Source of the DNA: Hexactinellida sp. DTS-2022
Lineage: Eukaryota; Porifera; Hexactinellida
Direction of reading: 5' to 3'
Length of the DNA: 64,000 nt
NCBI GenBank assembly: GCA_028753945.1
Contig: JAPNXP010000001.1
Span: 14,932,501-14,996,500, forward strand
Positions within the stretch are counted from its first letter, which is position 1. Each line of letters starts with the position of its first letter. The notes beneath the pieces are model-generated. The model saw only the letters and a program-made list of their open reading frames with translations, was not told where the DNA came from and did no database searches. Positions 1 through 64,000 of this stretch are shown here, one piece after another. Both the position numbers and the translations under genes were made by a program.

Positions 1-265
1 AAGTAGATATAGCGATTCACTTGAGACAATAGTATAATCTGCGTAGTAGTTTACTGATACTTAGCAGCACTGGGCGTTCCAATCCATTTCAAAGTGAGAC
101 CTGTTAATACGAGTGTAATAAATAATACTGCGGTGTATATGAATAGAATCGATTGGATAAATAAATAAATAAAAGAGTCAATTCAACATACATTATAACT
201 ACACAAGCACACAAACTAAAAGATATAGAAAGATTCAATCCAAATAAAGAAACCAGACATCATGG

Positions 266-1501
266 TTAGAACATCTGAATACAATGTTCAGGGTTTCGAG
301 ACACAACTATAACTCTACCTTCTCTATCCATAGCTATCCCAGTAGGATAGATAAGGTCTCCTCTTCCCTCTCCTCTCTTCCAAAACTTGTGTAACAGTTT
401 TCCGCTGCTAGAGAATATCACAACAGAATGAGCTGAAAAGTCAGTGAATAGAATATTGCAATCTCTGTCGAGACAGAAGTAACAAGGGTGAATCACCTGC
501 TTACCTTCTCCTCGTGGTATTATCTCCCTAATCAGTTGACGAGAGTAGTCATAGAAACGAATGCATGGATTTCCAAGTGTCAGTACAACAATATTCTGTG
601 GAGTTAGCTTGATATCAAAGGGACTGTTACTATCAGGAATAAACGAATTGAAAGTCAAATCCAAATTCAAACATTGAACGCGATTGTTGTTCACGTCACA
701 AATGTAAATTTGATTATTCACAGTTGATACAGCTACCCCTTTTGGATATTGAAATTCCAGTTCTTTCTCTCCTCCTCTCCCAACTGACTGTATGTATCTA
801 CCTTCGGTAGAGTATACAGTGAGAGAATTAGTTCCATACTGTGTGACGTAGACTTTGTTAAGATGGATACAGATACCAAATGGTTCATTCATCTCTTCAC
901 TGAAAGTCAATAAGGATTCTAAAGATTCACTAAAGACTTGTACTCGATTATTATCTCCATCACAAATATATATATTCTTCGTGTCAGAGTCAATAGCAAT
1001 TGAACGGGGACAGTAGAACTCTCCAGGAGTTGAAGAGGTCTTCTCTCTATGTTTCCCAGCTACCTTTATAGGATTTCCTTTCTCTTTGTAGTCCGCTTCT
1101 CCTCTCACTCGAATCGATCCTGTCCTACTCAGTATTCCTTCTAGGTTTGTATCCCACTCCAGCTCCACTCGTCTCATCCTATCTCTAGCTGTCTCCAGAC
1201 TAGCTTCTAGCTCTCTCATGCGGGCATCCAGTAGAGCCACACTCTGTTCGAGGATCTCTTGATTTTCGTTTTCTGTAAGGGTCGCAATGTTTTGCTCTTT
1301 CGTTATTCTCAGCTGATTAATCTGTTTACCAACTCCCTCTCCCCTGTAGACATCCTCCAGCTGCTGCAGCTCTGACAGCAGTGCTGTCTCTCTCTCTCGC
1401 AGCACCTGATGAGCTCTGGCTACTCTCCCCCGTAGCTCTACTCGCACCCTCTCTATCTGTGTCAGGAATGGACTCCCTACTGGCACATTAGCACTAGCCA
1501 T
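266..1501 (-). CDS. Coiled-coil plus NHL-repeat protein (TRIM2/3/71-like without RING or B-box)
   Basis: A 411-residue protein read on the minus strand. Residues about 12-120 are charged and heptad-like, typical of a coiled coil. Residues about 160-411 form NHL-type beta-propeller blades, with repeated segments such as CPRSIAID, YICDGDNNRVQVF, YPKGVAV and YPTGIAMDREGRVIV. No RING or B-box precedes the coiled coil, so an E3-ligase role cannot be claimed; the layout is TRIM-NHL-like but truncated at the front. The open frame extends 8 codons upstream to a TTG. I chose the ATG at 1501 because it is the first Met and has A at -3 and G at +4. Only 27 bp separate this ATG from a Helitron-like element, so the promoter or 5' UTR must be extremely short, lie inside the repeat, or be reached by splicing. 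Coiled-coil/NHL genes are strongly expanded in sponges (family knowledge). Ligand and function are unknown. Confidence 0.85.
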   Translation of the reverse strand: MASANVPVGSPFLTQIERVRVELRGRVARAHQVLRERETALLSELQQLEDVYRGEGVGKQINQLRITKEQNIATLTENENQEILEQSVALLDARMRELEASLETARDRMRRVELEWDTNLEGILSRTGSIRVRGEADYKEKGNPIKVAGKHREKTSSTPGEFYCPRSIAIDSDTKNIYICDGDNNRVQVFSESLESLLTFSEEMNEPFGICIHLNKVYVTQYGTNSLTVYSTEGRYIQSVGRGGEKELEFQYPKGVAVSTVNNQIYICDVNNNRVQCLNLDLTFNSFIPDSNSPFDIKLTPQNIVVLTLGNPCIRFYDYSRQLIREIIPRGEGKQVIHPCYFCLDRDCNILFTDFSAHSVVIFSSSGKLLHKFWKRGEGRGDLIYPTGIAMDREGRVIVVSRNPEHCIQMF

Positions 1502-1678
1502 CTTGTGTAACTTGATTCCTAGCAAATATCTATATTATTAAATCTCGATTGTTGTGTGTTTGTGTGTGTGTTTGTTTGTCCGGATTGTATTAAAGTGATG
1601 GGGGATAAGAAACCGCAATTAATATTGGGATATAAACTAACTTTCAAATGTTATAATTGGTAAACAAATGTTATAATA

Positions 1679-2340
1679 GGTAAACAAGTATGCTGAACAC
1701 GAATTTCGCATTTATAAATTTATGATATGAATATTTATTGTTGTTGTTTACACAAAATAGGTAAACAAATTTATGAAAATTCAAAATCAACCTAGAAGTT
1801 AGCTTTCAACGGGTATTATAGGTAAACAAGTATGCTAAACACGAATTTCGCATTTATAAATTTATGATATGAATATTTATTGTTGTTGTTTACACAAAAT
1901 AGGTAAACAAATTTATGAAAATTCAAAATCAACCTAGAAGTTAGCTTTCAACGGGTATTATAGGTAAACAAGTATGCTAAACACGAATTTCGCATTTATA
2001 AATTTATAATATAAATATTTGTTGTTGTTGTTGACACAAAATAGGTAAACAAATTTATGAAAATTCAAAATCAACCTAGAAGTTAGCTTTCAACGGATAT
2101 TATAGGTAAACAATTGTGCTTAACACGAATTTCGCGTTTATAAATTTCTAATATGAATAATTGTTGTTGTTGTTGACACAAAATAGGTACACAAATTTAT
2201 GAAAATTCAAAATCAACCTAGAAGTTAGCTTTCAACGGGTATTATAGGTAAACAAGTATGCTGAACACGAATTTCGCATTTATAAAATTCTAATATGAGT
2301 ATTTGTTGTTGTTGTTGTTGTTTACACAGATAGGTAAACA
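1679..2340 (+). repeat. Core tandem array, 142-bp unit, about 4.6 copies
   Basis: The phrase GGTAAACAAGTATGCT (with small changes) starts at 1679, 1821, 1963, 2105 and 2247, a period of exactly 142 bp each time. Each unit also contains a (TTG)n tract and the phrase CAACCTAGAAGTTAGC. Units differ by only a few substitutions, pointing to recent amplification or homogenisation. Confidence 0.92.
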
Positions 2341-2370
2341 AATTAATGAAAATTCAAAATCATAACGTCG

Positions 2371-2480
2371 CTTTCTACCATTTCCATGGTAGAAAGTGTG
2401 AGGAGTAAGGCCGCATAGCGGCCGTTAACTTGAGGTGCGTAGCACCGATCTGTCGCAAAGCGACCGAGACCGAAGGGCTC
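2371..2480 (+). other. Cluster of five consecutive mini-hairpins at the 3' end of the Helitron-like element
   Basis: Hairpins follow one another. At 2371-2396 there is a 10-bp stem (CTTTCTACCA) with a 6-nt loop. At 2409-2423, GGCCGC pairs around ATA. At 2434-2446, GGTGC pairs around GTA. At 2452-2464, GTCGC pairs around AAA. At 2466-2480, GAGACC pairs imperfectly around GAA. The same series is kept in the inverted copy at 21200-21315. In Helitrons a 3' hairpin marks the termination end; five in a row is unusual. Confidence 0.85.
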
Positions 2481-2484
2481 GTTA

Positions 2485-3127
2485 TTTGAGTATTCCCATC
2501 AGTACCAGATATACATACTAAGTTACGATTATTCAATTCAGCCTAATTCCTAGTAAACTTAATCTACTAAAGCGGACAGAAGTATTTGAACCACTCTATG
2601 GATAATTACTGCTAATTTTCATATTTAGCTTTAGTGGTTGTGTAGCTAATTTCGCTCATTAAGTGCAAGTATTCCATTTTTCACGTTAGATAAATTATCA
2701 TTACAATCTAGGACTTGGAACTAACAAAATACTTAATATTCAGTATTGTCTAGTTATCTTGTCGAATATGAGGGACCTAAATATTCACTTTTCAAGCTTG
2801 TAGAAGAATAGAAAAACAAACTACTGAAATAGTTCATATCACGCAATAAAGTTGAATGCCTATTAGCTATTCGTACAGTTTATTATCGACTGCACGAATG
2901 GCTAATAGGCGTTCTCTTCTTCAAAACTCTAAAATATATCGAAATATCGATGTGACTTATTCCGAGATTATACTATTGATCAGTTCGCTTCATTCACATT
3001 CACTCTGTACTGTTATGCTGCAACAAAAACCCATATGATGGAAGTAAGAAGACAGGTTTTTCTCAAATACAGAAGACACCAACTTCAGGAACCTATATCC
3101 TATGCATCAGTAGAATTACTACCGTTT
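2485..3127. other. AT-rich spacer without a recognised gene
   Basis: No credible coding region. An inverted repeat at 2856-2911 (GCCTATTAGC...GCTAATAGGC, extended by TATTCGT/ACGAATG) forms a possible hairpin. A short stretch near 2575 (GGACAGAAGTATTTGAACCA) resembles Tc1-type ends seen again near 35590 and 49205. Confidence 0.5.
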
Positions 3128-3278
3128 CAGGAGCGTAGACTCGGGAGAGGGAATGGTAGGGTCTATAAGTGGTAGACACTTTTGCCGGAATTTGAATTAT
3201 GAGTAATAGAAATACTACCTCTTGTAAAGTATGCATTTGGCCATGGCCCTACCAACCTTACCAGAGCCTACGCTTATG
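3128..3278. mobile_element. hAT-like MITE, family 'CAGG-GCGTAGAC' (copy 1)
   Basis: Inverted ends CAGGAGCGTAGACTC and, reversed, CATAAGCGTAGGCTC bound a 151-bp non-coding body that also has TGGTAGGG near each end. A second copy lies at 27940-28124. The CAGG end resembles hAT termini. Confidence 0.65.
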
Positions 3279-3358
3279 CGGTTTGTATTTAGTTAAATAC
3301 AAGCTGTATTTAGTTTGTAATTAAATTGCTTTGTTTATGAGAACTAATCTATACTTAT

Positions 3359-3677
3359 CATAGGCGCCAAGTTTGGGGTTTGGGGTTTTGGGGGCCCCGC
3401 CCCCCCCATATTGCTGATTTGGGGGCTGGGGGGTCACTGGGAGGGACCTCCCGGACCTTTCGGTGGATTTAATTTTTGTACGAAAGTGGTCCTTTTTATC
3501 GACCAAGGCATGATAGAGGGTGAGAATCACGTTTGTTTATCAATATATCCAGATTTTGTTTCTGAAGAAACAAATCTGGAAACATTTAGCAAACGTCCCA
3601 GTGCCCCCCCCCAAGACCCCCCCAAGGCTAGGCCCCCCCTCATCTTTGATTATATATTCCAAAACTTTACGCCTATG
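3359..3677. mobile_element. hAT-like MITE with perfect 8-bp target duplication ATACTTAT
   Basis: ATACTTAT occurs at 3351-3358 and again at 3678-3685. Between them the element starts CATAGGCG and ends CGCCTATG. The interior holds G-rich and C-rich runs and no gene. The perfect 8-bp duplication identifies a hAT-type insertion. Confidence 0.85.
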
Positions 3678-3844
3678 ATACTTATAGTCATGTTAGGTAT
3701 GCAAATTACATGATAATTACCATAATATTGTGTAATACTTGGAATTAATGCTATTTGATGAATTAGTCAGTTATTGTGTGCTCAATGCAAATTATGCAAT
3801 GGATACCTTATTTACTCAATACTATATAAGCTATCCATATAAGG

Positions 3845-3893
3845 CAGTGGTTCCCAACCTGGGGTCCACGGTTGAAAAGGTTGGGAATCGATG
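3845..3893. mobile_element. Miniature hAT hairpin, 'CAGTGGTTCCCAACC' family (copy 1)
   Basis: A 49-bp element made almost only of its inverted ends (CAGTGGTTCCCAACC and, reversed, CATCGATTCCCAACC) around GGGGTCCACGG. It is the same family as 4529-4600, which has a clear target duplication. Confidence 0.65.
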
Positions 3894-4113
3894 CCTAAGG
3901 GCTGTTTAAAAATAATTATCGCGAATAAATGCTAAATATACCCACACCTTCCTAAGAACTAAAACCCGGGAATAAATGCAAATCGAGTAAATACGGTATT
4001 ATTAATTAATGTACTATACTTTCGTTCACTTTGTTTAGCCTTTCCTAATTTAATTCTGATAATATCTTTATACTGACGAATGTTAGAAGTTGTAGACTGA
4101 TGTTAGATACTCA

Positions 4114-4400
4114 CATACCTGCCAACCCGTTCAGGGATTTTAACAATTTTAACCATTTTTCAGGGATTTATTACATTTCCACAGGGACTATAAGTTGGGA
4201 CAAATTACTAAATGCAAGTGTAATTCGTAATACCTAAAGAATATCTACACCCTAAAAATGTAGCATTTTGTGAAATTAACAGTTCCTATAGGTTTCCCTA
4301 GACAAGCGTGTGTAGCGAGCGAAAAATATTTTGGGATTGTGGACGATGTACCGGGGAAAATAGATCCCCGTATAGGGATATAATTCAAATAGGTTGCATC
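4114..4400. mobile_element. Partial MITE, 'CATACCTGCCAACC' family
   Basis: It starts CATACCTGCCAACCC followed by repeated CAGGGATTT segments, as at the left end of the complete element at 34912-35243. No matching right end is visible, so it is a truncated copy and the end coordinate is approximate. Confidence 0.4.
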
Positions 4401-4528
4401 AGTGTAGCATGTAGGTTAGTATATTTACAAATTTAGACCAGTAAATTAATTAAGTAATTCAAGATCAACCAAGATATCTCAACAAAACGAGAGCAAATAA
4501 TAATTTCATTTTATATCATCATTTAGGT

Positions 4529-4600
4529 AAGCGATTCCCAACCTTTTTCAACCGTGGACCCCCTATAGTCATTCTGTGGACCCCAGGTTGGGAACCACTG
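4529..4600. mobile_element. 72-bp hAT hairpin element with perfect 8-bp target duplication ATTTAGGT
   Basis: ATTTAGGT lies at 4521-4528 and 4601-4608, directly flanking a 72-bp element. One end reads AAGCGATTCCCAACC; the other, reversed, reads CAGTGGTTCCCAACC. It contains two GGGGTCCAC boxes and no coding. It is one of the smallest intact insertions in the window. Confidence 0.88.
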
Positions 4601-4608
4601 ATTTAGGT

Positions 4609-5848
4609 CGTATTGGAAATTAGTAATGGAGACCAAAGGAATTAGACTACCAACATTGAAAAATAGAAAAACAAGACTTAATGAGTTTTTTTGAATTTTA
4701 ATATACAAATGTTAATATCAGATCGCGGAGATTCTAAAGAAAAATCACTAACAATCACGGTTAGAAATGCCTATGGTTATACTATTTCAAAAGTTCCCTA
4801 GAGTTCGTACTAACGAGTCTACTGTAGATACGTTACGTATCTACAGTACTAATTGTTCATTACTAATTGTTCTAGATCATTTTGCCTTCTAAGATTTATT
4901 GCCCCCCCATTTAGGGTCTGTTGCCCCCCCCAAATTTAAAGTTTGTTACGCCACTGGATACGTATACAAGTATTTCATACATATCTTCACATATATACGT
5001 AGTCTACGTAAATGGCAGCACTAATCTAATCCCCTTCAAAGCCTTTGAGTAGTTAGTGACTTTGAGACCGGTTAATAAGTAATTGATAATTCGGATAAGA
5101 CGAACAGATTATACTATACTCTGGAGTTAGGGAATTAGGATCTTTCGATCAGAATCGCGATCATTTTTTGAGGATCGTGATTTGACCGTAAATCCTTTTA
5201 GAAACTAGGATCGTAATTGGATCATAGATTATCTAGCAAACGATCCCGATCCTTTTCTGAATATTATAAGCCAATTTACATTAGAATAAATGAATTTCTT
5301 AACCAATAATGGGGAAAACAAATATAATTATAATTTATTAGGACCATATATTTTGACATTTATTCGAGGAGACTTCTGGTCAACTATGGGAACAAAGTTG
5401 CTACATATTTATACTGCCAATATCTTCCTGATTGTAATATCACAGAAAGTCCTACCTGAAAAAAATACATATGAATAGAGTTGACTGTGCTTTCTATTCA
5501 ATACTATACTATTAGCTATAAATCAATGTATATCCATGGTATAATTGGTATAATGTATTGTATAGAATACAAGGGTATAATTCTAACACATATTGACACA
5601 TTAATTAAAACTAAAAAGAATAACAGGCGACATTAAAATATATATACTCATTATCAAATTGTAAGCATAATACAAGAAGGATCAAAGGCTGGTCCACTGT
5701 TCTCGATTGGCAGTGCACAAGTAAATAATTGCTGATTAAATCTAAGAATAATCAAACACAGATCACAACAATTAATTGACCGCTTTGCAACAATTACCAA
5801 GCATGTTTAAATTGGGTGAATAGGTCTGTGGGAGTGACATTATCATAA
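4609..5848. other. Spacer downstream of the myosin gene
   Basis: No gene seen. Around 4823-4847 a short palindrome (CTGTAGATACG/CGTATCTACAG) lies beside a fragment of the pogo-type end ACTAACGAG. At 5132-5265 the sequence is unusually rich in GATC and ATCC/GGAT motifs and looks like a degraded MITE. The rest is AT-rich and unremarkable. Confidence 0.5.
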
Positions 5849-8800
5849 CTATAAGAAATTATTTGTGTTTGCGTTTTCTTGTTGAAAAGTCCGTTTCTTT
5901 CTCTTCTCGCGTTTCTCTAGTAGCTTCCTTCGAGCCTCGGAGTCGGTGGAGATGGGTCTAGAAGAGATGGAGTTCTTCTTCGGGATGGCTGGCGGGGGCC
6001 CAGAGGGCTCGTCTGGGGGGTCAGTCGTCCCTGTCCGAGAGGACACGAATGAACTTACACTGTCCGTGTCGCTAAACTGTAGATCAGACTTGTTGCGTGA
6101 GTTGGCATCGGTAGCGACAACACTGGTCTTCTCGAGGGTAGACCGAATCCTGGAGCTAGCAGAGCTGTTAGGCCTGCTGCCCAGTCCGACCTTATTTAAC
6201 TCCTCGATAGAATCGTACTTGGAGATCAGCTCGCTCGTCCTGCTCACGGTAATATCCTCCATAACACTGTCCTTTGCAGGCCGCCTGCTCTGGGCCCGGG
6301 CCGGCAGGAAGTCCGTGGGGGAGTGTCGCGAGTGCGTGAGCAGAGAGTTGCCGCGGCCGTACAGCTCGTCCTCAGTCAGGTGCGGCAGTCTGCGGTTAGT
6401 GTTGTTGGTGACGTCATAGTCGTGTCTGCTGCTGCTGCGGCTGTGCGAGCTGCGAACCGACATGCTGTCGTCCGAGTCTACCAGGTCTGACGAGGTGTGT
6501 TTGTGGTTGGAATGCCGCGGGATATCAAAGTCGTTATCTATCTGGTGCAGGCCCAGAGTGGAGTTACGGGCGTAGGGGAAGTGCCTTGATATCTGAGGGG
6601 ATTCCTCGAAAGAGGTGGACAGCTCGTCATCAATAGTCAGGTCCTCATCGAAGTCAGTCTCCATTGTCTTCTTGAGTTTATCAGCCCGTTGGTTCAGGGA
6701 CCTTAGCTGGTCGCTCTTCTCCTCCAGCTCCTGTTCGTTCTCACTCAGCTGTCTCTCGGCTTCTCGCTTCTTCTTGAGGGCCAGCTCCTCGCGCTCCTCC
6801 GCCTCCTGCAGAGACGCGCGCAGCTTCTTTATATCCGTGAGCAGCTTCTTGCTCTGGTCGTGCTCCTTCAGCTGCTCCAGCTCGCTATGCAGCTTGTCGT
6901 GGTTGGACTGGAGACGATGGTTCGTCTTCTCCAGTCTCTTCTTATGGTTGCTCTCCTGCTCCACCTTGAGTTCCAGCTCCCGGACCTTGCCCTCGCTGGC
7001 TGGGTTGCTTAGCTTTCGCTTGGAATCAGTTTCTTTCTTCAGCTGCTGCTCCATATCGTACAGCTTCGCTTCGAGTCTCTTCTTCTCGCCCTCTAGCGAT
7101 ATGATGCTCTCCTGCAGACTAGATATCTCGGTTTGGGACAGCCTCAGCTGCTGGGCAATACCGCTATGCTTCAGACGCTCCTCTTTATAGTCCTCATCCA
7201 GTTCCTCCAGCTGTGTCTCTGCGTCCTCCTTGCCGCGCGTCGCCTCGGCCAGCTGCTTTCCGAGGTCCAGAGAGCTCATCTGCGACTTCTCGCAGCTGTC
7301 CTTGTACTCCTCCATCTCCTGGTTCAGGTTGCGCAGCTTGCGAGTCAGCACCTGCACCTGCGTCTGTCCCTCCTCCACCTGACTAACGCCGCTCTTGCAG
7401 GCGGCCTTAGCCTTCTGGCACTTGTCCCTCTCTCCCTTCAGCTCCGACTGCGCGTCGTCTAGCAGGGCGCGTGTTAGTATCAGCTTCTTCCGCAGCTTCT
7501 GCATGGCCACCGAGTCGAAGGAAGGCTCGGACCTGAGCTGCTGCAGCTCTATCTCCATGTCCCGCTTGTTGCGCAGGAGCGCGCTCTTGTCCTCTCTCTC
7601 CTCCTCGATCTGCTGCTCCAGGTTCTTAACCTTCTTGTGGTGCGAGGCACGCGTCTTCTCCATCTCCTCCTCCATAGCCTCTGTGTCCCGCATGTTCTGT
7701 CTGCGGACGGTCTGTATCTCCAGCTCGATGCGCTGCTTCTCCTGTCCCACGCGCTCCGACTGCAGACTCAGCTCGTCCCGCTCCTCCTCCAGGTCTGCCA
7801 GCTGCAGCTCCAGCGCGTTCTTGCCCCGCCGGAGCTCCGAGAGCTCGTGCTGCTCGTTGGTAGCGTGTGCGCTGCTGGACAGCTGCATGTCTTCGTTGCT
7901 CTTCTTCAGCTTGTTGCGCTGCTCCTCCAGACTCTTGTACTCGCCGCGGAGACTCTCCGCCTCCACCTCCAGCCCCGCCTTCTCGCGCGTCAGCTTGTCC
8001 CGGGCCTGCTTCTCGGAGGCTATAGCCTCTCTGGCGGTCGAGAGCTCGGTCTCGTGTCGCCGCTGTCTCTTGTCCAGCTCAGAGTACTTGCTGGCTTGCT
8101 CCTCACCGTGGATACGCGCGTCCGTGAGCTCAGAATTGACTTTGTTGAATCTCCGCCGGAACTGCTCCAGACCGCCGCTGAAGTCGTCCCGCTCCTTCTC
8201 GATGGCTTTCAGCTGCGACTCGAGTTTCTTCTTCCGAATGGACGCCTCCTCCAGCTCTATCTTGTACTGAGAGAGTTTCTGTTTCAGCGCCTCCACCTCC
8301 TCCTGGTCCGGGGCCCCGCCCAGCGTGACGTCACCGCTATAGCTAGTCCTGACCGCCAGCTTAGCATTCTCCTCTTTGAGAGCCTCGGAGTTGGCCGCTG
8401 CGGTCTGCAGACTCTTCTGCAGAGACTGCATGCTCTCTCGCTGCTCCCGATTAGCCAGCTCCAGGTTGGAGAGCTGGTACTGCAGCTCCTGACTGCTGGC
8501 CGACTCCACGCCCAGGTCCTGCGTCAGAGCCACGATCCTCTCGTCAAGACCGTGTTCGTTCTCGATCTTAGCGTTAAGCTCCCGCTCCGTGTGCTCCAGC
8601 TTCTGAGATAGGGAGTCTAGCTTGTCTCTCAACTTCCGGTTCTCGTCCTCAGACTTCTTCATCTCCAGCATGGGCTTCATCTCGTTCATAAGGTCCCACC
8701 ACAAGGACCCTTTCAGGTCGAAGAACACCTTCACATTCCTCTGGATGCACTTTATCGCCAGCTCCTGCACCTTGAGGTCCTTGAAGTGCTCTCTCGTCAG

Positions 8801-11800
8801 ATACCCCCGACACAGGGCCTGGAGGTTCACGAGGGTGTGGTTGGTCCTGTCCTCCAGAACAGAGTTAATCTGGTGGAGAGTCCCTACTCGGAAGAATATC
8901 TTCGACTGTCCCAGTTTATACTTTAGCTTGTCTAGCTCTAGGAATTTCTCCAGCAGCTCTCTCGCGTGTTCCTTCTGACTTGTGTACTCACTCACCCGTC
9001 CCTGCTCCAGGATACAGAATCTACGTAGGAATTCGGCGTAATGCATCATCTCCGGATAGCCCTGTTTGAATATACGCGTGGCTTTAAGCAGCTCTCCTGC
9101 CTTGAGCTGCTTGCGTACGAATGGAATATTGAAGTCGTCGATAGGCACATTGAACTCGTTAGCGTTTGAGCCGAGAGGCAGGCTCTCGGGCGGGTGCGGG
9201 ACTATACAGCAAATGAAGAACTGGTTCGACTTTCTAATCTCGTCCATGATGAAGTCCAGATAGAACTTAGTGAGGAGAGGAACCGAGCTCTTCTTAGAGG
9301 AGGAGGGAACCCCCGGGAGCACCTGGCTCTTGCGCCGCGTGTTGTAGCGCTTGGAGAGAGGCCCGTCCTGCGAACTCAGGTTAAGCGAGGCGGCCGCTAT
9401 GCCCTTCCCCTGGAAGATAGCGGCTATAGGGGGGCGCTTCGAGGAGGATAGGATGGCCGGCACGGAGCGGATGGAGTGGTTCTCTCTGACTCGCTCCAGC
9501 CAGTTGGTGACGTTATAGGTCACGGGGTAACTGTTCTGGAAATGCGCGATCAGGAACTTGTTCTCCCCGTACACCAGGAGGGGAGGGGCCACCCGGGAGT
9601 GCGAGTGCGATTGGGAGCTCGCTTTGAAGTTAGTCTTGATCTGCTCTATGAGAATCTGGTCAGAAGAGCCCGGGTAGGAGGACTCCTCGTCCAGGATCCA
9701 GAAGAGACCCTTGCTGTCGGGCGGCTCGCTACGAGACAGGTCAGTAGAGTATTTGGGATGAGACGCGTTCTTATCGATAGCGTCTATGATGCGCAGCGGA
9801 CTCATGGGGGTCTCCGAGAATGTCCATGGTACCTCCTCCTCCATATACCTGTCCAGCTCACGAGTGAATGAGTAGTCGAAGAATAGCATCTGGAGTCGCT
9901 CCTGCGTGTAGTTGTGACAGAGGTCGTCAAACGAGGCTGTCTCCGAGGCGGAGCTGTAGTTCTGGAACCCGGGCGTGTCCAGGATGTTTATCGAGGTCAC
10001 GTTAGTCTTGTTGTGCGAGCTGGCCCCCTTGAGAGCTCTGTTTATAAGCAGCACCATTGCGTGAAACGCGTGCTCATACAGTCCTATCATGAACCACTTA
10101 ACAGCAGCCTGTGCCCGGGCCCCCGGGGCCTGCGCCCCCGCAGAGCTGTTGGAGCTGAGAGAGGCGGAGGGGGAGTTAACCCCGGAGCTGCTGGAGTAGC
10201 TAGCTCGCCCTGTGTTCATGTGGTAGAAGAGCTCTTGCTGTAGGGTGTCTACGTTAGTGCCCAGCGTGGTGGCCGCGTTCTGGGCAGCCACCGGGTCGTT
10301 GAACTTACCGGTGCCCTTAGGCGTGGCGGTCCCGCCCGCGTGTCCCAAGTGGTACACCGCGGCCAGGAGGCTCCAAATGCCGCGAGCCTCCTCCTCGGTT
10401 ATTCCGAGGTACTTTAGTGAGTGCTGAATGAGGTTCCAGAGGTAGTTGTACTCGGCGGAGTCGAGAGATATGTCGTCAAAGTTGAGGTGCGGTTTGTCGT
10501 GCGCGTAGTTCTGGTTGAGTAGCAGCTCTGCGCTCAGCTGCTCCTCGGCTGAGAAGTAGAGCTGGTAGAATATGTTGTAGTTCTGCTCCCCGGGGGGCGG
10601 GTCCACCACGCGGTTCCGCTCCAGCAGGTACGGCGTTATAACCGCAGAGACGAGGCGACCGAGGGAGTCGAACTGGAGAGAAGTGAAGTTCGTGAAGCGA
10701 GTAGCTTGTCCGTTTATACGCGTGGAGGCACTGCCCATAGACAGCAGTAGGACCTCGGCCGCTATGAACTTGTCGCTGTTCAGTTCGCTCTGTGGATAGG
10801 CCGCTACTGTGCTGAGATAGGCGAATAGAAAGCGGGCGTTGTACGTCTTGCCGGACCCCGAGGTGCCCTGCAGTATGAATGTCTGGTCCTGTCGGGAGAA
10901 TCTCATCTCCGTGTACGCGGTCTGAGCTACGGAGAATATATGCGGCGGCATATCGTCCTTCTGGCAGCCACGGAACATCTCTATGACTCTCTCGCTGTAG
11001 CACTTAAGCTCCCGGATTGGGTTTATAACAATCAGGTGTCGGCCTGCGTATGTATGCACCAGAGAATTAGCGTAGCGAGTACGTAGCACATGCAGACAGT
11101 TCGTCTCGTTGAGATAGGTCAGTTCTGCCAGATTCTCTATCCCGTGCACTATGTTCTGTGCCGGAGACACATCGTCCTGGTCCACAGACAGCACGTGTCC
11201 CGTGTCTATAACCTTAACCCGGTATCCGTCCATTAGCCCCGAGGTGCTACGCTTCAGGTCGTTATACCTGCCCAGTCCGACCAGACTGCCCGTAGATCCG
11301 GACGCAGGCTCCTCTACGGGCACCACCCCGCAGTAGCCCTCCTTGTGCACCAGCCAGTGCAGCCCCGGGGTGTCCGCCGGCTCCAGGATTGCGCTCCGCA
11401 GTCGCAGCGCGGACTTCTTCTGCATGCGCCCTATGAAGTTGGAGTGTACAGTGCGTTGGTGGAAGCTCTTTCGGCGGTGCGGCGCGGCGGTTGAGGTCTT
11501 CCGTCCCTGGTTAGTGGGCGGGACCAGCGCCCCTCGAATGGCCAGCTCGTACAACTCCGGGGGGGCCACAACCTGGAGCTCGACGGAGTCGCCGCACTTT
11601 CGTATTATGTCGACTACCTGGTCGTGCGTGCTCTGCTCCACGTTATAGCTGTTCACCTCTACCAGTCGGTCCCCGGATATCAGCCCGTTCTGTGTTGTGT
11701 TGGTGTTGCGTGGCTCCAGGATGTGGTAGGGGATCTCGTCCGGGTCGCAGCGGTTCATAGAGAAGCCGAAGTCCCCCGTTGGGCTCTTGTATAGGACCAC

Positions 11801-12322
11801 GGCGCGCGGCGGCACCTCCAGGACCGGGCCGATCTGCTCCGGCTCCACGTGCACGTCCCGCGATAGCAGGTCCAGCTCCAGACGGGAGGAGTAGCGGGCC
11901 GGGGTCCGCGGACTGTTGTTGAGGGTTAGGATGAGGTCGTGGAAAGTGCCGGTCGGGTTTGAGACGGGCGTGAGGGAGGGCGGGCGCTCGTAGTGGGGGA
12001 CTGGGATAGCGTCGATTGGGTGTATGAAGGAGCGACCGGCGGAATCCCGAGTCTGGGAGGGGACCAGGAATTCGTTCCGCTGGTAGCTCGGGCCCGTGGT
12101 GACGGTAGCCAGAGACGGGGGGGAAGTGGGGAGGGAGGTCGGGAGGCGGGGAATTCCCGGTATGGCGGTAGCGAGGTCTGTGGTCGCTATGCTGTTGACA
12201 CCGGGACGGTAGCCTGAGGTGGGAGGGGAAATCTCAGGTCGCTTCTCAACGACATTCTTTTTAGAGCTAAATATTCCCTTCATGAGACGGCTTTCCTTCC
12301 GCGAAACGGGGTTTTTCGACAT
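5849..12322 (-). CDS. MYO18: Unconventional myosin XVIII (PDZ-motor-IQ-coiled coil)
   Basis: A 2157-residue single-exon protein. A Lys-rich, Pro/Ser-rich N-terminus is followed by a PDZ domain (about 170-255, with FGFSMNRC and LISGDRLVEVNSYNV) and a myosin head (about 385-1155). The P-loop is GTSGSGKT (486-493). The switch I region reads RINGQATRF (about 535-543) instead of the usual NNNSSRFGK type. Switch II reads DTPGFQ (782-787), lacking the usual Glu. These departures match class XVIII, thought to be a weak or inactive ATPase that binds actin and tethers membranes or filaments. An IQ-like segment (about 1163-1195) precedes a coiled coil (about 1215-1930) and a Ser-rich basic tail. The motor also has a Ser/Ala/Gly-rich loop insert at about 708-738. 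The start has A at -3. The coding GC is much higher than the flanks. The lack of introns over 6.5 kb is unusual for an animal myosin. Confidence 0.95.
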   Translation of the reverse strand: MSKNPVSRKESRLMKGIFSSKKNVVEKRPEISPPTSGYRPGVNSIATTDLATAIPGIPRLPTSLPTSPPSLATVTTGPSYQRNEFLVPSQTRDSAGRSFIHPIDAIPVPHYERPPSLTPVSNPTGTFHDLILTLNNSPRTPARYSSRLELDLLSRDVHVEPEQIGPVLEVPPRAVVLYKSPTGDFGFSMNRCDPDEIPYHILEPRNTNTTQNGLISGDRLVEVNSYNVEQSTHDQVVDIIRKCGDSVELQVVAPPELYELAIRGALVPPTNQGRKTSTAAPHRRKSFHQRTVHSNFIGRMQKKSALRLRSAILEPADTPGLHWLVHKEGYCGVVPVEEPASGSTGSLVGLGRYNDLKRSTSGLMDGYRVKVIDTGHVLSVDQDDVSPAQNIVHGIENLAELTYLNETNCLHVLRTRYANSLVHTYAGRHLIVINPIRELKCYSERVIEMFRGCQKDDMPPHIFSVAQTAYTEMRFSRQDQTFILQGTSGSGKTYNARFLFAYLSTVAAYPQSELNSDKFIAAEVLLLSMGSASTRINGQATRFTNFTSLQFDSLGRLVSAVITPYLLERNRVVDPPPGEQNYNIFYQLYFSAEEQLSAELLLNQNYAHDKPHLNFDDISLDSAEYNYLWNLIQHSLKYLGITEEEARGIWSLLAAVYHLGHAGGTATPKGTGKFNDPVAAQNAATTLGTNVDTLQQELFYHMNTGRASYSSSSGVNSPSASLSSNSSAGAQAPGARAQAAVKWFMIGLYEHAFHAMVLLINRALKGASSHNKTNVTSINILDTPGFQNYSSASETASFDDLCHNYTQERLQMLFFDYSFTRELDRYMEEEVPWTFSETPMSPLRIIDAIDKNASHPKYSTDLSRSEPPDSKGLFWILDEESSYPGSSDQILIEQIKTNFKASSQSHSHSRVAPPLLVYGENKFLIAHFQNSYPVTYNVTNWLERVRENHSIRSVPAILSSSKRPPIAAIFQGKGIAAASLNLSSQDGPLSKRYNTRRKSQVLPGVPSSSKKSSVPLLTKFYLDFIMDEIRKSNQFFICCIVPHPPESLPLGSNANEFNVPIDDFNIPFVRKQLKAGELLKATRIFKQGYPEMMHYAEFLRRFCILEQGRVSEYTSQKEHARELLEKFLELDKLKYKLGQSKIFFRVGTLHQINSVLEDRTNHTLVNLQALCRGYLTREHFKDLKVQELAIKCIQRNVKVFFDLKGSLWWDLMNEMKPMLEMKKSEDENRKLRDKLDSLSQKLEHTERELNAKIENEHGLDERIVALTQDLGVESASSQELQYQLSNLELANREQRESMQSLQKSLQTAAANSEALKEENAKLAVRTSYSGDVTLGGAPDQEEVEALKQKLSQYKIELEEASIRKKKLESQLKAIEKERDDFSGGLEQFRRRFNKVNSELTDARIHGEEQASKYSELDKRQRRHETELSTAREAIASEKQARDKLTREKAGLEVEAESLRGEYKSLEEQRNKLKKSNEDMQLSSSAHATNEQHELSELRRGKNALELQLADLEEERDELSLQSERVGQEKQRIELEIQTVRRQNMRDTEAMEEEMEKTRASHHKKVKNLEQQIEEEREDKSALLRNKRDMEIELQQLRSEPSFDSVAMQKLRKKLILTRALLDDAQSELKGERDKCQKAKAACKSGVSQVEEGQTQVQVLTRKLRNLNQEMEEYKDSCEKSQMSSLDLGKQLAEATRGKEDAETQLEELDEDYKEERLKHSGIAQQLRLSQTEISSLQESIISLEGEKKRLEAKLYDMEQQLKKETDSKRKLSNPASEGKVRELELKVEQESNHKKRLEKTNHRLQSNHDKLHSELEQLKEHDQSKKLLTDIKKLRASLQEAEEREELALKKKREAERQLSENEQELEEKSDQLRSLNQRADKLKKTMETDFDEDLTIDDELSTSFEESPQISRHFPYARNSTLGLHQIDNDFDIPRHSNHKHTSSDLVDSDDSMSVRSSHSRSSSRHDYDVTNNTNRRLPHLTEDELYGRGNSLLTHSRHSPTDFLPARAQSRRPAKDSVMEDITVSRTSELISKYDSIEELNKVGLGSRPNSSASSRIRSTLEKTSVVATDANSRNKSDLQFSDTDSVSSFVSSRTGTTDPPDEPSGPPPAIPKKNSISSRPISTDSEARRKLLEKREKRKKRTFQQENANTNNFL

Positions 12323-15300
12323 TGTTATAAATAAGCACTAAGGTTTACCATACTATAGTAACTTTGTAGTAGAATTCGTATTTATAAAGAGTATATAGCA
12401 CATAATAGGAGAGAACAATCTACTCTGCCTTATTCAGATTGCGATTCAACTTACGTCGCATCAGCTGTAGCCAAAAAGTAATCCTATAAACCATGGCCGA
12501 ACATAAATTATACCACCAGAATACTGTACAAGATAGATGGATTAGAACAGATTCAAAGTAAATAAATTATTCAAATTCGAACGGATTCTCCAATAATGCC
12601 ATTATTTTCTCATATAACATTCACCACAATAGTTCTGGAATGTAAATAAAGTGAATTTCTAAGAGCTCAGCATATTTATATCAACTCGAAACGGACAAAT
12701 AATTTCATCTAGAGAAGCTTCAAAGAGAGCCTACTGATAATAGAAACCTGAATATACATTGCAAAACACATTGAGATAAATCGTAGAATTATTCATCCTA
12801 TAATACATTACATAAGTACAACGAGGTAAATCAGAATGACCCTTTCAAGTTTGATTGTCTCAGTGCATGCACTTGTGACCTGTAATTGATAAGAATATTC
12901 AAACTGGCTGGTTAGAAATCGCGACACAGTATAGGTTATAAATTAGAATCCTATTCTTTGTTCTATCAGCTTTTAAATCGCGATTACACAGTCAGAAAGC
13001 TCTATTCAATCTATTGAAAAGACCTTGCTATTTTGCAATGTGTGTTCGCGATTAAAATATGTTGGCCGATATAAGAAAGTCCTACCATAGGGCTTACTGC
13101 CAGGGTACGGCACCTGGGGGGCGCTCAAAAAAATGTATCCACAAAAATGCTCATAGTATAACACTATAGTGCGGAAATGCCGCACCCATAATTTACCAGT
13201 GCCGCACCTTCATGCAGGCCTAGCTACGCCTCTGCTTACAACGGGAAAAAATGTCCTCGCCAGTGCCTGAAATTACACTAGAAATCTGTAAGCCGATCTA
13301 CAATAGCTCCATGCCGACTCAGTAACGATACTGAAACAGTTATTCTTCAGATAAGAACTTCATAAAGAGAGATGTATAATGGTTTCCCGGAGACGGTAGT
13401 GATACAGTACTTTTAACCACATTAATTGGACATAATCATACAGCAGTAAGTTGGGTTAGTGGATATGGGAGTGTCTAATTGTTAATTGAACAAAAGTATT
13501 GTGGATGTGATCAAAGATTCCACCACACTGATCTAATACAGCTGTACTACTTTGTTGTATGCAACATAATTATTAGTTATATAAGATTGTGAATATTATA
13601 CCTGTTAATTAAATTCTTGCATAAATTTGGAATTAAAGCCATGTTAGAACAGGAAGACTTGAAATAAAATTTATTTGAAAAATATTGCCGCCAATTTAAG
13701 AGTATACGTACATGTACTATATGTAGTAATTATTACCTTTATTATTATTAAATTAAACCTTTTATTAACCTATTTAATAATTAAAACTGGAGTTGATCAA
13801 CTGAAATTGATAATAAATTTGATAATAAGTTTCATAATAAGTTTGTAATAACCACAGAAATTATAGTATTGTACATTATACAGTGAAGTATTGCAAAAAT
13901 GCAATAAATCTTTCAATTGAAACTGTACAGATTCAATTCAATATACATTAGTATGTACTGACTTGTCATTTATTAAATAGCAATGAAGTAATTATTAACA
14001 GTTAATGTATGCAATTATCTGACTAATTAGAACTATACACGACAGTCAGGTAAAAACTATTCATGTAACAGTCTTGTATTCGGTAATTCAGACAGATAAT
14101 ATCTAATTAACATTAACAAGACATAGAAATAGATAGGTTTCTTCCAATTATATTCATTACAAGTCCATTTTGCACGAAATTTACTTGCCAATAGGTGAAC
14201 TGGCTATTAGAGGAACAGAATTAATATTAAATGCTCGCTTGGACTGAAAATAACTTGCTAATAGAGCAATATACGTATATATCTAATATTATTGCTATTA
14301 AACAATTGCTAATAAGCAAAGTAAGCAAACACCACATAACTAACAAACTTAAATGTCTGTTTTATCAAATCACATCTAGGTATCATATAGAAATAATATG
14401 AAGTTCAACGAACCAAACCAAATTCTATGAGCACAAGTAAGCTAATTATTAGTGTAGGCTTCGTATAACAGACTACTGAAAAAATCATAAATGCAAAAAA
14501 GATATGCCAGTTAGATTGTAAGTGTATTTACAATTGATAAGCTACATACAAACTTGTAGGTGGTTGGGAAATACTGTATCTAGGAAAAATTTCAATTCAA
14601 AAATTTCAAATAATTTATGCCGGTTATAAGAACATTATATGCAGTTCCTTAAATGTCATGTGTGTGTGTGTGACAATTGAATAATTAACGAGAGTGAAGT
14701 CGGCCTAGTATTTGCCAGGGTTTACTTCATTCACAAATTTGAAACTTGAAAGGGTCATATTCATATAGTACATATACCCATCAGAATTAAACGGAAATAT
14801 GTATTAAGTTAAATTCACACTCGTCATAATTGCAGCTAATGCACATGTATTATCCACTGAGTGTACATATGTAGTAATTAATATGGCTGAAATACACAAA
14901 ACTTACTTGAATAACTCATGGCCTCCTACACACAATTCAATGAAATAATGAAATTTATAGTAATGAATTACGTTCAATTGTAGATCTTAACTTCACCATA
15001 AATATAGCAGAACTGTAAGCATTAATTATAGTATATGGTTGCTAAAGTGACCTAGCTAAATATGCTAAGGATATAATGAATTGCTTACAGTAAGAGAAGA
15101 ACACAACTACATTAAGGAAGCTATGGAATATGAAGCGGTATAGATCGAATTTCACAAATTCTTAATTTAAACTAAAGATGGATCAACTTAGACACATTAT
15201 AAATGAATTAACACTGTGGATACAAAATGATATAAAGTAAATAATTCAATAGAACTAGGTAACCTGGATAATTAGTAGAGCATTAAACGCACCTCAGTTT

Positions 15301-15701
15301 TAGAGCGCGTACTCTTTAATTTACAAATGGAAAGCGATCCTTCAATGGTCTATCAATCGATACGTAGTAATAATGTATACTCTACCAAGTAAACTAAAGT
15401 TGACTCCACTTAATCGAGTCACTGAAAAGTAGTTTGACGGCCAGTGTATTATGCGCTCCTGGATAATTCCTTAGTTTGACCCAATTACTAGTGGCTCTAT
15501 TAAGCAGAATCTACTGTACGTATATGTATTACGGTTAATACGTTTATTATCTACAGTAGGATAATAATATTATTGCATTGGATATCGATTTATGGCTTAA
15601 TCCTGGGTTGTTAGCGATTAAAAAATTAAGAATAAGTTTATTCGAAATTAATAATTAAGTGATAGAAGTATTATTAAACTACAGAACATGACACAGAATG
15701 C
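12323..15701. other. AT-rich intergenic region between mL40 and myosin XVIII
   Basis: No credible coding region in 3.4 kb. Recognisable repeats: a possible hAT-like MITE at about 13102-13236 (GCCGCACC boxes, related to 38910-39055). A block at about 14190-14300 (TATTAGAG..AACAGAATT.. AATGCTC) recurs at about 59750-59830. TATAAGAACATTATATGCAG near 14630 recurs in the hairpin at 17648-17700. A degenerate 'CTCCGCTTAAT' pogo-type MITE lies at about 15410-15516. The promoter of the myosin gene should lie near 12323-12500, but I see no clear box. Confidence 0.5.
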
Positions 15702-17047
15702 CTATTTCGATAACAGTCTATCTTTCTCCTTCAGTTTCTCCACTTCCTTCGGGAACAGCTGATCGTACGGCTCGGGTGCTACGTACCCCTCCCGAGGTGG
15801 GAACTCTGGAATGGGTGCGTACTCTATCGGGAGGCTGTCCTCTGGCTCGGCGGTAATAGCGGCCTCGTAGTGGGCCGGGGAGTATCGCTTGAGCATTCGC
15901 AGTGCGTGCATTCTGCTCGTGAGCTGCTCGTTAAGCTCTCTGTAGACAGTGGCGGACTGTCTGCTCTTGTGGCGGGACCAGTTCTTGCGAACTGTTATCT
16001 GCTCGTCTAGCTCCTCAGCCGTATACACCTGTTAATTAAGCAGAATAGCGTTTTTAAGAGTACTGAAATAGTGTTCGTATTAACCGGAATTTCGTATTAA
16101 CCAAGTTCATACTAACGAGGTTCTACTGTAGTAGTATTGGTAGGTATTATTGATAGTATTGACTAAAATGATGCTGCATATAAACTTCATTTAGCTTAGC
16201 AAACTTGGATTAGTAATTTACATGTTTTACCAATTAAAACCCAACCCGAGAAAGTTAAATAGCCTCAACTGGTACAGTATGTAAGCTCAGGCATTGAGAA
16301 TTAGTTAATTAGCTAATTAGAACCCTAAAGGATTCTGTATACCATGGATGTTTGCTATAAATCTCAGAATTTCAATTAGCCTCCTCAAACACTAGTAAAC
16401 GGTAGTTACTTATTATACAGTCGACTCCGCTTAATAGAGCCACCGATTAAAAGATTTCTCCGCTTAATGGGGTCAAAATTTCACAGGATTTATAGGACGG
16501 AATGACAGTTTGGTTTAAAATATTTTCGGTTAATATATTTCTCCGCTAAATTAATAGGGGTGCAGAGGTGACTCTATTAATAATTATGTAAATCACGCGA
16601 ATGCCCTGTGATCCAAGGTATAAATAGAAAAAACCCACTTTCATTTTCACTTTAATTAATTAAATCGAAATTCAATTAATTTTCACTTTAAATTGAAATT
16701 CAATTAATTTTCACTTTAAATTGAAATTAAATTAAATTTCACTTTCATTTTCAATCGGCAACTAAGAGTTTTAAGCGGAGTCGGCTGTACATAACGTGTC
16801 GCACCTTTGGAGTACGCTTCCTGAGGGGGTTGAGGGCCTCCGGGTCGAGAGGCTCCCCCCGGAGAGCTATCTTAATGCAGTACTCCTTCTTGGCCTCCTC
16901 CTGCAGCTGCTGCTTGTACTCCGCCACCTGGGAGCGCTTTAGCAGCCGCAGGGTCTTCTCGCGGGAGAGCTTAAGGGACTGGGGACGCGACCGGGAGGAG
17001 AACAGTCGTAGGAAGCGGGAGAATAGGTGGGAAGAGGGAGCTGACAT
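15702..17047 (-). CDS. MRPL40: Mitochondrial large-subunit ribosomal protein mL40 (two exons)
   Basis: Minus strand, exon 1 17047-16805 (81 codons) and exon 2 16028-15702 (108 codons plus stop), giving 189 residues. The donor is AAG|GTGCGA at 16805/16804 and the acceptor TTAATTAACAG|GTG at 16029/16028. Both are phase 0, so the join reads through without a frame change. Across the junction RTPK is followed by VYTAEELDEQ, and the following K-N-W, the PIPEFPPREGY segment and the overall length match the mL40 family (human protein about 206 residues). The N-terminus is basic and Ser/Arg-rich (LFSSRSRPQSLK), fitting a mitochondrial presequence. Without splicing exon 1 would run only 17 codons into the intron. 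The protein is a structural part of the mitochondrial 39S subunit. It lies between CDC27 and myosin XVIII on the same strand, with long gaps, so it is not an operon. Confidence 0.85.
16029..16804 (-). other. mL40 intron hosting a MITE and a tandem repeat
   Basis: A 776-bp GT-AG intron. It contains a terminal fragment of the 'ACTAACGAGGTTCTACTGTA' pogo-type family (about 16070-16132) and a near-complete 'CAGTCGACTCCGCTTAAT' MITE from 16421 to about 16580. At about 16638-16745 there are roughly three copies of a 28-bp AT-rich unit (TTTTCACTTTAAATTGAAAT). Related AT-rich sequence recurs near 50325-50385. Confidence 0.7.
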
Positions 17048-17962
17048 ATATCTACGCAGGGTATCAAGGAATTATCCAGGAGCGCGAGACACTCCTTTTG
17101 GAGCTTGATTTTTGGAAAATTTGAATTTAGGAGCTGGAGAATTTGGAATCCTCTCCTACACTAACATTAATTTGTGATTTAGGCGTATGATAATTGAATC
17201 AGACCAGGATTAGGAGAGTATTTACAAATGGCTGTATAATACACTGCAGGGTATTATACAGGAGTATAATTGAACACTCCTAACTGTCCTAAGGTCACTA
17301 AAGTATTAATTAATTATGTAAGCCTAAAAGGTTAGTTTTGTATTCTATGGGGACTTTCGGCAGTTTTCGCGCTCTTAAACGCAAACATCTCCCAATTTAT
17401 ACGCCTCTGGACGTATGGCGCGCTCCTGGATAAACTCTGGTATCCACCTACAGTAGAACCTCGTTAGTACCAACACGATTAATACGAATTTCCGGATAAT
17501 ATAAGACGAAGAAACATTCCACAAATCGGGTCCCTACAATGGTTATTAAATTGGTATTACTCCGGTTAATACGAACTCCGGATAAAGCGAAGAAATTTTA
17601 CAGTCCGTGGGTATTCGTATTAACGAGGTTCAACTGTATAGTAATGTGTTAGCCGGATATAAGAACATCATCGGGAACTGCATATAATGTTCTTATAACC
17701 GGCATAAAGTATATAAGGGTATATGCCAACCGTTTTCCAGTTTTCCAGTAAAATTGTGTTCATAATAAGCGTTTTCCAGTAAAATTGTGTTCATAATAAG
17801 CGAAGTCAACTTAATTAACCAATACAATCTGTATTGAAAAGGGTTTGAAGGGGACCGAAATAGTGTTGGTATTAACCAGAATTTCGTATTAACCGTGTTC
17901 GCACTAACGAGGTCTACTGCACAGCAAGAATCGCGTATAACTAATGAGAAACAAGTGATAGG
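17048..17962. other. Spacer between mL40 and CDC27
   Basis: No gene. It holds the complete pogo-type MITE at 17451-17636 and a hairpin (AGCCGGATATAAGAACAT / ATGTTCTTATAACCGGC, about 17646-17703). A direct duplication of GTTTTCCAGTAAAATTGTGT lies around 17732-17790. A pogo-type terminal fragment at about 17850-17920 abuts the end of CDC27. Confidence 0.6.
17451..17636. mobile_element. pogo/Tigger-type MITE, 'CAGTAGAACCTCGTTAGTAC' family
   Basis: It is flanked by TA on both sides (17449-17450 and 17637-17638). Ends are CAGTAGAACCTCGTTAGTAC and, reversed, CAGTTGAACCTCGTTAATAC. The interior has short repeats of TTAATACGAA and CCGGATAA. TA duplication and CAGT-type ends are typical of Tc1/mariner-pogo elements. 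A related copy lies at 50694-50840. Confidence 0.85.
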
Positions 17963-20350
17963 CTAAGAATTATTATTTTCGTCAGGAGTGGGGGCCTCGG
18001 GCATGGGATCTATAAAGATATCGAATCTCGAATTAGGAGGCGTGAACTCTTCCTGCGTGGAAGGCTGGTTTATAGTGTTCTGTGCGTCCCGTATTTCCCT
18101 ATTGTTCGGGTCAATAGACAGCGCCCAGGAGTACTTAAGCTTAGCCTCGTATTTCTTCCCCAGCTTCTGGTACACCCTGCCCATCAGGAAGTGCACTAGG
18201 GCCTCGCGTGGCGCAATCTTAACAAGCTCCTCTAGGATGTCAAGCGCCTCCTGCGGCCTGTTGAGATCAAACATTATAGTCGCCTTGTGGTAGAGCGGGA
18301 CTGGGTTCTTAGCGTCGAGGCGTCTCGCCTGCTCCAGGAGCACCAGGGCCTCGGAGGACCGGTTGAGCGAGTGTCGGACCTTAGCCAGTCGGCTGCATAT
18401 AACACAGCTGCTGCTGTTGATAGCGAATGCTTTCTTGAAGTTCATCTCTGCCATTTGGTAGTCCTCCTCGCGTAGAGATATCATGCCCAGTCCGAAGAAC
18501 GCGTTGTAGTGTCTCGGGTTTATAGTCGCGGCGGTGCGGAAGCTCTTCCTGGCGCTGGCCAGGTCCTCAGTGCAGAGGAACTCGTGTCCCAGCAGTGTGT
18601 ACGCATACACGAACCTAGGCGCGACCTGAGTGGCGCGTCGGAAGAACTTGATGGCGTCCTCATGTTCCTTGTGCATGCTGAGGCAGTTCCCCTTGGCGCA
18701 CCAGGCCTGCGGAGACAGGTAGCAGGAATCAGCCAGCTCCTCCGAGAGCGCAGACAGCTCCACGTCTTTGTGCAGGTGCCACAGCGCAGTGGAGTATATA
18801 TCCATGTCGGATATGAGGTCGGGATCGAGGACACGGGCGTTCTCGAAGAACCCGCAAGAGACCTGGTAGTTGGCTCGCTCGAAGTGCGCTTTTCCCAGCT
18901 GACAGAGCACCCAGGGCGTGCGGCTCTGGTGCTCGGGCAGCGCCGTGAAGGCCGCCACGGCCCCGGGGCAGTCGTAGCGGGAGAGGAGCGTGTAGGCGCG
19001 CGCGAGCTGCAGCAGCAGGGAGAGCACGGACTGCAGAGAGGATACGAGCGCAGAGTTGAACTGCGCCGTCTGTCCGGGGTCCAGCAGCGTGGAGGTGTCC
19101 GCCGGCGGGACGGGGGACTCGGGGGCGGGGCGACAGCGCGGGCGCGAGGGGAGCGGCAGTCGGGAGTCCGGGAGGGGCGGGTTGCTGAGGAGCAGTGAGG
19201 AGAGAGAGGGCACCTCCTGGCGGAAGAAGGAGCGGGTCACAGGCCGGTCCGGACGCATAATCTTATGTTTCGGCTCCGTCTCCTCCGCGGCGCTCCTGAG
19301 GTCTCGTTTGCGTGTGTGTCTCGCGGGGAGCGGGAGCGGGTCCGGGGAGGAGAAGCCGGCCGCGTCTGAGCCGAGGAGAGAGCGGATAACGCTGGGCTGC
19401 GGCTGCTTGTAGGCGGGCAGGAACCGCTTCTTTACGAGCGGGGCCTTCGTGAGGCTCGAGTCCCGAGAGGCCGGCAGCGGAGAGGGCGTGTTGGTGGAGA
19501 AGAAGAGATGGGTATCTTTGAGCTGGTTTATGAGCCAGGACACGTTTCCGCTGCGCTCCATTGAGCCTCTCTCCTCCAGGTCGGGCGTGCTGAGGAGGGG
19601 GAGGGTCCCGAAGGAGGGCGTGGCGGGAGACCCGAGAGCGGAGCTCGTCTGCTTCCGGGGAGCCTTCTTGTCTGCGAAGTCGAACGATAGCTTCATGCAG
19701 ACCTTGCTGAGGTTCTTCTTCTTGGCGAGCTCCGGCTCGGGCGGGGCCTGTGTCCGCGTCTCCTGCCGGCTGGAAACAGGTCTCTCCGGCGCGTGGCGAG
19801 ACACCGCCATGTAGGGTGCCTCCATGCAGAACACGGGACAGTTCTCCGCCACGTATATCTCCTCTAGCGGTACGGCGTGTCCGCCCTCGCAGAGCGCAAG
19901 CAGGGAGGACCATAGATACGGGTTGCAGCGGAGACTTAGCTGGAAGTACTCCTGCGCCTCCGAGCAAAGATTGCTGCGTCGCAGGGACTCCGCTACCAGC
20001 CAGTACGCCACGCCCGTGTCCGTCTGGTAGAGACGCGGGATCTCGTCAGGAGAGAGGCCCGGGTTCTCCAGCAGGATGTGCTGCACTTTGGCATACTCCT
20101 TCTGCTCAAGGTAGCAGCGAGCCAGCAGCAGTCGGCACTTGGGGGTGGGACGAGCGAGCTTCTCGAGTCTATGCATAGCGCGTATGATCTGTCCGTTCCG
20201 GAAATATGAGGTGGCGAGAAGGAACGCGCTCTCCTCCGAGGCTACCTCTGCGTGGAGGCGCTCCGACAGAAACACTGCATCCTCTATGCAGTAGTTCTCT
20301 AGGAGGTGCCATATAGCGGCAGACACTGGTTCCTGGATACCGAATAGCAT
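17963..20350 (-). CDS. CDC27: CDC27/APC3, TPR subunit of the anaphase-promoting complex
   Basis: A 795-residue single-exon protein, close to the vertebrate length (about 824). The N-terminal APC3 TPR block (about 1-160) has the hallmark QEPVSAAIWHLLENY and DAVFLSERLHAEV...FLLATSYFRNG. A long Ser/Pro-rich disordered linker (about 165-430, with many SP/TP sites) separates it from a C-terminal TPR superhelix (about 440-780). That part carries AWCAKGNCLSMHKEHEDAI, YAYTLLGHEFL, YNAFFGLGMISLREEDY and VHFLMGRVYQKLGKKYEA. The family acts as a homodimeric scaffold that docks the IR tails of CDC20/CDH1 and APC10, driving ubiquitination in mitosis. The SP/TP-rich linker fits mitotic phosphorylation. The ATG at 20350 matches the family start. 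GC is high relative to the flanks. Confidence 0.96.
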   Translation of the reverse strand: MLFGIQEPVSAAIWHLLENYCIEDAVFLSERLHAEVASEESAFLLATSYFRNGQIIRAMHRLEKLARPTPKCRLLLARCYLEQKEYAKVQHILLENPGLSPDEIPRLYQTDTGVAYWLVAESLRRSNLCSEAQEYFQLSLRCNPYLWSSLLALCEGGHAVPLEEIYVAENCPVFCMEAPYMAVSRHAPERPVSSRQETRTQAPPEPELAKKKNLSKVCMKLSFDFADKKAPRKQTSSALGSPATPSFGTLPLLSTPDLEERGSMERSGNVSWLINQLKDTHLFFSTNTPSPLPASRDSSLTKAPLVKKRFLPAYKQPQPSVIRSLLGSDAAGFSSPDPLPLPARHTRKRDLRSAAEETEPKHKIMRPDRPVTRSFFRQEVPSLSSLLLSNPPLPDSRLPLPSRPRCRPAPESPVPPADTSTLLDPGQTAQFNSALVSSLQSVLSLLLQLARAYTLLSRYDCPGAVAAFTALPEHQSRTPWVLCQLGKAHFERANYQVSCGFFENARVLDPDLISDMDIYSTALWHLHKDVELSALSEELADSCYLSPQAWCAKGNCLSMHKEHEDAIKFFRRATQVAPRFVYAYTLLGHEFLCTEDLASARKSFRTAATINPRHYNAFFGLGMISLREEDYQMAEMNFKKAFAINSSSCVICSRLAKVRHSLNRSSEALVLLEQARRLDAKNPVPLYHKATIMFDLNRPQEALDILEELVKIAPREALVHFLMGRVYQKLGKKYEAKLKYSWALSIDPNNREIRDAQNTINQPSTQEEFTPPNSRFDIFIDPMPEAPTPDENNNS

Positions 20351-20551
20351 GCGTTGTTAGCGTTGTTATAGGGGGCAACAAAGGGAAATGGGAATAATGA
20401 CAATGAAGTAAACTATGCGGTGGTAAAAGGTGAAAAATAATTGATAAATCGGCGGTTATTGCACAAAGGTTGCACAAACATTGCCTTTTGTGGTTGCATT
20501 ATATTTACTCTACAAAGTGAGTAAATATTATGCAGGAAGTAGCCAGGGATG
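20351..20551. other. CDC27 upstream flank up to the hAT target site
   Basis: About 200 bp that should hold the CDC27 promoter. A palindromic-like patch ATATTTACTCTAC/GAGTAAATATTATG lies at about 20500-20532. No TATA box is evident. It ends with CAGGGATG (20544-20551), the target duplication of the next element. Confidence 0.5.
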
Positions 20552-20678
20552 CAGGGCCGGATTAACAGAGGTGGAGGCCCCTAACTCATTCCACTCAATT
20601 GTCCAGTGAAAAATGAAGTAAAACTTTGCATAGTTGCATTATACGTAACGTATAACGTATATATGGTACCATTATACG

Positions 20679-22683
20679 CATAGGTGCCGAAACTCTCCAG
20701 CTCCAGGGGGGTGTAACTCTTACATTTACATGTGAAAGGTCAAAAAAACGATGCCTATGGTGCATGGGCACAAAGTTTTACAAGTATGAGGTTAAAGTTT
20801 GGGGGGGGGGGGGCGGAGCGAGTGTGGCGAGCGACCTTTGGGGGTTCTGGGGGCAAGCCCCCCAGAAAAAAATGGACTGCGAGATACCAAGATATCGATT
20901 TGTTTTGAATGAATTATACGTATATTTACTATCCTAAATTATATTGAACAGTGTATTTTTTATCCAGAGGACACGGTAACTCCCGCACCAATAATGTTGC
21001 CCCCCTTCAATTTTACTGGGGGGGGGGTGCGCATCCCCCCCCTGTTTACCCCACTGCTATGGTGGCAAAAATCATTATGTTGGACGGGCATAATTGTATA
21101 CATATAAAAATCTTCCAATGTTATTTAGAAAAACTCCTTATGAAATTATAATTTTACAATGAGTCTATGTTCTACACGTTTAACATTAAAGAATATGTCT
21201 AACGAGCCCTTCGGTCTCGGTCGCTTTGCGACAGATCGGTGCTACGCACCTCAAGTTAACGGCCGCTATGCGGCCTTACTCCTCACACTTTCTACCATGG
21301 AAATGGTAGAAAGGGACGTTATGATTTTGAATTTTCATTAATTTGTTTACCTATCTGTGTAAACAACAACAACAACAACAAAAACTCATATTAGAATTTT
21401 ATAAATGCGAAAATCGTGTTCAGCATACTTGTTCACCTATAATACCCGTTGAAAGCTAACTTCTAGGTTGATTTTGAATTTCATTAATTTGTTTACAGAT
21501 TTGTGTAAACAACAACAACAAATATTCATATTATAAATTTATAAATGCGAAATTCGTGTTCAGCATACTTGTTTACCTATAATACCCGTTGAAAGCTAAC
21601 TTCTAGGTTGATTTTGAATTTCTTTAATTTGTTTACCTATTTTGTGTAAACCACAACAACAAATATTAATATTATAAATTTATAATTGCGAAAATCGTGT
21701 TCAGCATACTTGTTTACCTATAATACCCGTTGAAAGCTAACTTCTAGGTTGATTTTGAATTTCATTAATTTGTTTACAGATTTGTGTAAACAACAACAAC
21801 AAATATTCATATTATAAATTTATAAATGCGAAATTCGTGTTCGGCATACTTGTTTACCTATAATACCCGTTGGAAGCTAACTTCTAGGTTGATTTTGAAT
21901 TTCTTTAATTTGTTTACCTATTTTGTGTAAACCACAACAACAAATATTAATATTATAAATTTATAATTGCGAAAATCGTGTTCAGCATACTTGTTTACCT
22001 ATAATACCCGTTGAAAGCTAACTTCTAGGTTGATTTTGAATTTCATTAATTTGTTTACAGATTTGTGTAAACAACAACAACAAATATTAATATTATAAAT
22101 TTATAAATGCGAAATTCGTGTTCAGCATACTTGTTTACCTATAATACCCGTTGAAAGCTAACTTCTATGTTGATTTTGAATTTCATCAATTTGTTTACCT
22201 ATTTTGTGTAAACAACAACAACAAATATTAATATTATAAATTTATAAATGCGAAATTCGTGTTCAGTATACTTGTTTACCTATAATACCCGTTGAAAGCT
22301 AACTTCTAGGTTGAGTTTGAATTTCATTAATTTGTTTACCTATTTTGTGTAAACAACAACAACAACAAATATTCATATTATAAATTTATAAATGGGAAAT
22401 TCGTGTTCAGCATACTTGTTTACCTATTATAACATTTGTTTACCAATTATAACATTTGAAAGTTAGTTTATATCCCAATATTAATTGCGGTTTCTATTCC
22501 ACCATCACTTTATTACAATCCGGACAAACAAACAAACACACACACACACACACAACAATCGAGATTTAATAATATAGATATACCCTCCCTGACTGTTTCC
22601 TCAGCCAGGGGGGCTGAAACCCTCCCTGACAAAAACCAGGGAGGGTGAAACCCCCCCTGACCCCCCCACTTTCGGCGCCTATG
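20679..22683. mobile_element. Nested hAT-like MITE, 'CATAGG-GCCGAAA' family
   Basis: Ends CATAGGTGCCGAAA and TTTCGGCGCCTATG are flanked by ATTATACG (20671-20678) and GTTATACG (22684-22691), an 8-bp duplication with one change. Much of its inside is the Helitron-like element. The rest (20690-21199 and 22579-22670) is C- and G-run-rich non-coding sequence. The ends are related to those of 3359-3677. Confidence 0.78.
21200..22578 (-). mobile_element. Helitron/Helentron-like element with core tandem repeats (copy 2, inverted)
   Basis: Read on the minus strand it starts TCTATATTATTAAATC (22578) and ends GGGCTCGTTA (21200), as copy 1 does. It has about seven core units against about 4.6 in copy 1. 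The phrase AATACCCGTT starts at 21441, 21581, 21722, 21862, 22003, 22143 and 22284, alternating 140 and 141 bp. The five-hairpin 3' cluster is intact at about 21204-21315. Confidence 0.78.
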
Positions 22684-22889
22684 GTTATACGATAGGTGAA
22701 CGTATAATGCCATAATACGTAACGTATAATCATCATACGACGTATAACGTATAACGATTTTAACGTATATAAGGTCCATTATACGCTCCCCGAACGTATA
22801 AGGTACAATCGTATAATGCATCTATGCAAATTTGGTGGTGGAGGCCCCGGGGCAGTTGCCCCGGTTGCCCATGGGTTAATCCGGCCATG

Positions 22890-23699
22890 CAGGGATGCCT
22901 ACCTCTGGAAACCAAAAGCGGGATGTTTGCCATTTATTGGCGGGAGTTTTACCAAAAAAGCGGGAGGTCGAAGATGAAAAGCGGGAGACTCAAAATATAT
23001 GCTATTTCTTTGAATCTATCATGAATAGAACGATACAATATGATAAATTTTTACGTTTGAATATCTACAATTTTAGAAACGCTGATTTTTCAAGTTCCAT
23101 CTATCAAATTTCTTCTCGCGTATCTCGTATTCACCCAATGTATGTAATAACACAACAAAACGAAATAGGTAGATTATTGAATTATAATTTTTTTATAAAG
23201 TATGTTTTTTTATTAGATATACGTAGATGTAGCAGATTTAATATCTTCAAAAGTTCTCGTCATTTAAAGACATTTTCCTAGAGATTTCGAGGAATTCATG
23301 ACGATTAGGCCATCAAATTTGTAAATGTGTTGCAAAGCTTATTCCACCCTTGGTTGCACTGATTGACATATAAACTAAACGAGAAAAAATTCAGCATCAT
23401 ATCTGGAGGATGTAAGCCACCCGGGATATTTTTAAGAATTTCTTCCAAATTCGAAATAAAACATAATAGTACAGGGGGCTAATGAATCTTAACTAACTTA
23501 TAAGTATATGAGTAGAACAAAAGTTGGTACTCGTATCTAGACTAATTTTTGCAAAAAAATCCAGTTATTTTACTTATACGTATATCATAAAATCCTAATA
23601 TAGGAACAATTTCCAAAAAATCGGGAGTTTGAAAAGTTTGGCGGGAGTTCGGGAGGATGGGAGAAGTAAGGGCTAAAAGCGGGAGGGTTGGCAACCCTG
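22890..23699. mobile_element. hAT-like MITE of about 810 bp, 'CAGGGATGCC / GGCAACCCTG' family (complete copy)
   Basis: Ends CAGGGATGCC and GGCAACCCTG (reversed CAGGGTTGCC) with GCGGGAG boxes near both termini. It is non-coding. A second copy, in opposite orientation and split into three pieces, lies at 26013-26338, 27664-27915 and 29137-29274. Its first 8 bases double as the target duplication of the adjacent hAT element, so that insertion hit this MITE's terminus. Confidence 0.8.
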
Positions 23700-23955
23700 A
23701 TGTAGCTAGCCCTGCTGCTGAGAATCCCAACGATTCAATTTACAGGATTTAATTTATTATTCAACATGCCCGCATGAAGCTGCGGTTTGGATGTCGTATT
23801 TTGGGGTTTACTGTTTTTCTGGGGTTTTTCCCAAAATCCATTCATAATCTTCACGAGATTATATAGAACTAGCCCAGTGACCCGTCGCCATAAACAGTAA
23901 GCATTGGAATAAGTCGGAGAACGGGAGTGGTGCGACCCCAAATTATAGCATCTTT

Positions 23956-24329
23956 TTACAAGTACACACTGTAGAGAGAGTCTACTGGTGAGTCTGTACT
24001 TGTATGCTCTACAGGAGTGCCTACTGGGGTATGTAGGTAGTGGTTATTATATTGTAAGATAGCGGCCAGCCTCAGGTCCCTACGACCATGATCCGCCCCA
24101 CTACCTTACAGGGCATTACATATTGTATGTGTGGTTTCGTCCTATCACAAGGACTCATCAGGAGGGTAACCCTCTACCACCATGTCTAGGCACCACCGTA
24201 CTTTCGTGCCACAGTGTCTTCCTACACTACACCGTACTGTCGCTACCTACATACCCCAGTAGGCACTCCTGTAGAGTATACAAGTACAGACTCACCAGTA
24301 GACTCTCTCTCTACAGTGTGTACTTGTAA
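23956..24329. repeat. Near-perfect inverted repeat enclosing hammerhead ribozyme A
   Basis: The left arm 23956-24040 and right arm 24243-24329 are inverted copies differing by one substitution and one 2-bp indel. About 200 bp between the arms contain the ribozyme on the minus strand. The arms start TTACAAGTACACACTG and end CAGTGTGTACTTGTAA. The flanks outside (GTGCGACCCCAAATTATAGC at 23931-23949 and ATTCCCGAGCTTT at about 24389) are close together in locus C (28461-28480, 28552). The inverted-repeat cassette therefore looks inserted into locus-C-like DNA. Confidence 0.88.
24131..24180 (-). ncRNA. Hammerhead self-cleaving ribozyme, type III (copy A)
   Basis: Reading the minus strand, stem III 5' strand GTGGT (24180-24176) is followed by A17 (24175). 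Stem I is GAGGG-TTA-CCCTC (24174-24162), then the core CTGATGA. Stem II is GTCCT-TGTGAT-AGGAC, then GAA and the stem III 3' strand ACCAC (24135-24131). All invariant core bases (CUGAUGA, GAA, A15.1-U16.1) are present. Predicted cleavage is after A at 24175 (GUA triplet). Stem III is the open stem, hence type III. Confidence 0.9.
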
Positions 24330-24517
24330 CACTCTTGTAAAGCGAAAGAAAATGTGTTTAAGTATTTTTAGTATGATACCGATGAGCAATTCCCGAGCTT
24401 TTGACCCAGCTGTATGTCATTCGCTTTGCATTCGTTTGCCTTGCGGACTTATTAACTGAGTCGCAAGACTCAGGGTACAAGCCCTAGCGGTATGAGTACC
24501 TGCGGAGTCTAGACGCC

Positions 24518-25436
24518 GGGTATAAGCGTGTTTTGGGTATCCAGCGATTTAGGGATCCCCGTCCCTAAAACGCTAGCGTTTTGGGCCCTCTGGATCGCTA
24601 AAACGCTAGCGATATAGGGACGGGGATCCCTAAATCGCTAGCATTTTGTGGTCGTGGGGTCCTTAAATCGCTAGTGATACAGGTACGCCAGTGTTTTGGG
24701 TATCCTCGTTTCTATGCCCTAAATTAATAGAGATTTAGGGACCTAAGTTTACATAAAGTGAGTACTTGATGATATATAGATAGGTAATTATAATTCCTAC
24801 GGTAGGCCTAACTAACACTACATTTCTTTGCAAATATCACACGCACCCTTATAGTTTTGGGTCTGTCCACGCCAGTATCGGGATCCGGCGATCCGCATAC
24901 ATTATTCGTGAACAATCTGCACATTGTGTCATTTTCCTCCTTCCTGAGTACGGCATTTACAAAATATATCGATCCTCTTTCTATTTTTGCTTAGAAAGAT
25001 TTTTCACTTTCTATTTTTCCATTTTTCACTCAAAAACTAAAGATAGTGAAGGATTTGGGCAATACAGTGCAACTTCGATTATCCGGACTTTGATTATCCG
25101 GACACTCTATGTTGGTCCCAACTGTTATGTAATTATTTTATCCGGACTCAATTATCCAGACTGTAAATTATCCGGACTGTTCCCAAAAAGTCCGGATAAT
25201 CGAGGTTGCACCTGTATATAGAAGACTATGCCTTGAGCGTATAGGTTGTATATGGTTGGCCTAGGGTATGCCTTGTGCCTATAGGTTCTATATGGATGGC
25301 CTTGGGTGGGGTCCCTATATCTCTGAATTGATCTCTATATCGCTAGCGTTTTTTGGATCCAAGGGGTCCCTAAAACGCTAGCGATATAGGGACGGGGATC
25401 CCTAAATCGCTGGATACCTAAAACGCGCTTACACCT
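24518..25436. mobile_element. Element with 80-bp inverted ends rich in CGCTAGCG palindromes
   Basis: The left end (about 24518-24597) and right end (about 25355-25436) are inverted copies, roughly 85% alike by eye. They share TATCCAGCGATTTAGGGATC and CGCTAGCG. Internal copies of CGATATAGGGACGGGGATCC add further palindromes. It is non-coding, with a pogo-type MITE nested at 25065-25214. No target duplication was identified. Confidence 0.65.
25065..25214. mobile_element. pogo/Tigger-type MITE, 'CAGTGCAACTTCGATTATCC' family
   Basis: It is flanked by TA at 25063-25064 and 25215-25216. Ends are CAGTGCAACTTCGATTATCC and, reversed, CAGGTGCAACCTCGATTATC. Repeated ATTATCCGGAC motifs lie inside. It is nested in the 24518-25436 element, hence younger. 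Confidence 0.85.
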
Positions 25437-25770
25437 GTCTAAAAAGGCTTGTGAGCTGGGGTTCCCACCTCCCCAGTGTTCTACTGGATAAGCATACTCT
25501 AGCGGAGTCTGATACAGAGTCGTTCCACAGTGCTGATGAGGGAGACTACTAGCGTAGGGTTGACTCTATTGAGGAGTGTATAGCTATTAGCTATGCTTAT
25601 TCATTCCTTATATTTATGCACTTTTGTAAATTATATTGCTGGTTGTATCATTAATTAAGCGGTTGACCCCATAAAGCGAGTCAACTGTAATTATATATCG
25701 CCCTACACACCTTTTCTAATGTAATTCATTGGCCGATATGTAAGTAAACCTTTAGCTTTTATACTACGTA

Positions 25771-25872
25771 CAATCAACTCCGCTTAATAGTGCTACCGGT
25801 TAATTGGTTTCTCCGCTTAATCGGGTCAAAACTACTTGGTCCCGAGGTGGCTCTATTAAGCGGAGTTGACTA
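25771..25872. mobile_element. pogo-type MITE, 'AACTCCGCTTAATAG' family (complete, 102 bp)
   Basis: Inverted ends CAATCAACTCCGCTTAATAG and, reversed, TAGTCAACTCCGCTTAATAG lie in a TA context. It is the same family as 16421-16580, 36355-36523 and 38511-38652. A fragment lies at about 25664-25690. Confidence 0.8.
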
Positions 25873-26338
25873 TATTTTGTTTTGTTTATATTAAGTGTTC
25901 TAAGAATAAAGATACTCTGTATCAAATATCAATAACTGAGTAAGACATTAACAATCATACCTTAGCCGGGTTTGAAGATGTCATAGTGCAAATCCTGACG
26001 TGACCTAATAGTCAGGGTTGACAACCCTCCCACTTAGGCGGGAGTCTCCCGATTTTTTGCCTCCCGCCAAACTTTTCTAATTCCCTCTTTTTTGGAAATT
26101 GTTTCTATATTTATTTTTACGATATATTAATAAATAACTGGATTTTTTTGCTAAAATTAGTCAATATACGAGTACCAAGGTTAGTTCTACTCATATATAC
26201 TTGTAAATTAGTTAAGATTATTTATCCCCTTGTTAATACACTGTACTATTATGTTTTAATTCGAATTTGGAAGGAATTCTTAAAAATATCCTGGGTGGCC
26301 TTGTGCCTACATCCTCCAGAAATTGTTATGCTAGATAT

Positions 26339-27663
26339 CAGTGGCAGCGCCAAGGGTGGTCAGCTGACCCCCTATCAAAGTGCTTGACCACCCTCCTGAC
26401 CACCCTGTAAGATGTTCATCTTCATTAATTTTGTTTTATCTATTGGGTATCATTTCTTTTGGCTATTCTAATTGATCAAACAAGAGATTTAGACTATGAA
26501 GTAATTATAAATACACTAATTGAGAATGATCCGCCTCTTATTATTAGCAAATTTGTCAATTAAAACGGCATGATCAATGTTAAGAGTTCTCTCTCTATTA
26601 ACTCCGAGAACTCCCAATCCCAGAAGTCTAGAATTCAGCATAGTGGAACGTTTGTTATCCTTGATACGGGCCATTAGGCTGAAACTCCTCTCATTAGATG
26701 CTGTGTGCATGGAAGTGGTAATTACTGCAATCTTTAAGCAGGAAGTGAGGGAAGGCATACATCTCTCAAAAGGAATTATATAATTTACCAATTCAAGAAG
26801 TGTTGTTGGAATATCTTCTTCTTCGGGACTAATCATGTTACTCAATATCTTTATCTGATTGATGAGTACCTCTCTCTCAATCTCCTGGTTCTTAATCAAG
26901 TTGTATAATATAGCAAACCGAGTAATGGCCCCAATATCCATGAAATTCACACTCTTGGGAGATAAAGCACCAATAGCAGAGTAGACAATATTGAGTTCAT
27001 CAGTCAGAAACCTCTGAGTGAGTTATTGACAACCTTCTGACATAACGGGATGTAGAGAAACCTCCGATAATGGTCGCTTCCCTCCCAGATAATCTGGCTC
27101 TCACCCCGATCTACTCTTGCACGGCGAATTGTCCTTGCAGGTAAAGTAGGCAAATTCCAAGATTCTATAATCTCATTAGCTTCTCTGTACAACTTGTCCC
27201 ACTCATCATCTGATTCTGGTAACATTGGTACCGTCAGCGCACTCTTCAAACCTCCAACTATTTCCTGAGATTGATCGATAATCAGATTATCCGATTGGAG
27301 ACCTTCAGCAACTTCGGTACACATACCAAGGATTCTCTTCAACACAACAAGGTGGATCTATATAGAGCTTCCTAGGCGTATACGGCGCCCAGCGCGCTTA
27401 CAAGAGCATAATATATTGTTCAATATTATCTAGGGATTCTAGGCGAGCGAGAAAAATTACAACCCCCATTTCGTAATTATATTAGCAAAAAATAGGCGTG
27501 AATGCTATTCTGGGCATATCCTGCATATGCGTAGCATATGGCGTATAGCTCGAGAAGCTAGATGAATCATGATTTAACTATACTATATTTGGTGTTTGAC
27601 CCAAAAATACACATGCTGACCCATGGGTGACCACCTAGTGGTGGAGCACACGCTCCGCCACTG
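26339..27663 (-). mobile_element. hAT transposon, internally degraded, with perfect 8-bp target duplication CTAGATAT
   Basis: CTAGATAT lies at 26331-26338 and 27664-27671. The element starts CAGTGGCAGCGCC and ends GCTCCGCCACTG, so both ends share CAGTGGC. It carries a broken transposase on the minus strand (26516-27357). At 1325 bp it is too short for an autonomous copy, so it is an internally deleted hAT. Confidence 0.9.
26516..27357 (-). pseudogene. hAT transposase fragment with C-terminal dimerisation domain, frameshifted
   Basis: The downstream frame (to 26516) carries the hAT C-terminal dimerisation signature, TASNERSFSLMARIKDNKRS followed by an LNSRLLGL stretch, as in ZMYM1-like hAT proteins. 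The upstream part (27345-27004) is in another frame and stops at 27004; homology appears to continue in a shifted frame near 27010-26950. The N-terminal zinc finger and catalytic core are missing, and no ATG starts either piece convincingly. It is a decayed remnant, not an active gene. Confidence 0.8.
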
Positions 27664-27939
27664 CTAGATATGATGCTGAATTCTTTTCTCGTTTAGTTTA
27701 TATGTCGATCTATGGATCATTAAGCTGTACAACGCATTTTACAAATCTGATGGCCTAACCGTCATGAAATTCCTTGAAAAAATGTCCATAAATTACGAGA
27801 ACTTTTGAATATATTTAAATCTGTTATATCTAGGCATATTAAATTTTTAAAACATTATTTGTAAAAAAATTAGAATTAATTTATCTACCTATTTCGTTTT
27901 ATTGTATTGTGACGGATCCTCAGGAGTACATAAGGTAAT

Positions 27940-28124
27940 CAGGGGCGTAGACACGGGATGGGGATTGGTAGGGCCATTGGGCCTAGACTCAGGATTGGTA
28001 GGGCCATTTATGCTAACTTGCATCATACTTAATAGAAGATGATGGCTCTTGACAAATTATTGTACTTAATTTGGTAGGGCCATGGCCTCACCAGTCACCA
28101 ACCCTACCGGAGCCTACGCCTATG
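27940..28124. mobile_element. hAT-like MITE, family 'CAGG-GCGTAGAC' (copy 2)
   Basis: Ends CAGGGGCGTAGACACGGGAT and, reversed, CATAGGCGTAGGCTCCGGTA, with TGGTAGGGCC boxes inside both ends. It is the same family as 3128-3278. It lies immediately upstream of ribozyme locus C. Confidence 0.72.
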
Positions 28125-28245
28125 AGGTTGAGAGCCTTATGTAGGTGGAAGTACAGGACACTACATAGACGAAGTAGTCTGTAGACTTGGTCCGACAGTA
28201 CGACTGGTAACAGATGCCGACGGGCATAGAGCGCGGAGCGCAGAA

Positions 28246-28297
28246 TGTGATCGAGGGTTACCCTCCTGATGAGTACCTGTGATGGGACGAAACCACA
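28246..28297 (+). ncRNA. Hammerhead ribozyme, type III (copy C, partly degraded)
   Basis: Stem III 5' strand TGTGAT (28246-28251), C17 (28252), stem I GAGGG-TTA-CCCTC, core CTGATGA, stem II GTACC-TGTGAT-GGGAC, GAA (28289-28291), then ACCACA (28292-28297). The catalytic core is complete, but stem III has an A-C mismatch (28250/28293) and stem II an A-G mismatch. Activity is probably reduced or lost. Compared with copies A and B it looks like an ageing member. Confidence 0.8.
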
Positions 28298-28356
28298 CAC
28301 ATAACATCCCTATGGGATGGGATCAGCCATAGCGACTAGTCCTCATACTAACTAGG

Positions 28357-28433
28357 TCGTGGACTCATCTCATAACATAATAACTACCGACGATATAACG
28401 CAGGAGTTATTATGTTATGAGATGAGGCCACGA
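28357..28433. repeat. 29-bp-arm inverted repeat just downstream of ribozyme C
   Basis: Arms 28357-28385 and 28405-28433 match 28 of 29 positions (TCGTGG, then CTCATCTCATAACATAAT, and its inverse). In RNA this makes a strong hairpin with a 19-nt loop, 60 nt after the ribozyme. Confidence 0.9.
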
Positions 28434-28479
28434 CATAAAATAGTCGGAAAACCGTAGGGGTGCGACCCCAAATTATAGC

Positions 28480-29136
28480 CTCTTACAATGCTACGGGTTG
28501 CAGCTTGGCTGTTAAATACTTCCCGATATACAATATTAATCGTATAGAGCCATTCCCGAGCTTTCTAACCAAACTGTATGGCACTCTTCTCTGCATATCC
28601 CTTCCTCCAAGCTTTGCCATCAGCGGTAGTAGTTATGCCTCCTGGTTTGTGACGAACCGGATCGCCTCGAGGCACCAACGTGGGATCCAACCACGTTAAT
28701 GTAAGCCCCTCGAGGAAGAACCATGCATTTTTTGTTTTGCCTGCGGATTCAGGATTGTTATCAATGTTTGGGTGAGCTCTCTGACTGGGTTGCGTTGCAT
28801 GATGTAGTAAATGAATAAGTAAAAATTGAACAAATTTATTAATTTAGGCTACGTAGTTGGTAATAGCCAATAGGATTAATATCCCAGTTGACAGTAGCCA
28901 ATAGGATTAGTATCCCAGTTAGCAGTAACCAATATGATTAGACCTTTAACAACTGGCTTATACATACTAGTGCGCAAACACAAAATGTTGTGTAATTCTG
29001 GAACTAACACCTTTTAGTGGAACTCAGTATATTTTCCGAGGCTTTCGATTGATATTTACTTCGTCAGGATCGGAAAATGCAGCAAAGAGTTACAGGGGCG
29101 GACGGATAGACAGACAGACGGACGGACGGACCAAGC
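28480..29136 (+). other. Structured non-coding remainder of ribozyme locus C, with three CCAAT-type repeats
   Basis: It holds palindromes (CCTCGAGG at about 28673 and 28709, AACGTGG/CCACGTT between them). About three tandem copies of a 35-bp unit at 28862-28941 contain AGCCAATAGGATTA. It ends in a GACGGACGGACGGAC tract at about 29100-29131. No open reading frame of note. CCAAT repeats could be promoter elements; that is inference. Confidence 0.55.
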
Positions 29137-29274
29137 TTTCATGATAGATTCAAAGAAATAGCATATATTTTGAGTCTCTCGCTTTTCCTTCTTCGACCTC
29201 TCGCTTTTTTGGTAAAACCTCCCTCAAAAATGGCAAAACCTCCCGCTTTTGATTTCCAGAAGTAAGCATCCCTG

Positions 29275-30309
29275 CCTAAATAATCATGTCCCTATCAGAC
29301 CTCCTAAAGTAAAGTTATGTTTTAATCAAAATCCCAAATTTTCAGTGCAACAATTAACCAACTCATAAAATATGGTGTTCTCTCAGATTTTAGCAGCTTT
29401 TATAGTTTATAGGGAGAACGAATGTGAGAGGGAACATTTTTGTTGATATCGTCAAGCATTTTCCATCCCACGAGCCCCCCGGTCCAGGTCGCTTCGCGAT
29501 GGATTAAATGTTAAAAAAATTAATTCGTAATCAGCAGTACTTGTTTATCTTTCCCACATTTGGAAGTTAATTTTTATTTCAAATATAAATGCGATTCAAT
29601 TTGTTTGGCTTAGCCAGAAATTGAAGTCAGCTTTACTGTTACTATGTGCACTGTGCATGTCTATTAATTTCGATGAGAGGAACCCACGAAACCTCGTGGT
29701 CCCGTTAGCATTTTTCCGAATTACGAAATGTTCGACACCTATGTAGGACGCAATTTTAGAGTAAAGGAGAGAACAATTTACAATTTACATAGGGTTTGTA
29801 ACTTTGTATATAGTTGAGTTCGCTTATTATTAATCCAATTTTTGATCCCTTGAATAATCTTAGTAAAAGAACAGACTGTATTTGGTTTATACAATTGACT
29901 TGTAGTGTACGTGTATAACATTTAATGGAGCTAATATATCATAATTACTGCAGAACCTCGTTTTAATATGAACACCAGGGGAGCGTCAAAATGTGTTCGC
30001 CTGATCCGGGATTCGCAAAAATCGGTGTCATTTATAATGAAATGGTTTAAAGGGGACTGAAATTGTGTTCGTATTACTATTATCAAATAATAAACAACAA
30101 CTGGAGTATATACTACAGTAGCTACTACGTATTAATTAATTAATTAATTATTAGAAGAGATTCGAATATACCCATTCAACTATCAATACAAACAAAGGAG
30201 TTTAATAAAGTACAATAATTAGCAGATATTCAGAAAAGGACATTGTAGTACACAGAAGAATTAATTCATATTACATATATGTAAATAAAAATAATCACCT
30301 TTAAAGTGT
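29275..30309. other. Spacer downstream of the NACHT gene, with repeat fragments
   Basis: No gene. At about 29467-29600 there is a degraded minus-strand fragment of the Helitron-like family (CGAGCCCCCCGG, GGTCGCTTCGCG, then ACTTGTTTATC and GGAAGTTA). At about 29950-30075 lies a pogo-type fragment (CAGAACCTCGTTTTAATATG ... TGTTCGTATTAC). A (TTAA)n run lies at about 30130-30150. Confidence 0.55.
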
Positions 30310-33300
30310 TCAGTTTCTGTATATAATCTTAACAGAGAACATTTCAGCTGTCTGCAGCACTAACTGTAGCGGGATAGGATCTGGATATGAGAGCTCAGGT
30401 TTGTGTATTCCCAGCAGTCTCAGGTATGGGAGAGCGTGTATTAGCATTGAGATAGGTTCACATGAGTTACTAGTTAGTTTGCATTTTATGATAGTTAAAT
30501 TCCTTAAAGCTGGATGGAGATTCAAGCTTTTACACAGAATCATGAATCCTGTGTCTCCCATTGGGATACCAATGAGACTCAATTCAACTAGGGACTGGAG
30601 ATATCTTACGGCAGTGTACCAGTAACTGATATCATTAGGAGGGAATGGACAACTATTCAGGGCTAGACGAACCAGTTTATGACAGGACTGTACGGGAGAG
30701 AGGATGCTAGTCCAGGTGTGGAAACCAACTGTGTTTAAAGCCAATAACAGTATATCTCTCAAGGAATTGCTGTTATTTCGAATAATCTCAGTTATATTGT
30801 GTCTGTAGGATTCTCTGTTAGGAAGTATGCGAGGAGAGTGTAGATTCAGAGATGTTAGTTTGCTGTTGTTAAGCAGGTATGGCAGTACAGAGTATGTATC
30901 ATTCATACGCCAATATAACTCCTGCAGAGAAGAGAGACCGAGTAGAATATCTGAAGGTATTGTAGGTACGGATGCATTAAGTTCCTCCATATACAATCCC
31001 TTAATATGAATGTTCTCATATATCAATCGGTAGATAATAAGCAATTCAAAATAATCAGATTTCGGTGCATAGTACACATTCTCAATAGAAGAGAACTGAT
31101 TAATTAGTTGAGTTAGGATTCCATTTGATACTTTAGACTGATATAATCTAATACTTCCTATGAATTGGTTCTGTGTAGAGAAGAGAGGAGTGGAAGGACA
31201 CATCTCTGTTAGCACACACTGATTGAGTCCGATACTAACCTTATAGTGTACGGATGTACCAGCTGATAGGAGAGTAGTATAGGACTGTATTGTTGTGTAA
31301 TCTTGTCTGTAGAAGCTTAGTGATAGGTAACTGAGGGAGCAGGAGGAGAGCTGTTTGATAAATGAACAGAATTGGATTGGATTGATTAGAATTGTGCGTA
31401 TATATACTATTTGTAGTTTCCTGATGTAATTCAGTGACAGCAGAAAGCAGTGCCATTCGTTAGGAGACACAGCATTATCGAAATAGAAGTATATATTCTC
31501 TGGTAACAGTTCTCTTAGGTAACGGAAATACTTTGGAATTAGCTGAGAGTTTGTCTCTATTATTAATGTGGATATAAGGAGATAAGACTTAATGAATTCC
31601 ATCCAATCGGAGACATTAACGAGGTTAGTAAGATAGTAGAGCTGATAAATCATAGGTAGTTCTATTAATGTCATTGTTTCTGTTGTGAGGTGATGACAGA
31701 TAATAGGAATGAGACAGGCAGCTCTATCTTCCAAGAGGCCGCAGAGGAATCGCACGACCATCCTATACATGGCAAACACTTCCTCAGAGCTAACCAGAAA
31801 TCTAATTATCACACATTCCTTTAACCAGTTCAAGTCGCTAAGATATACAGCTGCCATGTGTTCCTGAATTGTTAAATGAGCGAAGGTCCAAACATTGACT
31901 CTCTGGCCTAATTTCGTTATACTGACATGCACCTGCATGATGGCTAGTCGCTCAGTGGTGTATTCACTCTCGTCAATTCGAATGCGCATGTCCTCCTCTC
32001 TAGAGCTGAGTTCTCTATGGAATATTCCCTCGTATGCCTCGTAGCCTATGTCACGGATGCATTTCCAGATTGATGGGTGGAATTGGGACATCTTATGGAC
32101 TCTCGTTAGCCTCTTTAGCCCCATTCTAGCCAGCTGACGCCTGACTATGTACAGTATCAGTTCCGTGTACAGGTTTGTCAGCGTCTGAGACAGGATATTA
32201 GCTGTCTCGTTAAAGAGGGAAGAGAATAGACTGGCGTTTACGGGAACCAGCGACAGTTGATTTATTTCGTCGTGTCTGATAAATAGCAGTTTCGTATCTC
32301 GTAGCTTATCTGCTGTACAGATTCTCTTCTTAAAGTATGCGTCTCTGTCTGTTGGAGAGAATCCTAGCACCTGGTAGTTGGTCTCGACTTTCAACTCCTG
32401 ACCATGTTCGTTCCTGATGTTGCTCCAGGCACCGGGCCTGCTAGTCAGTAGGACGGTGGATCTACTCAGGCTGCGTTTCTGCAGCAGCGAGTACAACAGT
32501 GTGGTCTTAAACGGAACATCCTTAATGAATTCATCTGCCCCGTCAATGATTAGTAGCAGGCCCTCTCCTCTTGATTTCGCTATATACTTTGCCAGAGACT
32601 TGGACCATCTGATACCAACTGACAATGCAAGGAACAACCAGTTTTGTAAAAATATTTCATCAATTTTCTCTTCCTTCTCCTCTCTCGTTTTTTCCATCAC
32701 ATGCCATTCTTCGCTACGACAATGTATCAATAGAACGTAAGCAAAGTTGGTTATCTTGTTATTGCCATAAAGCAGAGCTAGATATTGGCACAAAAATGAT
32801 TTTCCAGAGCCTGGGTTGCCAATCAAGCATAACACAGTGGGTGTATTTGAGACGAGCGTCGAAATAATGTTAACAAAATCTACTACTTTTAATGACTTCT
32901 CCTTTTGGCTCATTGTTCTTAGGAAATCTATTTCATTAAGACTGGTATCATCACTCGACTGCATTACTATTTCTTTGACCACCGTTAGAGGTGTGTATAC
33001 TGAATCGAGAGAAATTGCCTCATCATCATCAAAGCGAAGATACACCTTTTCATTTTGTTGTTTCGTGTATTCCCTGAGCTTAACAACCCAGTTCTCTTGT
33101 TCCCCTCTGTCGCCGCTTTCAAGTTCGTCCATTAACAAATTCTGGAATTCTCCCTTATTCATCCCATGGAACACATGTGCGTGCTTGTGCACTTGTTCTA
33201 CAACATCATGTCTCTCTACAGCTATCATTGTGTCACACAGAATTCCCAAGTCAGGGCTTATTATTCCTCCTTCAATGGATAATTTCAAGGAATTTTCAAA

Positions 33301-33702
33301 GTTTAATTCTTGTGTCACTTCCATTGACAACCCACTCCCTATTATCATCTGCCATTGATTGGATGTTATTTCAGTTTTTAACATCCTAACAAATGTTTCT
33401 ACTGATGGAGGTACAATTTCGACTGGAAATCGTTCAATATTGCTAGGATTAAGCCATTCGAGTTTCTTTGCTACCCGGATTAGATCGGGTCTCCCTATCC
33501 TATTCAACGCATCGAGGAATTCATTGGGATTAAATTGACGTATTTCGTATTTCAAAGCGTATAGGAAAGCTGTTGGGTTATTTTTTGTTCTTTCTACTAT
33601 TGCGGGCGGTATTCCCAGCTTTTCCAGCAACAAGCGTACGTTTTCCTGAGTTAATGAATTCGAGAGTTCATTCATGAACTTTATTTCTTTAATGTTACTC
33701 AT
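30310..33702 (-). CDS. NACHT P-loop NTPase with N-terminal death-fold-like region (NLR-type immune receptor candidate)
   Basis: A 1130-residue single-exon protein starting at a genuine ATG (33702). Residues about 13-90 are all-helical with a DED/death-like end (DALNRIGRPDLIRVAKKLEW). A second helical patch at about 145-175 (SPDLGILCDTMIAVERHDVV) has a similar ending. After a VYTPLTVVKE linker typical of animal NACHT proteins comes the NACHT domain. It has Walker A GNPGSGKS (295-302), Walker B LLLIIDGADEF (382-392) and sensor TSRPGAW (420-426). The C-terminal half (about 700-1130) contains leucine-rich segments such as LTSLNLHSPRIL and LVELSLIGIPMGDTGFMILC, suggesting divergent LRRs. By family, this architecture senses ligands and oligomerises through NACHT; sponges carry many NLRs. 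Base composition is AT-richer than CDC27 or myosin. The death-fold and LRR calls are moderate. Confidence 0.88.
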   Translation of the reverse strand: MSNIKEIKFMNELSNSLTQENVRLLLEKLGIPPAIVERTKNNPTAFLYALKYEIRQFNPNEFLDALNRIGRPDLIRVAKKLEWLNPSNIERFPVEIVPPSVETFVRMLKTEITSNQWQMIIGSGLSMEVTQELNFENSLKLSIEGGIISPDLGILCDTMIAVERHDVVEQVHKHAHVFHGMNKGEFQNLLMDELESGDRGEQENWVVKLREYTKQQNEKVYLRFDDDEAISLDSVYTPLTVVKEIVMQSSDDTSLNEIDFLRTMSQKEKSLKVVDFVNIISTLVSNTPTVLCLIGNPGSGKSFLCQYLALLYGNNKITNFAYVLLIHCRSEEWHVMEKTREEKEEKIDEIFLQNWLFLALSVGIRWSKSLAKYIAKSRGEGLLLIIDGADEFIKDVPFKTTLLYSLLQKRSLSRSTVLLTSRPGAWSNIRNEHGQELKVETNYQVLGFSPTDRDAYFKKRICTADKLRDTKLLFIRHDEINQLSLVPVNASLFSSLFNETANILSQTLTNLYTELILYIVRRQLARMGLKRLTRVHKMSQFHPSIWKCIRDIGYEAYEGIFHRELSSREEDMRIRIDESEYTTERLAIMQVHVSITKLGQRVNVWTFAHLTIQEHMAAVYLSDLNWLKECVIIRFLVSSEEVFAMYRMVVRFLCGLLEDRAACLIPIICHHLTTETMTLIELPMIYQLYYLTNLVNVSDWMEFIKSYLLISTLIIETNSQLIPKYFRYLRELLPENIYFYFDNAVSPNEWHCFLLSLNYIRKLQIVYIRTILINPIQFCSFIKQLSSCSLSYLSLSFYRQDYTTIQSYTTLLSAGTSVHYKVSIGLNQCVLTEMCPSTPLFSTQNQFIGSIRLYQSKVSNGILTQLINQFSSIENVYYAPKSDYFELLIIYRLIYENIHIKGLYMEELNASVPTIPSDILLGLSSLQELYWRMNDTYSVLPYLLNNSKLTSLNLHSPRILPNRESYRHNITEIIRNNSNSLRDILLLALNTVGFHTWTSILSPVQSCHKLVRLALNSCPFPPNDISYWYTAVRYLQSLVELSLIGIPMGDTGFMILCKSLNLHPALRNLTIIKCKLTSNSCEPISMLIHALPYLRLLGIHKPELSYPDPIPLQLVLQTAEMFSVKIIYRN

Positions 33703-33928
33703 TGTCGTAATCTATAAATAATTTATGGGATGATTATTCCTCCCTTAAATCAACGGATAGACAAACCAATACTAATTTGTTATTCATTTCTTATAAGTAA
33801 TTGATCTTTAATGCATTGACCTCAAGGACCTATAATCAAAGGTCTGGCCGCATAAATAAAGAACCTGTTTACCATCCCCGTCCTCCCAATTTTTACCCTC
33901 CGTCCGGATATACTTTACTATTATCTTA
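33703..33928. promoter_or_regulatory. Upstream flank of the NACHT gene
   Basis: About 225 bp of AT-rich DNA between the NACHT ATG and a Helitron-like 5' end. It presumably holds the promoter, but no clear TATA box or binding site is recognisable, so this is positional only. Confidence 0.25.
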
Positions 33929-34390
33929 TCCTATATATTAAATCACAATGATTTGTTTGTTTGTTTGTTTGTTTGTTCAGAATTGATTGAGGAACTGGTA
34001 AGAGCTACAGACTTGAAATTTGGCAGTATGGTGGGAAATAATGTTTCTGATAAAAATTTCTATTATCTAAGAAAAATATTCATTTCTTCCCTCCCTAAAG
34101 GTGACAAAACCTTTAGCCAATTAAATTCGAGGGTTTTCCAGTATGGATTAGCAGCTAGCATTCAATTCGTATAAAAGGATTTTAGTGCCTCTATCAATTG
34201 TTATGTGTGCAATATTATAGAATGCCTATCTGAGACTGTGATTTAATTGGTCTAGACTCTAGAGGAAGTTCATTCATCCAATCAGTTATTGTGTTCCCTC
34301 TGTCTAGTGTTACCCATACATTTCTAACATTCCATTGTGTCTATTTGATTATTACCAATTAATTCAATAACTTCTCCACATCCCAAAGTC
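33929..34390 (+). mobile_element. Helitron-like element, 5' part (uninterrupted paralogue of 54190-55150)
   Basis: Starts TCCTATATATTAAATCACAA, then (GTTT)n and a patch including GAGCTACAGACTTGAAATTT, as classic Helitron 5' ends do. The segment from GGTGACAAAAC through CAGTATGG and CATTCAATT to about 34265 aligns with 54311-55135 once two insertions there are removed. The 3' boundary is not defined. Confidence 0.65.
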
Positions 34391-34911
34391 AGGGGTCCAC
34401 AGAGTTGTATAGTTCAATAGTGATATTTTCTATTTGGAGTTAGTTTATTAATATATACACGGACATCGGGACATACGTTAATATCTAGAAAATTGTCAGT
34501 TCTATTTAGCATAAATATTCAACAGTACAGGCGCTGATTAGTATTTCCCCATATATATTTGCTCTGTCCTTATACGTATATACCTATGGCTGGGCCCACG
34601 GATATAAATAGACAGCTTAGGGGGGCACAGCCCTACTCTGAAACAATAGCATTACTGTTATGTGGGTAACTAGCGGTCACCTAAATATTAGCCATATGAT
34701 TCCCGTAATATAATCAATATGTGCCCGAGTGCAAGTTGTAAGAACGCGTGTAGCGCAGACGAGCAGCTTGTTATTATTATATTGCTTTGATGCGGAATAT
34801 AATAATTCGAGCGCTTCTACAGTATCAGGAGAAGAAATGACACTACACTGGAAGTCGACCTGATTTGTGCCACATCGAACCTTAACCGAAACCCGACACG
34901 ATTCCCATTCT

Positions 34912-35243
34912 CATACCTGCCAACCTATTTGAGACATATCTCTGTACGAGGCTCCTATTTCCCCCTGTACATTGGCCAAAATCCCTGTACACCCCCAAAA
35001 AATCTTTCTTGTAAAGGTGAAAACATTAGTTTATATAGACTGTCAGGGAAACCCTGTATGCTCGAAAAGGAACTGATTATTTACACAAAACAAAATGCTA
35101 TATTTAGATGGTGTAGATATGTTTAGGTATTTATAGACTCACAATCAATAACTTTTCCCTTGCTAAAAATCCCTGTATAAATTTAAAAATCTCTGTACGG
35201 TCCAGCCAAAATGGTCAAAACCCCTGTACGGTTGGCAGGTATG
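34912..35243. mobile_element. MITE, 'CATACCTGCCAACC' family (complete)
   Basis: Perfect 14-bp inverted ends CATACCTGCCAACC / GGTTGGCAGGTATG. CATTCT lies directly outside both ends (34906-34911 and 35244-35249). Interior repeats of CCCTGTAC and TCTGTACG lie near each end. Non-coding, 332 bp. Confidence 0.82.
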
Positions 35244-36061
35244 CATTCTAAGGTCAGAGAGCTTAGTCGGCACAGATACACCAAAACCTACTATGTGCTC
35301 ATTGTGCTGAGGTTCTACATTCTATAAGTAATGAAATTAGTCTTATAATTGATAATTAGACGCCAAGTTATGTATAAACTTACTATAAAGGAATTTAGTA
35401 CCCTTTAAAATAGAATATTAACAGGGGCAGTTTTAAGTTAAACCACTACAAGCGATTATATAGAGTTTGTCCCTACCCAGTAGTCAGTGTGACTCGTTAC
35501 GGTACTTCAGGTTGGTTCGTACTATCCAAGTTCGTTAAACTACGTTGAGGTATTTATATAGGTAAATCAATGACTAAGTACACTAACTGGCCAAAAGTAT
35601 TTGAACAACACTAATTTGTATTCATACATTCAAAGCTTCTAGCAGCAAAATAACATCTGTAGATACTTCAACTTGGTTGATCTCAAAAAACGATATGTTA
35701 AAAGTAGCAAAATTTTGATTTTGATTTTATGGAGATGTCAAATTCATTAACTATTTAATTAAATAATTAATTGAATAATTTTCATTTCTGAAAATTATTA
35801 GGCAGTTAGAATATACAAATTGTCAAATACTGATTTCAGATATGAATACCACATGGTCGAATTACTCTAGAGTCGTAATTTCAAATCACTACGATTATTT
35901 TCCACTGAGATACAACCACATTCCCATTTGTGCCACAAGTAGCACGTGACAGGGACACGTCCTGTCAATAAATAGTCTGATAATTATTTAAATTGGATGG
36001 CGTTTGTAGTCTTAAATGGTAAATATGGAATAATCTTTTAGTAATTTGATCACATATTTTG

Positions 36062-36194
36062 CAGGGCTTTTCATGAGTCACCGAGTCATTTGACTCGTGA
36101 TAAAATTCGGTGATTCGAGTCACCGAGTCTGACTCGATAACTCGTGGTGACTCGCGAGTCATCGAGTCAATCAAGTGACTCGTGAAAAGCCCAG
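36062..36194. mobile_element. hAT-like MITE built of GAGTC/GACTC motifs
   Basis: Ends CAGGGCTTTTCATGAGTCAC and, reversed, CTGGGCTTTTCACGAGTCAC. About twelve GAGTC or GACTC pentamers in 133 bp make the element almost wholly self-complementary. The outside sequences ATATTTTG and ATATTGTT are a possible imperfect 8-bp duplication. Confidence 0.78.
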
Positions 36195-36354
36195 ATATTG
36201 TTATTATTTAAACAATTACAATAAAAATCATATTATATACATATCAGCAAATTAAAAATTATTGTTCAACATACTACATACATATTTACCTATTAAAACA
36301 TTTGGAAGATATGATCTGGCTCAAATAAAATGTGGTTTCAAAACAAACAAACTA

Positions 36355-36523
36355 CAGTCAACTCCGCTTAATAGAGTCACCTCAGGATCAGGTTGCTTTG
36401 ACCCGATTAAGCGGAGAAATCTATCAACCAAAAATATTTTAAGTCAAAATATATTTCCGTCCTATAAATCCTATGAAATTTAGACCCGATTAAGTGGTCA
36501 AATCTATTAAGCGGAGTCGATTG
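36355..36523. mobile_element. pogo-type MITE, 'AACTCCGCTTAATAG' family
   Basis: TA-flanked (36353-36354, 36524-36525). Ends are CAGTCAACTCCGCTTAATAG and, reversed, CAATCGACTCCGCTTAATAG. The family's internal GACCCGATTAAG motif appears twice. Confidence 0.87.
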
Positions 36524-36798
36524 TACTTTGTTACAATTGGTTATGATTAACAATATACAACAAAGTAATCGTGTACATTAGTACAGGGACATAAATAAAT
36601 ATACGGTAACTCCTTCTATAGCCTACATTTTTGCTTTTCAGCATTACAATATAAGTATTTGAATGTTAATAAACTGCATATTTGGCTGTTAACAGTATAA
36701 ATGGACTACTAACAGCATACTCGTCCGTTAACAACTTTTTCCGATTAATACTATCAGGCTATTATCTGCATTTACAAGGATCGGTAAAGCCACAAGTA

Positions 36799-37324
36799 CA
36801 GTCAGTTCTCTCTAATAGTCCCGACTCCCGAACTCTATTTGTCTAGCTTAATTTTGTTGTTAAATCATATTCAGAATTATAATGTTTCCGTCATAGTTTT
36901 CGAATTAATATTGCACTTTTTGATAGTCTATTAATTAGACTAGAATTAGAGTCACTCTAATTCTCTACTAGTACTTTTCTGTAATAATTTACTTTTCTTA
37001 TTGCGTGTATATTAATTTATATAATAATTCTATATCATCGATAGTAATCAAGTTAACGTCCACATGGGGACCCTCTAACTACAGGTGGACTAGCAGCAAG
37101 ACCTAATATATTTACGTAGTCTTATGCACAGTTCATATGAACATACAGTTCATATCCCCAATAGTCTGTTTTATATCCTAGATTTTAATTATTTGTACTA
37201 ATATTTTTCCAATGTCAGTATTATATAATACAATAGATGTTACTTAAGTTAAGTGTAAATTCTTTAATAGTCAATTTGTTCGTTAAACTTGGCCCACTGG
37301 TGGACTATTAGAGAGAACAAACTG
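36799..37324. mobile_element. pogo-type MITE, 'GTTCTCTCTAATAGTCC' family (526 bp)
   Basis: TA-flanked (36797-36798, 37325-37326). Ends are CAGTCAGTTCTCTCTAATAG and, reversed, CAGTTTGTTCTCTCTAATAG. Subterminal CCCACTGGTGGAC lies at the right. Non-coding. It is the same family as 46573-46993. Confidence 0.87.
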
Positions 37325-38510
37325 TAATTTGATGTTAGCGTTAACAGATGTTGCTGTTTTCAGCCCTATTATGAATTATATCACACATATCTGTAGGAAT
37401 GAAAGTTTGCTGTAGAAGTTAGAAAATTCCAATTATACTGTGATATCCAAACAGGCATATATAACAAGCAATTAATAATTCAATCCGTCTAGTATTAAGC
37501 AACTAGGCACTAGAGTATTCTTATTAATTATTAATGAGAAACTAAATATATAATCAATATCGCTACGAATCCAATATAGAGTGAATATGGTGGTACTACG
37601 TATTAAACAGTACATTGTAATTTTCAAACCATATCTGTAACATTGTACAGTCGACTCCGCTTAACTGGGTCATTTTTCCGCAACCGAGTCTATGGTAACC
37701 GAACAACAGGTGGCCGTATACATTTGTTTTTATTATCCGAAAATTTGTATTAACTTGATTTGTATTAAGCATTTACACTCACCTAATATTCGTACAGATC
37801 AATAATTCCCACGTTCATTTTGTACATTCACCAACATTTCAAACGAAGTACAGACTAAATAGGGTTTCGGTTTGATGAGACTCATAAATTGGTATATGAA
37901 TTAATAATTTCATAAAACTATTGTAATTTTTTTAATGTATATTGAGGTGTTAACCAAATAAACTAGATAATGAGCTCATTAAATATTTGTTTTGTTTACC
38001 AAAAAAGTGTTTCGAATCATGAAAGCCTGAATGCAGTCGGAATTACTCTTGCTGATAATTTCTAAACAATCCTACAATTAGTTGTTAACTTAAAGCCACT
38101 TTAAAATTTGTGCCACATGTACCACCTGTGGAACATGGTAGGGTATGCAGGCCATTATGAAAATGCCGACTCAAGATGGCCCCAAAGATTTAGTATAACA
38201 AGGTATTAACCAAACTTGAAAAAACTATATTTCTGACTAGTTTCACACATAAGTTCGCAACATATTTCCGCCATGTACCAATTGTGACACAGATTATTGA
38301 TTGGTACGAATACTTTTGGAGGACTGTTTATATTGGTTAGGGGAATTAAACCTTGTACTCATTAACCGATATTTCGCATATCCGTTTCGTACTTACCGGA
38401 GCTACTGTACGTCGTTATTCATATACGTATAAAGAATGCGATAATATAAATCAGTTTTCCGATATAAATTGTATAAATCCTAAATTTGATATTGCATCAA
38501 TATGCAGTAT

Positions 38511-38652
38511 TTGTACTTCGCTTAATAGGGTCACAATTTCACAGGATTTATAAGACGGAATTGTAGTTTGCCTTAAATATTTTGGGTTAATGGATTCTCC
38601 ACTTAATCGGACCAAAGTGACTCTATTAAGCGCAATAAGCGGAGTCGACTGT
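38511..38652. mobile_element. pogo-type MITE, 'CTCCGCTTAATAG' family (divergent)
   Basis: The left end GTACTTCGCTTAATAGGGTC and right end, reversed, CAGTCGACTCCGCTTATTGC bound the family's interior phrase TTTCACAGGATTTATAAGAC, also seen at 16421-16580. The left terminus is eroded. Confidence 0.65.
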
Positions 38653-38909
38653 ATTGTATTAAAAAAGTAAATAAAATAATAAGTTTCAAGTTTAAGCTAA
38701 CGAATGTATTATTTGAGACACTACATGCTACAGTGAGTAGGGTTGTATAAAGGAGCTTATGCCTAGACGTTAATCAGTGCGGCGACAACAAATGTTGCTG
38801 ACAGGTATCAACAACTAATGTACGTTAATAGATAATTATAATAGTAAATCAATATATAATTGTAACAGGTAAATAGTTTGTTTACAAGTCAAAATTTGTG
38901 CTTTTATTA

Positions 38910-39055
38910 CAGGCCCGTCGTAGGCCAATTATTATTGGTGCGGCCAAGTGACGTCACTTAATTGATTCGCAGTGTATAACCCGAATTATGATGCGGGCAC
39001 CTAAAATATTGTTGCGGCCTATGCCGCACCTGCCGCCCGTGTTCCTACGGCCCTG
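38910..39055. mobile_element. hAT-like MITE, 'CAGG-CCGT-GTAGG' family
   Basis: Ends CAGGCCCGTCGTAGG and, reversed, CAGGGCCGTAGG, with GCGGC/GCCGC boxes inside. 146 bp, non-coding. Confidence 0.65.
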
Positions 39056-39511
39056 TATTAGATATATATTTTCTCCTTAGGTACTAAAGCTCAAAAGCGG
39101 ACGAGTCGGATGGGCTCGTTAGATTAATAATCGCCATTTTAATTGATAAATGAAGTGCACACTATATTACATTTAATATACAAATCAGACTATACTTATG
39201 AATTAACCTTGTAATTCTTATTGTTATTTCATTGCAGGGCCTCTCGATATGCTGACAAAGTTGTCATTATGTACGGATGCACCATATACGTATAGTAGTT
39301 ATAAGTTACATGTCATAGTCTATAGATACATTTTATAATGGATTTAGTTCATAAGATCGCTTTGTTGTCTTCGGAAATTAAATTTAGACCAAATGGTAAC
39401 AGAACCCAGTGCCCGACATGTGCCTAGAAATTTATAGATTTAGATTCGTTTGTTGTTTGCCTACAAATGTAAATACACTCAAACCTCGAGATCCAGACCT
39501 CTCAGCAGGCT

Positions 39512-39995
39512 TGGGGCTGATTACGATTACAACCGTAATCGATTGTAATCGATTACAACTTTTCCTGTAATCGTAATCGTAATCATAATCAAGCTTTTCT
39601 TAAAGGATGTAATCGTAATCGTAATCGTAATCACCCAAATCAGCCCCAGGTATGGCACCAGGCCCCCCCCCCCCCCCCCAAAATTTTCCACAATAACTTT
39701 AAATAAGGATATAGTTGAGGGTTCGCTGATCTCATTGCACCTCCAAATATATATCCGGCCCCTACAAATAATTCTTGGTGGCTCCCCCATGCACACTGGC
39801 ATTATTTTTCGTGCGCATGAAACTCCGGGGCTTAATCGAAACAATCGTAATTGCATCGTAAAGAAAATGAATTGTAATCGATTGTAATCGACTACAACAT
39901 TTCCTGTAATCGTAATCGTAATCATAATCAAGCTTTTTCTGAAGGATGTAATCGTAATCGTAATCGTAATCACTCACTAGTAATCAGCCCCAGGT
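39512..39995. repeat. Element dominated by GTAATC hexamer repeats, internally duplicated
   Basis: Two blocks (39512-39652 and about 39836-39995) each hold CGATTGTAATCGA..., TTTCCTGTAATCGTAATCGT and AATCAAGCTTTT, then (GTAATC)n and CAGCCCCAGGT. GGGGCTGATTACGATTAC at the left is inverted against ATCAGCCCC at the right. A C run (39662-39679) lies between the blocks. The hexamer makes the strand alternate between self-complementary GATTAC/GTAATC tracts. Confidence 0.8.
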
Positions 39996-40378
39996 CTGCC
40001 TCTCAGATATGGCACCTCCTTCAACCGAAACCTTTATTAGTATCAAGCTAAGTATTATGCCTTTATTTAAGCAATAATAAAATAAACCGATAAGTTAGAA
40101 TAACCCGAGTTAGAAAAAACCGATGGAAATTAAGTATAATAACGAATTAAATAAAAAGTGCACTAAAAATTGGTTAGAAAAAACCGATAGTTAAAATAAC
40201 CCGGTTTCAACTGTACCAGTCAAAGAATTTCTGAGATCTGGGGAAATTCCCAGTTATGGGCACCCTCCGGACGACAGTGCACGAATAAGGGAGGTTTAAG
40301 TAACTCCATAGACGTAGTAAAATAATAATTTACCTCCTTAGGATTTATGCGGCTCAATCTTAACAAGGAATAGAACTA

Positions 40379-40528
40379 CAGTCGAAGCCGGGTTTTTCTA
40401 CCAATTCTTAGCATGGAAATAATGTAAGAAAATCCACTAGTTAGAATAAATGATTGAAAATTTCTTCTTTAAGGAATTTCTTACACCTTTAGTATAAATA
40501 GTTAGTTAGAAAAAACCGGTTTCGACTG
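40379..40528. mobile_element. pogo-type MITE, 'CAGTCGAAGCCGGGTTTTTC' family
   Basis: TA-flanked (40377-40378, 40529-40530). Ends are CAGTCGAAGCCGGGTTTTTC and, reversed, CAGTCGAAACCGGTTTTTTC. 150 bp, non-coding. A partial relative lies at 40086-40213. Confidence 0.86.
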
Positions 40529-41334
40529 TATGCTAGTAATGTTATATTATAATTTTAACATTAGGAATCGGGTATATATCGAGTCATTAATTCACGAAAT
40601 AAACAAAAGATAACTCACTTGGTGTATTAGTTTCAAATGGTCAACAGTGTTGGTAACTGTAGTGTTTTAGAATCTAAACATGTAAATAACAATAAAGATA
40701 TACGTGTACCTATAAAAGTAATAATTATATATTTTAATGTTTAATCAGTAACAAATATTTAATGCAATTGATATGGTTAATAATAATATACTTATATTTT
40801 TCATTTTTTGTTACTATTGTTTTAAGAATAATGATTCCAATTTAACACATGTCTTTCCAAAATATTGTAGTGAACGCAGACTTCCATCCATGCGGCATTT
40901 TCTTCGCTCCTAGATATATTTGAGCTCACTTACATGCCCTTAGTAACTAGTTTACGCGAGTATCACATTTCGTGCCACTAGAAAGATTCATTACAAATGT
41001 ATGCGGTTCCTGACCAGTCGCACGCGTATGAATGAAACATTGGTAATACTTCCATACTGGTTGTGTTAACATAATTATATTGGGATTTCATTAAAATAAT
41101 TCAGATAAGAATCTGCTTATGGAGTCAGTATAAACCAAAGTTCATTCTTACACTGAATAATTGGTTAAGCGATTAGCTCTTTAATAGACTAAATAAATTA
41201 AGATATTACAGATGTAAGAACCATATCCCTTAGAACTATTCGATGTACAGTAGGGAAGTTGTCGGTATCCGGTACAGGAGGTAGTAAATCTATAGCAACT
41301 ACTGAAACTAAGAGACACATAAACCAGGGTTTTT

Positions 41335-41453
41335 TAAGGTTGAGACCTTGGTATAACTCAGTACTGCAGCGGCAGCGGCCGACCCGAATCGTGGTGTAAC
41401 TCTCAAAATCTTGGTGCAACTTTTACACCAAAATCGGCCTTAAAAAAACCCTG
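41335..41453. mobile_element. hAT-like MITE, 'CAGGGTTTTTTAAGG' family
   Basis: Inverted ends CAGGGTTTTTTAAGG and, reversed, CAGGGTTTTTTTAAGG surround a 119-bp body with GTGTAACT/GGTGCAACTTT motifs. Non-coding. Confidence 0.75.
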
Positions 41454-42928
41454 CAAAAACATATATGACGAATCGAGTAATCGAATCGAGTGGCTCATTG
41501 CATAAATTAAACACTATTAATGGCTGTAGATCGTCACAAAATCACAATGACAGAGAAAACAGAAATAAATAAATATAACTGTGAATTACTTAGAAATAAA
41601 ATTTGTACAACCTGTAGCTTACTTCGTTTGTTTGCTCTAAATTAAGTTGTGCTTTTTGAGTAGATTGAAATTCTTGAAATGGATTGAGCTTGACTTGAGC
41701 CTTGATTATTTTGAGAATATTGTATCCTATAAACATAGCATAGTAAGTACACAAAATTTCGACAAATAATAAATATCCTTTAACTAATTTCATGAAACAG
41801 AATACAAACATATTTATCATTAAAATATAGTAGCAAATAGTATATACGTGTAATACAACCAAATATCCCTCATTGTTTCTATTGAAACAATACATTCAAC
41901 ATGCATTTACGTACAATGGGAAAGGCACACTTCGTTTCCCCCAATATATTTTCCCATTTTACTGATTTTGTCTCCTATATGGTATAAATGGATAATTAAT
42001 CAACCATTTATAGATTTTAAAAACACTGAGAAGAAAAATAAATGCTATAACATACACTAAAATAACTGTGAAAAGATTTAATTGAAACTCACCTGTTAGT
42101 TTGCTACAAAATCTCACTTCTCAGCGGTAGTAGCTTAATGAGAAGAATGATTCGTAAGAATTGATATTTGATTGATTCGTCGATTCAGAAGGTTTACTTG
42201 TCGGATTTACTGAGTTACGTACAGTAGTGTATTACTAACATTCAGCCAGTGAATATATATGTATACAAGATAGGAATAGTATCTGCATACATTATACAAG
42301 CTGTGTATTCTCAGAATAATAGTCTCGTGGTGCGTCTAACTCTGTTATAGAGCAGTGGAGATGGTACTCAGTTCATTAGATCGTATAACATATTACGTAA
42401 ATACTGATCTCAATTCAACCAGAACACGATTAAGTTGTTCTTTAGAAAACAGGCTATTGCGTGAATAGACTCAATTCCTAATATTTGTGTTTACAGTCCT
42501 GCGGTCTTCGCGAGGGATCACACTCTCACAAAGACCGCTTTACGGACTTTGTTTGTCGACGCGACCTTAGTCTCCCCAAATATCCATTCATTATGAATAA
42601 GATAACCTGTGGTTAGTAAATTATACTAGATTCCGTTTGATGTGTTCATCGTTGCGTGTAAGTCAATGTGCGCTACGCGACCTTACTCTCCCGAAAATAT
42701 CCATTCAATAAGAATAAGATATACCTGTGGTTAGTAAATATACTAGATTGATTAATGGAACATGGAAGCCAAGCTTGGATTACACAATAAGTAATTTACC
42801 AATCCAGGATTTAGCAGCTCATAATCTATCATCTAACAATCAGAAAAATACAAATATGACACATTTCATTTAATAGTTTTAGCAAAATATACGTTAAAAT
42901 TATAATTTGCAATATGTTACACTATGTA

Positions 42929-43092
42929 CTCCTGTTATAACGAAGTCGGATATAACGAAATCCCAAGTATAACGAAATGGAGATTTTCTTCCAGGGCACT
43001 AAATGCATTAATTATTATCCGCTTATAACGAATATCCAGATATAACGAAGAAATTTACAGTCCCAAGCACTTCGTTATAACGAGAGCTACGT
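42929..43092. mobile_element. pogo-type MITE with TATAACGAA repeats
   Basis: The left GTTATAACGAAGTCGG and right CACTTCGTTATAACGAG are inverted. The interior repeats GGATATAACGAA and ATTATTATCCGCTTATAACG. The terminal bases are less clear, so the limits are approximate. Confidence 0.65.
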
Positions 43093-43140
43093 AGGTATAT
43101 TTGAACTAATAGAGTCAAATTGTAAATTACTAAGTAAAGG

Positions 43141-44481
43141 CAGGGACTTCTTTAATATAGGGACTGTAAACTTCGTTTTACGGAAAAATTAGCGTAGGCC
43201 TAAAACAGTATTGTTACTTATTGATATCCCGTAATCCGCTAATGCTAGACACAGGAAATGTATTATTGTCGTATAGGAAGTCATATTTTGGGAGTCCAAC
43301 GGTCATATTGGTCTATCGAAAATATTTGTGGAATGTAAGTTATGCGATTTTCACACCCTTCCATATATGGTAATATTGTTAAAATCTCGAGATTACTTAA
43401 CTTTATACATATGAAATGTATCATTTTCGTACAGGAAATCATATTTTTGGAGTCCAACGGTCATATTGGTTTATCGAAAATATTTGTGGAATGTAAGTTA
43501 TGCGATTTTCACACCTTTCCATATATGGTAATATTGTTAAAATCTCGAGATTAGTTAACTTTATCCATATGAAATTTATTATTGGCGAATGGGAAATGGG
43601 AATTCATATTTAGGGACTCAGTAGATCACATTGATTTATCTAAGGCGTTCCCCTTAGCCTATATTATTATTTTGGCACTCTCCACAGGAGGATTGCCCCG
43701 ACCCTGTTTTGTAGTTTTGCTAATTCTTACCTATCAGATATATGTCATTATCTTGTTTATTAAAAAATATTGATAAGTTTCTTTCAAATCTATATTTAAA
43801 TCAATGTTGTCCAATAAAATTTATTAAGTGGTGATGAGAAATGGATTTAGGACTACATATTCTAATAAAATTCAAAAAAATTTAATACTTTATACATTAA
43901 TTTCCCAATAACTCTGCTGTTATTCAACAGACCGGCTAACTGGTTAATAAAATCTCTAACCGTTAACAGATGTCAGCAACGGTTAACCGGTTAACCGAAT
44001 CCAGCCTTGTTGTTTTTTAATAAACAAGATAATGACATATATCTGATAGGTAAGAATTAGCAAAACTACAAAACAGGGTCGGAGCAATCCTCCTGTGGAG
44101 AGTGCCAAAATAATAATATAGGCTAAGGGGAACGCCTTAGGTAAATCAATGTGATCTACTGAGTCCCTAAATATGAATTCCCATTTCCCATTCGCCAATA
44201 ATAAATTTTATATGGATAAAGTTAACTAATCTCGAGATTTTAACAATATTACCATATATGGAAAGGTGTGAAAATCACATAACTTACTTTCCACAAATAT
44301 TTTCGATAAACCAATATGACCGTTGGACTCCCAAAATATGATTTCCTGTACGAAAATGATACATTTCCTGTGTCTAGCATTAGCGGATTACGGGATATCA
44401 ATAAGTAACAATACTGTTTTAGGCCTACGCTAATTTTTCCGTAAAACGAAGTTTACAGTCCCTATATTAAAGAAGTCCCTG
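43141..44481. mobile_element. Fold-back element with very long inverted arms
   Basis: The left arm (43141-43771) and right arm (about 44016-44481) are inverted copies. Outermost is CAGGGACTTCTTTAATATAG, and GTAAAGG lies on both outsides (43134-43140 and 44482-44488), a 7-bp target duplication. The left arm holds a 158-bp internal tandem duplication (TATGCGATTTTCAC at 43341 and 43499) that the right arm lacks. The spacer 43772-44015 has GGTTAACCGGTTAACCG. No transposase frame. The CAGGG ends suggest hAT-related mobilisation. Confidence 0.85.
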
Positions 44482-44488
44482 GTAAAGG

Positions 44489-45083
44489 ATACCGTGTGAT
44501 GTCATGTTTATAATATTTCGCTTAGAATAAATATACCCTTGTTACTATGAAACAAATTTTAAAGTTCTCTAGGCCGTATGGTTTTTCCAATTCATTCCAT
44601 ACAAGAGATAACTATTTCAATATTACGTAGATATTAGACAGGTACAATTTATAACTATGGCAGTTGAGATACGTACATGCAACTCATTGTAATTAATATT
44701 TCGTGACATTCCAATTGGTTTACTCGATGTATTTATTTCTTTGAATATCTAGGAGACACTTTAGTACTCGTGTATCAGTTAATGGTCTCAGTTAACACAG
44801 TTATGCAAATCGATTACTTTATAAAGTTGTCCATATTAACAACTACGCCGTATGGAATTTAATCTTTGAATTCAAATATCTAACAATAGAATTTCTCTTC
44901 ATAGTTTATATTACATTGTTAGCAGAAGAAGCAAGGAGGACTTACCATAGTAGTAGAAACTATTAAATTACATCTAATTATTTCTCAGACTATCCTTCTG
45001 GTTCTCCTATCTATTCAGATCTAGCATGCTAGCGAAGTCAACAGTTACTAATAAGTCATTTAAAATATATGTCATTCACTACA
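44489..45083. other. AT-rich spacer
   Basis: I see no gene, RNA or repeat structure here beyond general AT-richness. Confidence 0.5.
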
Positions 45084-45510
45084 TGTTAATAGTATCATTG
45101 ATTGTTACGGACTTGAAACCTCTTGTCGGCCTTGTACATTGACAGTAATTCCTTGCTGAATTTGGTAACGAGTAAATCAAAATTGGAATCCCAATAGTTC
45201 AGACGTGACGTCATAATACCATAAATCGTTATACCTTGGTTTCATTGTATGTTGTCGTCATCTAAATTGAAGGCGAATTGGACAAAAACTGAGAGTTATT
45301 CCAGAATGGTGCATTTTATGACGTCATAATCCCGTTATTTTCGTTTAGAAAACCAATAGATCGTTGTCAGCGTGTAAATTAACCCCTGTATGCATTTTTC
45401 GGATTTACCGAGCTTATGGCCTTACTATTAATTCTAGACAAATACACACACACACACACAAACTGAAAATAATTGTGTCTAGTATAGTAATACAGTCTGT
45501 TCTCTCTAAT
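45084..45510. repeat. Left copy of a direct repeat flanking ribozyme locus B
   Basis: The segment from GTTAATAGTATCATTGATTG through GGTAACGAGTAAATC, GACGTGACGTCATAAT, CACACACACAC and ATTGTGTCTAGTA to TCTGTTCTCTCTAAT recurs in the same order at 46191-46590, by eye roughly 85-90% alike. Confidence 0.8.
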
Positions 45511-45839
45511 CATAGACTACTTTAATTAAGGACTGTAGGCTGCCAGCTCGGGTCCAGGAACTTGGGTCCATTGTGTCTTATTGATATCTCTTAATCCGAT
45601 TCATTATTTGTTATTAATATTAGTGTTGTTTTACGGCATCAGAAGTTTGTTAAGCCATCATTGGTTTGTTAAACCAGCCATTGTTACTGATTTAAATCTG
45701 TAGGAGGTCCAACTGGTTGCTTTCCACCTTTTACACAGTCGCCCAAACAATTCAAAATGTGATTCACGCACAAATATTTCTCTTGGATCTTTGAGACTCC
45801 CTGGATTATTTGGCATTGCCTCAAGGGCCCCAGGATTCT

Positions 45840-46200
45840 CTCACGGGCCCTGCCGGTAGGAGGTCAGGCTCCTACCGCCAGTGGGATAATATCCCCGTGG
45901 CAGCCGGTACACTTCCCTGTTAAGGAAGAAGGAGTGTAGTATCGGGGCCGGGTTAGTGTTGTTATGGAGACACACCCGGCAGGAAGCACGAGTGTCGTGA
46001 TGGAGACACCGTGGCAATAAGGAAGCGTGACCACCCACAGGCGTGAGTGGAGTCATGGGGTCGAGGGTCACCCTCCTGATGAGTTCCTGTAATGGAACGA
46101 AACCCCACTAGTAGGTTATGTACGCTACTAGTCTACAGTTGCCCATCGTCGTAGTCTCCGTTACTACAATTGGTGCATTCACCAATGCAGTAGTTAATAG
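45840..46200 (+). other. Structured RNA-like region around ribozyme B
   Basis: Successive hairpins: GGTAGGAG (45855-45862) with CTCCTACC (45869-45876), GGGATAATATCCC (45883-45895), ACTAGTAG/CTACTAGT around 46107-46132, and GGTGCATTCACC near 46171. GC content is well above the surroundings. No coding frame. Apart from the ribozyme core, the sequence is not clearly alignable with loci A and C. Confidence 0.65.
46056..46107 (+). ncRNA. Hammerhead self-cleaving ribozyme, type III (copy B, intact)
   Basis: Stem III 5' strand TGGGGT (46056-46061), C17 (46062), stem I GAGGG-TCA-CCCTC (46063-46075), core CTGATGA (46076-46082), stem II GTTCC-TGTAAT-GGAAC (46083-46098), GAA (46099-46101), stem III 3' strand ACCCCA (46102-46107). 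All three stems pair without mismatch and every catalytic-core base is present. The predicted cut is between C46062 and G46063 (GUC triplet). Confidence 0.92.
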
Positions 46201-46590
46201 TATTATTGATTGTGTCGACCTTTGAATTTGGTAACGAGTAAATCAAAATTGCAAGAATTGATTCCCAATTAGTTCAGACGTGACGTCATAATCCTATAAA
46301 TCGTTATACGTTGGTTTCATTTTTGTGTTGTCGTCATCTAAATTGTTGGCGAATTGGACAAAAACTGAGAGTTATTCCAGAATGTGCATTTTGTGACGTC
46401 ATAATCCCGTTATTTTCGTTTAGAAAGCAATAGATCGTTGTCAGCGTGTAAATTAACGCCTGTATGCAATTTTCAGATTTACAGAGATTATGGCCCTGGC
46501 TGTTAATTCTGGACAAACACACACACACAAACTGAAAATAATTGTGTTCTAGTAATTCTAATTAATTGTGTTCTGTTCTCTCTAATTGTC
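46191..46590. repeat. Right copy of the direct repeat flanking ribozyme locus B
   Basis: It aligns with 45084-45510 at an offset of about 1.1 kb. Either an LTR-like arrangement or a tandem segmental duplication would give this. The GACGTGACGTCATAAT motif is kept in both. Confidence 0.8.
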
Positions 46591-46993
46591 CACTTCTCTA
46601 ATAATCTACTTTTATAATAGTTCACTTACCGTATATACTCTAATAGTAGCCCCTATTCGAATAATCGCCTACCTCCAATAATACCGCGCCCCAAATTAGC
46701 AAATACAAATTTACCACCAGTACCCTGAGTTAATTTCTTTATCTAATATTAGTTGCAATACGATTATCAACCGACTAACATAAATAAATTGTATCAACAT
46801 GTTATATTCTCGAAAAGTCACAAAAATTATTGCTCAGAAAATGGCTTAAAGACAATAATCGCCTATGGTACTATTCGAATAAATACGGTATTTACTTGTC
46901 CAGATCACTTATTTACATATCTATAATAGTCCATATTCTCTAATAGTCCACTTTGGGTGAATTGCCCACTGGTGGACTATTAGAGAGAACAGT
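46573..46993. mobile_element. pogo-type MITE, 'GTTCTCTCTAAT-GTCC' family, carrying a nested MITE
   Basis: Ends CTGTTCTCTCTAATTGTCC and, reversed, CTGTTCTCTCTAATAGTCC with CCCACTGGTGGAC at the right match the 36799-37324 family. Another MITE (46628-46891) sits inside it. Confidence 0.78.
46628..46891. mobile_element. Nested MITE, 'ACCGTAT-TAATAGTAGCC' family (copy 1)
   Basis: The left end ACCGTATATACTCTAATAGT and right end, reversed, ACCGTATTTATTCGAATAGT bound 264 bp. An inverted copy lies at 48790-49052, sharing TTCTCGAAAAGTCACAAAAA-type interior sequence, which confirms the limits. Confidence 0.82.
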
Positions 46994-48117
46994 GTGTATA
47001 TAGAAATAGATTTTAGTAACTACCCTATAGCTACGCTTGTAATCTGATATTAGGCTGAGCAACTGTATAAACAATAAAATGAAATTTAGATATTAGTCTC
47101 ATTATATATTTAATAGCCCTTGTATAATTAAAACTCGAATGTTATTTTGTGTTTTTGTTTGTCCGGATTGTATTAAGGGATTGTATTAAGTGATAAGGGA
47201 ATAGAAAATGTAATTGGGGATTAGTTCAAATATTAGTAAGTAAACTTATGGTCATGGAAATAATAATTGGCGCTTTGGCCATTTGTTTAATTGGTTTCCG
47301 AAGTAAATAAATTATTATATAAATACATTTCGTATATAAAACAAGTTCAAGTTTTTATTATCTCATCAATTAGCCAATCTAAGTTTCCGTCAGTGTTTTA
47401 CCCCTCTATAGTACTTAAGGCCTGTAGCCAGAAAGTGATAGTGGGTGGGGCTGAGCTTCATATATTATAAAAACCTAGGCATATTCAACGGAGCTTTGAC
47501 AGTAATACTTTTCATGAGAGGTTCAGCCCCCCATGGCTACGCCCTGGCTAATGGTTAATATAATCTCAAGATGCGATCGAAAGAATTGCTATAAGTAATT
47601 CTCAAGTTGAGTTATTTCGTAATCTATACAATACCTCGTAATTGTATTCAATCGGTAAATAAATATTATTAAAAGTTCATTTTCTATACATAGTAGAGAA
47701 AGTGCATCAACCGATTCTGTTCAGGGGTTTATCTAGGAGCCAGCCCAGCATCGGTTAAGGAGCCAAGGTTCTTGCAGTTTTAATCGATTTAGGTGCCGGC
47801 TTGGTACTTAATTTAGGTGCCATTATACGGATCATGTATTATGACTATCACAATTAGGGTGCCGAAACTAATTTTATCACTATAATAAAGTGCCGGCCAC
47901 AAAATCCTATATAAGCCTCTGATTTTGTCCCATAGTGACCACAATTCGTTCTTTACACTTCAAAAAAGAACCATTAAAAATAGACATATACTACGTATAT
48001 AGTGTAATTAACATAGTCGGAAAGGCTGTGTCTAGTGCATTACTATTTATAATCAACTTGAGCATTTCAATATCTTTACTCTGCTTTGTGTCTTGCGGAC
48101 TCTTGCCTGTATTTAGT
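46994..48117. other. Spacer upstream of the ART-like gene
   Basis: It contains a truncated Helitron-like 5' end at about 47124-47230 (AATTAAAACTCGAATG, TTTGTTTGTCCGGATTGTAT), homologous to 1529-1640. A hAT-like MITE lies at about 47420-47548 (CCTGTAGCCAGAAAG...CCATGGCTACGCCCTGG). TATATAAG at 47908-47915 is a possible TATA box for the downstream gene, which would leave a 5' UTR of about 180 nt. Confidence 0.5.
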
Positions 48118-48576
48118 ATGGCTTCTAAAGGCAAGAGAGGACTCCATAAGTTTGAAGAAGACAAGGTGTATCATGTATTACGTCACAATGAAGATCCACA
48201 TAAGGACCTGGTCTGTAAAGATAAGACTGCTACAATGGACATTAGCGAATTCGTTGGAGTAGGCAGGGGAAAAGAATCCCAGTTCATTACCACGACTGCT
48301 AGCCTTAAAAAGGCAGAAAATATCGCATATTCATTAGTGAGAAAGTTTCACAAACCAGTAGAGATTGTTGCAATAGATGTAGACTGGATTAAATCCAATA
48401 AGCCTGGCATAGCCAATCAAGCATATAATCTTTGTGAAGAGAAAAATAGAGACAAATTTCTCTCTGGTTCTGAACAGAAATCACATGCCAGTAAAATGCA
48501 GGAGGTCTACTTTACTCACAAAATACCTAAGGCGGCTGTCTCTACAGTGCGCACTGTTGGTGGAAAGAAAAAATAG
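48118..48576 (+). CDS. Small ADP-ribosyltransferase-fold-like protein of unknown function
   Basis: A 152-residue protein. The frame is open from 47935 but the only Met upstream of the conserved part is at 48118, with A at -3 and G at +4, so I start there. The excluded upstream codons encode a hydrophobic stretch and probably are 5' UTR. Order of motifs: YHVLRHNE (near residue 18-25), then GRGKESQFITTTASLKKAENIA (residues about 48-70, written here only as a landmark of the SxFISTT type), then VEIVAIDVD, and finally QEVYFTHKIPKAAV near the C-terminus. This R ... FITTT ... QEV(Y)F order matches small eukaryotic ART-fold or DUF7587-like proteins, in which an Arg, an STT-like strand and a late Glu form the NAD pocket. 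No signal peptide remains and the tail is basic (GGKKK). Catalysis is not shown; it may be a non-enzymatic relative. Confidence 0.6.
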   Translation: MASKGKRGLHKFEEDKVYHVLRHNEDPHKDLVCKDKTATMDISEFVGVGRGKESQFITTTASLKKAENIAYSLVRKFHKPVEIVAIDVDWIKSNKPGIANQAYNLCEEKNRDKFLSGSEQKSHASKMQEVYFTHKIPKAAVSTVRTVGGKKK

Positions 48577-48789
48577 TTTCACTAATGAGGTGTGTTGGAT
48601 GTAGCCACATCTCATAGGATTTTTGTTATTCATTTTATGAGCTATTTTATAGCTACGTATATTTGTATTACCTTTGAATTCATACATTGTGCATGTCTAA
48701 TACAGGTACCAAGTATAATATAGGGCTTATATAGCTATTAGCTAATTAGAAATGAGGACGCCTAAATCTCAAGAGCATAGATTTTGAAT

Positions 48790-49052
48790 TACCGTATTTA
48801 TTCGAATAGTAGCCTAGGCGATTATTGTTTGTAAGGCCATTTTCTGACCAATTATTTTTGTGACTTTTCGAGAATATAACATGTTGATACAATTTATTTA
48901 GTATAGTCGGTTGATAATCGTATTGCGACAATATTAGATAAAGAAATTTACTCAGGGTACCGGTAGTAAATTTGTATTTTCTAATTTGTAGGGGCTATTA
49001 TTGGAGGTAGGCGATTATTAGAATAGGGGCTACTATTAGAGTATATACGCTA
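48790..49052. mobile_element. MITE, 'ACCGTAT-TAATAGTAGCC' family (copy 2, inverted)
   Basis: Ends ACCGTATTTATTCGAATAGT and, reversed, AGCGTATATACTCTAATAGT. The interior matches 46628-46891 in reverse. It lies 214 bp past the stop of the ART-like gene. Confidence 0.82.
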
Positions 49053-49433
49053 TTTATTGATATTACGGCCAGGGGAGTGTATGGAGAGCGTTGAAAGAAT
49101 AAAATACAATTCACGCAAAACCTTGTTACGATAGAGAGAGTGCTGAATTAGGCTTATGTTAGTAGCATAGCATAGCAGCGGATTATATATATTATATTAT
49201 ATACACTACCCGGACAAAAGTATTCGACCACCCAACATTTCCCATTGAAAATAGTATTATAGTAGGTTTAACAATGGAAGATAGTGTATTCAAATTACAT
49301 GAGATATTGCTATTTCGATTATATATATGTTTAAAGAGCTACATTTTACATGACAGGATGAAATGCGTACAGCAAATTCCCTGCATCTGTCCCATTAGAC
49401 AGCTATATAGATTGTATTAATTACAGTAGAACT

Positions 49434-49524
49434 TGCGTAATCCGACAGTCTATAAATAGGAATTCGTCCTAATCCGACTCAAATTTCATATTCCAATGAG
49501 CGTCGGATTAGGCAGGTTATACTG
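49434..49524. mobile_element. pogo-type MITE, 91 bp, 'TAATCCGAC' family
   Basis: TA-flanked (49432-49433, 49525-49526). Ends are CAGTAGAACTTGCGTAATCC and, reversed, CAGTATAACCTGCCTAATCC. A fragment of the family lies at about 59145-59205. Confidence 0.85.
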
Positions 49525-49641
49525 TATATATTATACGTACCGCGCTACGGGCGTATTCACATCTTGTTCTAGGACTTAGCGCGCTCGCTATTTATATGTA
49601 GTTAGGTAGACGGTATAGTATATTATTTTCTTAATGTAACT

Positions 49642-49874
49642 GTTGCAGCGTGTACGCAAGATTAGTGCGCATGCATGCACGCTAGTGTGCATGCATGCAC
49701 ACTAATCTTGCGTACACGCTGCAACATGTATACGCTAGTGTATATGCACGAATATGAAAATAGTGATTTTCGTGCATATACGCTAGTGTGCATGCATGCA
49801 GGCTAGAAACTTAGTGTGCATGCATGCACACTAGCGTGCATGCATGCGCACTAATCTTGCGTACACGCTGCAAC
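49642..49874. repeat. Palindrome cluster of alternating GCATGC motifs
   Basis: 49642-49725 is a nearly perfect 84-bp palindrome (arms start GTTGCAGCGTGTACGCAAGA). A second hairpin follows at about 49739-49780 (TATATGCACGAA/TTCGTGCATATA). A third copy of the arm end closes the cluster at about 49850-49874. Runs such as GTGTGCATGCATGCAC alternate purine and pyrimidine. Confidence 0.9.
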
Positions 49875-50693
49875 ATAACTACTGTGTAATGACTAAGGAC
49901 TAAGGACGCATTCATTTTGACCTGGACTTAACCTTGGAATGTGTTGACTACTGAGTAGGTACAGGATAATCTCTCAAACCGGGTATCTAGGGGTTATCAT
50001 AATTATATAACCTATTAATTAAATAATAAGTGACATGTAAGGGAATATTCTCTACAAGACTGTATTACTAGTAGCATACTAAAATATTTAATGGGGACAA
50101 ACAGTTATTTAAGGTACAGGATGTCCACTTTAAAACACTACTGGTATTAACAGGTAAGACTGATATTAGTTATACATATGGAGTGAATACTGTTAGTCAG
50201 ACAAAGGATGCATATGCATATGTATATAACAAAGTCCTTAATGAGTAAATTAATTAATTAATTAATAAGTTATTAATTAATTAATTAATTAATTTTTTTA
50301 ACCCAAAGCTGGCTCGGAATGTAAAAACTCAAAGTGAAAGTTAATTGAATTTCATTTGAAATTGAAATGGGTTATTTCTATTTATACCTTTGACCCCAAG
50401 CCGTCTTCGTGTTTTAATTAATGTTGTATTTCTCCCACACCGAATAGTGACTGACTGGAATTTCCATTGAGTCTTATTTTACATAACATTTTCAAATTAT
50501 ATTTCATCTAATATTCGTTTGGAAGAAACAATTTAACATACTGATTCTTTGAATTTTCGTTTTAACACTACTAAATATGGCTGACTAATGCCACAACAAG
50601 CTCGGCTATGAAAAACAGGATAAATACAAAATAATAATCTGAAAGAACCCATTCCCCACAAGAAATACGGGATGAGATCAACACAAAGTAGAA

Positions 50694-50840
50694 CCTTTTT
50701 AGTACTAACACGGTTAATAAGAAATTCAGTTAATTCGACGTACACTATTTCGGTACAAATGATATTGGTTGATACGAATTCCGGATAAGGCGAACGCATT
50801 TTGACGGTCCCCTGGTGTTCGTACTAACGAGGTTCTACTG
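50694..50840. mobile_element. pogo-type MITE, 'AGTAGAACCT-GTTAGTAC' family
   Basis: The left AGTAGAACCTTTTTAGTACT and right, reversed, CAGTAGAACCTCGTTAGTAC ends enclose ACACGGTTAATA and CCGGATAAGGCGAACG. Same family as 17451-17636. Confidence 0.78.
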
Positions 50841-52474
50841 TATCTATTAACGATAAAATATTTGAAGCCAATGTTGTTCTTCAGCTACTAATTTAATAAA
50901 ATTCTGAAATAGATAAGTAATAATTAGATTGCTAAAACAAACTTTGTTGCAGATGCTCAATTTGAACGATTAATTGACCCATTAACTCATCGCTCAAGTA
51001 ACGCTACCTTAAATAGCGTTGAAATTTATTCTGTTGTCACCTGTTATGGGACTATTCAAGATCAATACAAGTGTATCAACAGTCTCATTCAGGCAAAAGG
51101 AAAGGATTCAGGTTAAATAGTTGTGAGGTTAACTAAGAGAGTAATTGAAAGCTAAATGATTCAATTAAATTATACTACATATCTGCAAATATTCCATACC
51201 AAATACGTTATAAAATCACGATAATATTGTATGACTGGAATTATTATTTAGAAATTAGGTGTATTGTATCAACTAATTTGTCAGTCGTGAAAAGATTTAG
51301 TCATAGATCAAATTTTGTACTTCTACTTTATACTGAGTGGATATTGGAATCCACTGAAATGACTATACTTTATACCAGTGTGAAGAATGTAGGGTAATTA
51401 AATGGCAAATATTCTACTAAGATTTGCCAGGTGTTGAACTCGAATATTCGTCATACATTTTGCATAAATACAGGAATAATACAATCAGTGCGGGCTTAGT
51501 AAACCCTCTATATAATCAATTGAGTGCAACTTCGGAATAATTTATTCTCAGTATCTTGAAATTTATTTTATAAAATATGATTTTTGATTTGTGGGTGTAT
51601 TACATCCATTGATAGCTACAGAATTGTCTATAAATAATGACCTGTTTAAGATCTGAGTTCAACTTTGCCAATATTGGTTGAAATTTGGTGTCTAGATAAA
51701 GAAAATTTGATTACCAATTTATTTAATTATAGATAAAAATCTGTAACTTATAAATTATAGATATGTAACCAGAAGTTTAAGAACTGATTCTCTACAAACT
51801 GAATGAGCTCGAATATTATTTCTTAATCATACAAATATCACTTCCCCAGTTATAAATGCTAGAAAATCAAGAGGGATCCGGAAGTGTTGAAGAGATGATT
51901 TTGATCTACTCAAGCAGTTAACAATAATAATTAACCCAAAACTATTAGATGACCCTAATTATCACCCGATTTAATTACTTAGTTAATTAAAAATAATCAT
52001 TATCCTGCAGTTATTAAGCTCATGCTTTCGGAGGAAACATTTTAATCAAACGAATAACAAAGTTGAATTCCTTATCATAAAAAGATATTAATTTCATTAC
52101 AAATTCATTAGCTATACTTTATATCATATCACTACAGTAAGGTTATCACATCACTAATAGCTAGTTAAGGTTTCGATCATTAAATAATTAATAGGGAACT
52201 TTGTGAAACGAAATTAGCATATTTATCATGTTAAGTTGCCTTCCTGACTGATTAAGGTATTAGAATAATTCCACATTATAAGTACATGCCATCGTGTTAC
52301 CAATAAAATGCCTCCACAATCATGAATGAAGTTGGAAGATAATGCCTCCTACTAACGTTACAAGCTTTTGCAGGTAATTACTACAAATTGAGGAGAATCA
52401 AAACAGAAGTCGGCAACTCTCTTACTGAACAACATTCTTCAGTGGAGAGTTTAGTACAAACGGGTGCAGTAAGG

Positions 52475-52482
52475 TATATAAG
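52475..52482 (+). promoter_or_regulatory. TATA box of the protease gene
   Basis: TATATAAG lies 104 bp before the protease ATG (52586). A start site about 30 bp downstream (near 52505) would place the out-of-frame ATG at 52492 upstream of the transcript, so that ATG would not interfere. Confidence 0.6.
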
Positions 52483-52585
52483 AGAGAAGCAATGAGATTA
52501 CAAATACATCCATCTGTTGTCAAGAGAGTCAGAGAACATAAACAGACGTATTCTGAAAGGCAGATAATTAAAATTAATTATAATC

Positions 52586-53530
52586 ATGTCACTCAGAACA
52601 ATACTGTTAATGCTATCACTAATAACTCTCATAATCTCTACAGCAATAGTGTTACACCACACAACACATGGGAGTATCAATGGCAATAGTATTCGGAAGA
52701 GAAGATCGATTATCGGAGCAGACGAGAGATTAGTTATCCCGTTCCAAAGCATTACGAATGGGAGTGTGTATTTAAGCGTGGCACGTGTGGGTCTCCACTG
52801 CAGCGGCGTGTTAATAACAGATACGCATATAGCTACAGCTGCTCATTGCATTCCTTCGGGCATCAGAAGGGTAACCAACGTGAGTAGGAGTTTATACAGG
52901 AATCTCCAATTCAAAGTGGGACTGATACAGCCCTCAATGTCAGGCACTACCCTATTAACATGGAAGGGCGTTAGAAATGTAAGCATACCGAGTAGATATA
53001 TAGAATGCGAGGAGACTCCGAGTATGCTAGGATGCAGGGAGGACATGAAGCGACTGGACTATGCAGTCATTGAGCTTGCGGGGAAGAGCAGGAAGCCTCA
53101 CATTCCGCTAGGAATTAACTTCGGAGAGAGCAACAGCAATCAGCAGATACACATACTAGGGTTCCCGAGTGATATGAACGGCAGTCTAGTGTACACAACT
53201 TGTACAGTAGAGAGTGTCAGTAGGGATCAGTCCAGACTCTACCACTCATGCGATACGAACATGGGTAATTCAGGTGGGCCTCTAATTGAAATGGAGTTTA
53301 ATCCTATAACACGTAGACACGTGTATAGGGTAATAGGGATAGTACAGGGGTTCGAGAAGACAGTATTCATCTTTGAAGGAATTAGAATACAGACTGTGCA
53401 CAACACTGCCACTAGGATAACACCCTCGGTCTATAGAGACATGCATGTTTGGGCCGGACAGGTTGATATAACTAACCACAACACAGAGAGGACTGTGTAC
53501 AGGGAGAATGACAGCACTGAATATCCTTAA
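52586..53530 (+). CDS. Secreted trypsin-like serine protease (S1; PRSS23/35-like)
   Basis: A 314-residue single-exon protein. Residues 1-25 are a hydrophobic signal or anchor. The RKRR site (37-40), followed by SIIG, is a furin-like processing point, a layout seen in PRSS23/35. The catalytic triad is visible: His87 in TAAHC, Asp158 in LDYAVIEL and Ser229 in GNSGGPL. Cys72 and Cys88 form the usual His-loop bridge, and other Cys pairs lie at 141/150 and 206/222. The family cleaves extracellular proteins; the substrate is unknown. After processing the chain would start SIIG rather than the standard IVGG/IIGG, so activation may not follow the canonical trypsin mechanism. A TATA box lies 104 bp upstream. 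No introns. Confidence 0.88.
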   Translation: MSLRTILLMLSLITLIISTAIVLHHTTHGSINGNSIRKRRSIIGADERLVIPFQSITNGSVYLSVARVGLHCSGVLITDTHIATAAHCIPSGIRRVTNVSRSLYRNLQFKVGLIQPSMSGTTLLTWKGVRNVSIPSRYIECEETPSMLGCREDMKRLDYAVIELAGKSRKPHIPLGINFGESNSNQQIHILGFPSDMNGSLVYTTCTVESVSRDQSRLYHSCDTNMGNSGGPLIEMEFNPITRRHVYRVIGIVQGFEKTVFIFEGIRIQTVHNTATRITPSVYRDMHVWAGQVDITNHNTERTVYRENDSTEYP

Positions 53531-53665
53531 TTATGTATTGACATACATCTGTATATAAGTGTAATTATTGTTATTTCGTTGTATTAACAAATAAGTTGTA
53601 AATTGCATCAATTGTTTACGAAGAGATATTTGTTGGGGATTAATTCAGCTAGCTTAAGTCAATTA

Positions 53666-53860
53666 CAGTCAGGTTCTTTTATTATGAACATTCAAGGGAC
53701 CAAAAATTGTGTTCATAATAGAGAGACTTCATAATATACGAACTCAACTTAATACAAACCCTATGTAAGTTGTTAAATTGGGACCATAGGGCTTGTTCAT
53801 AATAAGAAGTTCTTCATATAAAGCAATCGAAATCTTGTTCACAATAAGCAGACCTGACTG
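53666..53860. mobile_element. pogo-type MITE, 'CAGTCAGGT-CTTATTATGAAC' family
   Basis: TA-flanked (53664-53665, 53861-53862). Ends are CAGTCAGGTTCTTTTATTAT and, reversed, CAGTCAGGTCTGCTTATTGT. A related copy lies at about 63353-63560. It sits 136 bp after the protease stop. Confidence 0.83.
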
Positions 53861-54057
53861 TATATTAGTGCAGTAATACGTATAGGCTATTCGGGAGACT
53901 TCTAATGAAAGAGAACTTCGTAATATGGAATACTTTGTCCCGTATCTCAATCTTTCCTGTGCAATACTTTAAATTCTCTTCAGAAGCAGACCCCACCAGA
54001 AAGCAGACCCAAACCATGAGAGCTCTACTCTTTACAGTGATGATAACGTGACGGGGT

Positions 54058-54181
54058 AAAATCTAAAATTACACCTGTGCCGACAACATGTTCTTTTGGA
54101 GGTACTATCAATTCACCAACAACCAAAATATAGTACCTTCAAAGGGAAAATGCTGTCGGCACATGTGTAATTTTAGATTTT
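54058..54181. mobile_element. MITE, 'AAATCTAAAATTACA-CTGTGCCGACA' family (copy 1)
   Basis: Long inverted ends AAATCTAAAATTACACCTGT ... ATGTGTAATTTTAGATTT with GTGCCGACA / TGTCGGCAC and a GGAGGTACTAT/ATAGTACCTTC inner stem. The whole 124 bp folds on itself. Relatives lie at about 55845-55940, 58028-58128 and 59008-59132. Confidence 0.85.
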
Positions 54182-54351
54182 TTAGTCCATATCCTCTCAA
54201 CAGAACAGAGTTTTATTAACTAAGAACTGAAATTTCAGGATAGGTGTTTCATGGGTTACAGATGTGTACCTGGGGTCACGATTTTTGATAATTCACATTT
54301 CCATCCCAAAAGGTGACAAAACTATTAACCAAGTAAATTCGAGGGTTGTCC

Positions 54352-54854
54352 TGCCATGAAAAAATTGGTCCGGGCCAAAAATGGTCCGGGACCAATTTTG
54401 GCCTGCCATAAATGGTCCTAGCTTGCTAAAATAGGTCCGGCCTAAACTTTTTGCTAGATCGCATTGTTAGATCGCACTAAAGTTGCTAAAACAAACCTCC
54501 CACTAGTGCGAAATTGTGTAGGACAATCAATAATTAAATTGAAAATGTATCTATTTCTAATTGTCTACTATGGTTCAGGGGGAAAAGGAGTCCCTTGTAA
54601 GTATGAAGGCATGAATAATAGTATAAAGATTTGGTTTTGTAATTGTGATATATGGAGTTACGGTGCAAAGAATCAACTTTGTAATTGTATATTATTGACT
54701 ATTGTGAAAACATTTGCATCTCTATGTATTCTTGTGTTGATGAATGATAAAAGCTATATAATTATTGTCTCCTATTTTAGCAAGCTAGGACCATTTATGG
54801 CAGGCCAAAATTGGTCCCGGACCATTTTTGGCCCGGACCAATTTTTTCATGACA
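54352..54854. mobile_element. TIR element of about 503 bp, 'TGCCATGAAAAAATTGGTCC' ends
   Basis: Inverted ends about 85 bp long carry TGCCATGAAAAAATTGGTCC, CCATAAATGGTCCTAGCTTG and repeated GGTCCGGG. Flanking GTCC (54348-54351 and 54855-54858) is a probable 4-bp target duplication. The paralogous empty site is at about 34133-34148. No convincing coding frame. Confidence 0.82.
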
Positions 54855-54877
54855 GTCCCAGTATGGAATATCGAGTA

Positions 54878-55060
54878 CAGTAGAACCTGCAGAAATGGGG
54901 TGCCAGGGACGCAAGGTCTTAGCCACCCCGATTCCCCATTTCTGCCGATTCCCCGTTTGTGGAGGTTCATTTATGTGGGACTAGGAATTTGCTGCATTTT
55001 TTTAACCCAATTTTCAGAGGATCCCCGTTTCCACAGGCCCAGTTTGTGGAGGTTCCACTG
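54878..55060. mobile_element. pogo-type MITE, 'CAGTAGAACCTGCAGAAATG' family
   Basis: TA-flanked (54876-54877, 55061-55062). Ends are CAGTAGAACCTGCAGAAATG and, reversed, CAGTGGAACCTCCACAAAC. CCCCGTTT/CCCCATTTCT boxes repeat inside. The copy at 34150-34160 lacks it. Confidence 0.86.
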
Positions 55061-55485
55061 TAGCATTCAATTACTATAAAATGATTTTATATCAATTGTT
55101 AAGTGTGCATTATAGAACGCCGTAACAGAGGCTGTAATTTAATTGTTCGAGAGTAAATTTATTAGGGCTGAAACGAATATACCGAATTTTAGAATATTCT
55201 TTCGAAATGATTGAATGAATATTCGTTTGAAAGAATATTAAATTGAAACTATAATATATTAGTTTACTTTTTTCGACAACAATATGACTGTTGTTTAGAT
55301 TGGAGAGATCGTCAATATAATTCCTACCTAAACTAGCCTTTGTAACAACTAACTTGTGTCTAATACACTTTGTAACTATGATTAAACTATTGTAACATTA
55401 ACAAATATCGATTTTCCACTGTATTTTGAGTCTTGAATTTGATTAATGAAAACGAAGGAATATTCGAATATTCGTTTGTTTAGAA

Positions 55486-55762
55486 CAGCGTTTATCAACC
55501 TATTTCAGTCGTTCGCCCCCTTAGCGAATCGCGCCAGTTCCAATCGCCCCTCCCCGATTGTATCACAGTGGAGTCTCCGAATAACGGACACATTTGGGGC
55601 ATGGATTTTGCCCATTGCAGAGGGAGTCTGGTCCTTAATTATTACATGTATAGAAAATTCATTCCGTTCCAAGAGGGTTGTCCGCATCTCGGAGTGTCCG
55701 TTTTGGTAGATTCCACTGTATATTTCCCCTGACCGTTTTATCGCCCACGTTGAGAAACACTG
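55486..55762. mobile_element. Middle element: hAT-like MITE with target duplication G(T/G)TTAGAA
   Basis: Ends CAGCGTTTATCAACC and, reversed, CAGTGTTTCTCAACG, flanked by GTTTAGAA (55478-55485) and GGTTAGAA (55763-55770), 7 of 8 matching. Non-coding. Confidence 0.8.
55565..55718. mobile_element. Inner element: pogo-type MITE, 'CAGTGGA-TCT-CC' ends
   Basis: The left CAGTGGAGTCTCCGAATAAC and right, reversed, CAGTGGAATCTACCAAAACG share GGACAC/GTGTCC subterminal motifs. TA follows the right end. Youngest of the three nested elements. Confidence 0.78.
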
Positions 55763-55844
55763 GGTTAGAAATATTCGTTTCAGCCTAATATTTAATCATC
55801 CAATTAGCAATTTGTGTTCCATCAGTGTTTTCAATCAGTTATTA

Positions 55845-55940
55845 TTAGAACATTTTCTTTTGGAGGCACTATTAATCAACAAACTACCAAAATATAGTGC
55901 CTCCAAAAGACATGTCGGTACAGCTGTAATTTTAGATTTA
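55845..55940. mobile_element. MITE, 'AAATCTAAAATTACA' family (copy 2, left end eroded)
   Basis: The GGAGGCACTAT...ATAGTGCCTCC stem and right end GCTGTAATTTTAGATTTA match 54058-54181. The left terminus is lost. It lies just beyond the 3' end of the transporter gene. Confidence 0.7.
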
Positions 55941-56040
55941 TTATTTAATTTCATATTGGAATACTATGATAAATATTTTTCAGCAATTATTTTTAATTAG
56001 CAATATACGAGTTATATATTAATGTCTTCTGAATACTTTT

Positions 56041-57516
56041 TTAATATTCGGAATAGGGAACAAGACGTTTGTAAGTAATTAGAGTCACTATAATCATAAA
56101 AATAACTACGCATTCCAGAGCAGCGAATGTTATTTGAGGTCCATACCATGAGTAGATCGAAACGAAGAGAATAGGTCCCAAGCAACGACCTACTGCAGTG
56201 CTAGCACTCAATATACCCATCAGAACGCCAGGAGGATGAGGGCCGATAACTTTGGAAGCGATTGTGTTCGACGCTAAATAGAGAATCGGGAAATTAATGC
56301 AAAATATGATCGTAGCTATAACGTACTGGATTACATGGGCTTTAGGTACCCATAAGCACCACGGTTGTCGGATGTAGTTACACCCAATTAGTTCGATAGT
56401 GAGATTCGAAGTTGTATGTATTTGGTGCAATGGTTCTGGTAAATCTCCAGGCCATGGAATATAGATGAAAAATGCCAAACTCAACATTGTCATAAATACT
56501 ATGTACAGCAATCTCTCTTCTGCGTATTTCTGCAAGAATTTGAATGAAAATATGGTAAACAGTGATAAGAAACAACCAGTAGAGATAAGTAGGTTGTTAT
56601 AATAAATAGCTTGTACACTTGTCAATGAAAACTCATCCATAGTGAAAGGAGTTAGAAGCGAATCAGTAATTGATACCAGGAGATAAGAGCTTATGGAAGA
56701 GATCATAAGCGAGCCGAATGCAATCTTGTCATACGGTCTGTTCGGTGCTGCTAACTTGTCTGTGCTGTCACTAATTAATGCTTCACATTCCATAGGGATT
56801 TTTACCATATTATGTGCCTTTCTTGTTGATACTGGAGTGACTAGGTACTCTTTGAACCAAATCATTAATACTAAATTAATGAAAGAAAGGACTGCACATA
56901 TCAGAATTGGACACGTGTATATATTCAAAGGGAGTTTGATGAGTGGTACCTCATAGCCTACTGAACCCAAGGGCTGGAACATGACTCCTATTAATGGGCC
57001 TATCACAAATGCGAATGGTACAGAGAAGTATAAATTTGTCATTACTGAGGTGCGTTCCTGTATTGTTGTAGCTGCTGTGACGTAGGCAGTGATAGTAGTT
57101 CTGCTGCCAGAGCATACTCCCATCAAGAACCTGACTATCATCAATACCCATATAGCCACCTTAGGAGGCAGCAGGCTACAATACGCATAGGCTATACATG
57201 ATATAACTGCTACAATCTGTACGAACACCATTGGCTGCCTTGTGTTAATTCTGTTGAACCAAGCCCCAAACAGCGGGGAGGACACGAATATTCCGAGTGG
57301 AAACACACTGATTACGAAGCTGTAGAATAGGTCCGAGGCGTCCTGGTTCAGAGATTTCAGATAGGGAAATATGTTTGTTATTATGCATGATGTAGTGAAC
57401 ATATTTAGAAACATGGAGAAGTATAGTATCCTGATTGAATACCACCTGTGGGACTTGAGTGATAACATTAACGAATTAAAGTAGACATAAATTTTATCTG
57501 TTGTAAGGGATGTCAT
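56041..57516 (-). CDS. MFSD8: Major facilitator transporter, MFSD8/CLN7-like
   Basis: A 491-residue single-exon membrane protein starting at ATG 57516. About twelve hydrophobic segments are split by a central hydrophilic loop near 215-255. Conserved stretches fit MFSD8: SHRWYSIRILYFSMFLNMF before TM1, SPLFGAWFNR (MFS motif A region after TM2), MIVRFLMGVCSGSRTTITAY (TM4), TTIQERTS, GPLIG in TM5, and NIYTCPILICAVLSFINLVL in TM6. MFSD8 is a lysosomal membrane protein (chloride/anion-linked transport) whose loss causes CLN7 disease in humans; length agrees (518). The symbol is by family resemblance and other MFS clades are possible. It is AT-rich like the NACHT gene. It has MITEs of one family on both sides. 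Confidence 0.8.
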   Translation of the reverse strand: MTSLTTDKIYVYFNSLMLSLKSHRWYSIRILYFSMFLNMFTTSCIITNIFPYLKSLNQDASDLFYSFVISVFPLGIFVSSPLFGAWFNRINTRQPMVFVQIVAVISCIAYAYCSLLPPKVAIWVLMIVRFLMGVCSGSRTTITAYVTAATTIQERTSVMTNLYFSVPFAFVIGPLIGVMFQPLGSVGYEVPLIKLPLNIYTCPILICAVLSFINLVLMIWFKEYLVTPVSTRKAHNMVKIPMECEALISDSTDKLAAPNRPYDKIAFGSLMISSISSYLLVSITDSLLTPFTMDEFSLTSVQAIYYNNLLISTGCFLSLFTIFSFKFLQKYAEERLLYIVFMTMLSLAFFIYIPWPGDLPEPLHQIHTTSNLTIELIGCNYIRQPWCLWVPKAHVIQYVIATIIFCINFPILYLASNTIASKVIGPHPPGVLMGILSASTAVGRCLGPILFVSIYSWYGPQITFAALECVVIFMIIVTLITYKRLVPYSEY

Positions 57517-60234
57517 ATTCTACTGGAGTATATTTTGAAATCTTCAGCATTTATATAGTTTTATGTATTTGGATTAAAATATTCCTATTTAAATAAATAA
57601 TTAAGATACGATACAAATCTTCATACTTAAGTATTAGCATTCAGTAGTTGATCATAATTGTAGGAACATACCACAAGGTCGTGACATGTGTGTGCTCCTG
57701 GGATACCTTATAGAGTTGGTTGTATATTGCTGTTGTTTTGGTGAATACAGTGAAAACTTATAATATACATCGCTTGACCCACCATTCGTTCAATTTATTA
57801 CAAATTGTATACAAGTTCCTCATACTACGTACGTATCATTTGATGCCTTCAGCTATTAACATTATATTTTAGATTGGGACCATCTTGATTAGAGCATTAT
57901 ATAGCCATTTCTAAATAGCTCCTAATCTTGGTCTGATCAAATGTTCATACGCCTAAATCTCAAATTAATGTTAAGGTATAGGTGAAGATTTAAAATTTTC
58001 GTACTCCTAATTAAAATCCTAATTTAAAAAATCCAAAATTCCAGCTGTGCCGACAGCTGTTCCTTTGGAGCCACTATCCTTGGTCAACTGATAGTGCCTC
58101 CAAAGGAAATGCTATCGACGGTGATGCGGAAATTGTTCGAGTTTTCAAAATAGGATATAGTTCGAACCAAAATAGGAAATAGTTCGACTTTCATTTTTGT
58201 ATTGTAGGATCATGGATTCAAGCCGGGTTTTTCTCATATCCATGGTGTACAACACTAAAAAATTTGAACAATTCCTGTTTTGGTTTTTCGAACCATTTCC
58301 ACCATGCCCTGTTGACACAGCTTGTAAATTGTAATTTTGGATTCTTTCGCCACGCCATCGCCTCAAGGTGTTATGACCCATTTGTCAATTAGTCAAGTAG
58401 CCACAAAGAACAATTGATAAATTGGAAGTTTGTTTTTATCTTAAACCAGTTTCGAGATTAATTACATTCATTAAATATGCCTAAATTAACAATTATTTAT
58501 ACATATAATTAGTTAATTATTTCTGCAATATTATCAACAGTTAAGTTGATTACGTCTAAACAAATTGATTTATTTTATTATATTGACTTTAATCCGTTGT
58601 TATAACTACTATGTACTACAATTAATACTGTAGCGAGTTCGAATTCACAAGTAAACTCAATTTAATTGTCGCAAGTTGAATTAAATAAAATAGATTTAAC
58701 AGTTTGCTGAATCTGAAGTGTGAGGGAAATAGGAGATTGGCACCCCATAGTGGCACAATCCTAGACTAGATTGAACATTTGTGATTTGCCAAAAGGTGTA
58801 GAAATTAATTTTCTATCCAAATATATAAATTTTATCAAGCTCACTATTAAATATTTAATGTTATGAGCCATAAATTAGTTTAAATAGGTGTTAAAATTCT
58901 TTGATCAAAAATCGTAACCACAGGTGCAAATTAGTCTACATGCCAAGTTTCAAGACTTAATCTATAAAGGTGTGGCCAGGGCACCATCTACGAAGAAAAA
59001 TATACAAAAAAATCTAAAATTACATCTGTGCCGACATGTTCCTTTGAAGGCACTATGAGTAGGTTTGGTGGTTGTTTGATTAATAGTGCCTCTAATTAAC
59101 TTGCTGTTTGCACAGATGTAATTTTATATTTTTCTTATCCCAATGAGCGTCGGACTATGCATTAGAGCCTGCATAATCCAACAATTTGACAGGTTCTACT
59201 GTAATTGATAAAATCGAGACAACTGTCTAACGAGACAAATGTATGAAATTGCTAAAAGATTAAATGCCTTTCTAAATGTAATTAATACAAAGAAAAGAAT
59301 GTATATAGTTCCTTAACTAGGTTAGTTCAGTTCTTAGACAAATGTATAGTAAGTTGGAGTATAAACTAGTTTCCATTTAATTAAGACAACAGCTGCAAGG
59401 ATTAGGTAATTATGGGCTTAGTTATTCAGTTTAACACTTGCATATAGACTAATCTAATGTAATGTCTCTCTGTAGGAGCAGAGCATAAATAGTATCAGAG
59501 GTTAGCTGGTTATAAAGTAATTTGACAAGATGTTGGTACAAATTAGTAGTAGTATGCAAAAGCAGTATATTTTATGGATTGTTTCCTGCAATAACGACAT
59601 AATTAATAAATAGTATTGAAGCTAAATTAGTTGGATTCTAAATTAGTTGTACTCTAAATAACTAAACGTTTATCATGTGCCCTATGCCAATAATAGAAAA
59701 CACATAAATTTTTAAATACAATTAATTTATTATACTTGTGGCGAGCTATTAGAGAAACAGAATTTACATTAAATGCTCTCTTGGGGACTGAGACCAACTT
59801 TCTATATTTATTAGAGCAATTGTTATTATGCGAACATCAATGTGTATCGATTATCCAATTAAAATAGCAATTTGTTATTTGTAATAATTCTAAAATTCTA
59901 TCTATATAATATACTCTACACTGAAGAAATGAATATGCCTGATATACTCAGACAAGCATAAAATTATTTATATTTTATATCAACGAATATTCGTTTGAAA
60001 AGAACTAGCGAATGAATCGAAAATTCGTAAATTAAACAATATTATATAGCATAACAAATAAAGATCATTGAGTGTAGCCAGTTAGTAAAAGATAATTACA
60101 ATCAAAGTTAAAGAATTAGTTAGTAATTTACAATTTTTGGCACTACTTACAAAAGGAAAATCCAAAACATATATAATAATATACCTAATCACAATATATT
60201 CCATAAAAGCTATTCAATATTTACAAACAGTTCT
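57517..60234. other. Gene-poor region between the transporter and the Eph-like receptor
   Basis: No gene. MITEs of the AAATCTAAAATTACA family lie at about 58028-58128 (CTGTGCCGACAGC, GGAGCCACTATC/GATAGTGCCTCC) and 59008-59132 (AAATCTAAAATTACATCTGT ... ACAGATGTAATTTTATATTT). A TAATCCAAC-type pogo end lies at 59150-59205, and a block shared with about 14190-14300 at about 59750-59830. The remainder is AT-rich. Confidence 0.55.
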
Positions 60235-63200
60235 TTACACGCGTACTGAGTAGGTTCGGGATATCTTGTTGTTAGCTTTATGTATACTCGTCATTATTTT
60301 GTTCCTGTGTCCGACTGGTATTATGTCTATAGCAAGCAGATCATGCTCTGTCATGTGCCATATAATAGAGAGATGTGTGTACCCGTTCTTAGTGAAGTTA
60401 TCAGCGTATCGCTCTAGCTTGAGAGACTCCAGCCAGTCCGTGATAGAATTGAAGTCGAGCGGACTCGCTTCTATTGCCCGGGAGAAGCGCCCTCTCGGAC
60501 GCGGCATGAAGTTGCTATCGAGCATCGTTGACAGTTCATACTCCAGCTCTGAGAAAGTGGGGCGTATCTCGGGCACTGTGTCCCAGCACCTCAGCATTAG
60601 TGCGTACAGCAGATAGGGACAGCTCTCCGGCTGCTCGAGTCTGTACCCCTGCTGGATCTCCTCCAGAACTGTGAAGTTGTCCCACTCCCCGTAGGGCGGC
60701 TTCCCGTAGCTCAGCACTTCCCACAGCAATACCCCGAAGCTCCACACGTCGGAAGCCATGTTAAACTTGCGGAAGAGAATCGCCTCTGGGGCAGTCCAGC
60801 GGACGGGGATCTTGCCGCCTGTCTTGACGTCATACACATTCTCTTGTGTCTCTCGAGACAAACCGAAGTCTGAGATCTTAGGAGTGAAGTCTGTGTCAAT
60901 CAGAATGTTACGGATAGCGAGGTCCCTGTGCACGAATCCTATTCTAGACAGATAGTTCATGCCTTTAGCTACCCCGAGACATATCTTTCCTAGATCTACG
61001 AGGTTCAGGTTAGTTGCATTATTGTCTAGGAACTTGTCCAGAGACCCATTCTCCATATAAGGAGTTATAATCATGATCGGTTTGCTTAGAGTAACTCCAT
61101 ACAGATAGATAACATTAGCGTGTGTGAACTGTCCCATTGCGGAGGCCTCGTGGAAGAAATCTTGTTTGTTCTTCTCACTAGAAGAATTCTTTAGCGTCTT
61201 AATAGCCACTGGTATAACTCTATAGTTAATCTTGAGTGTGCCCTTGCAGACATCTCCGAACTCTCCGTCCCCAATAACTGATTCTATATTTATATCCTTC
61301 TGGTCCAGCTCCTTGGTTAGGGACTTTATAGCTTTATTCAGATCCTCGTAGAGAGATGGGTCTTGGTATAACTGGTCATGGCCCTGGTCAATGGATTTAG
61401 ATGTAATGGAATGCATTAGGGGTGTGTCAGGATTCTTATCGTATTTGGAGCGAACGACGCGTTTGCGATAGCCGAATACAAATACTGAGATAAGGAAAGT
61501 AAGGACAATAGCCAGTAGCAGAATTATGATAATCACAGTTCCAACTGAAATAACTAGTATTAGACTGACACCCGACGGTGATGCAGTCATAAGAGTGGGC
61601 GTGAGAGGAGCATGAGTATAACTGAGATTAGAGTATACTAACGCTCCAGAATCTCTATAGAAGAGCCTAAAGTTGATACCTCCCTCTGTATCCAAGTCCC
61701 CAACAGAGACATTGCAGACACAGGTGTATGCAACTGTGCACTCGCACTCTCCGCTACCCGCCCGCACTGATGCCGTCCCACTGGAGTCCTCAGACGCGTA
61801 ACTCAACTCGAACACGTACTCCCTCTCTCCGAACAGAGAGTAGCGCCACGATAGATAGTGGCTAGTCTCGTTGTACCTTACGTCGCTAATGGCTGGGAAG
61901 GAGGACAGGAAGGTTAGGCTAGCATTGTAGTACACACCAGACACAGCACTCAGGTTGTTAAGTGACGTCACTACGATAACATACTCTGTGCTCTCCGAGA
62001 CATTAAGCACCAGCCGTGTCTCCAGCAGCTCTGCCACACTCTCCTCCATGTGTGGAGAGATAGTCCTGTAGTATCTCACTCTGTAGCGCAGCTCGCTGGC
62101 AACTCTGCCCCCCAGATTATCGGGCTCATCCCACTCAGCTGTTCCTCTCTCCACCCGCACGTCTCTAGCCGCAGAGGGGCTCTGTCCGCAGGCCTCCCCC
62201 GCCCCCGCGCCCGCCCCCCGGTACCAGCCGAGCTCACAGTCGCACTCCGCGGCTCCTGTCAGCCCGTCCGTGTCGCTCCTATTCGGACACGGCGCGCACG
62301 CCTCCGCAGGGTCCCCCGCCCGGGCCCTGTAGCTCCCGGCGGGACACGGGACGCAGGCGGCGCCGCCGGCTGCCGACTGGTGGGAGCCCGGCGGGCACTC
62401 GCAGACAGTCTCCGCGGGGAGGCCCCAGGTGCCGTTCCAGTGGCACTCGGCCGGCGGGGAGGCGGCCCTGCGGAGATAGGTGGGGGCGCAGGAGACGCTA
62501 GCACTGACAGAGACAGCCGTGGGACTGGGGGAGAGCACGGCAGATACAGAGTACACACCGGAAGCGGAGACTAATGCTGGACACCGGAAGTAGTAGAAGA
62601 GGATCTCTGTCAGGTCTGCACAGGGAATGCTATTCAGGAATCCTATGTAGAACCCTCTCTTGGATTTGGTGAATGTGGCTAGAACTACATGCTCATCTGC
62701 CAGCTGATCCGTGTACGTATCAGCTGGTAGGAACTGAGCGACGAGAGACACTATTGCAGCAGCATTCAAATTCATATCAGACTCGTAGTAGTAAAGTTGG
62801 AATGTTCTACGACAATCTTGTTCATAGTTTGAAATTGCTACACAAGTAACTCTAATGTGAATAGTATTAGCTTCCGTCTCGTAATAACTGCTAAATAACC
62901 AATTCATTTCTCCATCTGTGTCCACTGAGCCATAAGACACTAGACTTGTTTGAAAGCAAGATACATATTCAGGTCCACATGAACCTGTATTTACAACTGG
63001 TTCTCTCCATGCTAATGAATCATTTAGAGATACTCCTCCTGCCATAACAGGATACAGTATTCCATCAGTATTAATTCCTATATGCCATCCTGGAATATTC
63101 TGAGATTTGATAACTCCACTCGTATCTGTATGGTATGTATTAGAGTCCAGTATAACTATAGAGTTGGCAGGTATACTAACATTACACTGAGTGTGAGATG

Positions 63201-63264
63201 TTGGTAGAAATAGTAGAGAGAAGACTGTCAGTAGAACTAACGAATATATTCTGTTCGCATACAT
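60235..63264 (-). CDS. Eph-type receptor tyrosine kinase
   Basis: A 1009-residue single-exon receptor. The frame is open to a TTG at 63327. ATG 63291 is possible, but ATG 63264 has A at -3 and gives a clean signal peptide (YSLVLLTVFSLLFLPTSHT). Domains, numbered from 63264: ephrin-binding-like (about 27-229, with CRRTFQLYYYESD and KRGFYIGF then YYFRCP), Eph Cys-rich region (about 274-360, CPAGSYRA, CPNRSDT, CDCELGWYR), two FN3 (about 362-550), TM (about 567-598). The juxtamembrane LYQDPSLYEDLNKAI holds paired tyrosines at the positions that regulate Eph kinases. Kinase about 660-920: VAIK Lys689, HRDLAIRN with Asp781, DFG Asp799. A SAM domain (about 938-1000) and a C-terminal VRV, a class II PDZ ligand as in Eph proteins, complete it. 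It probably mediates contact signalling. The Cys-rich part is extremely GC-rich. Confidence 0.93.
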   Translation of the reverse strand: MYANRIYSLVLLTVFSLLFLPTSHTQCNVSIPANSIVILDSNTYHTDTSGVIKSQNIPGWHIGINTDGILYPVMAGGVSLNDSLAWREPVVNTGSCGPEYVSCFQTSLVSYGSVDTDGEMNWLFSSYYETEANTIHIRVTCVAISNYEQDCRRTFQLYYYESDMNLNAAAIVSLVAQFLPADTYTDQLADEHVVLATFTKSKRGFYIGFLNSIPCADLTEILFYYFRCPALVSASGVYSVSAVLSPSPTAVSVSASVSCAPTYLRRAASPPAECHWNGTWGLPAETVCECPPGSHQSAAGGAACVPCPAGSYRARAGDPAEACAPCPNRSDTDGLTGAAECDCELGWYRGAGAGAGEACGQSPSAARDVRVERGTAEWDEPDNLGGRVASELRYRVRYYRTISPHMEESVAELLETRLVLNVSESTEYVIVVTSLNNLSAVSGVYYNASLTFLSSFPAISDVRYNETSHYLSWRYSLFGEREYVFELSYASEDSSGTASVRAGSGECECTVAYTCVCNVSVGDLDTEGGINFRLFYRDSGALVYSNLSYTHAPLTPTLMTASPSGVSLILVISVGTVIIIILLLAIVLTFLISVFVFGYRKRVVRSKYDKNPDTPLMHSITSKSIDQGHDQLYQDPSLYEDLNKAIKSLTKELDQKDINIESVIGDGEFGDVCKGTLKINYRVIPVAIKTLKNSSSEKNKQDFFHEASAMGQFTHANVIYLYGVTLSKPIMIITPYMENGSLDKFLDNNATNLNLVDLGKICLGVAKGMNYLSRIGFVHRDLAIRNILIDTDFTPKISDFGLSRETQENVYDVKTGGKIPVRWTAPEAILFRKFNMASDVWSFGVLLWEVLSYGKPPYGEWDNFTVLEEIQQGYRLEQPESCPYLLYALMLRCWDTVPEIRPTFSELEYELSTMLDSNFMPRPRGRFSRAIEASPLDFNSITDWLESLKLERYADNFTKNGYTHLSIIWHMTEHDLLAIDIIPVGHRNKIMTSIHKANNKISRTYSVRV

Positions 63265-64000
63265 GCTACCTAATATAATACGAATATCCATATAAATACA
63301 TAGTAGACGAATAAGGAAATGTAACAAAGAAGTAATAAAGAAGTCAACATACAGTCAGGTTAATTATTAAATTATTGTGGACATGCAAGCGACCAAAATT
63401 GTGTACATATTAGAGATACTGTACTTCAAAATAAGCGAATTAAACTAAATATATTGGGACCATAATACTTGTTCAGAATAAAAAAATTAAATTTTGCAAA
63501 TCAAAAATTGTTCACAGTATGAGGACCGCATGTGTTCGTTGTCTAGACCTGCTATACGTACAATCAGGCTTTCATCCAGGCAAAATTTTCTGCGCGCCTA
63601 GATTAAGTTTGAGCTCGCTCACACGTGCCTAAAATATTCAGTTTGTGTTACATCCATGGGAGCATCTCTCAATTTTCGCGCGCCTAGACAAGTTTCCTTT
63701 CAAAATTACGCGTCTGGGGGCGCTAGATGAAACCCTGCGTACACTGTCCATGCAATAGTGCATCTCCTTATTAAGAACTGTAGTAAATATTTTAAAGACT
63801 TCATACAGTTTGAATGGTAAAATTTTTATTTGTATTCATTAGAAGTTTCCGCTGTTTGAAAATTTGAAATAAAAAGAAGTAAATTTCTAAAAGAGACCTA
63901 GTATTAAATTTCGAAGCTAAATATATGAGTAAATGTAGTCCTTACAATTACTGCCGGTTCCATTAAAGTAAAAATTTTTTAATAAAAATAAGGTAGGGTG
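63265..64000. other. Upstream flank of the Eph-like gene
   Basis: No further gene. A pogo-type MITE relative of 53666-53860 lies at about 63353-63560 (CAGTCAGGTTAATTATTA ... CTAGACCTGCTATACGTA). A repeat at about 63580-63740 (GCGCGCCTAGA twice, GCTCGCTCACACGTGCC) resembles part of 40900-40990. The promoter must lie between 63265 and the MITE or beyond; no TATA box is clear. Confidence 0.5.

Follow-up and report, generated by a model that had tools for sequence, protein, structure and literature searches.

The window analysed here is a stretch of 64,000 nucleotides from Hexactinellida sp. DTS-2022 (contig JAPNXP010000001.1, positions 14,932,501 to 14,996,500). It contains three hammerhead ribozymes, which raises the questions of whether they form one family and what kind of sequence carries them. 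The window also encodes an Eph receptor, which supports an animal host. The Wnt family, used as an animal marker, gave no matches, and its control was likewise silent.

Hammerhead ribozymes in the window and the host genome

The Rfam model Hammerhead_3 matched at all three loci, once over the curated cut-off and twice slightly under it (Table 1), and the coordinates and folds given for them in an earlier note are correct. The catalytic core and three stems are present, with stem III open, which is the type III arrangement (Rfam RF00008). On sequence grounds these are genuine hammerheads, with self-cleavage predicted from fold and core. The GUA triplet of the 24131 copy is permitted, because the cleavage-triplet rule as stated in PMC7761336 accepts A, U or C at position H. 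In the 28246 copy, stem III contains an A.C mismatch and stem II an A.G mismatch, so this ribozyme may be impaired. MicroRNA-like Rfam matches near 49650 have a long palindrome as their source and score below the gathering scores; they were dropped.

Table 1: Hammerheads and associated element parts, in positions of the window.
Feature	Position	Strand	Evidence
Inverted fragment of type E LTR start, forming an 87-nt inverted repeat	23953..24043	+	
Type E LTR (TGTTACAAGTACACACTG...CGCTATCTTACA)	24053..24331	-	95.5% to L006 over 24042-24331; ends by eye
Type III hammerhead, predicted, in type E LTR	24131..24180	-	Rfam RF00008, 47.3 bits, E 2.9e-7, just below gathering score; GUA cleavage triplet
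Type A LTR, first 52 nt unrecognised, end ...CTCATCTCATAACA	28142..28377	+	Two pieces, 83% and 88% to L040 LTR
Type III hammerhead, predicted, in type A LTR	28245..28298	+	Rfam RF00008, 43.0 bits, E 4.9e-6, below gathering score; mismatches in stems II and III
LTR-end hairpin (CATAACATAATAACT ... AGTTATTATGTTATG), replacing tRNA primer site	28371..28419	+	Matches L040 hairpin
Inverted LTR-end fragment extending from hairpin	28413..28432	-	20 nt equal to L040 LTR end, inverse
Partial internal region, type D retrozyme	45853..45934	+	92% to L042 stretch after primer site over 45853-45992, continuing into LTR
Polypurine tract AAGGAAGAAGGAG abutting LTR	45922..45934	+	Sequence
Type D LTR (TGTAGTATCGGGG...GTTACTACA) around hammerhead	45935..46168	+	97.5% identity over 238 columns to L082 LTR
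Type III hammerhead, predicted, in type D LTR	46055..46108	+	Rfam RF00008, 57.7 bits, above gathering score 48.5; predicted cleavage 46062/46063
tRNA-Gly primer binding site remnant (TTGGTGCATT) abutting LTR end	46170..46179	+	Sequence

A genome search for further copies, proposed beforehand as a check, found hundreds. Across the 112 Mb of the host genome there are 372 occurrences of the exact core pattern and 4 of the reversed-pattern control, which excludes a chance origin. In the Rfam type III scan of the genome, 68 of 12,319 candidates were scored and 64 of those exceeded the cut-off. The type I model (RF00163) gave no matches among the 73 of 14,702 candidates scored, and its control was also silent. 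No relatives were identified in prokaryote genomes using an exact 27-nt pattern, or in viral contigs using an exact 24-nt pattern, a result of little weight given the content of these two collections.

Covariation was evaluated in 55 distinct 56-nt copies chosen with no pairing filter. This set includes copies that are truncated and a single obvious chance match, but not type B, which has other stem II lengths. Standard pairs fill 780 of 880 cells, whereas in 500 column shuffles the count averaged 734 and never exceeded 747, a null that overstates significance because the copies are related. The suggestion that pair-keeping stem changes reflect selection for the RNA fold is thus supported, across more copies than first noted. 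Such fold conservation could also be expected of domesticated host ribozymes that regulate neighbouring genes. However, an element that depends on its ribozyme for mobility should be under selection for the fold, and the copies occur at scattered sites, are often near-identical and have target duplications on either side. We give domestication almost no credence.

Hammerheads reside in the LTRs of small retroelements

The three hammerheads of the window lie in the LTRs of three different LTR retroelements, all of them small and non-autonomous. The LTRs of the host genome could be divided into at least six types (A, B, C, D, D2 and E), and the loci at 24131, 28246 and 46056 belong to types E, A and D, respectively. 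Of the original description as a dispersed family of three, the dispersal stands; the three distinct LTR types rule out a single family, and the number of cores rules out a size of three. That description does not mention the LTRs, target duplications, primer sites or purine tracts, which reveal the carrier of the ribozyme. Type E is defined by L006 and the window copy, and no target duplication was seen at the window LTR (24053..24331).

The LTRs have TG...CA ends and are associated with target duplications of 4 bp (types A-C) or 5 bp (D and D2). Based on outer flanks and LTR ends placed by hand, exact duplications were found for 28 of the 40 solo LTRs and for 10 of the 13 composites examined. 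Exact 4-bp duplications flank 24/33 solo LTRs of types A, B and C (14/16, 6/7 and 4/10, respectively; shuffled mean 0.97, maximum 6), and exact 5-bp duplications flank 4/7 type D solo LTRs (shuffled mean 0.56, maximum 4). The duplication is absent from L082 and L012, and only three of four bases match in L060. The hammerhead-bearing elements are very probably mobile.

Complete copies consist of an LTR, 73-174 nt of non-coding sequence with a purine tract, and a second LTR. Seven two-LTR copies have interiors in this range: L059 and L060 (type B), L040 and L061 (type A), L084 and L085 (D2), and L083, a D/D2 chimera. L086 is a two-LTR copy of type C. In all eight, hammerheads lie inside paired direct LTRs; L086 has a core substitution in its first hammerhead and L060 has one in its second. 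With the exception of the chimera, paired direct LTRs are 97-99.7% identical (L059, 300/302; L061, 329/330; L040, 324/325; L084, 220/222; L085, 217/221). The 5' and 3' LTRs of type C pairs (L086, L087) differ at their 3' ends. L041, also type C, is a tandem dimer, yet it is flanked by a 4-bp duplication. A polypurine tract, judged by eye, precedes the 3' LTR in types A, B, C, D and D2.

The RNA circles predicted from these elements are 238-504 nt in length, have 51-59% GC and are strongly self-paired (folding z of -1.7 to -7.9, relative to 40 dinucleotide shuffles each). Across nine predicted circles the longest stop-free run is 118 aa, on the minus strand, consistent with a non-coding interior. 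The viroid-like size and extensive self-pairing of the circles, their type III hammerheads and a 3-nt loop 1 common to the Rfam consensus would fit infectious, retroviroid-like RNAs that integrated after chance reverse transcription. Against this, the minus strands of the nine circles have no hammerhead core (simple pattern), and there are integrase-type ends with exact duplications at most solo LTRs, primer sites, purine tracts and numerous dispersed copies of several types. We thus consider integrated viroid-like RNAs highly improbable.

Primer sites and the proposed priming of reverse transcription

Types B, D and D2 have tRNA primer binding sites. In B and D, the 18-nt site is exactly that predicted by the host tRNA-Gly(GCC) gene; it is complete in L042 and L082. 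The site of type D2 matches host tRNA-Ser(GCT), whose gene holds the corresponding 3' end. No tRNA genes were found inside or near the elements at 8 loci.

MITE-like DNA transposons with terminal inverted repeats, whose transposase would make the 4-bp duplications, could also have carried the hammerheads. Some type A copies do have short inverted termini (L024 has TGTTATGAG..., and other copies end ...CTCATAACA), and long inverted repeats flank the 24131 copy, L003 and L006. MITEs are expected to lack reverse-transcription signals, whereas types B, D and D2 combine purine tracts with primer sites for two host tRNAs, and the primer sites nearly exclude such transposons for these three types. 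The paired direct LTRs and the 5-bp duplications of D and D2 also argue against them, and we regard this origin as very unlikely.

Alternatively, the ribozyme LTRs could belong to complete protein-coding LTR retrotransposons, with the short elements as deletion derivatives. The genome encodes at least 150 integrase domains, many within long open frames. However, an integrase domain lies no more than 8 kb away at 4 of the 102 hammerhead or LTR places that were listed by hand, near the estimated chance level of about 2, using a list in which 150 of 706 candidates were scored; no helper element was identified by this search. In addition, seven two-LTR copies have very short interiors, and the exact tRNA-Gly site occurs seven times in the genome, in each case adjoining a hammerhead LTR or LTR remnant. 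Derivation from coding elements is therefore very improbable. We conclude that these elements are, with high probability, LTR retrozymes: non-autonomous LTR retrotransposons of small size and without coding capacity, each of whose LTRs contains a type III hammerhead.

In type A no tRNA primer site was seen at the expected place. A self-complementary hairpin occupies the position of the site. The hairpin at 28371..28419 is shared with L040, and variants in L061, L062 and L003 are changed on both sides. The sequence suggests that type A may be self-primed via this hairpin. Some insertions have an LTR start at each end, the two being inverted relative to each other, and three of these insertions have correct duplications. 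Tentatively, type A and perhaps other types may have abandoned tRNA priming altogether. The LTR-end hairpin of the circular RNA, with a 3' arm complementary to the LTR end, would then prime its own reverse transcription, and the resulting fold-back palindromic cDNA, with an LTR start at both ends, would be inserted by integrase with normal duplications. Such an element would be a circular RNA retroelement that both cuts and primes itself.

Proposed life cycle

Read-through or LTR transcription of an LTR retrozyme would produce an RNA with two hammerheads. Judging from fold and core, each would cut itself, freeing one circle-length unit. This unit may be circularised by a host ligase or by the ribozyme itself, as plant and animal precedents suggest, and a host LTR retrotransposon would supply the reverse transcriptase and integrase that copy the circle. 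The observed sites make tRNA-Gly(GCC) the probable primer for B and D and tRNA-Ser(GCT) that for D2. The LTR-end hairpin would serve type A. Integration of the cDNA by integrase would create the ends and duplications visible in the sequence. Solo LTRs, LTR-int-LTR copies and multimers are all present, and would arise if copying went round the circle partly, fully or more than once. Palindromic cDNAs may be made and inserted as well, as the insertions with two inverted LTR starts suggest.

Comparison with known retrozymes and LTR elements

The closest parallels are with plant LTR retrozymes, described as having type III hammerheads in LTRs of 300-400 bp, 4-bp duplications and a demonstrated RNA circle (Cervera, Urbina and de la Pena 2016, PMC4918200). 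The host elements share the hammerhead type, its placement in LTRs and the 4-bp duplications, and also the primer site, purine tract, non-coding interior and many solo LTRs of that account. In the host elements the circle is a prediction, of smaller size than the 600-1000 nt given for plant retrozymes (PMC6155905), and the primers are tRNA-Gly and tRNA-Ser rather than tRNA-Met. Relative to PMC4918200, the animal host, the hairpin that replaces the tRNA site in type A, the 5-bp duplications of D and D2 and the palindromic insertions with two LTR starts are also differences.

Metazoan retrozymes, by contrast, are described as non-LTR elements: their hammerheads are of type I and lie in tandem arrays, and LTRs, primer site and purine tract are absent (Cervera and de la Pena 2020, PMC7229834). 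The host elements resemble these in being hammerhead-bounded units of a few hundred nucleotides in animal genomes with stable predicted circles. They differ in having LTRs, primer sites, purine tracts and type III hammerheads, and thus lack the defining combination of type I, tandem array and no LTR features.

The earlier note suggested that a type III family in a probable sponge would be new. As regards animals, this does not hold for type III hammerheads as such, which are reported from Drosophila pseudoobscura, other dipterans, termites and delta-like agents (PMC7936874). In those hammerheads helix I is longer, with an additional hairpin and loop pairing, and that account does not place them in LTRs. 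Novelty does hold for the LTR retrozyme within the open-licence PMC literature searched, where the accounts consulted describe LTR retrozymes from plants only. Animal LTR retrozymes would break the divide drawn in these accounts, in which plant retrozymes are LTR elements and have type III hammerheads, and animal retrozymes lack LTRs and have type I. In that case, this kind of element arose more than once, is old or crossed kingdoms, and each of these can be tested using genomes. This genome, with its two tRNA primers, a possible hairpin primer and numerous copies that look recent, would also be well suited to studying how retrozyme circles return to DNA.

Helenus and Ajax are described as TRIM-type non-autonomous LTR elements whose LTRs hold tRNA-like or 5S-derived sequence (PMC10886601), whereas the cargo of the host LTRs is a predicted self-cleaving ribozyme. 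As in the host elements, Helenus is small and non-coding, with a primer site, purine tract and 4-bp duplications in animals. Ajax, a small non-coding LTR element of nemerteans, also has 5-bp duplications, according to the same source.

Hammerhead ribozymes in the window and the host genome

The type III topology that an earlier note had assigned to three loci in the window was confirmed at all three, with Rfam matches of 57.7, 47.3 and 43.0 bits; only the 57.7-bit hammerhead exceeds the gathering threshold (48.5). The host genome (112.4 Mb) contains 372 occurrences of the core pattern CTGATGAG-N10-40-CGAAAC, versus 4 of the reversed pattern. The Rfam search of the genome that the note had called for identified at least 64 matches over the cut-off among 68 scored, a lower bound drawn from 12,319 first-look candidates. 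Stem changes had also been said to keep pairing, and this held among 55 distinct 56-nt copies from fetched loci, collected with no pairing filter and leaving out type B copies (other stem II lengths): 780 of 880 cells pair, versus a mean of 734 in 500 column shuffles, a comparison that is only a guide because the copies are related. One stem II pair varies between C-G, T-A, A-T and T-G, and another between C-G, T-A and T-G. A divergent type III hammerhead around position 1500 of host locus L007, in which stem I (TAGTTC/GAACTA) and stem II differ, is possibly a further LTR type.

Architecture and copy number of the LTR elements

Clustering of flanks, likewise proposed earlier, aligned the best Rfam loci as a shared unit with 4-bp repeats outside; its best-kept copies start with TGTGACGAG or TGTTATGAG and end with CTCATAACA. 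Complete elements, recognized where neighbours were fetched, consist of two direct LTRs, each with a hammerhead, and a short interior (see table). The LTR pairs are near-identical in L059 (300/302), L061 (329/330), L084 (220/222) and L085 (217/221), and thus several insertions look young; identity is 292/300 in L060 and 190/215 in L083. The latter is a chimera, its 5' LTR being of type D and its 3' LTR of type D2 within one 5-bp duplication, which suggests template switching between these types. L060 and L066, at two places on contig C11, have flanks that are near-identical by eye; one is a complete type B retrozyme and the other a solo LTR, a natural duplicated pair that points to LTR-LTR recombination. 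In L050 (2554-3086), a type A unit forms an inverted dimer; the hammerhead is missing from one arm, as might result if copying had jumped over the structured ribozyme.

Exact 4-bp target duplications were found in 14 of 16 type A, 6 of 7 type B and 4 of 10 type C loci, and exact 5-bp duplications in 4 of 7 type D loci, all picked as good matches rather than at random and counted on outer flanks with element ends set by hand. With partners shuffled, the mean number of exact matches was 0.97 (maximum 6) among the 33 four-bp loci and 0.56 (maximum 4) among the 7 five-bp loci. The duplication is exact in 10 of 13 composites, the exceptions being L012, L082 and L060 (3 of 4 bases). None was demonstrated for the window copies at 46055, 28246 and 24131.

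Matching pieces (pieces, not copies) number at least 66 for type A, 47 for B, 51 for C and 51 for D, with 40 candidates scored of 384, 72, 320 and 249, respectively. Of the 51 type C pieces listed, 32 (query included) match the query at 97% identity or more. No helper element was found by nearness to 150 listed integrase domains: among 102 hammerhead or LTR places listed by hand, four have such a domain within 8 kb (chance estimate about 2).

Retrozyme copies and other features (bare positions refer to the window; L numbers are loci of the host genome)
Feature	Location	Strand	Description
Type D copy	46055	+	partial interior, purine tract, LTR, ten bases of primer site
Type A copy	28246	+	hairpin and inverted fragment
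Type E copy	24131	-	95.5% to L006; inverted LTR fragment
Type B element	L059		302 + 73 + 302 bp; duplication CTAT
Type A element	L061		330 + 174 + 330 bp; duplication TACT
Type D2 elements	L084, L085		about 222 + 149 + 222 bp; 5-bp duplications ACATG, GTTAC
Type C element	L086		duplication AAAC
Direct repeats	45157-45526 / 46223-46602		86%; either side of type D copy, which lies outside both
Tandem array	1672-2484		unit about 142 bp
Inverted copy of array	21200-22431		up to 94%; about 20 kb off
Inverted repeat pair	43141-43767 / 44013-44481		94-97.5% identity
Long palindrome	49641-49875		many sub-threshold Rfam microRNA matches
hAT fragment	26516-27022	-	transposase dimerisation match, E 1.3e-4
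PDZ-myosin	5849-12337	-	2162 aa; very long open frame, no visible introns
NACHT protein	30310-33711	-	1133 aa; very long open frame, no visible introns
Eph receptor	60235-63354	-	1039 aa; very long open frame, no visible introns

Putative priming of reverse transcription

Reverse transcription of LTR elements typically relies on a tRNA primer site and a purine tract. The 18-mer TGGTGCATTGGCCGGGAA lies within two bases after the LTR in types B and D. It has 7 genomic copies (reversed control, 0), all directly after a hammerhead LTR or LTR remnant: four follow an intact-looking hammerhead (L048, L080 at 802, L081 at 570, L082) and three a truncated or broken one (L042, L080 at 593, L081 at 1511). 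Variants with one or two changes occur in further copies (e.g., L059, L060). The host tRNA-Gly(GCC) gene (L079) predicts this 18-mer exactly. The D2 primer site is TGGCGACGAAGGTGGGAT (L084, L085, chimera L083), complementary to the 3' end of a host tRNA-Ser(GCT) gene (L103) if the mature end is TTCGTCG; ARAGORN ends this tRNA two bases beyond. Each of the five types inspected has, by eye, a purine tract directly ahead of the 3' LTR.

No tRNA site was identified in type A in the expected place after the LTR. A hairpin of 16-17 pairs spans the LTR end, and changes on both sides among variants keep pairing (arms CATAACATAATAACT/AGTTATTATGTTATG in L040 and the window copy, CGTAACATAAGTACT/AGTACTTATGTTACG in L061 and L062, CATAACATCTGTAC/GTACAGATGTTATG in L003). 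In three copies (L003, L040 and the one in the window, at 28371), its 3' arm continues into an inverted LTR. This hairpin may serve in self-priming of reverse transcription. In type C (L086, L087), the hairpin at this place is, by eye, weaker and interrupted at most. Some insertions are palindromic and bounded by an LTR start on each side. Those in L040 (CTAT), L048 (CAGG) and L087 (CTAG) are flanked by a correct duplication, those in L012 and L082 by none. Palindromes thus also occur outside the hairpin type, in a type B copy that has a tRNA site (L048) and a type D copy (L082), and this argues against a simple link between palindrome and hairpin.

Predicted RNA circles and published systems

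Cutting at both hammerheads would give circles of 486, 504, 375, 374, 238, 311, 380, 372 and 371 nt, with 51-59% GC (window, 39.7%) and 64-70% of bases paired (z -1.7 to -7.9, 40 shuffles each; weakest for type C copy L086). A simple pattern found no minus-strand hammerhead core in any of the nine.

Plant retrozymes are described as having 4-bp duplications, type III hammerhead LTRs, a tRNA-Met primer site and a purine tract, and metazoan repeats, in the same account, as lacking such motifs, bar a full tRNA-Gln in schistosome repeats (PMC4918200). Animal retrozymes are presented as type I and non-LTR (PMC7229834; also PMC7761336, repeated in a 2024 review, PMC11722881). Other type III hammerheads are recorded from animals (PMC7936874), as are TRIM-type elements (PMC10886601); PMC6155905 is a general background source. 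Among papers listed by searches of open-licence PMC, no title or abstract opening reported LTR retrozymes in an animal. Judged from sequence, the identification of these elements as LTR retrozymes with unusual primers, in an animal rather than a plant, is well supported. We infer that they would cleave, form circles, use a helper and, in part, self-prime.

Other features of the window

The direct repeats around the type D copy are possibly an older, unrelated element pair, and the inverted repeat pair may be a recent fold-back element. Also present are a tandem array with a distant inverted copy, a palindrome and a hAT fragment (see table). A search for Wnt gave no matches, and its control was equally silent. 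No test outcome pointed to a sponge in particular. Eph receptors are proteins of animals and perhaps of some close holozoans. The predicted receptor has Ephrin ligand-binding, Eph transmembrane, tyrosine kinase and SAM domains above cut-offs and an Ephrin_rec_like match below; in the PDB its best match is a chain labelled EGF receptor, and Eph receptors make up most of the 60 matches listed.
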